From Gari tellinella (Eukaryota; Mollusca; Bivalvia; Cardiida; Psammobiidae), in assembly GCA_922989275.2 (NCBI GenBank), contig OV277858.1, positions 98,194,794 to 98,258,793 on the forward strand: a stretch of DNA of 64,000 nucleotides, in the 5' to 3' direction. The number at the start of each line of letters is the position of its first letter. Within the stretch, counting starts at the first letter, position 1. The translations under genes and the position numbers were made by a program. The notes under the pieces are model-generated. The model was not told where the DNA came from and searched no databases. It worked only from the letters and a program-made list of their open reading frames with translations. Of the stretch, positions 1 to 64,000 are shown one piece after another.

Positions 1-67
1 CTTTCAACCTGCTTTAAGTAGCCGTTTGTCTTCCAAACTAAAGACAGGCTATGGGGTAATGGGTTAA
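1..67. mobile_element. Family A element, right half
   Basis: The window opens inside the right arm of a cassette 1 hairpin and ends at the terminal inverted repeat TATGGGGTAATGGGTTAA. The left part lies outside the window. Confidence 0.75.
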
Positions 68-344
68 AGTAGCCACCTATCTCAAACACACTGCATAAGC
101 TGCGAGGGAAATGGTTAATTGCACAAAAATCATGATCATTATTCCAGCTCTCGTACTATTCCATGTTGTAATACATGCTGTTTCACAAGTTGTTTTTTGT
201 CGTTAATGATCAAATAATTTGTCATAATCTCTCACGAAACATAAATTGAAATGTCTACAGGACATGTTAATCAACTACAACCAAGTTCCGCTATTACGAC
301 CACTCTGTAGTCTTGTTTTCAGTGTTTTAAGGTGGTAGATTGCA

Positions 345-414
345 TAAAGCAAGATGAAAGTAAAGCAGAAAGCTCCTATAGGAGCTTTCTGCTTTACTTT
401 CATCTTGCTTTAAG
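345..414. repeat. Cassette 1 hairpin
   Basis: A near-perfect palindrome of about 70 nt with apex AGCTCCTATAGGAGCT. A fragment resembling a family G end (CTATTACGACCAC) lies just upstream near 291-303, so this may be a decayed G element. Confidence 0.75.
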
Positions 415-1138
415 CTTCCATACAGCATTAGTACTATCAATTAGTGATCAATTAAGTTATTGTGATGGAGGACGTTTACTGTTAGTGGCACAGTATGCAG
501 CACACGCAGAATTACATTTACCACACAGGAACATTGCATGCCAAATACACCTTTTCATTGCAGAAATAGTTCTCTGCTATCAATAGTATGTGCTACTGAT
601 TGAAAAAACTTACATTTATTCCTGATCATTTTTCGACAAAAAAAAGATGTTTAGATGACAATTAAACAAGAACCAAATCAGTTGCTAAAGAGTTGGAGAG
701 TGATACGTGTGGCGACTGTTTGCCCCAAATGTTGGTTTTCATTCAGTCACCAAACCGATGTCAAATGATAACGATTGGTATGCTCTTTTTTTGCCCTGAA
801 CTGCAATGCGTAATGCTAGAAACACAAGTTCGTGTCACTAGAGCAAGTAGTCTTCCAGACTTGAGGAAACTTGATAAAACAGTGAGAGTGTGGGAAAAGA
901 AGCTGTTTTTTCCGCTGGTGACATTTGTTATAAAATTGTTGATATGAAATTCTCAGAATGAGGGCATGTGGCTGTTGTGAATGACAGACAGCAGGTCCTG
1001 TGCCCGTATGTTCTCTACTTTCTTACCAATGGCGTCAATGTGTGATGTAAGCAGAATGTCTAAGATTTTAAAAGCCTTTCCTCAACAGATGCCTTAGCCC
1101 ATTCCTTGATCTGCAGAAGTCACATCACCTCAAACATC

Positions 1139-1213
1139 TCCTGTGAAAAGGTATTGAATTATTATAGAACTATTCAAGAATAATTTCTTGAATACTATGA
1201 ACATTCTCCATTG
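1139..1213. repeat. Family M repeat
   Basis: It matches 22190-22270 and 59455-59545. All share a GGTATTGAATTATT core and a TTCTTGAATA stretch with internal TTCTAGAA-like symmetry. No ends or coding sequence were recognised. Confidence 0.55.
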
Positions 1214-1730
1214 GTGCTATATGACTTATTTTGTGTCACAGCGCGGTAAAACCCAACTCATTCATCCATTTAATGGTCTTCAAAATCAGGTTGGACATAC
1301 TACCTCAGATTGTGTCTCTGATTTAAAGGAGGGTGTGTTTTATCTTGTTAATTCTACTGTGTCACTTGTAACACCTATTCACATATAAGTGGCAAGCTGC
1401 ATTAACCAACAACCTGCCAATGTATTTCCTCACAGACCAAATCAATGTCCTTGAAGTAAGGCAAAACTGTTGTTTTCTTTAATGATTTTAATATCAAGCA
1501 ATGAGCTAAACAAACTAGCCTTGATGAGCATTTGGTGGCAAAGCTTTATGGTATCTAATTTGGATCCAAACATTGTTAGAAGTTGGATAGATAATCTTCA
1601 TAGAGACTAATGCGTAAGCCAACACCAAATATTGGCTGTAGTCGGTTCACTTATCTAAGGTTGTACAATTAAATATATGCTCAATGGCGTTTCAATAGAG
1701 ATGCATACAGACTATTTAAAATACAATGCT

Positions 1731-1804
1731 GCTTAATGCAGGACAAAAGTAATGCAAATGGCTCCTTCAGGAGCCTTTTGCATTACTTTTGTCCTGCATT
1801 AAGC
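1731..1804. repeat. Family J hairpin
   Basis: Self-complementary arms start GCTTAATGCAGGACAAAAGT and meet at GGCTCCTTCAGGAGCC. No terminal repeats are visible outside the hairpin. A decayed relative lies at 2036-2099. Confidence 0.75.
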
Positions 1805-2155
1805 TGACATCTATTGTTTAAACATTCAATAAAATTTATGTCTTCTTTGGAATGGCAGCTGAATACTGGTTTGACTGTGGTAACTTACATGATAAACAAA
1901 CTTTATTGGCACCTAGAGTCAACAGTCATTGTGACCCAGAGTTGTAAGTTTGTCAGCAAGACATGCCAACTACATACGACCAGGATTTAATTTCTGACTC
2001 CTTTTATAATGTCCTAATTTGTATCTATAAAACAGCTTAATGCAACTGAAAGTACATGTAGTGCAGAAAGTTTTTCCATTATTTTTGTCCTGCATTAATT
2101 AGACCACTTGTTTCAAATATCTTCAATTTTTATTTCCGGTAGAGAGATTATTATA

Positions 2156-2465
2156 CAGTGCTCCCTCTCAACAAGAACACCCAATGGGAGACCGAATTGT
2201 GTGTGTTGTTCAGAGGGAGTTGTTGTATGGAGGGAAATGAGCTTACATATTTGCAAACAGCTAGAATCTAGATCAGACACGGCATCATCCGGTGTCTGAT
2301 CTAGATTCAAACTATTTGTCACTTGTCGCTATGTTTTTTGGTCAAAATTTCCAAATTGTAACTTTGAGAAAAGACTGCAAATGACACTTTTAAGCAGACG
2401 ATATTGCAGCTGTGAAAGAGTTAGGAAATCGCTGTTCGGAGGGCTGTTGAGGTTAGGGAGCACTG
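2156..2465. mobile_element. Family H element (Tc1/mariner-like MITE)
   Basis: Terminal inverted repeats CAGTGCTCCCTC and GGGAGCACTG are flanked on both sides by TA, as expected for Tc1/mariner insertion. A cassette 2 hairpin lies at 2251-2318 with an unusual apex. No transposase is encoded. Confidence 0.7.
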
Positions 2466-2754
2466 TATTACTATACTCTCGCATAGGCAATAATTGAATG
2501 TTTTAATGATATTGGCTCCTGATAATAGTAAATTAGTTGTTACTCCCTTGACTGTGTTGCAAAACATCCCAGATCAAATAGAATGAATCTAGATAACATA
2601 AGATACATAGTAATCCCAGGTATTGGATATTTAATCCGAAGTATTTTGCAAATTTCTGCGTTTTTTCCAAAATAAGGTGTGTGAAGAAGAATTTCTCAAA
2701 TTACCCAGTACAGTCTAAACTGCGCTCAGCAGTCACTCAAAATTAGATGGAGAA

Positions 2755-2947
2755 CAGGGCTCCAGAAAAGAAGGAGTAAACTGAACAAATCCAACATTTT
2801 CTCACTTATTTCAGCACCAAATCCTATGATGTTACTACTCGTTAGAATGGTCTCAAAGAGACCATTCTTATGAGTAGTGACACCATAAGGTTTAATGCAG
2901 AAATGGGGATTTTAGTTTTTGAAATACTCCTGTTATCTGGAACTTTG
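2755..2947. mobile_element. Family F element
   Basis: It starts CAGGGCTCCAGA and carries the ACTACTCGTTAGAATGG hairpin (about 2836-2880, loop AAA). The right end is mutated (GGAACTTTG in place of GGAGCCCTG). Confidence 0.7.
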
Positions 2948-2977
2948 TAGAGAAGCAGTCTTTAAACCAGGTAACAG

Positions 2978-3050
2978 TTTAATACAGGGTAAAAGTAATG
3001 CAGAAAGCTCCAAGTGGAGCTTTCTGCATTTCTTTTACCCTACATTAAGC
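2978..3050. repeat. Family J hairpin
   Basis: The arms pair around an AGCTCCAAGTGGAGCT apex, and the whole unit is about 73 nt. Confidence 0.7.
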
Positions 3051-3154
3051 AGTTACTTGTTTTCAGATGTCTTGATATGTTTTTAGCGAATTATTGCTTA
3101 ACTTTTTCAACATCATGGACCTGTTTAAAATATATTCATTACATTCACAAACAG

Positions 3155-3305
3155 GGAAGAACCCTCTGATCTGGGTCTATACTGTTTGCTAATTTAGACC
3201 AGTACTTATTAAACTACCCAGAATTCCAAGAAGACTGGTTCATGTTGGTCCACAAGGGAACGTAATAATCCACAAGAGTTACTTAGTGTTGAAAGAGTTT
3301 ACACA
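3155..3305. mobile_element. Family E element, partial
   Basis: It preserves one hairpin arm (CCCTCTGATCTGGGTC) and the right flank up to GTTGAAAGAGTTTA. The left arm is missing. It matches 20571-20779 and 48936-49093. Confidence 0.55.
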
Positions 3306-3680
3306 AGTTTGACTGTATAATATTGAACCAGCTTTTAATTTCACTATTGACCATATAATAGAAGGTGACAGGTTAGCTTAGTGATCAAGATATGCTGGGA
3401 TATTTCCAATCATACATTCAACACTAATATCATACCAACAATATCGCCCCAAATGATCCTTCAGCTAGGTCAGCAAAGGGAGGAAATTTGGTGGTCTACC
3501 TGAAAAATCATGATGTCAGGACTGCCATAATTTCTCTGGATACTTTCCAAAATCTAGAATTTTTTTCTTAATTTCTTTCTGGACCTTTTTCTGAACTCTT
3601 CCAATTTCTGCTCTTACTTTTTAAGTTGGAATTTTATGCGTTTTGTACTTGAAACATTGATATGTTTCCTATTGAGACTA

Positions 3681-4034
3681 CCCGCTGACTTAGTCAAGGG
3701 GTAAAACACCCGCTTATGACGTCAGGGGTTGTGAGTTCGATCCCCCGCCGGACCAAGTCCTTCGGATGAGACTTTATAAACCCAGGTCCGATGTATGAGT
3801 GCTTTACACTTGGCATCTAAAAGAACCAGAGAACTCTCGCTAATAAGAGTAGAGCTTCCCGCCCGAGTTCTCTGTATCCACTGCCCTCTCTCTGGGGCGT
3901 CCGATTAGCCCATATATGGCAGAAACGGACGTTAACAAACAAAACAAACAAACAAACTGTATCCGCTCCCCTCTCTCTGGGGCATCCAATTAGCCCATAG
4001 ATGGCAGAAACGGACGTTAACAAACAAACAAACG
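3681..4034 (+). mobile_element. tRNA-derived SINE with target-site duplication
   Basis: The body is bounded by an 11-bp direct repeat TATTGAGACTA (3670-3680 and 4035-4045). A polymerase III B-box-like GAGTTCGATCCC lies near 3733. The 3' part has a CTTCGGATGAGACTTTATAAA stretch of a molluscan SINE type and an AACAAACAAA tail. The last 75-85 bp, including the tail, occur twice in tandem (about 3873-3957 and 3958-4034). A second copy lies at 37668-37906. A short open frame on the minus strand here is a by-product of the repeat. Confidence 0.75.
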
Positions 4035-4129
4035 TATTGAGACTATTCTAATGAGTAGTGACACCATAGGGTTTAATGCAGAAATAAAGATTTTAGTTAA
4101 TACTCCCCTAAGCCTTATCTGGAGCATTG
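4035..4129. mobile_element. Family F element, right half only
   Basis: It begins within the family F hairpin right arm (GACTATTCTAATGAGTAGT) directly at the SINE target duplication and runs to CTTATCTGGAGCATTG. The left half is not visible upstream of the SINE, so it was lost before or during that insertion. Confidence 0.6.
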
Positions 4130-4529
4130 TAGAAAGGTGGTACTTTTAGCAGACAATATTTTTAACATATTAGCAAGATGGAGTCTCCAGGGTGAGGACC
4201 ACCTCATATGTATATATCAATAAACTGAGAGAGAAATAATGAAGTTATTGAATTTTTCATTTAAAATATCATATTTATGCTTATCAGCATATTTCTACAG
4301 AAAATAGAAAAAAAAAAGCATGGGGTTTTCCAGGGTTACCAGATCCTGAAATTCCAGTATTTAGATTAGTTTAAATTGGGGAAATAAAATCACTAATAGT
4401 GTTTTAACTCGGAAATAAAAATGTCTCTTTGTGTGCAAATTGTTACACTATCTACGCGGTTAAATACGAGCGGTAATAATGTTGTCAAATCACTGCCAGA
4501 AATCTGCAGGAAAGATTAGCTCTCTAAAC

Positions 4530-4725
4530 GTTAAGGTAATATTATCGTCTGCAACATTGTGCCGTCTGCTACTATCCTGAAAATAATTTTTTTGTAAAAT
4601 TTGTTTTCAAAATAGTATCAGAATGTCAAACAGTTTGGATCCAGATAAGACGCCGCGTAACACAGCGTCTCATCTGGATCCAAACTGTTTGCAAAGGTGA
4701 TCATGGTTTTGCAGCAAGCATTCAA
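4530..4725. mobile_element. Family B element, decayed ends
   Basis: It carries the B-type ATCGTCTGCAACATTG arm and a cassette 2 hairpin at 4626-4692. Terminal TTAA repeats are no longer clear. Confidence 0.6.
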
Positions 4726-5160
4726 GGAGTAGGTGCAGCCAGACATTTTTGATAATCATGATGTACAGACATTTTTTAGGTTCAATAAAATCCAAGCAGT
4801 TCGTCTCCAGACCAGATGCAAAGTTAAATCCAACATTTGATCTGCAATCAGAACTGTTTAAATTTTAAGTGTGATGATTTTGAGAAATGCTACGAACCAT
4901 TTTCAAAATAAAGCAGACGACAATGATAAAAGCAGACAACAATTTTAGTCATGAAAAGGATTATCTATTGGTAGATGTTTTTCTGTTTAGCCAATTTTAC
5001 TGCAGTTTGAAGTAGCACTGTCTCCATTAGATAGTAAAAGTGGAATATTTTCAATATTGCACTGCAGCAAGTCTTAAAATAAATATCAATATGCTGCTAG
5101 TTGAGTTATGATACAACCAAACCAATGAAGATGCATGCAAAGTGTTTATCATAGAAGCCT

Positions 5161-5234
5161 GCTTAATGCAGGAGAAAAGTAATTCAGAAAGCTCTTAAAG
5201 GAGCTTTCTGCATTACTTTATTCCTGCATTAAGC
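5161..5234. repeat. Family J hairpin
   Basis: A 74-nt palindrome starting GCTTAATGCAGG with AGCTCTTAAAGGAGCT at the apex. Confidence 0.75.
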
Positions 5235-5664
5235 TGCAGTCTACCTGAAAGACTATCTATGATTTTGCTTAAATGGCAGTTTAATAGAAGTTTGACTAGC
5301 TCTGTTTTAGATGCAGGAAGGTTACAGTTGTTCTAGTTGATTAAATGATAATTGTATAACTGTTAAATTATTGTCTATGTTTGGTACTTTTATATTGCCT
5401 TTGAGTTATATATTGCCTTTAATGGACAAAAAATAGACAAACAAATATTATTGTTTTCTTTAACTAGATCTATTTGCAATATAGATTTTCCGCCAAAACG
5501 TGACATTGTTTACTGTGACGTCATTGCAAATGATGTAATTTGGTTTCTCACTACATGCAGCGTTTGTTTGACGAACATGTTGAGCCGGAACCCAAAAAAA
5601 CCATATTCCACTAGTGGATTTCGATATTTATAGAATGGCTTTATGCAACTCCCAGACCGCAGAT

Positions 5665-5747
5665 TATGTGATAAATTGGAATTATTATCTTCACTGGAGG
5701 AACAAATTAAAGGCTTAAAATGGCGTAATTATGGAGGAATGGGTTAA
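5665..5747. mobile_element. Family A fragment
   Basis: Only the arm between TGATAAATTGGAATTATT and the end GGAATGGGTTAA survives. The hairpin is missing. Confidence 0.5.
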
Positions 5748-5867
5748 GAGAACTAATCATATTGATTTCACGGTATCTCTGACTGTTTGCAATGTTGAGT
5801 ATCTTATACTAGGTCCATTATATAACATCAGGTTTATAGCTTAGGCAAATACAAGATTAACTTCAAC

Positions 5868-6072
5868 ATGCTGGCCATGAAAACATTATAACATTTACAA
5901 ACTGTTTGGATCCTGATGAGATGCCGCGTTACTCGGCGTCTCATCAGGATCCAAACTTGTTAGACACTCTGACCCCTGTTTTAAATTTTTATTTAAGAAA
6001 ATTTAAATTTTAGAACAGTAGCAGACGACAATTGTTGCAGACGGAAAAATTACCCAGCATGCAAAGAGTTAA
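5868..6072. mobile_element. Family B element
   Basis: The reverse orientation relative to 7255-7473 is present, with a cassette 2 hairpin at 5899-5960 and a preserved end CAGCATGCAAAGAGTTAA. The opposite end is worn. Confidence 0.7.
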
Positions 6073-6346
6073 GGGATTAGGGCCACATGGTCATTGGCCT
6101 TGTGCACAGCCCAAACAGGGAAGATAAATGTTACAGAAAATTAAATAATCCCGATAAAATTCTTATACATTATTAGTGATTGTTGTGTGTGTGTTAGTGA
6201 TAGTTAAAATCTACTCCACATCTTTATCAGTGAAGGGTACTTATTAGAAAGTTTCTTCCTGACAAGGTCCTGCCCCGATGCCCTGCGCACACGCTCAGCA
6301 AGTCTGTAAGGTGCAGCCTATAAAACATAACATGACTCTGCTTATT

Positions 6347-6575
6347 TATCCCATTACCCCATAGCCTGTTTCTAGTTTTGAAAATAGGTGACAACTTAAA
6401 GTAGGTGGAAAGTAAAGCAGAATGTGCCTTAAGGTACATTCTGCTTTACTTTCAGCCTGCTTTAAGGTACCATCTGCTAGAATTTAGAAAATATTTCTTA
6501 TCATACTATTCATTACTGTATAAATTGGAACTATTTATCGCAGTGGAGAAATAAATTAACAGCGTATAAAGGTGT
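6347..6575. mobile_element. Family A element, right end lost
   Basis: The left end TTATCCCATTACCCCATAGC is followed by a cassette 1 hairpin at 6395-6466 (apex GTGCCTTAAGGTAC). The terminal GGGTTAA on the right is missing. Confidence 0.7.
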
Positions 6576-6837
6576 ATGTAAAGTTTTATAAAAAAGCTTA
6601 TACGGAAAGTGTCCTTGAATGGGACTCTTTTGAAGCTGCTACCTGTATCATGTGCGTTTATCATTGAACATGGGACCAGTGACACGGACCTGAATGTTAT
6701 TTGCTATACAAAATTGGAAATTTGATTAGTTCAAGGTTAAATCAAGGAGGAATTAAAATGTCTGGCTTAAAATAACAACAGTAATCAAACCAGTGATTAA
6801 AATGCCAGCATCAAACTTAAATATAGCTCAGCCTCTG

Positions 6838-7071
6838 TTTGCATGCTGGTGACGGATATTTCCAGACGGATATTTCGTGCAGTAAATAACACTGAAAACA
6901 GTTTAAAAAAAGATGAGATGCAGCGTAACGTGGCATCTAGTCAGGATCCAAACTATTTGAGACTCAGACCTTGTTTTGAAAACAAATTTAGAGATTTTTT
7001 TGTTTTTAAAATTGCAAACAACAATAATTATTGTTGCAGACGAAAAAATTACCCAGCATGCGAAGAGTTAA
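6838..7071. mobile_element. Family B element
   Basis: It ends in CCCAGCATGCGAAGAGTTAA. The cassette 2 hairpin has lost much of its left arm but keeps GATGAGATGCAGCG and GGATCCAAACTATTTG. A long open frame crosses it but has no protein-like features. Confidence 0.6.
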
Positions 7072-7254
7072 TCTTAACAAATGTGAATTTTAAGTATTAT
7101 AACTGGACAAAATTTAGAACATTGTCAGATATGTTCAGGTTACTTAACAATTACAGCCCCTGATCATAGGGGTCCTTTTAACCTTCTGATCAGGATCTAC
7201 ACTGTTTGTAAAATGTGTTTAAACTTGTTTCCAGCACTGTAAGGGTTGGGTTCA

Positions 7255-7473
7255 TTAACTCTTTGCATGCTGGGTAAATTGTTTCATCTGCAACACTTGT
7301 CGTCTGCTTCTGTTCCAAAAATATAAAACTTAAAACTTTTCTTTTCAAAACAGGGTCAGATTGTCAAACAGTTTGGATCCTGATGAGACGCCGCATTATG
7401 CGGCGTCTCATCAGGATCCAAACTATTTGCAAAGATTATCATGGATTCACTGCTAGCATGCTATTAGAGTTAA
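7255..7473. mobile_element. Family B element, complete
   Basis: This reference copy runs from TTAACTCTTTGCATGCTGGG to TAGCATGCTATTAGAGTTAA. Both ends carry TTAA, which fits a piggyBac-type TTAA target duplication. The cassette 2 hairpin at 7365-7430 has GACGCCGCATTATGCGGCGTC at its tip. Confidence 0.8.
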
Positions 7474-7572
7474 TTGATCAGGAACTATTTTATTGGTAGC
7501 AATTTTATTCGTTCTGTTATAGAATTTAATGGTTAATTATTTCAAGCTCCTTACCTCTGGAAAACAACTTAT

Positions 7573-7788
7573 TTCAACCCTTTCCCTGCTGATCACGACT
7601 TTACTGATTTTTGCAAACAGCTTAGATCCAGATCAGACGCCGCTTTACGCGGCATCTGATCTGGATTCAAACTGTTTGACACTCGTCTGGTTTTTTACGT
7701 AAAAGAATGTAAAATTTTAATTTTTATCAAATTTTGCTGAAGACAAAATTTTACAAAGCAGATAATATCACCACAGGATAAGGGTTAA
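7573..7788. mobile_element. Family L element
   Basis: It runs from CAACCCTTTCCCTGCTGATC (TTAA worn to TCAA) to GATAAGGGTTAA. A cassette 2 hairpin lies at 7613-7678, with the GATCCAGATCAGACGCCG variant. Confidence 0.65.
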
Positions 7789-7857
7789 TATACAATCAAA
7801 CCTGTATTTGGCAGATTTTCAAAACAGCAGAATGGAATTCTCTAAAAAAAAATGTGC

Positions 7858-7935
7858 CTGCTAAATGCAGGACAAAATGATGCAGAAAGCCCTCCTTAAG
7901 GGGCTTTATGCATTTCATTGCTTTGCTTTAAGCAG
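7858..7935. repeat. Family J hairpin, degenerate
   Basis: The arms start GCTAAATGCAGGAC and pair imperfectly around CCCTCCTTAAGGGG. Confidence 0.55.
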
Positions 7936-8024
7936 CTACACTTTTCTTTACAGATTTCTATCAATGGTTTGTTGCCAATATCACTGATTTGGTTAAAAAC
8001 ATTGTAACAAATATGATTCTATTT

Positions 8025-8189
8025 CAGAGCTCCAGATAAGGGGAGTATTTAAAAAACTTAAATCTTTATTTCTGGATTAAACCCTACAGTGCCGCTACTC
8101 ATTAGAATCATCTCTTCGAGACGATTCTAATGAGTAGTAACACCTTAGGATTTTATGCTGAAATGAGTGAGAACTTTTCTGGAGCCCTG
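8025..8189. mobile_element. Family F element with hAT-like target duplication
   Basis: Ends CAGAGCTCCAGATAAGGGG and CTGGAGCCCTG are flanked by TCTATTT on both sides (8018-8024 and 8190-8196), seven matching bases of an expected eight. About 35 bp are deleted before the right end. It lies only 119 bp upstream of the first ADAMTS exon. Confidence 0.75.
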
Positions 8190-8308
8190 TCTATTTGTCA
8201 TGCATAAATGTCATAATGTGTAGTTTCCTAAGCAGAGTGTCATATTCATTATTACGATATCAGATTCTGTTATGGAATAATAACTGTTCTTATTTTATCT
8301 TTTTACAG

Positions 8309-8392
8309 GTAAATGGTATTTATAGAAGTCATACTATCAAACAATTCATCGAGATTGTCGTCGTAAAATTGGTCATATTTCATACAGATAAA
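8309..8392 (+). CDS. ADAMTS: ADAMTS metalloprotease (ADAMTS9/20-like), catalytic-domain exon
   Basis: This exon encodes 28 residues, VNGIYRSHTIKQFIEIVVVK followed by LVIFHTDK. ADAMTS proteases are secreted zinc endopeptidases that cut extracellular-matrix proteoglycans. In this family a segment of the form VxxIYxDPSIGNxInIVVVxLxVL forms part of the N-terminal half of the reprolysin domain, and the match in length, hydrophobic pattern and position is good. Splice sites support it: a pyrimidine-rich tract with TTTTTACAG before 8309 and AAA|GTAAGT after 8392. The exon is 84 nt, phase 0 at both ends. The next exon in the protein is recognised at 37249. The usual DPSIGN loop reads HTIKQF here, which is divergent. 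The preceding exon (propeptide cleavage site and start of the catalytic domain) was not found in 1-8308. Confidence 0.8.
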
Positions 8393-8568
8393 GTAAGTAT
8401 AAATACATTTCTTTCTATAAATGATACTGACAGCCTATTCTTGGTTTCTACTGTAAATTTCATAAAAAATTGGGACACCCTGTATAACACTGCTGTAATT
8501 TATAATCCGGAAATTTGAACTGATTGCGTTATCACACAGTGATTTGTTCAAAAGGTGCAAACTGACTG

Positions 8569-8827
8569 GCAAACAGTATAGATCACAGGGAGGAGTTTGA
8601 TCAGGGTCTACACTGTTTGCTCAGGCCTGATTATCCCAGCTTAAGCATATCAATAGAGTTTGAACCAGAATAAAGAAGCCACTAGTCTGTAGAAAACTCC
8701 ATGTGTCTTTAATAAATAACCACTTCACCCATTTAACACATAACATGTATAACAGATCTTTGCAAACACTTAGGATCCTGATCAGGCCCCACGTTAGTGG
8801 GGTCTGATCAGGATCCCAACTGTTTGC
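8569..8827. repeat. Two cassette 2 hairpins
   Basis: The first (8569-8620) is short and imperfect. The second (8762-8827) pairs well around GGCCCCACGTTAGTGGGGTC. Terminal repeats are not clear, so family membership is uncertain. Confidence 0.6.
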
Positions 8828-9183
8828 CACTCAGAACCCGTTTCTGTAAATGTAACCAAAAACTGAGCCAATTACAGATTTTAAATAGCCGACATTTTGT
8901 TGGGACTAGATCTATAGTTACTTTAATTATGATGGGAAGTGTTACTCATGTTTGCCTTTAGTTTGAGAATTTACAGAATGTGTGATCCTAAGTAGCATTA
9001 GCTTATAAATCACACAACCTTTGACTATATGACAAGTCAAGTATTAAAGGTTTGAAATATGGCATGGTCAAAAACACTAAAAATTAATTGGAAACCTTAA
9101 TTAGTGATGTTTTTTGAGCCTGTGGGTTCCAAGCAACTATAACATACAGTATAAAATTATATAACCCGCAACATTGAAATATT

Positions 9184-9404
9184 ATCCCTTTCTGTCCCCA
9201 TAGCTTGGATTCAATGTTGAAGACTGATAGTTGTTTAAAGCAGACTGAAAGTAAAGCAGAATGCTTTAAATTACTTTCAGCCTACTTTTAGCTATACCAT
9301 CTGCAAGAATACTGGAAATATTTCTTATGGTGTTTATTCATTACTGTATAAAGTGGAACATCTGTATTGGAAGAAGAAATTAAAGGCATTGGGTAATGGG
9401 TAAA
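9184..9404. mobile_element. Family A element with shortened hairpin
   Basis: It runs from CCCCATAGCTTGG to GGGTAATGGGTAAA. The hairpin tip is deleted: AAAGCAGAATG is followed directly by CTTTAAATTACTTTCAG. Confidence 0.6.
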
Positions 9405-9469
9405 ACCTTTTTATTGCCATGCTATGGTCTGCATAAAAATATTGTCGGCTTTTAATTTTATTATTAAGA

Positions 9470-9722
9470 TTTATGCTTTACTCCATAGATACACATTTCT
9501 ACGCATTTAATTTATTCCTCCACTGTAGAAATAGTTCCAACTTGTACAGTCATGAATATTCGCCAGCAGAAAGAAATTCTATAACCTACCAGATTTTAGC
9601 TTAAAGCAGGCTGAAAGTATAGCAGCGGAATATGCACATAAGACACATTCTACTTTACTTTCAACATGCTTTAAGTGTTCACCTATCTTCAATACAGAAC
9701 TATGCCAGAACTTAAGGGTTAA
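9470..9722. mobile_element. Family A element
   Basis: It has the opposite orientation to the preceding copy. A cassette 1 hairpin at 9599-9675 has accumulated mismatches. The right end is degraded to AACTTAAGGGTTAA. Confidence 0.65.
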
Positions 9723-10119
9723 GAAAAATCAATGTATGATTGTGACTCAGCATCTGATCTAGATCGGAATCATTTAATTGCAGTCAGATTTTGCAGTTTT
9801 TGTGCCATCTTATCAAGGTATACACCCTTTGCCAATGTTAGAGAGGACTACTTCTCTTTTCTTAAATTGTGTTGGTTTAATTTTCAAGAATTACACGGCA
9901 TAGCCTCAAATTGAATAAACAAACTCTGGAAAATCTGCAGATAGTTTATATTATCCACACTCAGAACTATTCCAAATATCTTTTACCAAAAGCAAAAACC
10001 TCTGTCTGATTCTACTTCTGATTCTCTGCAAGCGCTATAAAACCAACATCTTTTATACAGGAAAATTTGGGTAAAGCTGCCAATTTTTATAGAAGTATAG
10101 AGCTATCTGAAGACGAAGA

Positions 10120-10195
10120 GACTGCTTAATGCAGAACAAAAGTAAAGTTAAATGCTCCTAAAGGAGTTTTCTGCTTTACCTGTATCATACATTAA
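10120..10195. repeat. Family J hairpin, degenerate
   Basis: It starts CTGCTTAATGCAGAACAAAA and ends CATACATTAA. The final TTAA is also the left boundary of the family A element that follows, so an element may have landed in this hairpin's base. Confidence 0.5.
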
Positions 10196-10643
10196 CCCAT
10201 TTCCCCATGAATATACGCCTTTTTATGCCTTTGATTTATTCCTCTACTGAAGAAAACAGTTCCGATGTATACTGTTACAAATAAGAATCATAAGAAACAT
10301 TTTCTATATTCTAGCAGATAAATGCTTAACCCTTTGAACCCTAGTCCCGCATATATGTGTCCTTTTCAAACAGTGCACATGTGGATAGTACACTTGTCCT
10401 ATGCAAACAGTGAAGACCCAGATCAGAGGGCTCCGACAAACATTGACAAAAACAACCCTCTGAAATGGACTTTACTAAAATGGAAACTGGAATTGTCCAT
10501 TTAAAGTTTCAGGGAGGAAAGAGTTAAAGCAGGCTGAAAGTAAAGCAGAATGTGCCTAAAAGCCCATTCTGCTTTACATTCAACCTGCTTTAAGTGGGCC
10601 ACTATCTTCAAAACTAGAATCAGGCTATGGGGTAATGGGTTAA
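10192..10643. mobile_element. Family A element interrupted by family D
   Basis: Ends TTAACCCATTTCCCCATG and GCTATGGGGTAATGGGTTAA enclose a cassette 1 hairpin. A family D copy (10326-10527) splits the base of the hairpin at GC-TTAA-AGCAGG. Removing it with one TTAA restores a normal family A sequence. Confidence 0.8.
10326..10527. mobile_element. Family D element nested in family A, hairpin right arm deleted
   Basis: It is bounded by TTAA on both sides, with ends CCCTTTGAACCCTAGTCCCG and GGGAGGAAAGAG. Compared with 56367-56617, the sequence from the hairpin apex through the right arm (about 44 bp) is missing: GGGCTCCGA continues directly into CAAACATTGAC. Confidence 0.8.
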
Positions 10644-10672
10644 ATTTGTGTTTGACAGTTAGTTTACTTTCT

Positions 10673-10923
10673 TTAACTCTTTCCTCCCTGAAACTTTAAA
10701 TGGACAATTCTAGTTACCATTTTAGTCTAGTCCATTTCTGACTTTTATTGGTTGTTTTTGTCAATGTTTGGCATTATGACAAACAGTGAAGACCCTGATC
10801 AGAGGGCTCCTTTCGGAGCCCTCTGATCTGGGTCTTCACTGTTTGCATAGGACAAGTGTACTATTCACATGTACGCTGTTTGCAAAGGACGCCAATATGC
10901 GGGACTAGGGTTCAAAGGGTTAA
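10673..10923. mobile_element. Family D element, complete
   Basis: This 251-bp copy is in the opposite orientation to the preceding one and has TTAA at both ends. The cassette 2 hairpin at 10780-10845 pairs GAGGGCTCC with GGAGCCCTC around TTTC. Confidence 0.8.
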
Positions 10924-11021
10924 AGTGGTTGTGTAACCCATCCTAGTGTCTTTTAAAGAGGACATTGGCAAACAGTGTAGACCCTGATGAGATGCAACGT
11001 CATGATGAGACACTATCAATT

Positions 11022-11277
11022 ATCATCCAATTACTCCATAGGTATACAGTTTTATGCATTTGATTTATTCCTCCACTGAAGAAAACAGTTCCACTTTATA
11101 CAGTCATGGAAATAATTATATCATTGGAAATATTTCTGTATCCTAGCAGATGATAGCTTAAAGCAGGCTGAAAGTAAAGCAGAATGTGCCTTAAGGCACA
11201 TTCTGCTTGACTTTCAACCTGCTTTAAGTGTTCACATGTCTTCAGAACTAAAAACTAGCTAGGGGGTAATGGGTTAA
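11022..11277. mobile_element. Family A element
   Basis: A cassette 1 hairpin at 11157-11228 with GTGCCTTAAGGCAC at the tip and only one visible mismatch (TTGACTTTC). The right end is GGGGGTAATGGGTTAA. Confidence 0.75.
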
Positions 11278-11407
11278 GTTTGATGGTACCTAATCTAACA
11301 ATACAGAACTTTCAAAACAAGTTTGTGACAAACAACATCACTCTGTCTCAATGTCTGATCTTGATCCAAACTGTTCACTGCTGTGTGTCAATACCAGATG
11401 TGCTTTA

Positions 11408-11814
11408 CAGTAGAACCTCTTTATTACGACCACTAACAAGAATGTTGAGTGATTATATTGTAAAGACAGGTGACAGCTTTATTTTTAAGCAAGATGACAG
11501 TAAAACAGAAAGCTCCTTTAGGAGCTTTCTGTTTTACTGCCGCCTTGCTATAAGCAGACACCTGCCGTAAACACATACTAATTAACACAGTTTAGTGGTT
11601 GTAATACAGAGATCCAGATAAGGGGAGTATTTCAGAAACTAAAATCTTTATTTTTGCATTAATCCCAATGGTGTTTCTACTCATTAGAATCGTCTCTTCG
11701 AGACGATTCTAATGAGTAGTGACACCATAGGATTTGGTCCTGAAATAAGTGAAAAATGTTGGATTTGTTCAGTTTACTTCATCTTAGCCCTGTTGTTATA
11801 GAGAGGTTCTACTG
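11408..11814. mobile_element. Family G element interrupted by family F
   Basis: Ends CAGTAGAACCTCTTTAT and AGAGAGGTTCTACTG are flanked by TA. The cassette 1 hairpin (ACAGAAAGCTCC variant) is at 11485-11555. The right arm is split by a family F insertion. A 31-bp unit covering the right end is repeated in tandem at 11795-11856. Confidence 0.75.
11607..11792. mobile_element. Family F element nested in family G
   Basis: Its 8-bp flanks are TTGTAATA (11599-11606) and TTGTTATA (11793-11800), seven of eight identical. The hairpin loop reads TTC with the GATAAGGGGAG side on the left. Confidence 0.8.
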
Positions 11815-12042
11815 TATTATGGGCTGTTATAGAGAGGTTCTACTGTATTATGGGCTATGTGTCCTTCACACCTGTTTGGAGTCACTGATTTGAGTCAATA
11901 TCCAGCTGCTGCTGATGCAAGTAAATCATGTTCACCTGACTGGTAACCAGCAATGAGTGACCATTGCAGATGTCTGTGTCTGCCATAAAACATCTAGCCT
12001 GGAACCAGCTAGGTCTGTGGCCACCAATAAATCAATAAATTT

Positions 12043-12130
12043 ATCAGATGCCATTATTATGTGGCGTCTGATTTGGATCCAGCCAGTTTGCAGATATTAC
12101 TCAAGTCATGATTAGCACTCTTAGGGTTAA
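12043..12130. repeat. Cassette 2 fragment
   Basis: ATCAGATGCC and GGCGTCTGAT arms pair around ATTATTATGT. It runs to a TTAA that the next element shares. Confidence 0.5.
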
Positions 12131-12379
12131 CCCTTTCCCACATAGAAGTGCCTTTTGGCCCATTTAATTTATTCCTCCACATAAGAAAATAGTTCCTATT
12201 TTATACAGTCATGAATATGTTTTATAAGAAATACTTTCTATATTCTAGCAGATGGTAACTTAAAGCAGGTTGAAAGTAAAGCAGAATGCACCTAAAGGTG
12301 CATTCTGCTTTACTTTTAACCTGCTTTAAGTGGCTGTCTATCTTCAATATTAGATATAACCTATGGGGTTAAGGGTTAA
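12127..12379. mobile_element. Family A element, complete
   Basis: It has TTAACCC at the left and GGGTTAA at the right. The cassette 1 hairpin at 12259-12330 has the compensated tip GCACCTAAAGGTGC. Its left TTAA is also the right end of the preceding repeat. Confidence 0.8.
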
Positions 12380-12834
12380 ACTGTTTGATAAAGTTCCATA
12401 ATTTTCAGAAACTGGGTCATATTTTGACCACTGGTAGATTTCAATTATTATTTTCTAGTTTAAGCCTCAGATGTCTGTTGGTACATATTCATGTTTGTAT
12501 AAAATTGGAATGATTTTCTTCAGTGGGGAAATAAATTGGAGGTTTATGGGGTAAATGGACATGCATTGTTAAAAGAGTAGACCAAGTTTTGAAACATGTA
12601 GATGTAATTCCTCTATCTATTTGTCTACCATCACTGGGGTGGGTGGGGTGCATATAAATAAATCAAGAATTGGTCACTATCTGTGCTACTTGGCTCCTGA
12701 CCAAATTCCTGCCAAGCCAACACCATCACCAGACTACATATATAATCAGACAGACTAATAAATACCTGGTGGGTATTTAGATCACATCCTGGCTTGCTCT
12801 ACTGAAAACCAACCAACTAGACATGTACAGCCAG

Positions 12835-13112
12835 TTTCTATTCTATTTCTATTTCTATTTATTACTTCTACGCCATCAATTTCTGATGATTATGAGAAGG
12901 GGCACTTTTTAGGTGCACCAATGGGACTGTACCCGGCCAGTCACTTTATCCTGACACCGACGAACCAGTCCTTATACTAACCAGAAATCCCGAGCGCCAA
13001 GGAGGGAAGCCATTACTACCAATTTTCAAGTCTTTGGTTTGACCCGGCCAGGGATTGAACCCGCAACCTCCCGCACTGCAAGGGGACGCTCTACCACTGA
13101 GCTATACAGGCG
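12835..13112 (-). mobile_element. tRNA-derived SINE, minus strand
   Basis: Read on the minus strand, it starts with an A-box TAGCTCAGTGGTAGAG (13091-13104) and a B-box GGTTCAATCC (13052-13061), spaced as in a tRNA. It ends in a TAGAAA repeat tail (12835-12862). The tRNA-related head is followed by about 180 bp of unrelated body. No target duplication was found. Confidence 0.8.
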
Positions 13113-13177
13113 GTTTGAACCCAATCAAATGCCAACTAGCATGGTCAAAATGCAAACTGCTTGATATTTAATTTGTA

Positions 13178-13220
13178 ATTGCCTGAAACAGTTTAGCCAT
13201 GCTAAACAATGTCAGGCAAT
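13178..13220. repeat. Isolated imperfect palindrome
   Basis: ATTGCCTGAAACAGTTTAGC pairs with GCTAAACAATGTCAGGCAAT. It is unlike both cassettes. Confidence 0.6.
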
Positions 13221-13319
13221 AATTCATAAAGCATAATGACAGAAATAGTCTCTAAAAGGATGGTCTAAAACCAGAGCATTTACATCACATGATCAACCCT
13301 TACCCCACATAGAACCATC

Positions 13320-14035
13320 TTCAAGGAAATGACTTTGTCTAGATTCCTTATAGACACACCTTTCTATGGCTTTCCTATTCCTCATAGAAATGACTTATAA
13401 TGTCTTTTCCTTTTAAAGACACACATTTCTATGGCTTTCCTATTCCTTATAGAAATGACTTTAGATTTCTTTTCCTATTCCTAATAGACATACAGCTCCA
13501 TGACTTTGCCTTTTCTTCATTTACATAGCTTTGCATGACTTTGCCTATATTCTACCTTTGCATGGCTTTGCCTATACAACCTTTGTATGACATTGCCCAT
13601 TCCTCATATACACATCTGTGCATGACCTTCGTATGACTTTGCTTATTCGACCTTTGCATGACTTTTCCCATTCCTCAAATACTCACCTTTGCGTGACATT
13701 TCTTATTCCTGATATACTCACCTTTGCATGACTTTTCCCATTCCTCATATACACACTTTTTGCATGACATTTCTTATTCCTGGTCACCTTTTCATGACTT
13801 TTCCAATTCCTCATATGCACACCTAAATTTGCATGACATTTCCTATTCCTCATACACACACCTTTGCATGACATTTCTTTTTTCTTGATATACTCACCTT
13901 TGCATGACATTTCCTATTCCTCATATACACACCTCTGCATGACTTTTCCCATTTCTCACATACACACCTTCGCATGACTTTTGTTCATTCCTCATATATA
14001 CACCTTTGCATGACTTTTGTCTATTTCTCACAGAA
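13320..14035. repeat. Degenerate minisatellite
   Basis: Units of about 36 bp on the pattern CCTTTGCATGACATTTCC / TATTCCTCATATACACA repeat to about 14035. A related variant with ATAGAAATGACTTT units fills 13320-13500. A repetitive minus-strand open frame (KCHAK-like units) is a by-product of the tandem array. Confidence 0.75.
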
Positions 14036-14059
14036 ACCAGGTATTGACACCTTTACAAT

Positions 14060-14255
14060 TTCCTCTTCATAATGCACTTTTATGCTTATAGCTTTGCCAG
14101 ATAAAAGGACAATGTTAACCTTTTCCTATATTCTTGCAGCTGGCTGAAAGTAAAGCATTATAAATCTTCGAAATGGAGAATTTTGCTTTCAATCTGCCTA
14201 CTTTAAGCAGTTGCCTGTCTTAAACACTGATACCAAATTGTGAGGGAATGGGTAA
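14060..14255. mobile_element. Family A element, heavily decayed
   Basis: Recognisable parts are CTGGCTGAAAGTAAAGCA and TGAGGGAATGGGTAAA. The arms no longer pair well. Confidence 0.4.
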
Positions 14256-14477
14256 ATTGGATATTATGGAATAGTTCAGTGAACCTCTGGAAGAGGTGTA
14301 AGGTATTATCTGGAGTATGTTCCTGGCGTGATGGGTGTAACAGTTTCCCAGCCAGCTTGGCCATGGTCAAACCATAATAGTATGATGTACACATGCTTTC
14401 TTTGTTTTCACTATTCGCTTGTATTCAGATTTAAGTCAGATTGAAGCAAGCTGACAGTAAAGCTGACAGAGTCTGTT

Positions 14478-14660
14478 TTAACCCATTACTCCATAAATAT
14501 ATATGCCTTCTTAGAACTTCACTTTATGCAGTCATAAATATGCACAATAGGAAAAGGTTTCCTGTATCCTAGCAGGTGGTAGCTTAAAGCAGACTGAACA
14601 TAAAGCAGAATGAGCCATAGGGTGCATTCTGCTTTACTTTCATCCTGCTAGTGTTGACCT
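14478..14660. mobile_element. Family A element, right end lost
   Basis: It begins TTAACCCATTACTCCATA. The cassette 1 hairpin is at 14583-14650. Sequence after TCCTGCTAGTG no longer matches the family. Confidence 0.65.
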
Positions 14661-14889
14661 CAATGAGACAGCTCTTACCAGACAAACCATTGAAGAGTCT
14701 TTCTGATGGGAATTCCTCTTCGCATGTAGACCTGTTTAGATATACTGCAGACAATAAGTACAAAATACTGGTCCGCGTTTTATTTTAACTTTGATGTATT
14801 GTGTTTAGGTTATAACTTGTTTGATGTAAAGAATTGCTGACAATATGTTACAGCCATTGTCTTAGCAGATTCATTGATAAATTGTTATA

Positions 14890-14996
14890 CAGTCAATTTT
14901 CGATATCTCGAACTCAGTTAAATCGACTTCACAAAGCATGAAATAATGCAGTGCATATATCGAGTTAAGCGCGTTTGAGATATCGAAGTTCGACTA
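14890..14996. mobile_element. Family K element
   Basis: CAGTCAATTTTCGATATCTC and GAGATATCGAAGTTCGACT form long inverted ends preceded by TA. The segment at 15015-15130 shares an AAAGTTAA..TTAACTTTGAAATA motif with the longer family K copy at 58149-58342. Confidence 0.6.
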
Positions 14997-15267
14997 GTTT
15001 ACATTAGGGTATGGCAGTCAAACCCGATATCTCAAACTAGTATTATGTCGAACATATTCATGTTTTAAAGTTAACACTTGGCTGGCTTTATACCCCATGT
15101 TTTAACTTTGAAATATAGATGTGTTTCACTGAGGCAAGTTAAAAAAAAAGAAATTCATTTGTAGCAATACTTGTAGCAGACTTAAAAATGTTTGAGAAGC
15201 TCGGCTGTATATTCATTCATTTCTTTCACGGTCCGACAGGTGTTGTATTCCTTATAAGTTACATCAC

Positions 15268-15497
15268 TTAACCCTTCAACTCCTACACACTGCGGCCGCT
15301 CTGGGGTAATTTTTCGTCCGCAACAATTGTTACCTGCAACAATTCTAAAAATTGAGTTTTCGAAATGTTCTTTCCAAAACTGTCAGATTGTCAAACAGCT
15401 TGGATCCTGATGAGACGCCGCATTTGCGGCGTCTTATTAGGATCCAAACTGTTTGCACCGATATTCACGGTTTCGTAACGACTAACCTAAGCGTTAA
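15268..15497. mobile_element. Family B element
   Basis: It has TTAA at both ends. The hairpin at 15392-15455 has a shortened tip (GACGCCGCATTTGCGGCGTC). The terminal arms have diverged (CCTACACACTGCGGCC). Confidence 0.65.
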
Positions 15498-15873
15498 ACA
15501 CTCCCTACAATCCTTCAGTCTTTGAAAGTTCCTGTGATTAACTTCTTTGGTCTATAATTACTGTCAACGTGTGATAACCACAAAGAACACGATACAACAG
15601 GCCTAATGACACTCTGTTCATCTGATGTGACTGGCGAGGTGATGTTATCGAACACTGATCTTGAGGACACTTAAAGAGGTATCTAGTCCATCGTAAAAAG
15701 GGCTGTTTCCTAATGACTTTTATCGCAGTATCTAATTGATAAACAGTGTCAGGTCTCGATAACCGAGGCACAAAAAAGATTAATTATCAATTGTGTTTGA
15801 ACCTTTGGTTGAAATAGATCTACAGTCAAACTCCTGTGTGATTATCAGTCATAAGACATTGTATTAGCTGTCT

Positions 15874-16307
15874 TTAACCCATTACCCAATAAATACGCCT
15901 TTTTACACCTTTAATTAATTCCTCCACTGATCGAAAATAATTCCAATTTATTCAGTCATGAAAGATATTATAAAGAATATTTCCTATATCCTAGCAGATG
16001 GTAACTAAAAACAGGCTGAAAGTAAAGCAGAACTGCTTTACTTTCAACCTGCTTTAAGTGGTCACCTGTCTTCAAAACTAGAAACAGGGTATCGGTTAAC
16101 CCATTACCCCATAGCCTATTTTTAGTATTGAATATAGGTGACTACTTAAAGCAGGTTGAAAGTAAAGCAGAATGCTTTAAGCTACCATCTACTAGAAAAT
16201 TAAAAAAAATCTCTTATGACACATATTCATCACTGTGTAAAGTGGAACTACTTTCATCAAAAATAATTCAAAGGCGTAAAAAGATGTATTTATGGGTAAT
16301 GGGTTAA
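15874..16307. mobile_element. Two family A elements sharing one TTAA
   Basis: Copy one is 15874-16099 and copy two 16096-16307, in opposite orientations and joined at a single GGTTAACCC. Copy one has lost the hairpin tip (GCAGAACTGC). Copy two has lost nearly a whole arm (GCAGAATGCTTTAAGC). Confidence 0.75.
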
Positions 16308-16798
16308 ATGAGTTAAGAAGACTGTATAATGAAGGCAATGATGCAATTTTTAAGTTCAATCAGGCATAACTAGAGCTGAGAATTCATTGACAAAATCTAT
16401 CTGCTTGTAACTTAAAAGTTAGATAGATAATGACATTTCTGTGTGATCATATTTGATTAACTCCGACACAGTTACTCTTTGTAACAATCCGACAATGTTT
16501 TGAAAAACTGCCGAACCCAAGTCACAGTTAATTGAAACCGATTGTGGTGATAATGGTGTTTAATATTTATCTGCTGAACATTTTTTGCTGGAGAAATGAT
16601 TTATGATGTCTTAAAGATGGTAGGATCAAAGGTACAAGATTAAACAAAAACATACCGACTTAGTTTTATGTAGCTACCTGTGCAAAAAAAATTACTCAAT
16701 GCATTAGAGTTTAAATGAACTCTTTGTGCAGAAAGGTGAAAAACCCCACACTTTATTGTCGGAGACATGGTTCAGGGAGAATTACAGTCAAACCTGTA
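16308..16798. other. No recognised feature
   Basis: About 490 bp of AT-rich intronic sequence. No hairpin, exon or terminal repeat was seen. Confidence 0.5.
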
Positions 16799-17047
16799 TT
16801 AACCCATTACCCTATAATGTAGCCTTTTTACGCTTTAAATTTATTCCTGCACCGAAGAAAAAACTTCCAATTAATACAGTCATGAATATGTATATTTAGA
16901 AATTTTTCTATATCCTAGAAGATGGAAGCTTAAAGCAGGCTGAAAGTAAAGCAGAATGTGCCTTAAGGCACATTCTGCTTTACTTTTAACCTGATTTCAG
17001 TGGTCAACTTTCTTCAATTCTAGAAAGAGGCTATGGGATAATGATAA
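16799..17047. mobile_element. Family A element
   Basis: It starts TTAACCCATTACCCTATA. The cassette 1 hairpin at 16929-17000 has tip GTGCCTTAAGGCAC. The right end is worn to GGGATAATGATAAG. Confidence 0.7.
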
Positions 17048-17092
17048 GTGACCTTTAAAAAGACGACATATTTGTAGGATTTTGACAGATGG

Positions 17093-17312
17093 CATCTGAA
17101 TGCAGGAGAAATTAATGCAGAAAGTTCCTATTGGAGCCTTCTGCATTGCGTTTGTCCTGCATTAAGTGGTCACCTCTCTTTAAAGATCACAGTGTATCTT
17201 CGTTCAATGGTCCCTTTAATCAATTACTTTGACAATAGCCTGTTTCTAGTTTTAAGGACAAATGATCACTTAAAGCAGGTTGAAAGTAAAGCAGAAGGTG
17301 TCTTAAGATCTA
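17093..17312. repeat. Family J hairpin and family A fragment
   Basis: The hairpin is at 17093-17166 (apex TTCCTATTGGAGCC). A left half of a family A element follows at 17215-17312 and stops just after one hairpin arm. Confidence 0.55.
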
Positions 17313-17590
17313 AACAAAAGTTGCATGTTACAAATAACTTTTCAACGTTTTAGCAGTATTCAATACAAGCGATTCAGTATTTGAAGGCCACAGTGTAACC
17401 TCGCCCATGTAAAATTACCTTCTTAATATCTAACACACAAAAAAGGGCTCATTCGGTAATTTTGGGGTCAAATCATAGAGGTCATTTTCTTTAGTATCAT
17501 ATTGGCCCCCACCCACCCTGGTACGGCTCTGTTTAAGACCTTTGTCTGGTGTAGGTACAGATTGATGACAGCGCTGGGTAAAATGACATG

Positions 17591-17804
17591 TTAACCCATA
17601 GCCTGCCACTCACGACTATAGCTCCATATGCAAACAGCTTGGATCCGGATGAGACGCCGAGTAACTCGGCGTCTCATCCGGATCCAAGCTGTTTGACACT
17701 CGGACAACATTTTCAGCAATTTTGAGCAACTTTGAAGCACTTTGAAACTTGAAGCAGACGAGAAATATAGCAGACGACAATTTATTTGGCGGGCTAAGAG
17801 TTAA
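17591..17804. mobile_element. Family C element, intact
   Basis: This 214-bp copy carries TTAA at both ends and a perfect 65-nt cassette 2 palindrome (17630-17695) centred on CCGAGTAACTCGG. It differs by eye at only two bases from the copy at 23269-23482. Confidence 0.85.
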
Positions 17805-17891
17805 CCTTAGATACCCTTCTCATGCTAATAGCGAATATTTACGACTTTTACAAACATTTTGGATCTGAGTAACTCAGCATCTAATTGGGAT

Positions 17892-18157
17892 TTAACCCTA
17901 TAATCCATAGTCTGTTTCTAGTTTTGAAGACAGGTGACCACTTAAAGCAGGTTGAAAGTAAAGCAGCATGTGCCTTAAGCTTAAGGCACATTCTGCTTTA
18001 CTTTTAACCTGCTTTAAGCTATCATCTGCTAGGATATAAGAAATATTACATGTAATTCTTATGTGGCATATTCTTGACTATAAGTTGGAACTATTTTCAT
18101 TAGTGGAGGAATAAACTAAAGGTATAAAAAGACACATTGTATTAAGAAATGGGTTAA
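17892..18157. mobile_element. Family A element
   Basis: The hairpin at 17941-18018 has a duplicated tip, GCCTTAAGCTTAAGGC. The terminal GGGTTAA is itself repeated (18151-18157 and 18160-18165). Confidence 0.75.
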
Positions 18158-18165
18158 AGGGTTAA

Positions 18166-18792
18166 GCTGATAGAAACAGTTGCTTGCTTCAAGATGGTAA
18201 ACTTGGTCATTAAAGTTAAGACTTTGTGTCTGAAGTAATCCTTTTTCTCAAAACACATACAGATTTTGGTTCCTATATTCATATGTTTATCCCATTGACA
18301 TATAAGTCCAATTGCATACTTTTACATTTGGACAAGAAAAGAGCTTTAGATGTAGGTATCTTACCAATTTTTATGACAATTATTTCGATAAAAACTGTGA
18401 AAAACGAAAATTCCAAAAGCGATTTTACAGCCTGTCTTTATGACTTTATTACATGGATGACATGGTATAACAATGTTAAAGGTTAATGCAAAAAGGACGA
18501 TTTATTACAAATATTGTACTGTTGGTGAAAATCTGTATCAATTATCAGAATGAAATATAGTGGGTTTTGTGAGGTTGTCACAGCATTTTGATTTTGAAAC
18601 ACGACAAGGGTGAGCTGTATAGAAAGACACTGAAACGTTGTGATTGTTCGGAGGTTCATCAGGTTACGGCTGAGGCCATCTGGATGTGCTTATGTTATGA
18701 CTTATAACAGTGTATTATTGTCAGATTGCAATAAATTATCACATTATTAACATAATGAAAACAGTAAAGATGAGACCATTCCTATGAAAATA
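18166..18792. other. No recognised feature
   Basis: An 86-codon plus-strand open frame (18226-18486) lies here but shows no domain, codon bias or splice context that I recognise. I do not call it a gene. Confidence 0.45.
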
Positions 18793-18999
18793 AAGGTAAA
18801 ACTTCTCTATTAAGAAAACTAAAACGAATGGTAATTGATTGTATAAAAGAAAGGTGACAGCTTAAAGCATGGTGAAAGTAAAACAGAAAGCTCCTAAAGG
18901 AGCTTTCTGTTTTACTTTCACCTTGCTTTAAGCAGCCACCTGCCTTAATCTAAAAAATAATTAATGTTATATAGTGGTCGTAATAGCGAGGTTTGACTG
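18793..18999. mobile_element. Family G element
   Basis: The right end GGTTTGACTG is followed by TA and the left end is worn. The cassette 1 hairpin at 18861-18933 has the apex AGCTCCTAAAGGAGCT. Confidence 0.7.
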
Positions 19000-19137
19000 T
19001 AAATGTGGAATAGTGATGTGTTTTTGGCTGAAGTAAAATATGAGTCATGGAAATGAATGGTGTTATTTCCTAAAACTGATGTCCTAAACTTGTTTCGTCA
19101 ACCAAGCAAACCAAGATATATGAACTGTCTTTAACCC

Positions 19138-19386
19138 TTAACCCATTACCCCATAGCCTGTTTCTGATTTTGAAGACATGTGATCACTTTAAGCAAGTTG
19201 AAAGTAAATCAGAATGTGCCTAAATGTGCATTCTGCTTTATTTACTTTCAGCCTGCTTTAAGCTACCAGCTGCTTGGATATTGAAAATATTCCTTATGTC
19301 ACAGTCATGTTCATTGCTGTACAAAGTGGAACTATTTTTTTCTGTGCAGGAATAAATTAAAGGCGTATTTATGGGCTAATGGGTTA
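19138..19386. mobile_element. Family A element
   Basis: It starts after a doubled TTAACCCTTAACCC (19131-19145). The hairpin at 19187-19263 has a small duplication in the right arm (CTTTATTTACTTTC). Confidence 0.7.
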
Positions 19387-19463
19387 TTCTTCCACAGAAG
19401 CACCTTAGGATGCCACAATTAAGCTTTTTCAAGTAAGTGCAACAAATAGGTAGCGTTTAGTGG

Positions 19464-19679
19464 TAAACCCTTTTTTCCAAAGCCTGCTTCTACCTGTAGT
19501 TATGAAGACAGGTGACCACTTAAAGCAGGTTGAAAGTAAAGCAGAATGTGCCTGAAGGCTAGCACCTGCTAGAATAAAGGAAAACATATATTCATAACTG
19601 TATAAATTTGAACTCTTTTCTTCAGTGGAGTAATAAATTAGAGGTGTAAAAAGGGCATATTTATGAGATAATGTGTTAA
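19464..19679. mobile_element. Family A element, one hairpin arm lost
   Basis: The left arm through GCAGAATGTGCCTGAAGG runs straight into the flanking GCTAGCACCTGCTAG. The right terminus is ATGTGTTAA. Confidence 0.65.
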
Positions 19680-19730
19680 ACAAATAAGTTGTTTGTGAAT
19701 TTGTCATTACATTCTTGGCAGTATACAGGT

Positions 19731-19928
19731 TTAACTCTGCATGCTGGGTAATTTTTAACGTCTGCAACAATTGTCGTCTGCTAACTTTTTTTTTAGATAG
19801 AACTTCAAATTTTATTTTTAAAACAGGGTCAGAGTGTCAAACAGTTTGGATCCTGATGAGACGCCGCGTTATGCGGCGTCTCATCTGGATCCAAGCTGTT
19901 TGCAAAGGCAGAGACTGTGCAGAGTTAA
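19731..19928. mobile_element. Family B element
   Basis: TTAACTCTGCATGCTGGG starts the element and CAGAGTTAA ends it. The cassette 2 hairpin at 19838-19902 has GACGCCGCGTTATGCGGCGTC at the tip. About 25 bp are missing near the right end. Confidence 0.75.
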
Positions 19929-20570
19929 ATACTTTAACTGAGTCACTTGGTCAGCTGTTTTGCTCCTGTAGTAATTTTAAGATATAAAACTAATTTTTCA
20001 TTACAGAAATTAGTGATAACATTTTTCACAAATTACATTATCACGCCAGTCGTGCGACCTTTTCAAAGTTATTTCATGAGTACTGGTTAAATCTTAGATG
20101 TTGGAATGGATAAATTGAGAGAAATAAAGTTCAAAAGGGGATACTGATTTCTTAAACCACACAAGCTGGATATTTCTTGCTTGAAGCATTTAGTTTGATT
20201 GAAGCAAAATAATGGCTGCTTTGATATGATAGTTACTCAACTCAATTTCCAATTATAGGTCGCGAGATTTTAACTGATAAAAGTTTGGACGATGATTTAA
20301 CGGTCAGTAACTCATACGCTGAGGTAGAATTTTGACCTTTACAAACAATTTTGAAAACTTTGATTTATTATTATTATTTATCCCTAGTACGTGAAAATAC
20401 CTACTTTATAAATCAACTTTGACAAAGGATCATTGTATTTTTGTTTAGACCCGGTGGTAGGTAAATCACCGCTTTTCCGATGTTTGACCCATTACGCTGA
20501 TTTTGAAAAAGATGTGTTTAGCAATCTCTCAAAATAAGAAACACAACATTACAGAATTACAGAAGTGATG
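19929..20570. other. No recognised feature
   Basis: AT-rich intronic sequence without clear hairpins or terminal repeats. Confidence 0.45.
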
Positions 20571-20779
20571 TTAACTCTTTCAACACTAAAAGTAACTCTT
20601 GTGGGTTAATTTGGTCCCTTTTGGATCATTTCAGTTACCAAGACATGAAACAGTCTACTTGGAATTCTGGGTAGTTTAATAAATCTTGGATTAAATTAGC
20701 AAACAGTGTATACCCAGATCAGAGGCTCCTGTAGGAGCCCTCTGATCTGGTTATACACTGTTTGCAAATGTAAGAGATA
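20571..20779. mobile_element. Family E element
   Basis: It begins TTAACTCTTTCAACACTAAA. The cassette 2 hairpin at 20699-20765 has GAGGCTCCTGTAGGAGCCCTC at the tip. The right end is poorly defined (AAGAGATAA). Confidence 0.65.
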
Positions 20780-21152
20780 AATGGGGAAAATGATCCTAGT
20801 CAAATGTAGGGTTACTACTGATCAATACAGTGTTGATCCCAAAATGCATTAGGAAAAAGGGGATCAGAATGTGCATAGTCGCAATAAGGGTATACATTAG
20901 TTTCTAGGTCAACACCTCCAGTTTTTGTCTTTTTAGGTCAGCGTTTGATATTGATACTTGTTACAGAATTTTTAGGAAATTCTCAAATTCCACGCAGCTG
21001 TTAATCACACCTGATTATTTCATACCTGTATATCCTTTTTAAGTCGAGAGTAATATGGTTTTACTAATATGGGGATATTTTGTGCCCCGTTTTTGTTGTG
21101 GACGTGATATTGTTTTGTCTTACACCCTCAGTCATAGAAACACCTTTTCAAG

Positions 21153-21384
21153 CGGTTTACCCCATAAATACGCCTTTTTAGGCTTTCTATTAAATTTTAT
21201 TTCCTAATTAGAAAAAAAACAGTTTCAATTGAAATGGTCATGAATATGTATCATAAGATATGATATCTATATTCTAGTAGATGGTGGCTTAAAGCAGGCT
21301 GAAATTAATTCTGCTTTACTTTCAACGTGTTTTAAGTGATCACCTATCTTCAAAACTGGAACGGGTTATGGGGTAATGGGTTAA
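21153..21384. mobile_element. Family A element, hairpin tip deleted
   Basis: Left arm GGCTGAAA joins directly to TTAATTCTGCTTTACTTTC. The right end is TTATGGGGTAATGGGTTAA. Confidence 0.7.
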
Positions 21385-21429
21385 ATACCTTTTTGTGCTT
21401 ACCAGCCATTTTGATGCCTAAAGCTTTGA

Positions 21430-21718
21430 GCTTTACTTTCAGCCTGCTTTACGCAACCACCTGTCTTAACTCTTTACTCCATAACCTGTGTCTAGTTTTG
21501 CAGACAGGTGACCACTTAAAGCAGGTTGAAAGTAAAGCAGAATGTGCCCTAAGGTGCATTCTGCTTTACTTTCAGCCTGCTTTAAGCTATTATCTGCTAG
21601 GATACAGAAAATATTTCTTATGCTACATATTCATGACTGTATAAAAGGGAACTATTTTATTCAGTGGAGTAGGTAATTATAGGCGTAAAAAGGCATATTT
21701 ATGGGGGAAATGGGTTAA
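21430..21718. mobile_element. Family A element preceded by an orphan hairpin arm
   Basis: The element is 21466-21718, with TTAA at both ends and a cassette 1 hairpin at 21515-21586. The 35 bp before it (CTTTACTTTCAGCCTGC) are a lone right arm of another copy. Confidence 0.75.
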
Positions 21719-21855
21719 ACAAGCTGTGGAGGAAAGGGATTGTGTATTGAATACATTTCTGTCTATTGTCAACATTTGACCTTTTATCTTACTTCTGTAA
21801 TATCAATGTATCATTATGTATGATCAGGCTCATGCTTGATCTGTATTCAGTTCCT

Positions 21856-22050
21856 TCAACTCTTTACACGTTAATGGCAAAGCCATGATAACCTTTACAA
21901 ATGGTTTGGATCAAGATGAAACACTGTCTCATCAGGATCCAAACTATTTGACTCACTGATCATGTTTTGATAAGAACATTTTGAAATTTTAGAACAATAG
22001 CAGACCACAGTTGTTTCAGAGGGGAATATTACTTAGCATTCATAGAGTGA
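21856..22050. mobile_element. Family B element, decayed
   Basis: A shortened cassette 2 hairpin (21898-21952) lies inside arms that still resemble the family (ACAATAGCAGACCACAG). The end TTAA has become GTGA. Confidence 0.5.
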
Positions 22051-22189
22051 AAGAAAAAGTTATCAGAAAGTACAAATTGGCCTGGACTTCTGCTCTTTGT
22101 CAGAACCGTCACTGTGGCTGGGAGCCATCTGTACAGTAAAACTTGTATAAATACGTGACCATTCGTTGAAGAAGCGAGTACCCCTGTGG

Positions 22190-22390
22190 AAAGGTATTAA
22201 ATTATTATAGAACAATTCCAGAATAATTTCTTGAATATTCATGAACATTTCTAGAAGCGGCCATTTAAGGTTAATGAATTTCTGCAAACATTCTAGACAT
22301 TTGATGGTTTTAGAACCTTTTTTAGCTCACCTGAGCCGAAGGCTCAGGATGAGCTATTGTGATACCATTCCGTCCATCGTCCGGCTTCTT
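22190..22390. repeat. Family M repeat and bivalve TTTAGCTCACCTGAGC fragment
   Basis: Family M covers 22190-22270. A 65-bp fragment at 22322-22390 carries the AGCTCACCTGAGCCGAAGG hairpin and GAGCTATTGTGA that also start the long repeat at 60087. Confidence 0.6.
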
Positions 22391-22482
22391 GAAGTTCTAG
22401 AAGCGTCCATTTAACATTCATGAACATTCTAAAATTCTTGAACACTCACAGGCAAATAGTGCAGACCCTAATGAGAGGCTGC

Positions 22483-22982
22483 TTAACCCATTACCTCATA
22501 GCCTGTTTCTAGTTTTGAAGACAAATGACTACTAAAAGCAGATTGAAAGAAAAGCAGAATGCGCCTTAACCCTTTCCCTGATAGAAGCGCTTTTAAGCGC
22601 ATTTAGTTTATTCCTCCGCTGAAGAAAATAGTTCCAATTTATAATGTCATGAGTACGTATCATAAGAAATATACTCTATATTCTAGCAGATGGTAGATTA
22701 AAGCAGGCTGAAAGTTAAGCAGAATGCGCCTTAAGGCGCATTCTGCTTTACTTTCAACCTGCTTTACGTAGTCACCTATCTTTAAAACTAACAACATGCT
22801 ATGGGGTAAAGGGTTAAGGCGCATTCTGCTTTACTTTCAGCCTGCTTTAAGCTTATTTCTGCTAAAACATAGAAAATATTTTCAACATACAATATTTATG
22901 ACTGTATAAATTGTAATATTTTCTTCAGTGGAGGAATAAATTAAAGGTGTAAAAGAGGTGTATTTATAGGGTAATGGGATAA
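22483..22982. mobile_element. Family A element interrupted at its hairpin apex
   Basis: The outer copy has its hairpin cut exactly at the apex GCGCC-TTAA-GGCGC by another family A element. Removing 22570-22817 restores a continuous hairpin. The outer right terminus has decayed to GGGATAA. Confidence 0.85.
22566..22817. mobile_element. Family A element nested in family A
   Basis: This complete copy has TTAA at both ends, TTAACCCTTTCCCTGATAGA and GCTATGGGGTAAAGGGTTAA. Its own hairpin also has tip GCGCCTTAAGGCGC, and it is in the reverse arm order to its host. Confidence 0.85.
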
Positions 22983-23069
22983 TGCAGCAGCTCATCAAGG
23001 TCTATGTGCAAAGGTCAAGAAGACTGGGTTTTCTGACATTTAAAAGTTTTAATGTTCACCTGTTAGATT

Positions 23070-23272
23070 TTAACTCTTTGCATGCTAGGTCAATTTTTTG
23101 TCAGCAACATTTTGTCATCTTATACTGTTCTAAAAATAGAATTTTCAAAACAGGGCCAGAGTGTCAAACAGATTGGATTCTGATAAGACGCAGCATATGC
23201 AGAAACTCATCAGGATCCAAACTGTTTGCAAAGGTTATCATGGTTTCATCACTGAGCGTGCTAAGAGTTTAA
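23070..23272. mobile_element. Family B element
   Basis: TTAACTCTTTGCATGCTAGG starts the element. Its cassette 2 hairpin has mismatched arms. The last TTAA is shared with the following family C copy. Confidence 0.7.
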
Positions 23273-23482
23273 CCCTTAGCCTGCCACTCACGACTATAGC
23301 TCCATATGCAAACAGCTTGGATCCGGATGAGACGCCGAGTAACTCGGCGTCTCATCCGGATCCAAGCTGTTTGACACTCGGACAACATTTTCAGCAATTT
23401 TGAGCAACTTTGAAGCACTTTGAAACTTGAAGCAGACGAGAAATATAGCAGACGACAATTTATTTGGCGGGCTAAGGGTTAA
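23269..23482. mobile_element. Family C element, intact
   Basis: This 214-bp element carries the same perfect 65-nt palindrome as 17591-17804, and both copies are in the same orientation. It sits on the terminal TTAA of a family B element. Confidence 0.85.
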
Positions 23483-23596
23483 CATGCAACATTAAAGTGG
23501 AAAGAAAAGTACTTCACCATTTAATTCCCGGGTATAAGTGTCAAGAAAAGCTTTGAAAAAAGATGATACAACTATTATCTGCAAAGCTTTTAATTT

Positions 23597-23662
23597 GCAA
23601 ACAGATTAGATCCAGATCAGATGCCGAGTGACCTGGCATCTGATCAGGCTCTATACTGTTTG
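23597..23662. repeat. Cassette 2 hairpin (family L)
   Basis: GATCCAGATCAGATGCC pairs with GGCATCTGATC. The flanking arms are too decayed to fix ends. Confidence 0.6.
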
Positions 23663-23971
23663 TTAATTGTATAATATTTCTTGAAATGTGAAAAGAAATT
23701 GGTTTTTAATTGTAGATTTTCAGCATACAAGAATTTTGAAGCAGACGGCATTTATTCAGAGTTCAAAGGATTAGAAACAAATAATATCTTTAAAAAAGAT
23801 CAACATCATTCAACCCTCTTGAGACTCTTGAAAAGTACACAAAAAAATTGTTAATTTATTTTTTTTGTTTAAACAGAAAGATTCTAACTGGAGATTTCTG
23901 AAATGTAAAAAAACCATTATTACCATTGATATTTGAATGCTATTATTGACTGTTAAAAACCTTTTAATAGA

Positions 23972-24199
23972 TTTACTCTTACCATGTTAGCGGCAGATAT
24001 ATGTGCCACAGTGATTACCTTTGCAAACATTTTGGATCCTGACGAGACGCCACATAATGCGGCGTCTCATCAGGATCCAAAATGTTTGATACTCTGACCT
24101 TGTTTTGAAAAGAAATTTAGAAAAACCTATTTTTAGAACAGTAGGGGATGACAATTGTTGTTGTTGACGAAAACTTTTACCCAGCATGCAAAGAGTTAA
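23972..24199. mobile_element. Family B element
   Basis: The reverse orientation is present, ending CCCAGCATGCAAAGAGTTAA. The hairpin at 24023-24088 uses GCAAACATTTTGGATCC, a change mirrored in the other arm (GGATCCAAAATGTTTG). Confidence 0.75.
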
Positions 24200-24423
24200 T
24201 GTTTCAAAGATGTACATTTCTGCACATGCTACGGGCAACTTTATGACAACTGTTGCAAAGGGTTTTGATTAAGATTAGATATGGAGTAACTCTGGATTTC
24301 TCATATGGATCCAAACAGTTTGACAATCCGGTGATATTTCCTTATTGAAAATAAAGATATGATTGTATCAACTCCTAGAATTGTTGCAGACAACAAATTT
24401 TGCAAAGTGTGCTAAAAACGTGC

Positions 24424-24672
24424 TTCAACCCATTACTCATTAGATGCACCTTTTTACACATAGATTTATTCCTTCTCTAAAGAAAATAGTTCCAATTTAT
24501 AAGTCATGAATGGGTATCATAATAAATATTTTCTATATTCTAGCAAATGGTAGCTTAAAGCAGGCTGAAAGAAAAGCAGAATGTGCCTTAAGGTGCATTC
24601 TGCTTTACTTTCAACCTGTTTTAAGTGGTCACTTGTCTTCAAAACTACTAAAGGCTATTGGGTAAAGGGTTA
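24424..24672. mobile_element. Family A element
   Basis: The hairpin at 24553-24625 has tip GTGCCTTAAGGTGC. The left TTAA is worn to TCAA and the right end reads GGGTAAAGGGTTA. Confidence 0.7.
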
Positions 24673-24809
24673 TATATACATCCATCTGTAGGGATATAGG
24701 AAAAGGTTCTTTTATCAGGATAAGGTAAAGGCATGTATACATTCATTTCTATGAGGAATATGTAAAAAGTGTTACATATATGTAAGAAAGGGTTTTAAGA
24801 TGAAATAAA

Positions 24810-25063
24810 CAGGGCTGCCACAAGTTGACATGAAAAATCCTAAGATTTCCAAATTTGCATTTTTCAAGTGCGATTTTACGAATCCTACCTTTACTCCATA
24901 GCCTTTTTCTTGTTTTGTTGACATGTGACTACTTAAAGCAGGCTGTAAGTAAAGCAGAATGCGCCTTAGGGCGCATTCTGCTTTACTTTCAGCCTGCTTT
25001 AAGCTACCATGTACTTGGAAAAAATCCGGAGATTTAGGAAAAATCCGGAGAAATGGAGCTCTG
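24810..25063. mobile_element. Family I element, copy 1
   Basis: It runs from CAGGGCTGCCACAAGTTG to AAATGGAGCTCTG and is flanked by AATAAA directly on each side (24804-24809 and 25064-25069). A cassette 1 hairpin lies at 24932-25002, tip GCGCCTTAGGGCGC. A doubled AATCCGGAGA follows the hairpin. Confidence 0.75.
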
Positions 25064-25329
25064 AATAAAGATGAGGTCTGGATATCTGACCTGCAGTTTC
25101 TGAGGCCGTGGTCTTTGATCCTCTGTGATACAGATATTTTTCAAACGGATTCATTTAAAATGAAAAAATATACCTTTCAACTTCAGTATGTTGATGTAAT
25201 GCTGTATTCATACCGCTGACTTTCAGGCCATTAGTCTATTGAAACAGAGTCTTTGTGAAGCTTTATTTCCAACATTTGACCCAAGATAGATTTACAGATA
25301 TCCGAACCCTCCCCATGTTAAAAGGTGTA

Positions 25330-25734
25330 CAGTAAAACCTCATTTTTAAAACCAGGGCTCCAGCTAAGGGGAGTATTTCAAAAATTAAAATCTTCATTTC
25401 TGCATTAAACCCTATGGTGTCACTACTCATTAGAATTGTCTTGAAGAGATGATTCTAATGAGTAGTAACACCATAGGATTTGGTGCTAAAATTAGTGAAA
25501 AAATGTCGATATTGTTCAGTTCACTCCCTCTTATCTGGAGCCCTGGTTAAAACCACTAAAATAAGGAATAATTGATTGTATAAAAGACAGGTGATGACTT
25601 AAAGCAAGGTGACAGTAAAACAGAAAGCTCCTAAAGGAGCTTTCTGTTTTACTGTCACCTTGCTTTAAGCAGTCAAACATCTGAAACATCTAACATTTAA
25701 TATAACTTAGTGGTCGTAATAGAGAGGTTTAATG
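25330..25734. mobile_element. Family G element interrupted by family F
   Basis: The left end CAGTAAAACCTC is preceded by TA. The hairpin with ACAGAAAGCTCC lies at about 25598-25670. A family F element sits near the left end. Confidence 0.75.
25353..25545. mobile_element. Family F element nested in family G
   Basis: It has intact ends CAGGGCTCCAGC and CTGGAGCCCTG. Flanks are TTTAAAAC (25345-25352) and GTTAAAAC (25546-25553), seven of eight identical. The hairpin loop reads GAA, inverted relative to most same-orientation copies. Confidence 0.8.
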
Positions 25735-25748
25735 TATGCTGATGACTT

Positions 25749-25823
25749 TTGCAAACAGTATAGGTCCCACCATGAGATACAGAGGAACTCAGCATCTCAT
25801 CTAGATCCAAACTGCTTAACATT
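25749..25823. repeat. Cassette 2 hairpin, decayed
   Basis: GCAAACAGTATAGG pairs weakly with ATCCAAACTGC around an AACTC-containing apex. Confidence 0.5.
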
Positions 25824-25962
25824 CAGATTGTCTTTTTAGAGCAAAAATATTGAAAAGTCCTTTTATTTTCAGGGATAGAGAAGACAGCTATTTTGAAAAA
25901 GCCACTTTGTTTGAAGTGAAATGAATGTTTTATAAAGACAACTGATTCAGCATTAGATGGGT

Positions 25963-26167
25963 TATCTCTTACCATGCTAGTGCCACAGTGATTACTTTTG
26001 CAAACAGTTTTGATCCTGATGAGATGCCGTGTAATGCAGCGTCTCATCAGTATCCAAACTGTTTGACACTCTTACCCTGTTTTGATAAGAAATATTCTAT
26101 TCTTAAAACAATAGCAGACAACAACTGATGCAGACGAATAAAAATTACCCAGCATGCAAAGAGTTAA
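25963..26167. mobile_element. Family B element
   Basis: It ends CCCAGCATGCAAAGAGTTAA. The cassette 2 hairpin is at 26000-26065, with tip GCCGTGTAATGCAGCG. Confidence 0.7.
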
Positions 26168-26919
26168 AAACGTATTATGGCCTAAGTGGCGAAACCAGAG
26201 TAGGTAGCTGGAAATTGCAGAAACTGAATGCCCGTCTGTGGTGTCTTGAAAGCTTTCATTACGTGACATTTCTAAAATGTCACCGGTTTGATCGTCAAGA
26301 TTGTTGGAATTCCTAAGCAACAATAATGGGTGTGTTCAACAGCAGAAAAGGACAGTTTAGCGATTGTCGCGGCTGAGACAGATGCCGGGCTAAGACAGTT
26401 TTCACCCTTAGGCAGAGCCCGTCTTTTTTAAATGTCCCTTTTTAGCATAGGGAAAGACCACCCTGATAAAGCCAAGTAACAAAACAGTTTGACATTTTAA
26501 AAAAAATCGTGGGGGACCTTGTATGGTTTCAAATTTACAAAGAATACAATTGCGAAAAAAGCCTATTGAACGGAACTAATTTCTTAAACAGGTGTGAAAT
26601 ATTCATTTGATCAAACATGAGTTATTGGCAGTTTTAGAACTACAGAAAATTGGGTAATGAGAACAATGCTATTGTATAAAATTAATTGACTGAAATTGTA
26701 TTTGAGTGTTAATTGCCCTTATCCAATGTTAGATTCTAACCCGAGTGATATACTTACCCCAGAAATTTATTCGTCTCAGTGATTTACTTTAGTTTGTTTT
26801 ATTCTTGGGGTCATGTTCCTGTCGCTTGAGCTCAGATTTACAGTCAGATCACTCGCGTCTGGAACAAGCAGGGCGTAAGTATGTAATAGTTACAAAAGTG
26901 GAAATCATACAACCCTGAT
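26168..26919. other. Repeat-poor intronic stretch
   Basis: No hairpin element, terminal repeat or exon was recognised across about 750 bp, one of the longest such gaps in this intron. Confidence 0.5.
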
Positions 26920-27132
26920 TTAACTCTTTGCATGCTGGGTAATTTTTCGTCTGCAACAATTGTCTAAAAATAGTTTTCTTTCATTTTTTTTTTTAAAAAA
27001 ACAAAAAAAACAGGGTCAGAGTGTCAAACAGTTTGGATTCTGATGAGACGCCGCGTTACGCGGCATCTCATCAGAATCCAAACTGTTTGCAAAGGTTCTC
27101 ATAGTTTCCACCGCTTGCATGCTAAGAGTTAG
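26920..27132. mobile_element. Family B element
   Basis: TTAACTCTTTGCATGCTGGG is the left end and GCATGCTAAGAGTTAG the right. The hairpin at 27025-27090 uses GGATTCTGATGAG, mirrored as CTCATCAGAATCC. Confidence 0.75.
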
Positions 27133-27289
27133 CTTTTGTTTCTCTCTTGGCTTCACATGTCAATCATCTGAGACTTACACAGGTGTGTCAAGATATGTTC
27201 AATAGATCATTATCCTAGTTTGATCAAAGATAAAAGGGGCAAAAGTGGCTGTTACAGTAAAGCCCCCGTTTTGAAGAAGCATGGTAATT

Positions 27290-27425
27290 TCTTACCTCTT
27301 TGAGGGCTGATAATATTGTCGGCTGCAACAATTGTTGTCTGCTATGATTCTAATAAATTATTTTTTTTAATATTCAATAAAGGGTCAAAGAATTAATTTT
27401 GGATCCTGATGAAAAGTGGACAATT
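27290..27425. mobile_element. Family B fragment
   Basis: It keeps GTCGGCTGCAACAATTGTTG and GGATCCTGATGA but lacks the right arm, and is cut by the family H element that follows. Confidence 0.45.
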
Positions 27426-27429
27426 TTAA

Positions 27430-27817
27430 GAAGCTCCCTCTCTACAACGACACCCGATGGGAGACAAATATTGTGCGTGTTGTGCGGAGGGAGTTGTTAT
27501 AGGGAGGGAAAAGTAATACCCTCACAGTTATAAACATGACTTGGCTTACATTTGCAAACAGTATGAATCCAGATCAGATGCCGGGTAATGTGGCGTCTGA
27601 TCTGGGTTAAAACTTTTTGTCACTCCTCTTTTTGTTTCATATGCCCAATGTCAAATAATTATGTAACTTTGAAAGAGAAGGCAGAGAACAATTTTTAGCA
27701 GACAATATTGCAGCAGCGAAAGCATTAGACATAATAGTCTTGTTTGGGGAATAGTGGCAAGCGTTGTTGTAAGGAGGGAATTGTTGTTTGGAGGGCTGTT
27801 GTAGGGAGGGAGCACTG
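27430..27817. mobile_element. Family H element
   Basis: The right end GGGAGGGAGCACTG is intact, and the left is worn to AGCTCCCTCTCTAC. A cassette 2 hairpin occupies about 27552-27620. GGGAGTTGTTATAGGGAGGG near the left pairs with the left end. Confidence 0.65.
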
Positions 27818-28092
27818 TTCTTAAAAAAATATGAAATAGATATAATTATAGCTCATTTTCAATTCTAAAGACAATCATGGTTGCTTAAAACAGGCTGAAA
27901 GTCATGACAGTCCTAAGTGACATCCAAATTGACAGAAAACCAAAAACAATGAGATCAAATCTGCTAGCTAAAATCTAGAGAACTTGTTTCCTGAATTGAA
28001 GGGTTTAGCTAATAAATGATTACTGCATGGAGAAAGCTTTGGCGGCAGTAGGTAATTCAGTGATTTGTCTTGAGAGACATTCTAGTCATGTA

Positions 28093-28297
28093 CAGTAAAA
28101 CCCCTCTATTACGACCACTAAAACGAAGTCTAATTGATTGTATAAAAGGCAGGTGACTGCTTAAAGCAATGTGAAAGTGAAACAGAAAGCTCCTGTAGGA
28201 GCTTTCTGTTTCACTTTCACATTGCTTTAAGCAGTCACCTGTCTTGAACGACTAATATTTGACAAAACTTAATGGTCATAATAGAGGGGTTCTACTG
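28093..28297. mobile_element. Family G element, complete
   Basis: Ends CAGTAAAACCCCTCTATTA and AGAGGGGTTCTACTG are flanked by TA. The cassette 1 hairpin at 28159-28232 is a perfect palindrome with 36-nt arms around GT. Confidence 0.85.
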
Positions 28298-28533
28298 TAT
28301 TTTCATTGAACAGTCATGTAACACAGGTTTGCTGAGTGAATGAAATTGATTGTTACAGGAATTAGAGATTGTAGAATTTTAAAGATTGGTCTCCATTAAT
28401 AAAGACCATAAAGATTGTCAACTGATAATAATGTGTTTAAACTATGAATAATATGATATCTGCTCAAAATGTCGTCCGATGTAATTCTAAAATTGATTTG
28501 GTAATTGCAAATATAGATGAAAGATCTGTGTTG

Positions 28534-28550
28534 CACACACACACACACAC
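28534..28550. repeat. CA microsatellite
   Basis: A run of eight CA dinucleotides. Confidence 0.9.
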
Positions 28551-28658
28551 TTGGGACAATTTGAGTTACCAGTATTCCAAGTTTGATCAAGATCAATACT
28601 GTTGTATTGTCTACAACAGTAAGTTATTCTATTCAGACGGTTAGACTTTTAACTGTTA

Positions 28659-28854
28659 CAGTGCTCCAGATAAGAGGAGTATTTCAAAATCAATTTTTTT
28701 TATTTCTGCATTAAACCCTATGGTGTCACTACTCATTAGAATCGTTTCTTCGAGACGATTCTAATGAGTAGTAACACCATAGGATTTGGTTCTGAAATGA
28801 GAGAGAAAACATTGGATTTGTTCAGTTGATACTCCCCTCTTATCTGGAGCCCTG
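28659..28854. mobile_element. Family F element
   Basis: It runs from CAGTGCTCCAGATAAG to CTTATCTGGAGCCCTG. The hairpin at 28728-28772 has loop TTC. No convincing target duplication was seen. Confidence 0.75.
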
Positions 28855-28910
28855 TAAATTCACAGTAATTGTGTCAATTATCATTTTGACAGGCTATGGC
28901 CTTACTTTTG

Positions 28911-29130
28911 TTAACCTTTAGAATGCTAGGCAGTTCTCGTCCGTAAAATATAGTGTCCAAAACAATACTTAGTGTAGATTTATCTACCATTTCATACAGA
29001 AAATATTGTCATTAGAGTGTTAAACAATTGGGATCCAGACAAGACGCCGATATACATTAGGCAGCTCACCAGTTCTCTATCCAAGCTGTTTTCTACAGTT
29101 ATGGCAGATTTGCTTAAAGCATACTAAAAG
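28911..29130. mobile_element. Family B element, heavily decayed
   Basis: It resembles the family by TTAACCTTTAGAATGCTAGG and CAATTGGGATCCAGACAAGA. Pairing of the hairpin is mostly lost. Confidence 0.4.
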
Positions 29131-29301
29131 TTGAATATCTATTACATTTTGATTCGCAATATGTTATGAAACAAATTTCGGTAATTTGATTCATTTCTAA
29201 CAGAATGTGTTCCTTCTTTGTATCAAAATGATATTGAATGATATTGATAAGTACATGCTTATCAGATCAAGATTTAGTTCAGTGATACAATCAACTTCGT
29301 A

Positions 29302-29530
29302 TTAACCCTTTCCCTGATACAAGCACCTTTAAGCGCATTTAGTTTATTCCTCCGCTGAAGAAAATAGTTCCAATTTATAAAATATATTCTATATTCTAGC
29401 AAATGGTAGCTTAAAGCAGGCTGAAAATAAAGCAGAATGCGCCTCCAGGCGCATTCTGCTTTACTTTCAACCTGCTTTAAGTGGACACCTATATTCAATA
29501 CTAGAGACATGCTATGTGGGAAAGGGTTAA
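29302..29530. mobile_element. Family A element, complete
   Basis: It has TTAA at both ends. The cassette 1 hairpin has tip GCGCCTCCAGGCGC. About 25 bp are deleted in the left arm (AATTTATAAAATATATTC). Confidence 0.75.
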
Positions 29531-29536
29531 ATTGGA

Positions 29537-29730
29537 GGCAGATGGCCACTCAAGGCAGGTTGAAGGTAAAACAGAATGCTCTTTTAATGGTCATTCTGCT
29601 TTACTTTAAACCTGCTTTAAGTGACCATCTGTCTACAAAATTAGAAACGTGCTATGGGGTAAAGGGTTATAACTTGCAGCCTGCTAGAAGTAGCCATCCC
29701 TGAACAGCAGATATGACCGGGGTAAGGGTT
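29537..29730. repeat. Extended cassette 1 palindrome with family A-like right end
   Basis: The palindrome at 29537-29632 is longer than usual: GCAGATGGCCACT pairs with AGTGACCATCTG outside the standard cassette. GCTATGGGGTAAAGGGTTA follows at about 29651, and a second GGGGTAAGGGTTAA at about 29718. Confidence 0.6.
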
Positions 29731-29776
29731 AAATGGATTAAATATATGGCAAATACCGATGATAACAAAAAATCAT

Positions 29777-29916
29777 AGGCATTTTGAGTGTTAGTATTAT
29801 ATGTCTGAATCAGGCATTTTGAGTGTTAGTATTATATGTCTGAATCAGGCATTTTGAGTGTTAGTATTATATGTCTGAATCAGGCATTTTGAGTGTTAGT
29901 ATTATATGTCTGAATC
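29777..29916. repeat. 35-bp tandem repeat, four copies
   Basis: The unit starts AGGCATTTTGAGTGTTAG and the four copies are identical by eye, so the array is young. Confidence 0.9.
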
Positions 29917-30139
29917 ACGCACGCACAAAAACAGAACCCGAGGTTGTAAATTGGAAAATGTATGGAATTTATGAGCAGTAACAGTATATGAATGGAGTCA
30001 TTTGTTCGAGTGGCGTTAAACTAGTGATTTGCAAATAGCATAAATCATTAATACATTTAGGTAAAGTTTGAGATGACATTTGAGTACAGTAAAACTTATT
30101 GTAACCGGGCATAACTAACCAATAGATAACTCTTATAGC

Positions 30140-30366
30140 AATTCCCTACCCCGTAGCCTGCTTCTTGTATCGAATACATGTGACTACTTAAAGCAGGTTG
30201 AAAGTAAAGCAGAATGTGCCTTCAGCCTACTTTAAGCTCCATCTGCTAGGATTTAGATAATATTTCATATGGTGTATTTTCATTACTGTACAAGGTAGAA
30301 CTACTTTCTTCAGTGGAGGAATAGATTGAGGGCATAAAAGACATATTTATGGAGTAATGGGTTATA
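30140..30366. mobile_element. Family A element, one hairpin arm lost
   Basis: GCAGAATGTGCCTT continues directly with CAGCCTACTTTAAGC. A fragment resembling a family G end (CAGTAAAACTTATTG) lies just upstream at 30087. Confidence 0.6.
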
Positions 30367-30609
30367 TGACTTGTGTACCTGTATAAAATGACCTATGAGT
30401 GTTTAATACATGTTTGACTGTATTTTCTGTTTACTCTTTTAAAATTCATTGAAACCATAATTGAGATAATTGTATTTAAATTTGTTATTTACATGTCAAT
30501 GGAATGGAAATGTTCCCTTGTAGATTGTTTGTGATAAGAAAATCAACTGCTGTTGATGTTTATTATGGTTTGGTACAATTGAAATTTATATAATATAAAC
30601 GTTTTGTAA

Positions 30610-30806
30610 GCCCGGCTCCTGAGATAAGAGGGAGTAAACTGCACAAATCCAGCATTTCTCACTCATTTCACAACCAAATCCTATAGTGTAACTACTCATT
30701 AGAACCGTCTCTTTGAGACAATTCTAATGAGTAGTGACACCATAGGGTTTAATGCAGAAATAAAGCTTATAATTTTTAAAATTCTCCCCTTATCTTGAGC
30801 CTTTTG
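30610..30806. mobile_element. Family F element
   Basis: It has the reverse arm order (GAGTAAACTGCACAAATCC first). The hairpin at about 30690-30736 has loop TTT. Both ends carry substitutions. Confidence 0.65.
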
Positions 30807-30912
30807 AAAGTAAAATCAGAACTCTTGCTGAAATGTATTTGAATTAGTCATTTGATGTGTCCAACTCCATACTTAGTTTTCAAAAGTGGACTTTTCAACG
30901 TGCTAAATACTG

Positions 30913-31060
30913 CTTAACCCATTTAAGCCTAGTGTCCCCTAAAGTAGGCATTTGCAAAAAGTGTAGACCCTGATGAGACACCACATTTGGCGTTGTTTCA
31001 TCAGCGTCTGCACTATTTGCTTATTCTTTCACTTGAACATTTCACAGGGTACTTGTTAAA
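30913..31060. mobile_element. TTAA element with cassette 2-like hairpin
   Basis: TTAACCCATTTAAGCCTAG starts the element. An imperfect hairpin (GTGTAGACCCTGATGAGAC) lies at 30953-31022. It resembles a very common Dreissena repeat as I remember it. The right end is not clear. Confidence 0.5.
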
Positions 31061-31371
31061 TCAAGACAGTTTGCAAATGCCAGTGGACTTGTAACAGCAT
31101 ACCGAGAAATGTATCTGTAAACGAGGAACTTTGTAACGTAAATATTCGATTAAAAGACATCAAGGTTTGGTTTGAAATAGTTGCTCACTGGGTATATGCC
31201 AACTGGTCATGTTGATTTCCTTCTAGCAATCTTATTTTCAATTTATTCTGCAAGAACGAGTCAGTTTATATTTGCTTGCAAAAACAGTGGGCAATATAAA
31301 TGTCAAGGATTTTAATAGCAAGCTTCTGAATATACACATAGCTAGCAACGGTAATGTTCACATGCTGTCTG

Positions 31372-31564
31372 CAGAGCTTGAGATAAGAGGGAATAAATTG
31401 AACAAATCAAACGTTTTCTCCTTTATATCAGCACCAAATCCTATGGTGTTACTACTCGTTAGAATCGTCTCAAAGAGACGATTCTAATGAGTAATGACAC
31501 CATAGGGTTTAATGCAGAAATAAAAAATTTAGTTTTTGAAATACTCTCTTTATCTGGAGCTCTG
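31372..31564. mobile_element. Family F element
   Basis: It runs from CAGAGCTTGAGATAAGAGG to TTATCTGGAGCTCTG with the hairpin loop AAA. The upstream open frame 31272-31487 runs into this repeat and is not a gene. Confidence 0.7.
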
Positions 31565-32134
31565 ATTTTCTTACAGATGTTTATGTGCAGTGATTGAAAG
31601 CAGCTCTTCTAGTTATTTATGAATTTATATGTGAACAACAGTTACTGTAATATGTTGAAATTTTTCATATTTTAAAATTGAACAAGTTTGTAATTCATGG
31701 CTTATCTTATGGATTTTTTTCAAATTAAGCAAGTGCTCTGAGACTTTCTGTTTGTTACACAAGCTTTATGTTTTGGTGTAGGATTTCCTAAAAAGTGACA
31801 GATTTTCACAGATATAGTGATGTAAATTGTAGTCCTCCCAGTTTTATGTGCATTTCACTCGTTCATTATGATCCATCAGGAAAAACTGGTACCTATTAAC
31901 CTTGATAAAAAATGACTTGAGTCAGTCTCTGTCACCTTAATGTAACTTGAAATTGTCATCAGCAGTTAGTAGATGGTTTTCTTTTCTAAAATATTTAGAC
32001 ATTATCCAAACTTGGAAATTCCAATACAAAAATGTAACAAAATTAATGTGATTTTGGATTTGACAAACTGTCAGATTATTGGATTATTATGATCCTTGGT
32101 CCATACTTCACAAATGAAATTTAATATAGGTCAT
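31565..32134. other. No recognised feature
   Basis: AT-rich intronic sequence, no hairpin or terminal repeat seen. Confidence 0.45.
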
Positions 32135-32313
32135 CAGAGCTCTAGATAAGGGGAGTATTTCAAAAACTAAAATCTTTATTTCTGCATTAAACCCTATGGT
32201 GTCACTACTCATTAGAATCGTCTCGAAGAGACAATTCTAATGAGTAGTATCACCATAGGATTTGGTGCTGAAAGGAGTGAGAAAATGTTAGATTTGCTTA
32301 GTTTACTTCCCTG
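32135..32313. mobile_element. Family F element, right end shortened
   Basis: The hairpin loop reads GAA with the GATAAGGGGAG side on the left, an inverted loop. The right end jumps from TTTACTTCC to CTG. Confidence 0.65.
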
Positions 32314-32510
32314 GGCCGTCATTTACTACTAAGTTGCCTAGAAAGACAAAGTATTGGGCAGGAGAGAGGTTAAAATGTGCTGGTGTTACTCACTAAGTGA
32401 CTGCTAATGATAAAATTGCTAATTAGCTAGTGATATAATGTTAATAGGCTGGGTTTTTGTTACCCCCAAGTAAAATAACAACAATGGGAGGATAAAGAAA
32501 CACAGACTGT

Positions 32511-32742
32511 AAATCCTTTACTCCATAGCCTGTTTCTAGTAATGAAGATAAAGGACCACTTAAAGCAGGTTGAAAGTAAAGCAGAATGTGCCTTAAGGCA
32601 CATTTTGCTTTACTTTCAGCCTGCTTTATGCTATCATCTGCCAGCAGGGTAAAGAAAATATTTACTATAGAACACAATCATAGCTTCAGTGGAGGAATAC
32701 ATGAGAGGCGTAAAAAGGTGTATTTATGGGGTAATGGGTTAC
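32511..32742. mobile_element. Family A element
   Basis: Cassette 1 hairpin at 32559-32629, tip GTGCCTTAAGGCAC with one right-arm mismatch (ATTTTGC). The ends are CTTTACTCCATAGCC and GGGGTAATGGGTTA. Confidence 0.7.
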
Positions 32743-33360
32743 TTAATATTGACTAATCATTTTGGGTGTAGCAGGTAGGAAATGTCCAACACCTGATAGC
32801 TAATTGCAGTATAATGAAAATTAATAGGTTTATGCACCTTAAGTGCACAATTACCTGCGGGTCTGTGAATCACAGTACAGGTGGTGCCATATTACAACTG
32901 GGAGAAACAATCAACCTGCAATTTAAACATGTGACAGCTCACGGTTACCCCTGATTTAGTATCTCCTTGAAATGTGTCATTAGAAAAAATAATTAAATCA
33001 AGAATTTATTTGCATTTCTAGCAGTAGAAATATACGAACAAGTATTCAACAGTTTTGATCCTGATCAGACACCTTGACACTGGGGTAACGATCTGGATCC
33101 AACCTGTATACCAACTGCCATTGAAAGTGGGCTCAGTCGGAATCAGGGCTACCGTTTTAAATGCTATCTTATTTATGGCTCTTTAGATGAGACTCGTGCA
33201 CTGATAAAAATGTTTTTTTGCGGTATTAAGTTTCACAACTTGACACTTTTCGATCTGTTATTTTCTGCATTATACCTATTATGGCATTTGAGACAGTAGA
33301 GATTTGATATTACAACCAACAAAACAAAGATTCATGAATGGTTTTGATAGACAAGTAACC
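32743..33360. other. Mostly unannotated; one decayed hairpin
   Basis: A worn cassette 2-like inverted repeat lies at 33049-33107 (TTTTGATCCTGATCAGACAC). Nothing else was recognised. Confidence 0.45.
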
Positions 33361-33432
33361 GCTTAAAGCAGAATGAAAGTAAAGCAGAAAGCTCCTACAG
33401 GAGCTTTCTGCTTTACTTTTATACTGCATTTA
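33361..33432. repeat. Cassette 1 hairpin
   Basis: AGCAGAAAGCTCCTACAGGAGC forms the tip. Flanking TGATAGACAAGTAACC lacks recognisable terminal repeats. Confidence 0.7.
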
Positions 33433-33499
33433 GCTGTGATTTGCCTTGCACTCAGAATTCTTTATATATTGCAGTCATAACCTTTGTTATGTTTTTGTT

Positions 33500-33720
33500 A
33501 TTTACCTCTTTGCTCACTACAGGTGAAACAGTGATTACTTTTGCCAATGGTGCCGATCAAGATGAGATGCTGCATGCAGTGGTGTCTCATCAGAATCCAA
33601 ATTGGTTTGACACTCTGACCCTGTTTCGATTTTTTTAACCATTGAAAGGTTTAGTTTTAGCACAGTAGCAGACGACAATTGTTGCAGATGACAACGTTAC
33701 TTAACGTTTAAAGGAGTTAT
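33500..33720. mobile_element. Family B element, decayed
   Basis: The hairpin at 33543-33608 has arms GCCGATCAAGATGAGATGC and a partly matching partner. The GTTGCAGATGACAACGTTAC right arm remains. Confidence 0.55.
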
Positions 33721-34109
33721 TGAATCTTTGAGTTCAACTTTTTATGGTTAAAATGTCAAGACAGACTGGTTCAGAATTGGTTCCGTCTGAATTTTTTGCT
33801 TGTTCATTGTGGCATAGGAATTCCAACTGAAAAAGCTGTCAAGAAAACAATATGCAGTGCTTTTGTTATAGGGTAACTTAGATTACCTATGAATTTGAAA
33901 CATTTTCGTACATTGACAGTTAAGACATAACCTTGTAAAGTAAACCTTATTTAAGTGACATTACTATGTTGTAATGTTAAAGGTTACATGGGGCTGTTCG
34001 GTGTGAGCTGACAGGTTGCTTTTTATGAAAATGACTGATTTTGCTTATACAGCAAAAACTATGTTATGGGGATATTCTTTCTTCGATGAATTTACGTTGT
34101 TAAAGAAAG

Positions 34110-34175
34110 GTGGCAGCTAAATGCATTACTATAGGAGCTTTAAAATTCTGCATTACTTTTGTCTTGCATTAAGCA
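34110..34175. repeat. Family J hairpin, decayed
   Basis: Much of the left arm is lost. The right arm TTACTTTTGTCTTGCATTAA remains. Confidence 0.45.
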
Positions 34176-34204
34176 GTAACTTGTAAGAGATATGATATCT
34201 ATGC

Positions 34205-34402
34205 TTGTAACTTAGCATGCTGGCATGCTGCAAACAGTTGGATCCTGATGAGATGCCTCGTAACACAGCGTCTCATCAGGATCCATATTGTTTGACACTG
34301 ACTGACCTTGTTTTGAAAAGAAATTTTGAAAAGTTCAAGTATTAGAATAGTAGGAAACGACAATTTATGCATGCGTAAAAAATTACCCAGCATGCAAAGA
34401 GT
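34205..34402. mobile_element. Family B element truncated by a tandem array
   Basis: The hairpin at 34229-34295 is well paired. The right end CCCAGCATGCAAAGAGT stops one or two bases before TTAA, where the 52-bp array begins. Confidence 0.7.
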
Positions 34403-35026
34403 AGAATGGCAGGTGAATACAGGTTCAACTGTAGAGACAATAACTATTGTAAGTAGAATGGCAGGTGAATACAGGTTTAACTGTAGAGACAATAACTATT
34501 GTAAGTAGAATGGCAGGTGAATACAGGTTTAACTGTAGAGACAATAACTATTGTAAGTAGAATGGCAGGTGAATACAGGTTTAACTGTAGAGACAATAAC
34601 TATTGTAAGTAGAATGGCAGGTGAATACAGGTTTAACTGTAGAGACAATAACTATTGTAAGTAGAATGGCAGGTGAATACAGGTTTAACTGTAGAGACAA
34701 TAACTATTGTAAGTAGAATGGCAGGTGAATACAGGTTTAACTGTAGAGACAATAACTATTGTAAGTAGAATGGCAGGTGAATACAGGTTTAACTGTTGAG
34801 ACAATAACTATTGTAAGTAGAATGGCAGGTGAATACAGGTTTAACTGTTGAGACAATAACTATTGTAAGTAGAATGGCAGGTGAATACAGGTTTAACTGT
34901 AGAGACAATAACTATTGTAAGTAGAATGGCAGGTGAATACAGGTTTAACTGTAGAGACAATAACTATTGTAAGTAGAATGGCAGGTGAATACAGGTTTAA
35001 CTGTAGAGACAATAACTATTGTAAGT
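34403..35026. repeat. 52-bp minisatellite, 12 copies
   Basis: The unit starts AGAATGGCAGGTGAATACAG and contains the imperfect palindrome ACAATAACTATTGT. Copies are nearly identical: the first has one C for T, and two central copies carry TTGAG for AGAG. Short open frames inside are by-products. Confidence 0.95.
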
Positions 35027-35433
35027 GTGCCTTGTCTACAGACTAATGACCGTGACTTGCATTACATTTCACATAAATAATTTTCTGCTCACCCTTGACC
35101 TTTAAATCTGTCACACCCAACTCTGATTTCATCTGCCAATCATATTTTGTATACTTTGTATGTTACACTTGCAACCTTATACAGCTATATTTTCAAAATG
35201 GACTCTTTGGTTTCAGTTTTAGAAGTCCATTTAGTATAGAAGGGGTAGGGTTACAGTGTTTTGTTTTTAAGAATTTCAAAAACAAACAAAGTGTCTTGAT
35301 TCTGCTCTTTACCTACACTGTTAACAAATATGTCATCCTTTTTCCTTTTAATTCACTTTTAAAAAATAAGAATCATAAAGTTTTATTTCAATTTTGCCAT
35401 AAAACTTTCAGCATTACTTTTGTCATACGTACA
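35027..35433. other. AT-rich stretch without a supported gene
   Basis: A 131-codon phenylalanine-rich plus-strand open frame (35095-35490) reflects T-rich sequence and runs into a family A element. A family J right arm (GCATTACTTTTGTCAT) lies near 35410. Confidence 0.5.
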
Positions 35434-35686
35434 TTAACCCTGTCCCTCATAGAAGCGACTTTTAGCGTATTTAATATATTCCTCCGCTGAAGAAAATAGT
35501 TCTTGTTTATACCCTCATGAACAATAACCATTACAAATATTTTCTATAACTTAACAGATTTTAGCTTAAAGCAGGCTGAAAGTAAAGCAGAATGTGCCTT
35601 AAGGCACATTCTGCTTTACTTTCAACCTGCTTTAAGTGGTCACCTGTTTTTCAAAACTAGAATCAGGGTATGGAGTAATGGGTTAA
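35434..35686. mobile_element. Family A element, complete
   Basis: It has TTAA at both ends and a cassette 1 hairpin at 35564-35635 with tip GTGCCTTAAGGCAC. A second GGTAAAGGGTTAA follows at 35693-35705, as if this copy landed close to another element's end. Confidence 0.8.
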
Positions 35687-35931
35687 CGCTGAGGTAAAGG
35701 GTTAAATAGTAACCAACCAGTAGTAGTCCACAAACAGTAACTGTTGCCTCCGAGTACAATTAGTTGTACAGTACTCAATTGTAACTTCAGTTCAAAATTT
35801 TTAAAAAAAATGCTGAGTTTTGATATTACAATTTTTTTCATCTCTCATTCTATTCACTGAATATTGACCTAAATTTTCAACTGACGTCATGAAAATGAAT
35901 TAAAAACATGAAACATTTTATCATGATCATG

Positions 35932-36187
35932 CAGGGCTGCCATAAGTTGACATGAAAAATCCTAAGATTTCCAAATTTGAATTTTTCAAGTGCGATTTTA
36001 CGAATCATACCTTTACCCCAATAGCCTTTTTCTTAACTTGCTGACATGTGACTACTTAAAGCAGACTGTAAGTAAAGCAGAATGCACCTAAGGGTGCATT
36101 CTGCTTTACTTTCAGTCTGCTTTAAGCTACAATGTACTGGGAAAAAATCCGGAGATTTAGGAAAAACCCGGAGAAATGGCAGCCCTG
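35932..36187. mobile_element. Family I element, copy 2
   Basis: Intact ends CAGGGCTGCCATAAG and AATGGCAGCCCTG are directly flanked by ATCATG on both sides. The hairpin at 36055-36126 carries mirrored changes relative to copy 1 (GCAGACTG/CAGTCTGC against GCAGGCTG/CAGCCTGC). Confidence 0.85.
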
Positions 36188-36595
36188 ATCATGATGTTGT
36201 TAAACATGGCTTTACGTAAGCCTGGCCTTGTTGGGTTTTGAACCAGGAAGCAAACACTCAAGGTTAAGGTGATAAAAAACACAAGTATGTGCCAAGTTTC
36301 GTCATAATCTGAACTTTGATATGGGAAGATGATGCCAAGATCCATTCAAACATCTATGTAATGTATTGACCTCAAGAACTTCTTAGCAAGTTCAAAGATT
36401 GAATAAGGACAACACCTATTATACTTTGCCAAAATATCTACGTTGGTATTTACCTTTTTCTCCGAACAATTATCTTAAGAACCCTTTAACCCATTACTAC
36501 ATATGTTGTAGTCATGAATATGAACTGTAAGAAATATTTTCTATGTCAATGCAACTGATAGCCTAAAGCAGACTGAAAGTAAAGCAGAATGTGCC

Positions 36596-37090
36596 TTAAC
36601 CCTTTACCCCATAGCCTGTTTCTAGTTTTGAAGACAGGTGGTCACTTAAAGCAGGTTGAAAGTAAAGCAGAATGTGCCTTAAGGTGCATTCTGCTTTACT
36701 TTCAGCCTGCTTTAACCCATTACCCCTTAAAAACGCCTTTTTACGCCTCTATTTATTCCTCCACTGAAGAAAATAGTTCCAATTTATACAGCCAAGAATA
36801 TGTATCAGAAGAAATATTTTCTATATCCTTGCAGATGGTAGCTTAAAGCAGGCTGAAAGTAAAGCAGAATGTGCCTTAAGGCACATTCTGCTTTACTTTC
36901 AACCTGCTTTAAGTGGTCACCTGTTTTCAAAGCTAGAAATAGGCTAAGAGGTAATGGGTTAAGCTACTATCTGCTAGGGTATAGAAACTATTTCTTTGGA
37001 TACTTATGAGTGTATAAATTGGAACTATTTTCTTCTGTGGAGGAATAAATTAATTTTGCTAAAAGGCGCTTCTATGGGGGAAAGGGTTAA
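36596..37090. mobile_element. Middle family A element of the nest
   Basis: It has TTAACCCTTTACCCCATAGC at the left and GGGGAAAGGGTTAA at the right. Its complete hairpin tip is GTGCCTTAAGGTGC. The right base TTAA of that hairpin is the entry point of the inner copy. Confidence 0.8.
36712..36962. mobile_element. Inner family A element of the nest
   Basis: It is bounded by TTAA on both sides and has a fully paired hairpin with tip GTGCCTTAAGGCAC. Removing 36716-36962 joins CCTGCTTTAA to GCTACTATCTGC, the normal family A continuation. Confidence 0.85.
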
Positions 37091-37117
37091 GCTCGTATCT
37101 GCTAGGATATGGAAAGT

Positions 37118-37173
37118 ATTTCTTATAATGATGATGATGATGATATTTCTTCTTCTTCTGATGATGATGATGA
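37118..37173. repeat. ATG and TTC microsatellites
   Basis: ATG units (about 37118-37144), TTC units (37147-37159) and GAT units (37160-37173) lie 75 bp upstream of the second exon. Confidence 0.85.
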
Positions 37174-37248
37174 CAAAGATCGTCAAAGAGGGCTTATTTC
37201 ATGTGTCATGTATTTTACTATACAGTCTAGTATTTGTTTATTTTACAG

Positions 37249-37370
37249 GAAGGTCCAAGAGTCACATCTAATGCAGGGGACACATTAAAATCGTTCTGTA
37301 GGTGGCAGGCTGCCAACAACGAGGACGAAACTAGCCGATACCACTATGACACCGCGGTATTCATCACAAG
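37249..37370 (+). CDS. ADAMTS: ADAMTS metalloprotease (ADAMTS9/20-like), catalytic-domain exon
   Basis: This exon encodes 40 residues plus two bases: EGPRVTSNAGDTLKSFCRWQ, then AANNEDETSRYHYDTAVFIT and AG of a split arginine codon. The FC-x-WQ motif followed about 16 residues later by HxDTAxxxTR is diagnostic for the ADAMTS reprolysin domain; the cysteine takes part in a conserved disulphide. It follows the segment encoded at 8309 without gap. TTTATTTTACAG precedes the exon and AG|GTATGT follows, giving 122 nt, phase 0 start and phase 2 end. The second H of the usual HHDTA is Y here. In the family the next exon starts DIC and leads to the HExxH zinc site; it was not found in 37371-64000. GC content and codon-like structure stand out from the AT-rich surroundings. 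Confidence 0.9.
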
Positions 37371-37404
37371 GTATGTTCTCCACCCTTTCTTAAAGCTTTA
37401 GTAC

Positions 37405-37639
37405 CATAACCCATTATTCCATAATATGCCTTTTTACGCCTTTAATTCAAGCAGATTGATAGTAAAGCAGAATGTGCCTTAAGGCACATTCTGCTTTACT
37501 TTCAGCCTGCTCTAAGCTACTACCTAGGATAAAGACAGACATTTGTTTCGGTACATATTCATGACTGTATAAAGTGGAACTAAGTTCAATGGAGGAGTAA
37601 ATTAAAGGCATAAAAATGTGTATTTATGTAGTGGGTTAA
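37405..37639. mobile_element. Family A element next to an exon
   Basis: It starts 35 bp after the exon donor. The left arm is shortened by about 90 bp. The hairpin tip is GTGCCTTAAGGCAC. It ends AGTGGGTTAA. Confidence 0.7.
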
Positions 37640-37667
37640 CATTACATTGCTTGTAACTGAATTGGAT

Positions 37668-37906
37668 TACCATGCCAGGGGTCATGAGTTTGATCCCTCG
37701 CAGGACCAAGTCTTTCGGATGAGACTTAATAAAACCGAGGTCCGCTGTATCAGTGCTTTACACTGGGCATCTAAAAGAACAAGAGAGATCTGTCTATGAT
37801 TAGAGTAGGGCATCACGCCTGTGTTCTCTGTATCTGCTACCCTCTCTCTGGGGCGTCCAATTAGCCCATAGATGGCATGGACGTTAACAAACAAAACAAA
37901 ACAAAA
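37668..37906 (+). mobile_element. tRNA-derived SINE, 5'-truncated
   Basis: It is flanked by a 13-bp direct repeat AACTGAATTGGAT (37655-37667 and 37907-37919). The B-box region GAGTTTGATCCC is present but the A-box end is lost, as expected of incomplete reverse transcription. It ends in an ACAAAACAAAA tail and matches 3681-4034. Confidence 0.85.
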
Positions 37907-38157
37907 AACTGAATTGGATGCAAACTATATGAGGCTCAAAGATATTGAAAAATGCTGACATGCATGGACAAAGAAAGATCTGGAAAGTGTGAGTCTTGTG
38001 TCAAGACATAACCTGAGTATTCTTCAAAGATTGATCTTTGCATTTGGTTTTCTTGTCATTAGTTTTTTTTGTCAGTAAAATTACAAAGATAAATCATTGA
38101 TAAATCGTTGTGAGTCACCTGCTGTGACATAAAACATGCAATAACGGAGCTCCCTTG

Positions 38158-38372
38158 TTCAACTCTCTTGCATGCCGGGTAATTTTTACGTCTGCAATAA
38201 TAATTGTCATCTGCCTCTGTTTTAAAAATAGATTTTTCGAAATTTCTTTTGAAAACAGGGTTTTAAGGTCAAACAGTTTGGATACTGATGAGACGCGGCA
38301 TTTCATCAGGACCCAAACTGATTGCAAAAGTAATCACTTTGGTACATCTCCATCCTAGCATGGGAGAGTTAA
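38158..38372. mobile_element. Family B element
   Basis: TCAACTCTCTTGCATGCCGGG is the left end and CATGGGAGAGTTAA the right. The hairpin at 38271-38324 has lost several tip bases. A degenerate cassette 2 repeat follows at 38409-38485. Confidence 0.65.
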
Positions 38373-38520
38373 CCTGACCGTCATCTGCTGTAAAAAATTG
38401 TTGTCTGTAATTTTATTGTCAAACAATTTGGATCCTGATTAGACACAGGTTTACCTGGGGTCTGAAGCTGGGTTCAAACCTGTTTGTAATGTCTAGTCAT
38501 CATGATGAACAGATGACGGG

Positions 38521-38726
38521 TTAACTCTTTCCTCCCTGAAACTTCAAATGGACAATTCCAGTTTCCATCTAAGTCTAGTCCATTTCTGACTTTAAAGGGT
38601 TGTTTTTGTCAATGTTCGGAGCCCTCTGATCTGGGTCTTCACTGTTTGTATAGGACATGTGTACTATTCACATGTACACTGTTTGAAAAGCACGCCTATA
38701 TGCGGGACTAAGGTTCAAAGAGTTAA
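38521..38726. mobile_element. Family D element, one hairpin arm deleted
   Basis: It has TTAA at both ends, but CAATGTTCGGAGCCCTCTG shows that one arm (with GACAAACAGTGAAGACC) is missing. This is the same element family as 10326-10527 in the opposite orientation, with the deletion on the equivalent side of the apex. Confidence 0.75.
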
Positions 38727-38802
38727 CCCTGAAAATGCGGAACCCATCTTGATTGGCAATTGCAATTAGTTTGGATCCCGATCAGATGCCAAGTTACTAA
38801 AT

Positions 38803-39057
38803 CAGGGCTGCCATAAGTTGATATGAAAAATCCTAACATTTAAAAATTTGCATTTTTCAGGTGCGATTTTACGAATCGTACCTTTACCCCTTAGCCTTTT
38901 TCTTGTTTCGTTGACATGCGACTTCTTAAAGCAGGCTGTAAGTAAAGCAGAATGCGCATTAGGGCGCATTCTGCTTTACTTTTAGCCTGCTTTAAGCTAC
39001 CATGAAATTGAAAAAAATCCGGAGATTTAGGAAAATTCCGGAGAAATGGCAGCCCTG
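38803..39057. mobile_element. Family I element, copy 3
   Basis: Ends CAGGGCTGCCATAAG and AATGGCAGCCCTG are directly flanked by CTAAAT (38797-38802 and 39058-39063). It interrupts a cassette 2-like hairpin: GGATCCCGATCAGATGCC on the left and CTCATCAGGATC on the right. Confidence 0.85.
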
Positions 39058-39063
39058 CTAAAT

Positions 39064-39512
39064 AGTAAATACATGTACACCTCATCAGGATCTAAACTTG
39101 TTGGTGCTGGTATCAAATGTTTCATCAGTTACAATCACAGGGTCATTTTAGTGGTCATAATAGTTTTACTTTATAATCCATATATTTATAATCCGATGCA
39201 CATCAAAGCGTCTGGCTGATTGGTTCAGTGGTTGGGAATTCATAGCCTATATATGTGTGATCCTCATCCATAATATACTAAATGATTTCATTCAGTTGTT
39301 TGAAGATTATCTCATTCATCAAACACATGTATGGATTTTAGTTTTTCTCAATGAAATGTTTGAATGTGATAAATGTTGTATTTGATTTCCCAGTTTGTGC
39401 TTTCAATTTTTACAAATGATAGTTTCTTAATGGTTTGCATTATTTGAATTAAGTGCACTAATATGGCCATTCAATAACAGCACCTGAATAACACATAAAT
39501 GATTGTTACTAT
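39064..39512. other. No recognised feature
   Basis: AT-rich intronic sequence after the remnant hairpin arm at 39083-39100. Confidence 0.45.
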
Positions 39513-39726
39513 TTAACCCTTAGCCCGCCAAATAAATTGTCGTTTGCTATATTTCTCATCTGCTTCAAGTTTCAAAGTGCTTCAAAGTTGCTCAAAATTG
39601 CTGAAAATGTTGTCCGAGTGTCAAACAGCTTGGGTCCGGATGAGACGCCGAGTTATTCGGCGTCTCATCCGGATCCAAGCTGTTTGCATATGGAGCTATA
39701 GTCGTGAGTGGCAGGCTAAGGGTTAA
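39513..39726. mobile_element. Family C element, reverse orientation
   Basis: This 214-bp copy has TTAA at both ends. It differs from the two other copies at several bases, including the hairpin tip (CCGAGTTATTCGG). Confidence 0.85.
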
Positions 39727-40060
39727 TTCAGGATGAAAGTGATGTATAGGAGCTTTCTGCATTACCTTCATCCTTCATCCTTTCGGAGCCCTCTGATCTG
39801 GGTCTTCACTGTTTGCATAGGACAAGTGTACTATTCACATGTACACTGTTTGAAAAGGACGCCTATATGCGGGACTAGGGTTCAAAGGGTTAAGGCACAT
39901 TTCTGCTTTTCTTTCAGCTTGCTTTAAGCAACCATCTTCTAGAATATAGATAATTGCCTTTTGATTCATAGTTATATCTGTATAAAACGGAACTATTTTC
40001 TTCAATGCAGGACTAGATTGAAGGCGTAAAAAGACGTATTGTTTGGGGGGAATAGGTTAA
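39727..40060. mobile_element. Family D right part joined to a family A right half
   Basis: A short family J-like hairpin (39727-39777) leads into the right arm of a D element (39778-39893, ending GGTTCAAAGGGTTAA). The next bases GGCACATTTCTGC are the right arm of a family A hairpin, which continues to 40060 (AATAGGTTAA). The D element apparently entered the A apex TTAA. Confidence 0.65.
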
Positions 40061-40996
40061 CGGCTAAATGATCACTAAACACGAGTTCGACTGTATACAA
40101 TGATTTATCTTGCACTTTCAATCTGCATTATCATTCAAAGCTTTTAAGAGATTAAATTTTCATAACAGGGGAAGCATTCCATTCAAAAGTTATTAATGTG
40201 CACTTTGCTACTTTGTAACTGCAGTTAAACACGTGTTTAGTGACAATTTAATGAATCGACATCGAGATCGCTAAAGATATAAAAGTGCTTAATGCAGGAT
40301 TAAAAGTCTGGGGAAGGTGTCTACATATCTTTCAACATGCATTAACATTTGCATGAAGGGTTTAAATAATAAAGCTCTTTTAAGCTCTTACATTTAAGCA
40401 GCTACCTGTCTTACGCACTCCATACTAAGACGTGGTGTTACACTGTCTAGTTGTAACCCCAAGTCTGGTCAGGCTCCAATTTGTTTGCCAATCCTATTAG
40501 AATAAATAATCAGAATTGTCAAAAAATGTCCTTTTCTCCATTTTATTGTGTTTCGTTTGGGTTTCATTTGCGTTTAAATGGGAAAGAATCTCCACTGTAT
40601 GTTTATAAACGGAAGTAACCTACTAACATAATGTGATGGATGCGAGAGACCCAGTCAGGATGTTAAATCTTTACAAATGACCATAAATTTACAAACATAA
40701 AAAGGTGAGACCTTTGTGATGTCAGTCCTTTATTGGTAACTTTCTCTTGTTGATGACAATGTGACTGGAGTTTATAAACAGTGTAGATCCAGATCAGATG
40801 ATGAGTAACGCGGTGGCTAATCATGATTAATATTGCATGGGGTTTGTTTTATAGATTTCTCCAGGTGAAAAAGATATAAAATTAAAGTTGGTAAGAAAAT
40901 GTAAAGCAGACAATACTGCAACAGGGAAAGAGTTAATAGTACATCTTTCATAGGTACAGTTAAAATTTGTTTAAAGCGATCATTAATTCATGAAGG
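40061..40996. other. Sparse decayed repeats
   Basis: A degraded family J arm (TGCTTAATGCAGGATTAAAA) lies at about 40288-40345. A decayed family L element with AACAGTGTAGATCCAGATC lies at about 40760-40935, ending AAAGAGTTAA. Nothing else was recognised. Confidence 0.4.
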
Positions 40997-41184
40997 CAGG
41001 GCTCCAGATAAAGGGAGTATTTCAAAAACTAAAATCTTTATTTTTGCATCAAACCCCATAGTGTCACTACTCATTAGAATCGTCTCTTTGAAACGATTCT
41101 AATGAATAGTAACAACACAGGATTTGGTGCTTAAATGAATGAGAAAATGCTGGATTTGTTCAGTCTCTCTTATCTGGAGCCCTG
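40997..41184. mobile_element. Family F element
   Basis: It runs from CAGGGCTCCAGATAAAG to CTTATCTGGAGCCCTG with the hairpin at about 41066-41110, loop TTT. Confidence 0.75.
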
Positions 41185-41363
41185 TGAAGAATGCAATGAT
41201 GACATCTCACAAGACAGGTGACTGTTTAATGCAGTACAAAAGTGGGCTGGAGGACGCGATACATTAGCATGGAGGTTAAAAGTATGAGAAAAGATACTAG
41301 ATGAAAACAATATCCAAAACAATCCGCCCATGGAAGTCGCTTCAAATGTTTTTACCTATTCCT

Positions 41364-41826
41364 GATAGTACATATTTATGACTGTATAAATTGGAAATAT
41401 TTTCTTCAGTAGAGAAATAAATTAAAGGCGTAAAAAGGAGTATTTATGGTGTAATGGGTTAAGCTACCTTCTGTATTCAACACCATTAATGAATATGTTG
41501 GTTAATCTGCTACCCCATAGCCTGTATCTCGTTTTGAAGACAGGTGGCTACTTAAAGCAGGTTGAAATTAAAAGTAAAATGCGCCTTTTAAGCTACCATT
41601 TGCTAATATGTAGGAAATATTTCTTGTATTGTACATTGTTTACTGTATATAGGCCTTTAGGAGCAATCTGCCTTACTTTCAGCCTTCAAGCTACCTGGTC
41701 AACTGCTAGTATATTGGAAATATTTCAAATGGTGCATTTTGACATGATTGATTAAAATGGAACTCTTTTCTTCAGAGGCAGAATAAATTAAATGTGTAAA
41801 AAGGGGTATATATGGAGTAATGGGTC
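41364..41826. mobile_element. Family A fragments, rearranged
   Basis: A right half ends GTAATGGGTTAA at 41462. A second composite (41496-41826) has ACCCCATAGCC, one hairpin arm, and two successive TGCTA..GGAAATATTTC arms, which suggests two copies recombined. Confidence 0.5.
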
Positions 41827-41901
41827 TTTCGAAATTATCACATGAAAATGTAGCAAGTACAGCAGAGAAGACATTTACGCTGAAACTATTATCTATCAAG
41901 T

Positions 41902-41967
41902 GCAAACAGTTTGGAGCCAGATGAGATGCCGGGTAACCCGGCGTCTGATCAGGCTCCAAACTTTTGC
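41902..41967. repeat. Cassette 2 hairpin
   Basis: GGAGCCAGATGAGATGCCGG pairs with its complement around GTAAC. Substitutions such as GGAGCC/GGCTCC are mirrored. Confidence 0.7.
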
Positions 41968-41989
41968 CATTCAGGTTCAAATGAACATT

Positions 41990-42660
41990 CAAAATTGTCA
42001 AAAAAACTTCATTTTCTACATTTTATTGCATTGTGTTTAAGTGGGAAAGAATAATGTCTTCTCGACTGTAACCCTTGAGATTAATGTGATAAGTTGCTGG
42101 GTGTTGAAGGGTATTGGTTAAAGGTTATCACTGGTTATCTGTCAGCACAAATGGTTGTTTTGTCGTGCACCGCCACTACCTGTCCCTAAAGTGATTTTCA
42201 AATGTGTTCTTTTTGACACCTTGTAAATCACAGCAGGGAATTAGTGGGGAACAAAACACAGATTTACAAATTATAAAGGCCCAACTCCATCGTAAAAACC
42301 CACAGGGCATTGCTGTCAGATTTGTTAAAACCACTTTGACCAACTGAGAGTCAATTTAACTAATTAGTCATTGGGCTGTCTTGGGAGGAATGAGAGACGT
42401 AAGAATTCCAGTCCAGATTGCAACAGGTTTGTGAGATTAGTCAGCACGTATAAAAAAAGTGTAATTTGGCTTTATCTTTTAATGAATCTGCAGAATTTAG
42501 ACCTACGCAGATGTGCACTTGAATGAATTACAATGAAGGTTTGTCTGACAATGGGAGAAAAAATCTGTTGAAATATAGGTCAATGGCATACTGACATCAT
42601 TTTACTGACTTGGGGCCCATTTCATAAACCATCTTACTATTATGACAATATAATGTCCTA
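41990..42660. other. No recognised feature
   Basis: Intronic sequence without detected hairpins, terminal repeats or exons. Confidence 0.45.
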
Positions 42661-42664
42661 GATA

Positions 42665-42930
42665 CAGTGCTCCCTCCCTACAACGGCCCTCCAAAAACGA
42701 TTTCCTCTTTACAACAATGATTGCCGCTGTTATATCTAACCTTTTCACAGTTGCAATATTGGCTGCTTACAATTATTGTTGTCTGCTGTTTTTCTTACAT
42801 AATGGAAATTTTGACAGAAATAAAACATAATGACGAGTGACAAACAGCTTGAATCCAGATCAGAGGCTGCGTAAAAAGTGGCATCTGATCAGAATTCAAG
42901 CTGTTTGCAAATGTCAGCCAATTTACCTCA
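42665..42930. mobile_element. Family H element, one end lost
   Basis: TA precedes CAGTGCTCCCTCCCTAC. A cassette 2 hairpin (about 42841-42907) has arms GCTTGAATCCAGATCAGA and TCTGATCAGAATTCAAGC. The far terminus is not recognisable. Confidence 0.6.
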
Positions 42931-44400
42931 TGCTTTATCTTTATATGACAATTAAGATATTGCAACGAGTTCTTGGGTTTGTCAGTATAGTTGAAAAGTA
43001 TTATTTTCATCACAAAAAGTGTAAATTCTGCTGCATAATTATCTTGGTCTACTCTAGTCCACATGTGTATACTTAATTAGTATATGGAGCTATTTTTCGG
43101 CGTAGCTGTCTGATTTCTCATTGAGCCTCAAACCTTATATGGCCCAACCAATCGTGAATGACCAGAAATGAAAGCTTAAGGACACGTGCTTAAAATCGAA
43201 TAGTCTGATTGGGTAGCGGTTAGACTTGACTACTGACTTTTACAAATTTGTAAAATAAGAGACACAGACTGTTATAGGCTGATTTGCTATGTAGCGGTAC
43301 CAGTAGTAAACACGCCTTTCCGCTACTGCTAGTGAGTTATAACCGAGAAATTTTACGTGTCCCGACCGTTAGGTAGTGATTTGAATGACTTAGTGTTTCT
43401 ATTTTAAGATATGACATATTGTCTCAAGTTCGGCAATGATTTGATGCGTTCTGCAAATCAGAACGAAATTGTTCATAATAGAATTGATCATAATTTTAAT
43501 CTAGTACCAAGTATATGAAAAAGAAAGAATAGCAGTAACAATTCAGTGAGATTACGAGAAAACTGGCGTTTGAATTTAACCTAGATATCGAAAAGATTTC
43601 GATGGGTATTTTTTGTGTTAACACCGTTTTCCTCCAGCACATGCGCAACTCTGTGACCTCAAATGTAAACAAACCGTGATTTTTTTAACGCGATCACAAT
43701 CTCTACCCAACAACACGTAGATACCTAAAACGTACATTGCTACACTTTGTAGATATTATAATAAATCAGAACATAGAACTAACTCTACAAGACAAATTCC
43801 ATACACGAATTCTTGAAGTTTATTTACCGGTGGCAACATGAATTTCTCATTTGAGGGGTCGTTTCAAACAATTCATATTCGGCAAATTTCGGGGGTGCTT
43901 TCCAAAAATCTCAAATCAAAATCAGGTGATTGAGAATATTTAAACAATCAAACCATATTTAAAGTATAAACAACTAACAAAAGAGCACACACATACGAAT
44001 TTTAGTAATTTATGGTATCTACAAATTACAAAATAAAAATTATACACGTAGATCTAGACATGGAAGTATAATTCCGTGATCTAGATCTGTCTTTAAAAAT
44101 TCTCATCACTTTCAGTCACATCCTAGGAAGAAGTAAGTGCAATTCAATTGGCTTATAAAGATGGAAGTGGAAATTTGCAAAAACTCATTCTTGGCGACTC
44201 TCAAGACCTTCAGTCTTTGATTATATGTATGTGGTCGTAGATTACTGCGCGTGTCTTATTAGATAAATATTAAGCTTAATATCCTGATTTACCATCCTAT
44301 TTATTGCAACTTGGATAAAATCAATTCCATATACAGCATTACCTTCATCACCCATTTCGCCGAATATCTTTTTTAAAGATATTTCTTGTTTCAGCTGGCC
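42931..44400. other. Repeat-poor block of about 1.4 kb
   Basis: No hairpin element of any family was seen. It contains ACGTAGATCTAGACATG facing a partial complement at about 44046-44092. No exon was recognised. Confidence 0.45.
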
Positions 44401-44403
44401 TTA

Positions 44404-44460
44404 GACGGCACCTGTCACAAAATTAGCATGCTGTCACAGGGGCTCAGTGATGAGACTAGG
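44404..44460. repeat. Inverted repeat partner of 46932-46998
   Basis: GACGGCACCTGTCACAAAA through GATGAGACTAGG aligns with the reverse complement of 46932-46998 at roughly 85 percent identity by eye. Confidence 0.6.
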
Positions 44461-44678
44461 TCTACTTGGTTTGCCAATGTCTGTTTTGGGGACAATAAAT
44501 AGGGTATTAATGGGTTAGACATTTACAGGTAGGGGAGAAAGGAACAACATGGCATTCCAGGTCAGACCAGTCAGGAATAATTAAAATCAAATAAAATGGT
44601 AGAACAGTCGAACATGAGTAAAGAAGCAAGCCCATTGATGTATGCATTGAGGTCTGTTAGACAGGTGACACATTAATG

Positions 44679-44840
44679 CAGAGCTCCAGATAAGGGGTGT
44701 GTTTCAATAACTTAATATTTATTTCTGCATTAAACCATATGGTGTCACTACTCATTAGAATCGTCTATTTGAGTAGTAACGCCATAGGATTTAGTGACAA
44801 AATGTTGGATTTGTTCAGTTTACTCTTATCTGGAGCCCTG
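44679..44840. mobile_element. Family F element, hairpin arm lost
   Basis: Intact ends CAGAGCTCCAGATAAG and CTTATCTGGAGCCCTG. The hairpin keeps only ACTACTCATTAGAATCGTC and a short GAGTAGTAAC remnant. Confidence 0.7.
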
Positions 44841-45048
44841 TAAATAGTAATACAGAGAACAGCTTTTGGAACATTGTGCACTTTGCTTTAGATGACCAGT
44901 CTTGAAAAAACCATGCTGTCTTTAGAAATCTCTATTCTTCAAAAAATGGTTGCCTTGACATACGGTTTTAATTGTACAATAAAACTTATATACGTTTGCT
45001 ATTCATTTAAAGTAACATGCATGCAGATCTCTAAAGACAGCTTATACT

Positions 45049-45115
45049 GCTTAATGCAGATTAAAAGTAATGCAGAAAGCTCATACAGGAGCATTACTTT
45101 TGTCCTGCATTAAGC
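45049..45115. repeat. Family J hairpin, asymmetric tip
   Basis: The left arm includes TGCAGAAAGCTC but the matching TTTCTGC is missing from the right. Outside it, GCTGTCTTTAGAAATCT (44913) and AGATCTCTAAAGACAGC (45024) form a second inverted pair. Confidence 0.6.
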
Positions 45116-45509
45116 TGCAACCAATATGTCACCAGACAATTCATTTGTATTTTGAAGTGGTCTAGCCGTGAGTGCAGGGTTTGGCTGTTAATTGGACACC
45201 CAGGGTTACAGGTCGGTGTAGATATAGTAGATGAAAGGTGCTTTTTGCTAATGATGTGGTTACTCGACACAGAATAATAGGGTGGGCTGTGATATAAGAT
45301 CTGTGGTACGTCATTAAAACAATTATTAATTATGTGTTGGTGTCCCGAGATACTGAACAGGAGTATTGTTATCACATTAAAGAATCATTAGCTCAGGTTC
45401 ACTGGATATAATACATAAAATCCTGATAAGAGGTAGACCTGTTTTACCAGGGGTGTTCCAGGTTATAGCAGTCTTAACCCTTTCCTTCAAAGCTTTTTCT
45501 CTCCGGTGT
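45116..45509. other. No recognised feature
   Basis: A 93-codon minus-strand open frame crosses this stretch but has no recognisable features. Confidence 0.4.
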
Positions 45510-45763
45510 TTAACCCATTACCCCATAGCCTTGTTTATAGTTTTGAAGACAGTTGACCACTTAAAGCAGACTGAAAGTAAAGCAGAATGTGCCTTAGGGC
45601 ACATTCTGCTTTACTTTCAGCCTGCTTTAATTCAATCTGCTAGGATAAAAGGAAATATTTTGAATGGTACATGTTCATGACTGTATAAAGTGGAACTATT
45701 TTCTTTGGTGGATGCAAAAAATTACAGGACATGAAAAGGCGTATGTATGGAGTAATGGGTTTT
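45510..45763. mobile_element. Family A element
   Basis: TTAACCCATTACCCCATAGC starts the element. The hairpin at 45560-45630 has tip GTGCCTTAGGGCAC. The right end reads GAGTAATGGGTTTT. Confidence 0.7.
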
Positions 45764-46242
45764 AAAACAGTTTGGAGTCGGATCAGATGGTGAACGTATT
45801 ATTGAAGCTGTTTTTCATCAGAGCACAGAATATAGATTCTTGCATATTGATAGAATTGTAATGTTTTCTGAACTGTAGCAGGCATCATTTTTGTTCTCTC
45901 TCTGAGAGTGTGACAGCATGATAAGGTTTAGGAAGGATAATGCCTCTTATACAGTCACATACTGACTCTTTAGAAACTAGAAAACAGTGTTGATCCAATC
46001 AGGGATCCCAAAGATGACATTTGATCCAGGCTCACCCGATTCACACAGTCAATTCCTTTCGTACTTCTACGTAGAGTAAAAAAAGAAGAACGAGACGAGA
46101 TACCTGAAGCTGACAGCAACCCATTCCCTCATAACCAACCGTGCAAATCACCTATGATACATCATATATGATATACAGTCAACTACAGCTTCTACAACCT
46201 ACAACACTAACACTTTATGTTGACGTTTTATACAGGTTGCTG

Positions 46243-46314
46243 CTTAAAGCAGGATGAAAGTAAAGCAGAAAGCTCCTGTAGGAGCTTTCTGCTTTACTTT
46301 CATCCTGCTTTAAG
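46243..46314. repeat. Cassette 1 hairpin, perfect
   Basis: Two 35-nt arms are exactly complementary around GT. TTTTATACAGGTTGCTG flanks the left side, but no terminal repeats were found. Confidence 0.8.
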
Positions 46315-46691
46315 GTACCATCTGTCTCTAATGTCATCATTGGGTAACGGTATCTAATCGGTTTTCTCTGGCGGAAGGCGGTTAAGGAGGCATCAGACTA
46401 GGTACTGACCTCGTTATGATATAGGTCACGGTTTATTTACACCTGGATGTTCCACGTCTGTGTCTTAAACCACAGGGATGGATCATATTCATTATTTATT
46501 ATGAGATATATCTGGGCCATTGAGATAAAAAATGAAATAAAATGTGAGGAAATATTCTATATACTATGCTGTCAAGTAGGTGTCAGAGTAAAGTTGACCC
46601 AGGATTGTACGTCTCTGACTGATTTGAAAAGTTAACCTAGTACAAAAAGGATACTACAGGCACTAGCTCTGTAAGATGCTTACATTCAGCG

Positions 46692-46931
46692 TTAACCCAT
46701 TACTCCATACCCTGATTCTAGTTTTGAAAATAGGTGACCACTTAAAGCAGGTTGAAGGTAAAGCAGATTGCGCCTTAAGGCACATTCTGCTTTCATTTCA
46801 GCCTGCTTTAAATTACCATCTGCTAAAATTAAAAAAAAAATCTTATGATATATTATATTCATGTAAATATTGGAACTATTTTCTGCAGTGGAGGTAGAAA
46901 TTAGAGATGTAAAAAGGAGTACTTATTGGGT
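46692..46931. mobile_element. Family A element
   Basis: It has TTAA at both ends. Hairpin at 46741-46811, tip GCGCCTTAAGGCAC with one unpaired change. Its right TTAA abuts the repeat at 46932. Confidence 0.75.
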
Positions 46932-46998
46932 AATGGGTTAATCCTAGTCTCATCAATGAACCCTGTGACATCATACTAAATTTGTGACAGGTGCCGTC
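46932..46998. repeat. Inverted repeat partner of 44404-44460
   Basis: It begins directly at the family A terminus with CCTAGTCTCATCAATGAA and ends GACAGGTGCCGTCTC. Confidence 0.6.
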
Positions 46999-47119
46999 TC
47001 AGTTTGTAGCTTTTGATAATTCTTTACAAACCTGTGTATATGTAAACTCGACCTGTGCCAACAGTGTGGACTCAGATCAAACGGCCCCTTTGTGAAAAAC
47101 AAATCTAAATTGTAAAAAA

Positions 47120-47255
47120 TGGACTAGACTGAAAGAGAAACTGGAATTATTCATTTGAAGTTTCATGGGGGAATGAGTTAGAAATAAAATTAATGAAAGT
47201 AAAGGCGAAAAGCTCCTGCAGGAGCTTTCTGTTTTACTTTTAGCTTACTTTTAGC
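47120..47255. repeat. Family D end fragment and a cassette 1 hairpin
   Basis: A D-type terminus (ATGGACTAGACTGAAAG to GGGGGAATGAGTTA) lies at 47120-47182. A short cassette 1 hairpin with tip AGCTCCTGCAGGAGCT follows at 47194-47255. Confidence 0.5.
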
Positions 47256-47570
47256 AGCCTTTTGCCTTAGATAGAAAGTTCAATAATTTGCACCAATTGC
47301 AATGAAGGAAAGGGGGCAGCAGTGAAAACAAGTCCATTTGTATAACAACTTGTTGGTATAATAATTGAACAGGTGTTGAAATCTTACTATGGTCAACTGT
47401 AGAGCACTTTGAGATTTATTAGGTGTTGTAAAACAATCCGATATTGATAAATAACCTTGTATATGACATCATGGTTGTTATGATTGTAAATAATATAAGA
47501 GTGACAGCAATGGGCAGTTGACCAACATTATTGCCAAAGATTGCCAGATATTGACTTGAGTGACAAGAAA

Positions 47571-47762
47571 TTCGACTCGGATAAGAGGGAATAAACTGAA
47601 CAAATCGAACATTTTCTCAATCATTTCATCACCAAATACTATGGTGTTACTACTCATTAGAATCGTCTCGAAGAGACGATTCTAATGAGTAGTAACACCA
47701 TAGGGTTTAAAGCAGAAATAAAGATTTACGTTTTTCAAATACTCCCCTTATTTGGAGCCCTG
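47571..47762. mobile_element. Family F element
   Basis: Reverse arm order. The palindrome is long and perfect (about 47643-47703), extending from CTATGGTGTTACTACTC. The loop GAA corresponds to TTC in the opposite orientation. Confidence 0.75.
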
Positions 47763-48049
47763 ACATCTTTAGAGTGTTTAGCACCCCCTATATTTGAAAC
47801 AAACTCATCCTACATGCACAATGAATATATTCAAAGAAAACAATCCAGTCTTTCACTGGTCATTTCAACCTAGTAGTATTAAGATCAGATTTATGCACAA
47901 AAGAATAAGTGTAACAAAGACATAAACCTGTTTCATTTTCTCATATCACTTTTCACACGCCAAGTAAATTTGTTTCGTTTGTGAAAATAGGTGTCTGCTA
48001 CCATCTTAAAAATTAGAATTTGCTATGTATTTTAATGTTAGGAGTTTCT

Positions 48050-48180
48050 AAACTGTATTTACAAAATAGAGTCAGTGTGTCAAACAGATCGGACCCAGAA
48101 GAGACGATGAGTGACTTGGCCTGTCATCTAGATCTAGACTGTTTGTGAAAGACATTATGGATTTACTGTTAGCGCGAAAA
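48050..48180. mobile_element. Family B fragment, decayed
   Basis: GTCAAACAGATCGGACCC and ATCTAGACTGTTTG form a weak hairpin at 48080-48148. Confidence 0.4.
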
Positions 48181-48314
48181 GAAATAATGTTCAAAACCAT
48201 TTATGTACGGAGGACATAAACCATTTTATTTTCACAAATTTATTTTTCCACTTTCAACAACTAATGGATATTCACATAAATTCAAGAAGCCTAAATATGG
48301 GTCACAATGTCTTG

Positions 48315-48781
48315 TTACTCTTAGCATGCTAGCGGTGAAAACAGGATAATTAACCTTTGCAAACAGTTTGGATCCTAATGAGATGCCGCGTCACCCGGCG
48401 TCTCATCAGGGGCCCGTTTTACTAAACAACTTACGCAAATTATTTGCGTAAGTCAAAATTTTAAATTTTAATTTATATTTTTTATTATCACTTGCTACAA
48501 ACAGAAAATAGCCAGATCACAGGACGCGCTTATAGCACGTCCTCTGGTCTGGCTATTTGCTGTTTGCAAACGTTTATGATCGAAAAATAAGAGTAAAAAG
48601 ATTTTGACTTACGCAAAATTTTTGCGTAAGTTGAGTTTAGTAAAACGGGCCCCAGGACCAGAACGGTTTGACACTCTGATCTTCTTTTGAAAAGAAATTT
48701 TGAAAAGTCTTATTTTTGAACAATATAGCAGACGAAAATTGTTGCAGACGAAAAAAGAATTCCCAGCATGCAAAGAGTTAA
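48315..48781. mobile_element. Family B element interrupted by a GGGCCC-ended element
   Basis: The reverse-oriented copy ends CCAGCATGCAAAGAGTTAA. Its cassette 2 hairpin is split after GCGTCTCATCAG. The remainder CAGGACCAGAACGGTTTG follows the insert. Confidence 0.75.
48410..48652. mobile_element. 243-bp GGGCCC-ended MITE (Harbinger-like?)
   Basis: Perfect terminal repeats GGGCCCGTTTTACTAAAC are flanked by CAG on both sides (48407-48409 and 48653-48655), a 3-bp duplication that would fit PIF/Harbinger. Sub-terminal ACTTACGCAAATTATTTGCG repeats form small hairpins at each end. A cassette 2-like hairpin sits in the centre (48498-48567). Confidence 0.8.
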
Positions 48782-48935
48782 TGATACAGTCAAACATGGA
48801 TTCAGCAATTATTTTCAATGAGGAAAAATTGAGATATTCCTGAGTTACAGCTTTATGGAGGTAAAAATTAATGCCTAAAGTTTTCAAATGCTCTCAGCAC
48901 CCGTCTTAATCTTGTCACAGCCCGAAAAGTCAAAA

Positions 48936-49093
48936 TAGGAGCCCTCTGATCTGGGTCTACACTGTTTGCTAATTTAGAGCAGTATTTATCAAACAACCCA
49001 GAATTCCAACAAGACTGTTTCATGTTTTGGTAACTTAAATGATCCACAGGGGAACCTAATAACCCACAAGAGTTACTTAGTGTTGAAAGAGAT
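48936..49093. mobile_element. Family E element, partial
   Basis: It begins mid-hairpin at GGAGCCCTCTGATCTGGG and runs to GTGTTGAAAGAGATAAA. The left arm is missing, as in the copy at 3155. Confidence 0.6.
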
Positions 49094-50363
49094 AAACTGA
49101 ATACTATATCCATTGAAGAAAATAAAATAGCAAAGAAAAAGCTAAAAAATATGAATAAAAATCATAATTTTTCAAACATGCTTAATATGTCACCTAGGAA
49201 TTGTCTGGAAGAGTAGTCATTAATATAACACCATATATATAGAGGACGTAAAGGATTTTTAAAACTCCGCCTATCTGATGCTATTTTCAATTTCTCTTTC
49301 TCTCCCTAGATTGCTGAAGTTTAGTAAAATAATTTAACTAAATCGGGTTTCAACTGACTGTAATTCATGAAAGTCACCGTGCTCGCCTTTTCAAGTTTGA
49401 TACTTCGCTCGAAAACCCTTCAGGGAAACTTTGTCACCGGCTATTGTCTGAACAGAATTCTGTAGTGTTTGTAATTGATTAACCCAAGCTCGTGGCTATT
49501 TTGATTTTAACCTGTCTAACGTCGGAATGAGTTTTTAAGACCTTTGCAAACAGTTTGGCTCCAGATCAATGGCCGAGTAACTCGGCCTCTGATCAGGATC
49601 CAAACTGTTTGCCACTCTGATTTTATTCATTGAATTCAGAGAAGAAAATAATCAATATCAGAATATAGCAGATGCACATAAGGAGAGGATATTGTTAAAA
49701 GGGCCAGGGTGGGAATTCATTGTTGTAAATTTTGAAAAATTACTTTGTCGGCTTAAGCAAAAGCCCGAATGACATTTAATCGTGTTGCAGCCACTTGTCT
49801 CATCTTAGGATTACCTGTGATCTGCTCAAGATGTATCAAATTGTGTGACTAAGGTCACTAGTCTTGCTATTTTCAATCTTATTAGGTACCAAATTGACCG
49901 TTTAGGAGCACAGAAGGCGGGTTTGGTGTCATCAATATAGTTTCGTCTAAATCTGACGGGTCTCGGTGGAGGGGTGACAGTGTCCGAGTGGTACAGCCTA
50001 TACGGCTTAACACAAAGTAACTGTGACCTACAGCACTGAGAGACTTGGCCCGCTAATAACCTATATCTCCTGCTAAGATAGACATTGATTGGCATTGGCA
50101 AACAGTTTGTTTCCAGATCAAACTCCGGCTCAGTCCAAAGTGTTTGACAGTAGCATATAAGTTAGTTTCAAGTAAATGGCATGAACAATAAAATTGGGGG
50201 AACAAAATGTGGAGGTCAATTTTGAGTAACAATTTGTTGTTTATCTCGGTTTGAACAGAATATTTATAAATAGCAAGATTGGAAGATTATTCTTGTGTAC
50301 AGCAGAGCTCTAAATATTGGGGATATTTCATACACTGAAATCCTTATATGTCTGACTGCCCAT
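49094..50363. other. Mostly unannotated with two hairpins
   Basis: A well-paired cassette 2 hairpin lies at 49545-49611 (tip GGCCGAGTAACTCGGCC) and a weak one at 50099-50147. A 91-codon minus-strand open frame (49826-50101) of mixed composition ends just before the second hairpin. I recognise no protein in it. Confidence 0.5.
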
Positions 50364-50732
50364 TTAACCCATTACTCCATAGATGCACGTTTTTTTGCAT
50401 TTAATATATTACTCCACTGAGGAAGATAGTTACAACATAAAAAATATTTCCTATAATTAAGAAGATGGTTGCTTAAAGCAGGCTGAAAGTAAAGCAGAAT
50501 GCACCTAAGGCACATTCTGCTTTACTTTCAACCTGGTTTAAGGGATCACCTATCTTCAATACTAGAAACAAGCTATGGGGTAATGGTTTAAAGCATTCTG
50601 CATCCTGCTTTCAGTTGTTATTGATTAAATATTGTCTATGCTACATAATCATGACTATAGATTGGAACTATTTTTTTTAGTAGAGTAATAAATCAAAGGC
50701 ATAAAAATGTTTATTATGGAGTAATGGGTTAA
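50364..50732. mobile_element. Family A element followed by a family A right half
   Basis: The first copy is 50364-50591 with TTAA at both ends. The following 50592-50732 begins AGCATTCTGCATCCTGC and ends GTAATGGGTTAA, so the complete copy probably landed within or next to an older one. Confidence 0.65.
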
Positions 50733-50873
50733 GGTACTAAGTAACTCGGCAGCAGACTTGGATTCTGACGTGGATTTGTAAATGCAAGTTATGATTAGCT
50801 CTCTTAATTACTATTGGTGGTTATGGAACAATCACGCAACAAATGTTTTATAATTCGGTCATATTTGCATGTA

Positions 50874-51079
50874 CACTAGAACCACTCTATAGTGACTCAC
50901 AAAGTAATTAAGCCTAACTATTGAGTTTTAAGACATGTGACAGCCTAATGCATGATAAAAGTAATGCAGAAAGCTCCTTAGGGAGCTTTCTGCATTACTT
51001 TAATCCTGCATTAAGCATCCATGTGCCTTTTAAGATCCCTTTTTTATTACTAATATGTTATTCTAGAGATGTCGTACTG
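50874..51079. mobile_element. TA-flanked element with family J hairpin
   Basis: Worn ends CACTAGAACCACTCTATAG and AGAGATGTCGTACTG are flanked by TA. The hairpin (50944-51015) is of the GTAATGCAGAAAGCTCC type otherwise seen as bare family J, which ties J to a mariner-like context. Confidence 0.6.
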
Positions 51080-51191
51080 TATCAGCGATATCAACGTTAT
51101 TGCAAAACAAATCTAGTATGTTTGCAGTGCGTGCTTAAGAATTTCCTTACAGTTTACAGCCGTGTTGATAGACATGCATCCTGGTTTTGCT

Positions 51192-51459
51192 TTAACTCTT
51201 TTACTGCCAAGTTTTATCGTCTGCTGTAACACTCTTACCGCCAAAATATATTCTGCATTGGTAGTGTCGTCTGCAGTATATTTAAAGTCAGCTTTGGAGC
51301 TGTTTTGACTGAAGAAATGTTGATATGAGTGTCAAATAGTTTGGATCCTGACCAGACGCCGCTGCGTTTGGATCCTGACCAGACGTCACGCTGCGTCTGA
51401 TCAGGATCCAAACTATTTCCAAAGTTGGCTTTTGGCGCTGTTAGCAGTGAAAGAGTTAA
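51192..51459. mobile_element. TTAA element related to family B
   Basis: It runs from TTAACTCTTTTACTGCCAAG to GCAGTGAAAGAGTTAA. In the cassette 2 hairpin the left arm is duplicated: TTTGGATCCTGACCAGACG occurs at about 51341 and 51368. Confidence 0.7.
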
Positions 51460-51905
51460 TGCAAAAAGCAGGACACCTTTCTGTATGATAATTTTTTTTT
51501 ACATCGCTAACATGTTCAGAGGAGATTTGGCCAAAGCATAAATTTGAAAATCTTTCATGTGTTTTGTGGCGAGTTTTTATTGAATTCAGCTGTTCATACA
51601 AGTGCTAAAAACTGCATTTTGTAAACAGTTTCCGTCAGAAAACAGAAGACAAGTCTGATTAAGACAAAGATTAGAGGATTTTGCAGCACACCACGTCTCG
51701 TCAGGCTCATTTTTCATTGTTTAAGGCAAATGGCTACTTAACCCATAACCCCATAAATACACTTTTTTACACCTTTCATTTATTCTTCCTCAGAAGAAAA
51801 GAGATCAGATTTATACAGCTATAAATATCTATTATAAGAAATATGTTCTTATTCTAGCAGATGATAGCTTAAAGCATGCTGAAAGTAAAGCAGAATGCGC
51901 CTTAA

Positions 51906-52441
51906 AGGGACTCGCAACCGGATGGTGTACTTGTCAAAATAAAATAAAATACTCAAATAAAAGCAAATTTGTGGCATTATTTGGCTTCTGACATTAAAAA
52001 AATATGATCAGTTAAAAAAAAGTCTCAAGAATCGTCACCGAATCATAGATTTTTAGATATTTTCCATCGTTTTTCTATAGCGTTAGCTAACGGTATAGTT
52101 GTTGTTGTTGCTTCTCTACACGGGCTCAGACATAAACACGAGCCGAATTACGAAGTTGTATGCACTTTCGATCGCTACTCATTGAAATACGTTAAATCGA
52201 TCCGAGATAAACGGATAGTTCCGTGGTCCATTGGTCTAAGCGGTTTCCCCTATTTTGCCTTCTGTCCACCAATGCCGGGCCCTGGGTTCGAATCCCACCA
52301 GAGACCAGTATTTTTTTTTATTGAAATACATTTTTTTAAACAGAATTTCTTATCCTAAACTAATTCTTTACCATTTATATAAGCGTTTGACACATATTTA
52401 CAAATTACTATTTTTAATGCACCATCTGGTTGCGAGTCGCT
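51906..52441. mobile_element. 536-bp TTAA element with a polymerase III unit
   Basis: Terminal repeats AGGGACTCGCAACCGGATGG and (reverse complement of the right end) AGCGACTCGCAACCAGATGG are flanked by TTAA (51902-51905 and 52442-52445). It encodes no transposase and lacks both hairpin cassettes. Confidence 0.85.
52217..52320 (+). repeat. tRNA-like polymerase III unit
   Basis: A-box TGGTCCATTGG (52224-52234), perfect B-box GGTTCGAATCC (52285-52295) and a run of T (52312-52320) as terminator. The acceptor stem does not pair, so it is not a working tRNA gene; it may be a tRNA-derived promoter or SINE head. Confidence 0.65.
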
Positions 52442-52589
52442 TTAAGGCGCATTCTGCTTTACTTTCAACCTGCTTTAAGTGATCAGGTATCTTCAATACT
52501 AGAAACAGGCAATGGGGTAATGGGTTAAAACAAAGATGACAGTAAAGTTGGAGCTTTCTACTTAACATTTCTGCTGCTTCAAGCTACCA

Positions 52590-52957
52590 TATGTTTTACC
52601 CTTTTATGCATTCAATTTATTCCTCCTCTAATAGGTCCATTTTATACAGTCATGAATATGACATTGTATCATAAGGATTAGTTTCTATATTCTAGCAGAT
52701 GGTAGCTTAACCCATTACCCCATAGCCAGTTTCTAGCACTGAAGATAGGTGACCAATTAAAGCAGGTTGAAAGTAAAACAGAATGCGCCTTATGGTGCAT
52801 TCTGCTTTACTTTCAGCCTGCTTTAAGCTACCATCTGCTAGAATACAGAAAATATTTATTATGGTGCATATTCTTGACTGTATAAATTAGGTCTATTTTC
52901 TTCAGTGGAGGAATAAATTAAAGGTGTAAAAAGGAGTATTATGGGGTAATGAGTTAA
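52590..52957. mobile_element. Family A left half with a second family A at its hairpin base
   Basis: The left half (52590-52706) reaches GCAGATGGTAGC, and at TTAA (52707) a complete reverse-order copy begins and runs to 52957. Its hairpin (52745-52826) has tip GCGCCTTATGGTGC. The rest of the first copy is missing. Confidence 0.7.
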
Positions 52958-53240
52958 TAAGTTGTGGCCAGTCGTTTCTCTCTGCTATGCAAGGCTGACA
53001 AACTTTAGATTTTTATTTCCAAAAATAAACTTGCCTATTTTTGCTCTGTTTAATCTGTTGCTTTTAAGTCTGGTGGGAAATTTAGGAGACCGTTTGACCG
53101 GAAGAAGAAGAAAGATGCAGTCTGAGCATGCTTCATAAAAAGGCACAATAGCCTGTTATTGTCACATTTATATACTGTCTCCATTAAAAAAATGATGGTA
53201 TAAAAAGGAATAAAAAACGCTTTTGTATTATGAGAAAGGG

Positions 53241-53494
53241 TTAATCAATTACTCCAAAAATATGCCTTTTTACGCATCTTATTTATTCCTCCACTAAAGA
53301 AAACAGCTTCAATTTAAACAGTCATGAATATAATATATGCACCTTAAGAAATATTTTAAATATCTCAGCAGATTTTAGCTTAAGCAGGCTGAAAATTAAA
53401 TCAGAATGTGCCCTTTAAAGGTGTATAGTAATTCTGCTTTACTTTCGGTCACCTGTCTTCAAAATTTGAAGCAGGTTATAGGGTATAGGGTTAA
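53241..53494. mobile_element. Family A element
   Basis: The hairpin is decayed (CCCTTTAAAGGTGTATAG at the tip). A right terminus of another A-like copy ends at the same TTAA (GAGAAAGGGTTAA, 53232-53244). Confidence 0.6.
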
Positions 53495-53741
53495 ATGTAT
53501 AAACTTGACCTTATCTATGTAAAATTTCGACTTTGTTGCTCCCCCTGAGATCAAAGTGTGCTGATCGCTGATTAAATCGGGAATATGACAATAAAAAGTG
53601 ACAGCGTAGCAGTGTTTCCACAGTGTTTGGAGGGTCCAAACAAAAACTGACCATGCTATTAATCATTTTCTCAATTTCTTTTTATGGCCAACTGTAACTG
53701 TAAAGTGATATTTGATCATGACTTTATCAATCTTTCTGGGG

Positions 53742-53959
53742 TTTAGCCCTTACTGAGCTAGAAACAGGTGTATCAATAATTTGCAAACAGTGCAGACCCA
53801 GATCAGAGGGCTCCTGAAGGAGCCCTCTGATCTGGGTCTGCACAGTTTGTCATATTTTTAGTTGTTTTGGAAACATAACGACTGGATATCAATGTAAAAC
53901 TAGTCATGCATCAGTAAATGGATGGGTTCATTTGAAAATTGAAAGTAGTAAAGGGTTAA
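53742..53959. mobile_element. TTAA element with cassette 2 hairpin
   Basis: It runs from GGTTTAGCCCTTACTGAG to GTAGTAAAGGGTTAA. The hairpin at 53783-53849 pairs GAGGGCTCCTGAAGGAGCCCTC at the tip. Confidence 0.6.
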
Positions 53960-54037
53960 AGGTGATAAAAATAGTCTGAGAATAGAACAGGGCATTCAAG
54001 GCCTGTCTGTCTATGTGTCATGGATAGTTTTGACATA

Positions 54038-54244
54038 CAGTAAAACCTCTCTATTACAACCGCTAAAAACAAAGGCTAATTTATTGTATAATAGAAAGGT
54101 GACAGCTTTAAAGCAAGGTGACCATAAAACAGAAAGCTCCTAAAGGAGCTTTCTGTTTAATTGTCACCTTGCTTTAAGCAGTCACCTGGCATAAACACCT
54201 AATAATTAACACAATTTTGTGGTCGTAATAGAATGGTTTTACTG
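54038..54244. mobile_element. Family G element, complete
   Basis: CAGTAAAACCTCTCTATTAC and TAGAATGGTTTTACTG are flanked by TA. The cassette 1 hairpin has tip AGCTCCTAAAGGAGCT. Confidence 0.8.
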
Positions 54245-54281
54245 TAAACCTGTACGGTACCAAGAATGACTTGAGTGGCAT

Positions 54282-54347
54282 TTGCAGGCAGTTTTGATCC
54301 AGAGCAGACACAATTTAACTCAGTGTCTGATCAGGATCCAGACTGTT
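54282..54347. repeat. Cassette 2 hairpin, decayed
   Basis: GCAGGCAGTTTTGATCC pairs with GGATCCAGACTG around ACAATTTAACTCAGTG. Confidence 0.55.
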
Positions 54348-54616
54348 AGACATTCATCACTGTTTAATTTGAGAAAGAGGGCATGGAAAGTAATTTTGAT
54401 TTTTGTCTGAGAATAACAAATTGATTAACATGATTTTTATAGTTGATTAAAGGTAAAGCAATTACTTCAGACAACATTATAAAGCAATATAGGACACATA
54501 AACTGACCTAAATAAACATTTGAAGGAAAAGGTCTGCATTTTGAATTTTTAAAATGTTTGAAATAGCTTATAGACATGACATTGTTGCTTTGATGTGAAT
54601 TTTCTTTAATGACAAG

Positions 54617-54818
54617 CAGAGCTCTAGTATAGGGAGTATTTCAAAAACTAAAATCTTTATTTTTGCATTAAACCCTATGGTGTCACTCACCTCATTAAAA
54701 GTGTCTCTTTGAGACGATTCTAATGAATAGAACTTTATACCATAGGATTTCATGCTGAAGTAAGTGAGAAAATGTTGGATTTGTTCAGTTTACTCCCTCG
54801 ATCTTATCTGCAGCCCTG
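54617..54818. mobile_element. Family F element
   Basis: CAGAGCTCTAGTATAGGG is the left end and ATCTGCAGCCCTG the right. Loop TTT. Partial flank match ACAAG on both sides. Confidence 0.7.
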
Positions 54819-55348
54819 ACAAGTAAACAAAACCTTGATTAATGTAACTAAAAAAAATACATTTGGAAGAAAGATGAATTGCTAAATATGGTTCGAGTTT
54901 GATTTCAATCTGTGTGCAGTGTACAATATTGTGACTATCATGCTGATGTCCTCATTAGAATGGTAGCTTTGAAGACGACACTGTTGACCTTCTGTATTCA
55001 GTCCAAATAGCCTAGAAATTATGCTCCGGACTTACAAATTATCACTCCTTTGAGTCAAACAATGAAACCCGTGAAGAGGCTTGCAAATTTTTGTATTCCT
55101 GCATTTTTATGAGACAGCATAACTCTTTGAAATTTGACATCGTCTTAATTGAATTTTGGCCACTTTTCTTTTCAAGGCCCATCGGTCTGAATACAAATGG
55201 CCTCGTTCTCTCAGTGGTCTGTGTTTGAAGTGGTCATCCCTCGCATGACCCTTGGCCAAAGGGAATAAAAATTGAGCTAATCTGTTTGAATATGACTTGC
55301 TTCCTTGCTGTGTTTTGATAACAATGAATTATCCAAGGGCGGAAAGTC
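54819..55348. other. No recognised feature
   Basis: Intronic sequence without identified repeats. Confidence 0.45.
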
Positions 55349-55735
55349 TTAACCCATTACCCCATAAATACCCCCTTTTACGCCTGTAATTTATTCCTCC
55401 ACTGAAGAAAATAGTTCCAATTTATACAGTCCTGATTATGTATCATAAGAAAACTAGATTCTAGCAGATAGTAGCTTAAAGCAGGCTGAAAGTAAAGCAG
55501 AATTCTAGTTTTATAGGCAGGATACCACTTAAAGCAGGTCAAAAGTAAAGCAGAATGCCCATTAGGTGCCTTAGTTGTTTAACTTCTAGTCTAATTTAAA
55601 CTACCATCTGCTTGGATATAGAAAATATTTCTTTACGATACATAATACATGACTGTATAAATTGGAACTATTTTCTTCAGTGGAGGAATACATTTAATGC
55701 TCTAAAAAATGTTTCTATTTGGGGAAAGGGGTTAA
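55349..55735. mobile_element. Recombinant of two family A elements
   Basis: A left part (TTAACCCATTACCCCATAAA) reaches AAAGCAGAATTC, then a second left arm (TAGTTTTATAGGCAGGATACC) begins, and the element ends GGAAAGGGGTTAA. One hairpin arm is absent. Confidence 0.6.
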
Positions 55736-55766
55736 TCATGATGTACAGGTTGTTGTGATAGTTGTG

Positions 55767-56019
55767 TAAACCCATTACCCCATAGCCTATTTCTAGTTTT
55801 GAAGATAGGTGACCACTTAAAGCAGGTTGAAAGTAAAGCAGAATGTGCCTTAAGGCACATTCTGCTTTACTTTCAGCCTGCTTTAAGCTAAAATCTGCTA
55901 GGCTATATAAAATATTTGTAATGGTTATTGTTCATGAGGGTATAAAACTGGAACTATTTTCTTCAGCGGAGGAATAAATTAAATACGCTAAAAGTCGCTT
56001 CTACAGGGGAAAGGGTTAA
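55767..56019. mobile_element. Family A element flanked by a long direct repeat
   Basis: It has a paired hairpin with tip GTGCCTTAAGGCAC and ends CCCATTACCCCATAGCC and GGGGAAAGGGTTAA. The 35-39 bp starting TTAATCATGATGTACAGG occur both before it (55732-55770) and after it (56016-56054). Confidence 0.75.
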
Positions 56020-56054
56020 TCATGATGTACAGGTTGTTGTGATAGTTGTGTTAA

Positions 56055-56366
56055 AGGGTAATTGGGGTGGCCATGGCGCAGTGGCAGTGTTTTCTGTATG
56101 GTGATTTGAGGCTGTAATTTATGGGGCTAGCTTCCTGAGCATGTGGTTAAAGGGTAGTGACCAGAAGTGGACTTGAATAAATAATGTGTAAACTAATTGG
56201 CCCCGCTGATCTGGTCTCAGCCCACCCATATGGACGCATCAGGGATCCGATCTAACAAACGTTTTGTAGGTGTTTTATGAACTGTTTTTAGGAAGTGATT
56301 GGGAATTATGAAGCTTTAAAACATGCAAATATATTACAGTGATATCTATGTGCAGCAACCATTCAA
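56055..56366. other. No recognised feature
   Basis: Somewhat GC-richer single-copy-looking sequence (GGCCATGGCGCAGTGGCAGT). No exon is supported. Confidence 0.4.
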
Positions 56367-56617
56367 TTAACCCTTTGAACCCTTGTCCCGCATATAGCCG
56401 TCCTTTTCAAACAGTGTACATGAGAATTGTACACTTGTCCTATGCAAACAGTGAAGACCCAGATCAGAGGGCTCCGAAAGGAGCCCTCTGATCAGGGTCT
56501 TCACTGTTTGTCATAATGTCAAACATTGACAAAAACCACCCTTAAAAGTCAGAAATGGACTAGACTTAAATGGAAACTGGAAAGGTCCATTTAAAGTTTT
56601 AGGGAGGAAAGAGTTAA
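56367..56617. mobile_element. Family D element, complete
   Basis: This 251-bp copy has TTAA at both ends. The cassette 2 hairpin at 56444-56510 has tip GGGCTCCGAAAGGAGCCC. It serves as reference for the truncated copies. Confidence 0.85.
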
Positions 56618-56636
56618 GATCAAAGTATAGAGATCA

Positions 56637-56806
56637 CAGGACAATAGAAATAAAGAAAGCTCCTATTAGGAGTTAAAATTGTATTACTTTTGTAGTGCAT
56701 TAACTCATTTGTGCCAAAGGTCCTATAAATGGGACATAGGTAAACAGTGAAGACTCTAATCAGACACTGCATAATGCAGTGTTTGATCAAAGTCTACACT
56801 GTTTGC
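56637..56806. repeat. Decayed J hairpin and a cassette 2 hairpin
   Basis: A worn J-like repeat ends GTAGTGCATTAA at 56703, where TTAACTCATTTGTGCC begins another TTAA element. Its hairpin at 56741-56806 has CACTGCATAATGCAGTG at the tip. Confidence 0.55.
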
Positions 56807-57028
56807 TAACAGTAATTTCTATAAAAAATGAAACACAAATGAAATAGACTTTACTAGCAGCTTGCTCAATAGCTGCAGTCCCTTCAAATCCCAGTGAAAC
56901 CAAACCCTTAATTGGCAGATTGGTAATTGGTCTTGCAAAATTGGCACTTTTTCCCTTGTGACATTACCGGTCCAAAGACTGGACAGAATAGCATAGGAAA
57001 CTGTCAAAAGACGTCTTTCCATACAGTG

Positions 57029-57135
57029 CCCTCTCTTTACAATTACACCTAATGGGAGACAACTACTTAGAAAATAGTTGTAAATAGCAAACAGTGCAGA
57101 CCCTGATGAGATGCCGTGTAATGCTTTTGTTGACA
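57029..57135. mobile_element. Family H fragment
   Basis: CAGTGCCCTCTCTTTACAA and the ACACCTAATGGGAGACAA arm are followed by one cassette 2 arm (GCAAACAGTGCAGACCC). Confidence 0.5.
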
Positions 57136-57599
57136 ATTGGCAAATATAAGAAACTGTAACAGACACTATGTTGAAGCTGCTGGTGTTGGTATAGTGTGAG
57201 AGGGTTGGCTTATCAGATTGCTGCATGCCTGCCAACATGTTATAGTGCACCAGTTGTCTTCTATATTGCCCTGTCTGCTGCTGAGGTTGTCCCTGCACCT
57301 CAAAAAAAAAAATGTCCTAGCCTTACAAGTCATAACCTCCACAGATGTCCCTGTTTACCTGATTATGTCTTTATCAATAAATGCATTCCCAGGATATTGT
57401 CAAATTTCTCAATTATCAAAACTTTTACCCAAATTGAGCTATAGTTCTATACTGTGTTAAATTGTAAATCTTGTAATTTTCTGGTTGGATAAGGGGTTAA
57501 ATCTCTAAAGTCATAAATCTTTCAATAGCACTGATAATTGAGTATTTAAGGAAAACATTCAAATCTTTGTGCACATGAGAGCATTAAACCTTTGGTAAA
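57136..57599. other. No recognised feature
   Basis: Overlapping open frames on both strands (56819-57298 minus; 57196-57460 plus) show no recognisable domains and overlap repeat fragments. Confidence 0.4.
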
Positions 57600-58075
57600 A
57601 TGCAAGGCTGAGGCATCTATTACTTCATAGCCTGTTACAAAGCAGGTTACAAGTAAAGCAGAATGTGCTTTTTCAACTTGCTTTAAGCTAATACTTGCTC
57701 GTGGATATAGAAATTATTTCTTATTGAGCATAGTCCTGACATTATAAAGTTGAACTATTTTCTTCAGTGGACGAATAAATTATATGCATAAAAAAGCATA
57801 TTTAACCCTTTCCCACAATCATAGCATGTCTCTAGTATTGAATATAGGTGTCCACTTAAAGCAGGTTGAAAGTAAAGCAGAATGCGCCTTAAGCGCATTC
57901 TGCTTTACTTTCAGCCTGCTTTAAGCTATCATCTGCTTGAATATAGAAAATATTTTGTATGATACATATTTATGACTGTATAAATTGGAACTATTTTCTT
58001 CAGTGAAGGAATAAACTTAATGCGCTAAAAGGCGCTTCTATGGGGGGAAAGGGATAATTATGGAGTAATGGGTTA
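57600..58075. mobile_element. Family A element with a second copy near its end
   Basis: The outer copy has a decayed hairpin (57645-57690) and is interrupted close to its right end, which resumes as TTATGGAGTAATGGGTTA at 58058-58075. Confidence 0.6.
57802..58057. mobile_element. Family A element nested in family A
   Basis: TTAACCCTTTCCCACAATCA starts the element and GGGAAAGGGATAA ends it. The hairpin at 57855-57925 has the short tip GCGCCTTAAGCGC. Confidence 0.75.
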
Positions 58076-58148
58076 TGGACTTTAGAGACTGTTTGCCTAT
58101 ACCAAAGTCATCCCAACAGCTACAGCTTAGTCTCCCGATATTATTGTA

Positions 58149-58342
58149 CAGTAAAAACTCGATTCTACCAACTTGTGTTTGTTTGAACATACCCATATTT
58201 TAAAGTTAAAACGTGGCTTGGCCACGTTTTAACTTTGAAATACGGGTATGTTCGACCTAAACGAGATCGACTTATCAAAATTCAACTGACAAAATACTGG
58301 TAAAATTGATTTAAGCGAGTTCATAGTATCAAGCTTCGACTG
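58149..58342. mobile_element. Family K element (Tc1/mariner-like)
   Basis: CAGTAAAAACTCGATTCTAC and AAGCTTCGACTG are flanked by TA. It carries a third hairpin type at 58186-58253: AAAGTTAAAACGTGGC pairs with GCCACGTTTTAACTTT. Confidence 0.7.
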
Positions 58343-58641
58343 TATATTTATGGAGCTTTACAGATTTTGACCATATTACACTGCCTGCCTCTGAATGCTA
58401 TAAAAGTGGCTGATAGGCGGGTCACTACAGGTAGTGTCCTCGTATGACCCGCAACTGACCAGCGGTCAGTATTGTGGTTGTAATTGAAGAAGCCTAATTA
58501 GGGAGCTTACATGTAAATTCACGGCTGCAGGTTGCCGAGACTGTTTAGCTGCCAGGTAAAAGTTCAGCTGGTAACGGACACTGACATGAGACTTGGTTAG
58601 GGACACCCTAGCCATTGCCTCCTGCAAAATGTAAAATAATA

Positions 58642-58846
58642 CAGTCAAACTTCTCTATAATGACCACTAAATTGTGTCAATTATTAGGTGTTTGTGAAAG
58701 GTGATTGCTTAATGCAAGGTGACAATAAAACAGAAAGCTCCTAAAGGAGCTTTCTGTTTTACTGTCACCTTGCTTTAAGCTGTCACCTGTCTTTTATACA
58801 ATCTATAAGTCATTTTTTTAGTGGTCGTAATAGAGAGGTTTTACTG
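58642..58846. mobile_element. Family G element, complete
   Basis: CAGTCAAACTTCTCTATAATG and AGAGAGGTTTTACTG are flanked by TA. The cassette 1 hairpin (58707-58780) starts with the J-like GCTTAATGCAAGGTGA on the left but CACCTTGCTTTAAGC on the right. Confidence 0.8.
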
Positions 58847-58909
58847 TACAGTCAGTGGCTACACTTTGAAGAAGAATGGTGATAGCTGAATATTGAGGGG
58901 ACTGCTTAT

Positions 58910-58983
58910 GCTTAATGCAGGACAAAAGTAAAGCAGAAAGTTCCTAAAGGAGCTTTCTGCTTTACTTTTGGCCTTCATTACGC
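58910..58983. repeat. Cassette 1/J hybrid hairpin
   Basis: It starts like family J (GCTTAATGCAGGACAAAAGT) but continues AAAGCAGAAAGTTCC like cassette 1. Confidence 0.65.
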
Positions 58984-59125
58984 TTCTACCTGTATTAAAG
59001 ACAGTTTATTCATTGCTTCTTGAATAGTTGCTTGTCACAAGTTTGAATATTGAAGTCAGAATATGCTATAAATGACAGCAGCTGGAAATACGATCTTATT
59101 GATGTGTAACTGTCACAGTGTAGTA

Positions 59126-59430
59126 CAGGGCTCCCTCTCTACAACAACACCCTATGGAAGACAAAGATTATGTGTGTTGTTCCGAGGGAGTTGTTATAGG
59201 GAGCAGGGCTCCAGATAAGAGGTAGTTATTTCAACAAATCCAACATTTTCTCAGTCTTTTTAGCATCAAATCCTATGGTGTTACTACTCATTAGAATCGT
59301 CTCGAAGAGACGATTCTAATGAGTAGTGACACCATAGGGTTTAATTCAGAAATAAAGATTTTAGATTTTGAAAAACTACCCTTATCTGGTGCTCTGGGGA
59401 GAGAAGAGTAATACCCTTAGAATACATAAT
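59126..59430. mobile_element. Family H fragment interrupted by family F
   Basis: TA precedes CAGGGCTCCCTCTCTAC. GGGAGTTGTTATAGGGAG is split from GGGAGAGAAGAGTAATACCC by a family F element. The rest of the H element is missing. Confidence 0.6.
59204..59396. mobile_element. Family F element nested in family H
   Basis: CAGGGCTCCAGATAAGAGG to TTATCTGGTGCTCTG, reverse arm order, perfect hairpin with loop GAA. GGGAG lies directly on both sides. Confidence 0.7.
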
Positions 59431-59454
59431 ATAAAATTATGGAACAGGGTCAAG

Positions 59455-59545
59455 TCCCTGTGGGAAGGTATTGAATTATTCTAGAACTATTCCAGAATAA
59501 TTTCTTGAGTATTCATGAACAATTCTAATTTCCATTTAACAACTT
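59455..59545. repeat. Family M repeat
   Basis: CCCTGTGGGAAGGTATTGAA through TTCATGAACAATTC. Related TTCTAGAA-rich sequence continues to about 59660. Confidence 0.55.
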
Positions 59546-59980
59546 CATGAATATTCTTGAGCTCCTTTTGTAAAATGTTTAAAGTAATTCTTGAAGCTCT
59601 AGAACAATTTTAGAAGGGGCCATTTAACGTTCATCAATATGCTTAAATTCTTGAGCGCCATTCACAGAGGATGGCAGCACAGAGGATGCAGAGGATGACA
59701 GCCGGACTTCATGCTGGATCAAAGTTACATTGAGTAGCATCTTGTAGAACTTTTCTATTTTATACTATCAGTCATACATTGGATCAGGTGAAAACCGATG
59801 ATCATTTTCAATTCAGGAATTCTCATTGATGTAGGATTCAGTTGTAACAGGTGGTCGCAAATGTGGCAGACTTTGAACATGAAAAAGCAATAAAATTTCC
59901 TGGCTGTAGTTCCAAATTCCTTGAGTATTGAAAACTGTGTTAGAGTGTCAGGACTTCTGTGCCAGGTAAATCAGGTTAAT

Positions 59981-60086
59981 TTAACCCTTTGACTGCTGAT
60001 AGCGAACATTGTGGCTTTTTGAAAACAGTGTATACCCAGATTAGACAGCTCCTGAAGGAGCTGTCTGATCAGGGTCTGCACTGTTT
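59981..60086. mobile_element. TTAA element cut at its hairpin
   Basis: TTAACCCTTTGACTGCTGAT leads to a cassette 2 hairpin (60021-60086) with tip GACAGCTCCTGAAGGAGCTGTC. The right flank is replaced by the repeat at 60087. Confidence 0.6.
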
Positions 60087-61312
60087 TTAGCTCACCTGAG
60101 CTAGCTCAGGGTGAGCTATTGCAATCCTTGATTGTCCGTCGTCCGTCGTGCGTCGTCCGGGCGTCAACAATTTTAGTTTTTACACTCTAGAGGCCACAAT
60201 ATTTATCCAATCTTTCTCAAACTTGCTCAGATGGTATATTGCCATAAGAGTTCGGATAAGTTCGATTATGGTTGAAATCGGACAAAAAGGTCATGAGTTA
60301 TCTACCTTTGAACTGCTGAAAATGCCATATTTAACAGTGTTTACACTCTAGAGGCCACAGTATTTATCCAATTTTTCTAAAACTAGCCCAGATTGTATAT
60401 GACCATAAGAGTTTGGATGAGTTAGATTATGGTTGAAATCAGACAAATAGATCAAGAGTTATTTACCTTTGAATTGCTGAAAATGCCATATTTAACAGTG
60501 TTTACACTCTAGAGGCCACAATTTTTATCGAATCTATCTCAAACCTGCTCAGATTGTAAATGACTATAAGAGTTCAGATGAGTTTGATTATGGTTGAAAT
60601 CAGACTTATAGGTCGAGAGTTATCTACCTTTGAATTGCTGAAAATGCCATATTTAACGATGTTTACACTCTAGAGCTCACAAATTTTATCCAATCTTCCT
60701 CAAACATACTCAGATTGTATATTGCCATAAGACTTTGGATGAGTTCAATTATGGTTGTAATCTGATCAATAGATCAAAAGTGATCTACCTTTTAATTGCT
60801 GAAAATGATAATATTTAACAGTGTTTACACTCTAGAGGCCACAATATTTATCCAAGTTCTCTCAAACTTGCCCAGATTGTATATGACCATAAGAGTACGA
60901 AAAAGGGTGATTATGGTTGGAATTGGACAAATAGATCAAGAGATATCTACCTTTGAAATGCCATATTTTATAGCGTTTACACTCTTGCAACTACAGTTTT
61001 CAATGGATTTTGATTATACTTGTACACAAAGGATGTAGCTATACGTTCTGGAAGGAGTGCAATTATTGTTGAAATGTAATCATTGTGGCAACAGTTACCT
61101 GCCCTTGATATACTTTGAAATGCTAGAAAAAGGCTTCATTTCAGTATTATTTAGGCACTAGTTATCTGCCTTTGATGTACTCTACTATACTACAATAGGT
61201 CGACAAACTTGAATGGATTTAGAATAAAACGGGTGAAATTCAAAGGTAAAGCTATCAGGCTTAATTACAAATGGTGAGCGATATCAGGGCCTTCAGGCCC
61301 TCTTGTCTTATA
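60087..61312 (+). mobile_element. Bivalve TTTAGCTCACCTGAGC repeat with internal tandem units
   Basis: The left end forms a hairpin (AGCTCACCTGAGC / GCTCAGGGTGAGCT). GTCCGTCGTCCGTCGTGCG follows. Then about five imperfect units of roughly 161 bp start TTTACACTCTAGAGGCCACA (near 60179, 60340, 60501, 60662, 60823) with a shorter sixth at 60976. The right end has a second hairpin, CAGGGCCTTCAGGCCCT, then CTTGT. This resembles non-autonomous Helitron-type repeats, but that is inference. Open frames inside follow the units. Confidence 0.75.
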
Positions 61313-62246
61313 GGATCTGTCTGGCATGCATCTGCGCTTTTTCTAGGGGAAAGTTTTGCCAATGTAGAATAGCAGAATGATGCAAGGTTATCATTGTGGG
61401 TGGAGTTTTACATAATGAATATTCAGTAAGAGATGGGTAAAGACATTTCCTGACGATCATTCGGTCATAACGCCTTGCCAGACACTTTCCTTGCAAAAAG
61501 CATGGGTCTTGTGCACATGCTGGTAGCAAAGAACCATTGAAGCGTCTCATTTGAGACCCGACTTTTACATTTGATCATTTGGTTAGAAATAACCATTGAA
61601 AAGCCTCTAGAGCCTGAGTTTATGTGGGCCTCACCAGGTAAACTGAGATTGGTATACCATCTGGCAGCTATGCTGCATGCTTTTTGACACCTATCGAGAA
61701 CAAATGGGGGGGTCTCCATCAATGGACTGGGGAATTTTCTTTAATGGGAACAGCAATACTGTAAAGTCGGTGCTTGTCAGTCTTTCAAAAGGAGACTATG
61801 GAGTCTTTCAGAAAGGTGACAACTTCATGCTGAATATGAATAAAGCAGAAAGCTCAGACACTATCATTCTGCATTAGCCAGTCTCCTGTTTTCAAATTGA
61901 CACTCAAAAGGAGATGTATTTGAAGCCTTATAGAAATCTTAATTGATTGATTGAGTTGGGTTTTCTGGCACCGCAACACATAAAATGTTCATATGGCGGC
62001 AATTATAGAATTGTGGCAGCAAAAGTAATGCATTACTGCATTCTGACAGGTTGATGCTTAAAGCAGGCTAGTAAGTAAAGCAGAAAGCTCTTAAAGGAGA
62101 TTTTGCTTTATTGTTAGTCTGCACAAAGTGAATACCTATCTAAATAACACTGAAAACATTTAATTTTGCTACCTGAGAAAGTTAAAGATTGTCAACGAAA
62201 TTTATCTTGATTGTGACTCAGGTGTGGTAAGAAAGCCTACAGGTGG
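61313..62246. other. Mixed stretch with two decayed hairpins
   Basis: A worn J-like hairpin lies at 61815-61878 and a cassette 1 hairpin at 62056-62128. Overlapping minus-strand open frames (61308-61722) have mixed composition but no domain that I recognise. Confidence 0.45.
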
Positions 62247-62416
62247 CTAGAGCTCCAGATAAGGGGAGTAATTCAAAAACGAAAAACTTTATTTCTAAAT
62301 TAAACCCTATGGTGTTACTACTCATTTGAATCGTCTCGAAGAGACGATTCTAATGAGTAGTTACACCATAGGATTTGGTGCTGAAATCAGAGAGAAAATG
62401 TTGGATTTGTTCAGTT
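62247..62416. mobile_element. Family F element, right end lost
   Basis: AGAGCTCCAGATAAGGGGAG starts the element; the sequence leaves the family after GGATTTGTTCAGTT. The loop is GAA, inverted for this orientation. Confidence 0.65.
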
Positions 62417-63049
62417 GGCTCGGAGTTTAGTGAGTCGGGCCACCAACCCTCACCACCAACAGGTGTTGCTGTATACCCGGCAATGTTTATCAGCGGAAAT
62501 AATCCACTGGACTGTATTTCATAAAGAAAGTGTCAAAAGTGACACACCAAAATGTACGCTTTGTTTTTTGATTGACGTTGGGGTGGCTGAAGTCAAAATT
62601 CGGAAGAACTCAGCTGGGGCATTAGCCCGAATTACAGAATTTTAATGAGGGGTCACTGCTCTCGCGAACGCAAAAATATTGTGGTCAGTTATATGTTTAT
62701 ACAGGGGAATGGGGTGGTTTAGATTTCAATTATATGTTTGGTGTAATATGAATGATAACTTGGCAGGGTTTGTTACAGCTGATTCATTGTGATGATTGGC
62801 ACACGGTTCAAGACTTTGAGTCTGTAATAGAATACATAGGTGCAAAAGGGGTGTCTGCTTCATATACATGTTACATGAGTATTTCCCTCTGAATTATTGC
62901 TTTCTTTAAAGAATTAAAATGTTATTTTCAATAGTTTTCTGGTCATAATTAGGGTACTATAAAGATTAATAATAACATTGATAAAGTCAAAACTGTATTA
63001 AGAGACTTGCAATGAAAACAGCATGAGCATCTTCAAGGTAAGCAGACTA
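62417..63049. other. Single-copy-looking stretch
   Basis: The first 230 bp are less AT-rich and hold a 76-codon plus-strand frame (to 62645) with no recognised domain. The rest is AT-rich without repeats. Confidence 0.4.
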
Positions 63050-63121
63050 CCTAATGCAAGATAAATATAATGCAGAAAGCTCCTTGAGGAGCCTTCTGCA
63101 TTATTTTTATCATTCATTTAG
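63050..63121. repeat. Family J hairpin
   Basis: CTAATGCAAGATAAATATAA pairs with TTATTTTTATC..CATT around AGCTCCTTGAGGAGCC. Confidence 0.6.
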
Positions 63122-63363
63122 CAACTACCAATATATTTAAAATTGTCTTTTTGTCTTTGGCTGTTACATTTTGACAACAATTTCAAATTTGAAAATCTTT
63201 TGAGAAATACTTTTGTCTATTGTTGAAAAAAGTTTCTTTCTGAAAAATGGAATTTTGATGAACTTGTGCCCTTTTGACACCAAGGGTAGGTGGATGATCT
63301 GACGGAAGACTTTGTAATGTTAGCTCAAAGATGACTTGCGTGATCTACAGCAAAGTGAACAGA

Positions 63364-63545
63364 TTAACCTTTGGCATGTTATTCTAAAAAATTGTGTTAG
63401 CTTTTGCAAACAGTTTGAAGCCAGATGAGACACTGAGTAATTCAATATCTCATCTGGATCCAAACAGTTTGCTATTCAGGTGATATTTCTGAAAAAGAAA
63501 AGTAAAATATATCAGCTCTGAGATATATGGCAAATGATGCATTTT
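63364..63545. mobile_element. Family L element
   Basis: TTAACCTTTGGCATG starts the element. The cassette 2 hairpin at 63405-63472 has GAAGCCAGATGAGAC paired with a mutated right arm. Confidence 0.55.
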
Positions 63546-63606
63546 AGTGTTGAACATTACTTATTATGCTGAAGGTTAAATGATAGAATAATTTCTGGCA
63601 TGGCTG

Positions 63607-63661
63607 GACCCCTTTTCATTATTCAGGTGACAACTATTTTAACAATGATGAAGGGGTCCAC
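63607..63661. repeat. Imperfect palindrome
   Basis: TGGACCCCTTTTCATTATTC faces AATGATGAAGGGGTCCA across about 18 nt. It is unlike either cassette. Confidence 0.65.
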
Positions 63662-63755
63662 TGGAAGGGTTGACAAGAAGGATCATTGCAATGAGAAATG
63701 TCGTAGGGCTTATGAATAAATACTTTACCTCCCACCAACATGGCTGGGACCCTTT

Positions 63756-64000
63756 TTATCCCGTTACCCCATAGCCTCTTTCTAGTTTTGCAAACAGATT
63801 ACCATTTAACTCTTTGAACCCTAGTCCCGCATATAGGCGTGCTTTTCAAACAGTGTACATGTGAATAGTACATTTGTCCTATGCAAACAGTGAAGACCCT
63901 GATCAGAGCGCTCCGAAAGGAGCCCTCTGATCAGGTTCTTCACTGTTTGTCACAATGCCAAACATTGACAAAAACAACCCTTAAAAGTCAGAAATGGACT
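63756..64000. mobile_element. Family A left arm entered by a family D element
   Basis: CCCGTTACCCCATAGCCTC through GATTACCAT is the left arm of a family A copy. At the hairpin-base TTAA (63806-63809) a D element starts (CTCTTTGAACCCTAGTCCCG) and continues past the window edge, with its hairpin at about 63883-63949. Confidence 0.75.

Follow-up and report, generated by a model that had tools for sequence, protein, structure and literature searches.

Hairpin cores in miniature transposable elements of at least four end types in a 64-kb stretch of Gari tellinella DNA

The MITEs in this stretch carry at least four types of ends, and a long hairpin lies at the core of each. We consider it reasonably probable that these elements repeatedly gain a hairpin core, by capture or nesting, and are selected to keep it. 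MITEs are non-autonomous DNA transposons, some of which, including hATpin, form stable secondary structures. They reach large numbers without coding. Our data are a single window from one genome, the window being the whole 64-kb stretch of DNA analysed.

Long near-perfect stem-loops numbered 83 in the 64-kb window against 0, 0 and 0 in three first-order Markov shuffles, and 149 regions of the window derive from hairpins at E<1e-3. The hairpin cassettes proposed in an earlier sequence-only reading are thus real, and their reported distribution was recovered in part. Cassette C1 (49 places in our list for the window) was found in the TTAA-ended family A, the TA-ended family G and the 6-bp-flanked element I, while C2 (41 places) was found in the TTAA families B, C and D, the TA-ended element H and a 243-bp CAG-flanked element. 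That reading gave no coordinates, and the family letters A to J were mapped onto elements in the present analysis. The C1 arms of A are homologous to those of G (P 0.0005, the lowest value that the permutation allows), and with arm comparisons at this floor a chance likeness of the cassettes was ruled out. Twelve arm comparisons gave no support for shared ancestry of C1 with either C2 or C3 (P 0.11-0.96). C3 is a third hairpin, absent from the cassettes described earlier, and is carried by a putatively hAT-like family with CAGGGCTCC ends.

A, G, I and C3 are short elements with terminal inverted repeats. Their ends match, and their lengths are about 250 bp for A, about 208 bp for G if uninterrupted, about 255 bp for I and about 190 bp for C3. 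TTAA stands at the ends of A, B, C and D and TA at the ends of G and H, as read in the sequences and alignments rather than counted copy by copy. From TTAA we take A to D to be piggyBac- or Kolobok-like candidates, superfamilies that are indistinguishable by ends alone, and G and H are presumably Tc1/mariner-like candidates by their TA ends. I and C3 we assume to be hAT-like by their CAGGG ends, taking the hAT features to be an 8-bp (or 5-8 bp) duplication and CAGGG-type ends. A fixed-size target-site duplication was found in I and in the CAG-flanked element and not in C3, whose insertion sites are irregular.

Nested insertions are frequent in the window, and elements I and H are built in this way.
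24810..25063, + strand: element I, CAGGGCTGCC ends, 6-bp duplication AATAAA; holds an A fragment with C1
35932..36187, + strand: element I, duplication ATCATG
38803..39057, + strand: element I, duplication CTAAAT
2156..2465, + strand: element H, TA-ended, with a TTAA-type C2 segment within
27430..27817, + strand: element H, copy two
42665..42929, - strand: element H, copy three, incomplete
The duplication around I is an exact 6 bp in all three copies, in one of them after a one-base shift of its end. Beyond the palindrome, the left flank of I matches the left flank of A in 3/3 copies (P 0.0005), and the right flanks match weakly (P 0.028, 0.11 and 0.15). The three copies of H, one of them incomplete, share the same build. 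The long flank of H matched TTAA-type flanks at P 0.001-0.003 in six of ten comparisons, one of the six being with another H copy, and its short flank reached P<0.01 in two of ten, one being with that same copy. Judged by its sequence, I is an A element captured by a putative hAT-like element, and H reads as a TTAA element within a TA element. The sequence-only reading had taken the cassettes in I and H as sharing between elements with unrelated ends and had named nesting of both end types as what would speak against this; both end types are nested in each of them.

The same reading had described the J hairpins as bare and had suggested that the hairpin itself might be the amplifying unit. Elements of family G and J hairpins are given below.
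28092..28298, + strand: family G, TA ends, about 208 bp, C1b hairpin at 28146-28245
54037..54245, + strand: family G with C1b hairpin
58641..58847, - strand: family G with C1b hairpin
18793..19000, + strand: family G with C1b hairpin
11407..11815, + strand: family G, right terminal repeat interrupted by a C3 element (about 11607-11790)
343..414, unstranded: J 'bare' C1 hairpin, G-like terminal repeat relics on both flanks
1732..1803, unstranded: J 'bare' C1 hairpin, relic on the right flank
50944..51015, unstranded: J 'bare' C1 hairpin, relics on both flanks
46243..46314, unstranded: J 'bare' C1 hairpin, 34/34 arm positions complementary, relic on the left flank
2978..3049, unstranded: J 'bare' C1 hairpin, without a relic at p<0.05
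Among 14 J hairpins chosen by eye, ten of the 28 flanks had an in-register match to the G terminal repeat (p<0.05 for each flank; binomial 5.6e-7), and a relic was present on at least one side of eight hairpins. These eight are decayed TA elements with a G-like repeat, and for them the description as bare fails; the other six showed no terminal-repeat relic at p<0.05. With the set so divided, the hairpin as amplifying unit is therefore unsupported. Further degenerate C1 arms lie outside this set, for example near 35405, 47225 and 39753.

Two links between families involve the palindrome alone, that of C1 between G/J and A and that of C2 between the TTAA families and the CAG-flanked element. 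The elements with C2 include the following.
26920..27132, + strand: family B, TTAA ends, C2 hairpin at 27025-27089
7255..7471, + strand: family B, C2 hairpin at 7365-7429
17591..17804, + strand: family C, TTAA ends, C2 hairpin at 17631-17695
23269..23482, + strand: family C with C2 hairpin
39513..39726, - strand: family C with C2 hairpin
56367..56617, + strand: family D, TTAA ends, C2b hairpin at 56445-56510
48410..48652, + strand: CAG-flanked element, GGGCCCGTTTTACTAAAC-type ends, 243 bp, C2-like hairpin at 48498-48566, inside a B-type hairpin
Beyond the palindrome, the flanks of A showed no significant similarity to those of G and J (P 0.74 and 0.83). The right flank of A gave a weak hint of a TA-type terminal relic (P 0.02-0.075 in four versions), and none was found in its left flank (P 0.22-0.84). 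The arms of the CAG-flanked element match the C2b arm (P 0.0005); against the closest typed C2 arm they have 9 and 10 differences in 31 positions. Its 3-bp duplication is exact, with CAG on both sides in the one copy, and makes the element a PIF/Harbinger-like candidate. Flank comparison relates families B and C (P 0.0005 on the long side and 0.019 on the short side), and their sharing of C2 is therefore ordinary descent. The flanks of D have at best a weak relation to those of B and C, with five of six comparisons at P 0.046-0.089 and one at 0.62. For the two palindrome-only links, an old capture with eroded flanks explains the data as well as a transfer of the hairpin does, and we suppose both to be old captures like I and H. 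The earlier proposal that hairpins act as modules between families thus stands in a weaker form, carried by these two links and by the low variability of the hairpin, and falls away for I and H, where the elements are nested.

The variability of the hairpin was evaluated in families A, B and C3. Copies of A and C3 include the following.
36713..36962, - strand: family A, C1 hairpin at 36842-36913, inside another A copy
55767..56018, + strand: family A, C1 hairpin at 55816-55887
35435..35686, - strand: family A, C1 hairpin at 35565-35636
12128..12379, - strand: family A, apical change mirrored
21466..21717, + strand: family A with C1 hairpin
52707..52956, + strand: family A with C1 hairpin
16096..16306, + strand: family A, centre of the hairpin deleted
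22483..22980, + strand: family A, with a second A (22567-22817) in the loop TTAA of its hairpin
59204..59396, - strand: family C3, putatively hAT-like, CAGGGCTCC ends, loop TTC in the family orientation
25353..25545, + strand: family C3, inverted loop GAA, in a G terminal repeat
32135..32311, + strand: family C3, inverted loop GAA
Copies of A were taken from 32 left-right pairs detected by flank profiles. Twenty-one pairs have a hairpin-sized middle (two of them rearranged), six have the centre deleted and five have a long gap, three of these with inserts and two paired across another copy. A hairpin or its remnant was present in all 27 uninterrupted pairs. At least four truncated A-right fragments have no adjoining C1 and are uninformative on empty recipients. 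Substitutions, counted in 19 of the 21 pairs with a hairpin-sized middle, gave a divergence of 4.4% in the arms versus 12-15% in the flanks, with the arms lower in 19/19 copies. The B set comprised 13 copies picked by hairpin, and a search by B flanks gave 21 left-flank matches, 10 of them paired. Copies of C3 were first picked by hairpin, and a later flank-only search returned the same 12 plus 2; counts are from these 12 of the 14 flank pairs, all 14 of which hold a hairpin or remnant.

At cleanly aligned sites of the three families together, shared variants numbered 21 in 183 in the arms versus 150 in 301 in the flanks (P 7e-11), which is 4.3-fold fewer per site in the arms. Singletons at the same sites were also somewhat fewer in the arms (92 versus 217, P 0.02). 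Singletons differ less than shared variants, which makes the shared:singleton contrast significant over the three families (P 1e-5), though not in C3 alone (P 0.068). In 3/3 families the arms also had fewer shared variants per site than the 16 nt at the element ends, as a comparison of counts rather than a significance test. In these three families the hairpin varies less than any other part of its element, and so they apparently keep it as one unit; a lower local mutation rate, or conversion between copies, could also account for the low arm variation. Covariation was high, with both sides changed in 15 of 34 C1 pairs and 15 of 31 C2 pairs (from 33 of the 49 C1 places and 17 of the 41 C2 places); for both cassettes none of 500 shuffles was as high and slid controls were far lower. 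Arm mismatch within versus between copies was compared in 22 A-type, 15 G and J, 9 B, 19 other C2 and 12 C3 hairpins. Values were 2.60 versus 6.64 for G and J and 4.11 versus 9.60 for other C2, while A gave 3.41 versus 3.68 (P 0.06, or 0.67 with apical sites excluded) and C3 gave 3.50 versus 3.45 (P 0.74 and 0.22). Mirroring of stem changes is seen when lineages are compared; copies within the recent bursts A and C3, whose arms drift nearly independently, show it barely or not at all. The C3 loop is inverted in four of 12 copies, and by flank these four resemble one another no more than four copies drawn at random do (P 0.80, a weak test on 12 nearly equidistant copies). A single inherited inversion is accordingly unsupported. 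The deficit of stem variants, the lineage-mirrored stem changes and the loop inversion are newly seen here.

We regard it as unlikely that the hairpin is itself mobile, passing as a palindrome between families by template switching or hairpin conversion independently of the ends. The two palindrome-only links, in which no flank similarity was detected, and the six J hairpins without an end relic at p<0.05 would agree with such mobility, and the loop inversion, scattered by flank, suggests that stems engage one another. However, two TTAA-ended families, B and D, also have flanks with hardly any likeness (P 0.046, 0.084 and 0.62), so the absence of flank similarity says little, and since all flank-found A and C3 pairs hold a hairpin or remnant (27/27 uninterrupted and 14/14), no empty recipient was seen. 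We likewise give little credence to the wider proposal of a transposase-independent module, in which families would swap or acquire a few cores that boost any ends, with turnover by extrusion seen as loop inversion. If it were true, ends and cores would have separate histories and the element would be a mix-and-match parasite.

It is quite improbable, in our estimate, that the stems are merely kept perfect by in-place self-correction, through template switching inside the palindrome with no gain to the element. Mirrored changes do exceed independence in A (6 versus about 0.4 expected) and B (8 versus about 1.4), and C3 has 1 versus about 0.25 in addition to its inverted loops; PMC8794818 reports that template switching creates and maintains hairpins and inverts loops. 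Yet five of the six changes in A and four of the eight in B are confined to a single apical site per family and may mark subfamilies, the two arms of a copy are hardly closer to each other than to the arms of other copies in the recent bursts A and C3, and 16/19 A copies still have a T/C mismatch at arm position 11. These could instead be ordinary MITE families divided into subfamilies, the palindromes being role-less remnants of old nesting and the low stem variation an effect of ascertainment or mutation rate, a reading that we find doubtful. The frequency of nested insertions, the common descent of C2 in B and C, the picking of B copies by hairpin and the lower singleton count in the arms all favour it, but the A copies were found by their flanks and still have the less divergent arms in every case, and the C3 copies used were all recovered by flanks. 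On the capture and retention that we prefer, a cassette would pass to another family through insertion of one element into a second, or capture of the one by the other. The composite would then be amplified by its outer ends while the redundant inner ends decay. Source elements with a good hairpin would multiply better, and the hairpin would be kept whichever transposase serves the ends. The hairpin presumably forms in DNA in vivo and may aid amplification. If an end-independent shared core is what is conserved, amplification success would have a transposase-independent component.

Compared with the known secondary-structure MITEs, the elements here are likewise short and non-coding, with terminal inverted repeats, target duplications, strong foldback and many copies. 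In contrast, the foldback is a separate internal hairpin rather than paired termini, and the same hairpin occurs between different kinds of ends. Nested or composite transposons are known, and I and H, in three copies each, similarly hold the flank of one element within the ends of another, whereas the older links have kept the hairpin and lost the inner ends. Bacterial REP hairpins with RAYT proteins and mitochondrial double-hairpin elements are also compact palindromes in many scattered copies, but the hairpins described here lie inside terminal repeats. Titles and abstract openings of open-licence papers yielded no hairpin core common to MITEs of different end types. In the window, neither eight long ORFs nor a 4.7-kb stretch translated in six frames had a Pfam match, Rfam gave 0 matches at the gathering score, and 0 tRNAs were found. 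Exact and gapped patterns had 0 matches in viral and genome contigs, a set that possibly excluded the source genome's records. Paired stem changes and whole-loop inversion also appear in the template-switch evolution of hairpins (PMC8794818). That paper concerns RNA genes, describes compensatory changes with loop inversion as extremely rare, counts 69 loop-only clusters and does not contain 'transpos', whereas here the loop is inverted in four of 12 copies of a single MITE family. Such inversions would be natural traces left by hairpin extrusion in an animal-like genome. A fourth hairpin, unrelated to the others, was also seen.
58185..58253, unstranded: hairpin C4, apparently within another TA-ended element

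The window is probably eukaryotic: self-similar repeats make up 46% of it, and neither tRNAs nor Rfam families at gathering score were found. A stem-loop scan (score ≥14, loop ≤12) recovered 83 hairpins versus 0, 0 and 0 in three Markov shuffles, and nearly all of the 83 belong to three hairpin cassettes located at MITE cores, C1, C2 and C3, with profile matches at E<1e-3 in 73, 61 and 15 regions, respectively. Only one repeat stretch (at least 50 bases under at least four self-matches), a flank of family A at the edge of the window, is more than 160 bp away from any cassette match (E<1e-2), although some cassette neighbours are accidental. Folding of six representative hairpins as single-stranded DNA gave -26 to -57 kcal/mol (z -10.5 to -20.5). 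A further 69-nt hairpin, C4 (58185-58253), is unrelated to C1-C3, lies between TACAGTAAAAACTCG and CTTCGACTGTA and is apparently the core of another TA element.

The cassettes occur within several kinds of ends. C1 is carried by family A (TTAACCC ends, ~250 bp), by family G (TA ends, core of the C1b subclass, ~208 bp if uninterrupted, six copies) and by the hAT-like element I, whose ends are CAGGGCTGCC and whose 6-bp duplication is exact in 3/3 copies, in one only after a 1-base end shift. C2 is found with TTAA ends in families B, C and D and with TA ends in element H, and a C2-like hairpin with a CAG duplication occurs at 48410-48652. The C3 family has CAGGGCTCC ends and irregular duplications. 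Flank-only profiles of A detected 38 left and 47 right matches at E<1e-2. A C1 trace is present in all 27 uninterrupted left-right pairs; the middle is hairpin-sized in 21, two of these rearranged, and the hairpin centre is deleted in six, as palindrome instability leads one to expect. C1 is missing next to at least four truncated fragments of the right flank. The C1 loop of A is CCTTAAGG, and several such loops are broken or occupied.

Altered C1 hairpins of the A type (window positions)
16099, 16096, 19465, 21384, 30147, 41511: A copies with deleted hairpin centre
22546, 36576, 39899, 51882, 52450: loops broken or occupied
22567-22817, and a copy starting at 36596: A elements located in C1 loops
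near 39893: D element located in a loop
51882 and 52450: loops interrupted by further sequence

The sequence-only reading regarded the hairpins as modules spreading between MITE families with unrelated ends, or as themselves the amplifying unit. The sharing is borne out, but the unrelatedness is lost for I and H. The left flank of A is present in I beyond the palindrome and ends ~5 bases before A's TTAA end (P 0.0005, 3/3), with nhmmer matches in 2/3 copies (E 9.8e-6, 6.7e-3); the right flanks show weak likeness (P 0.028, 0.11, 0.15). We read I as an A element captured within hAT-like ends. The three H copies (one incomplete) agree in their TA-ended outer parts and in the C2 segment enclosed by them; this inner segment's long flank matches 6/10 compared flanks at P 0.001-0.003 (7614, 17631, 23598, 42841, 27025 and 7365); 42841 is itself an H copy, leaving five independent matches. 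The short flank matches only 60022 and 42841 at P<0.01. H is likewise interpreted as a TTAA element lying inside a TA element.

Fourteen C1 hairpins that belong to none of A, G and I (J), previously considered bare, were examined by scoring their flanks against a matrix built from 11 terminal repeats of G. Ten of 28 flanks reach p<0.05 (binomial 5.6e-7), all at 36-46 nt from the hairpin (36-47 in G), and 8/14 hairpins have at least one such flank. Judged by these relics, the eight are decayed TA elements and not bare; the other six show no relic at p<0.05, an absence that decay also allows.

Other links share only the hairpin. Arms, the two stem halves, are homologous between G/J and A (P 0.0005). 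The whole left flank of A, outer palindrome included, matches G/J flanks (0/300 shuffles as high), in contrast to the right one taken whole (P 0.69); beyond the palindrome no similarity was detectable (P 0.74 left, 0.83 right). One weak sign of a former TA end is a TGACTGTA-like stretch within the right flank (P 0.02-0.075; 0.22-0.84 on the left). The hairpin of the CAG element (243 bp, + strand) matches the C2b subclass (P 0.0005), and the element's flanks show no significant likeness to TTAA-type flanks in any of 12 comparisons (P ≥0.24). Hairpin-only transfer between families is a possible explanation, but it is not proven by such links, since B and D, both TTAA-ended, themselves resemble each other very little beyond the hairpin (P 0.046, 0.084, 0.62) and loss of flank similarity is expected at such ages. 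Most likely, one element would be captured by another, the composite mobilised by its outer ends, the inner ends would decay, and the hairpin core would be retained for a presumed amplification benefit. Capture, mobilisation and decay are seen at differing ages, with I and H younger, J older and A perhaps older.

In A, B and C3 the hairpin is the least variable part of the element. Divergence from the A consensus is 4.4% of cells in arms versus 12.3% and 15.4% in flanks, and arms are lower in 19/19 copies, drawn from pairs located by flank profiles. Sites with clean alignment were pooled over these three families, with singletons taken as mostly post-insertion and shared variants as mostly inherited from source elements. 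Arms hold 21 shared and 92 singleton variants at 183 sites, flanks 150 and 217 at 301 sites (shared P 7e-11, singleton P 0.02, shared:singleton contrast P 1e-5). By family the contrast gives P 0.004 in A, 0.027 in B, whose copies were picked by hairpin, which is a bias, and 0.068 in C3 (12 copies, all within the 14 recovered by flanks). Descriptively, shared variants per site (all sites, 3/3 families) are 0.10/0.47, 0.24/0.53 and 0.07/0.22 in arms/terminal 16 nt. A locally lower mutation rate alone should depress both classes equally, whereas fewer shared arm variants would be expected under constraint on source elements; conversion among copies may also contribute.

Pure self-correction of stems is another possible explanation. 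Both sides change in 15/34 pairs among C1 subclasses (88 cells vs 28.8 in shuffles) and in 15/31 pairs of C2 (41 vs 14.8), numbers inflated by relatedness; 0/500 shuffles attain either count, and slid partners give 5-11 cells. Within-copy versus between-copy arm mismatch is 2.60 vs 6.64 of 34 in G+J and 4.11 vs 9.60 of 31 in other C2 (permutation P <1 in 20000 for each). Same-copy arms are also more alike in B (P 0.017), only marginally in A (P 0.06; P 0.67 without apical sites) and not in C3 (P 0.74 and 0.22). From this distribution, stems look renewed or selected by lineage and not corrected per copy following recent bursts.

The C3 loop, oriented relative to the flanks, reads TTC/TTT in eight copies and GAA/AAA in four. 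Three coordinated substitutions per copy would not be credible at ~4% per site. Flank comparison does not place the four inverted copies nearer one another than randomly drawn sets of four (P 0.80) and so offers no hint of a single inherited inversion; we read the inversion as recurrent. Template switching is a reported route to mirrored changes and loop inversion (PMC8794818).

The window also holds tandem repeats.

Tandem repeats in the window
11794-11856: perfect 31-bp duplication containing a G terminal repeat, immediately outside a C3 insertion
29777-29921: 35-bp repeat, ~4 copies, 99%
34400-35026: 52-bp repeat, 12 copies, 99% matches, beginning at the end of a B-like element
60175-60961: 161-bp array, ~4.9 units, beginning ~90 bp past the C2-like hairpin 60022-60087
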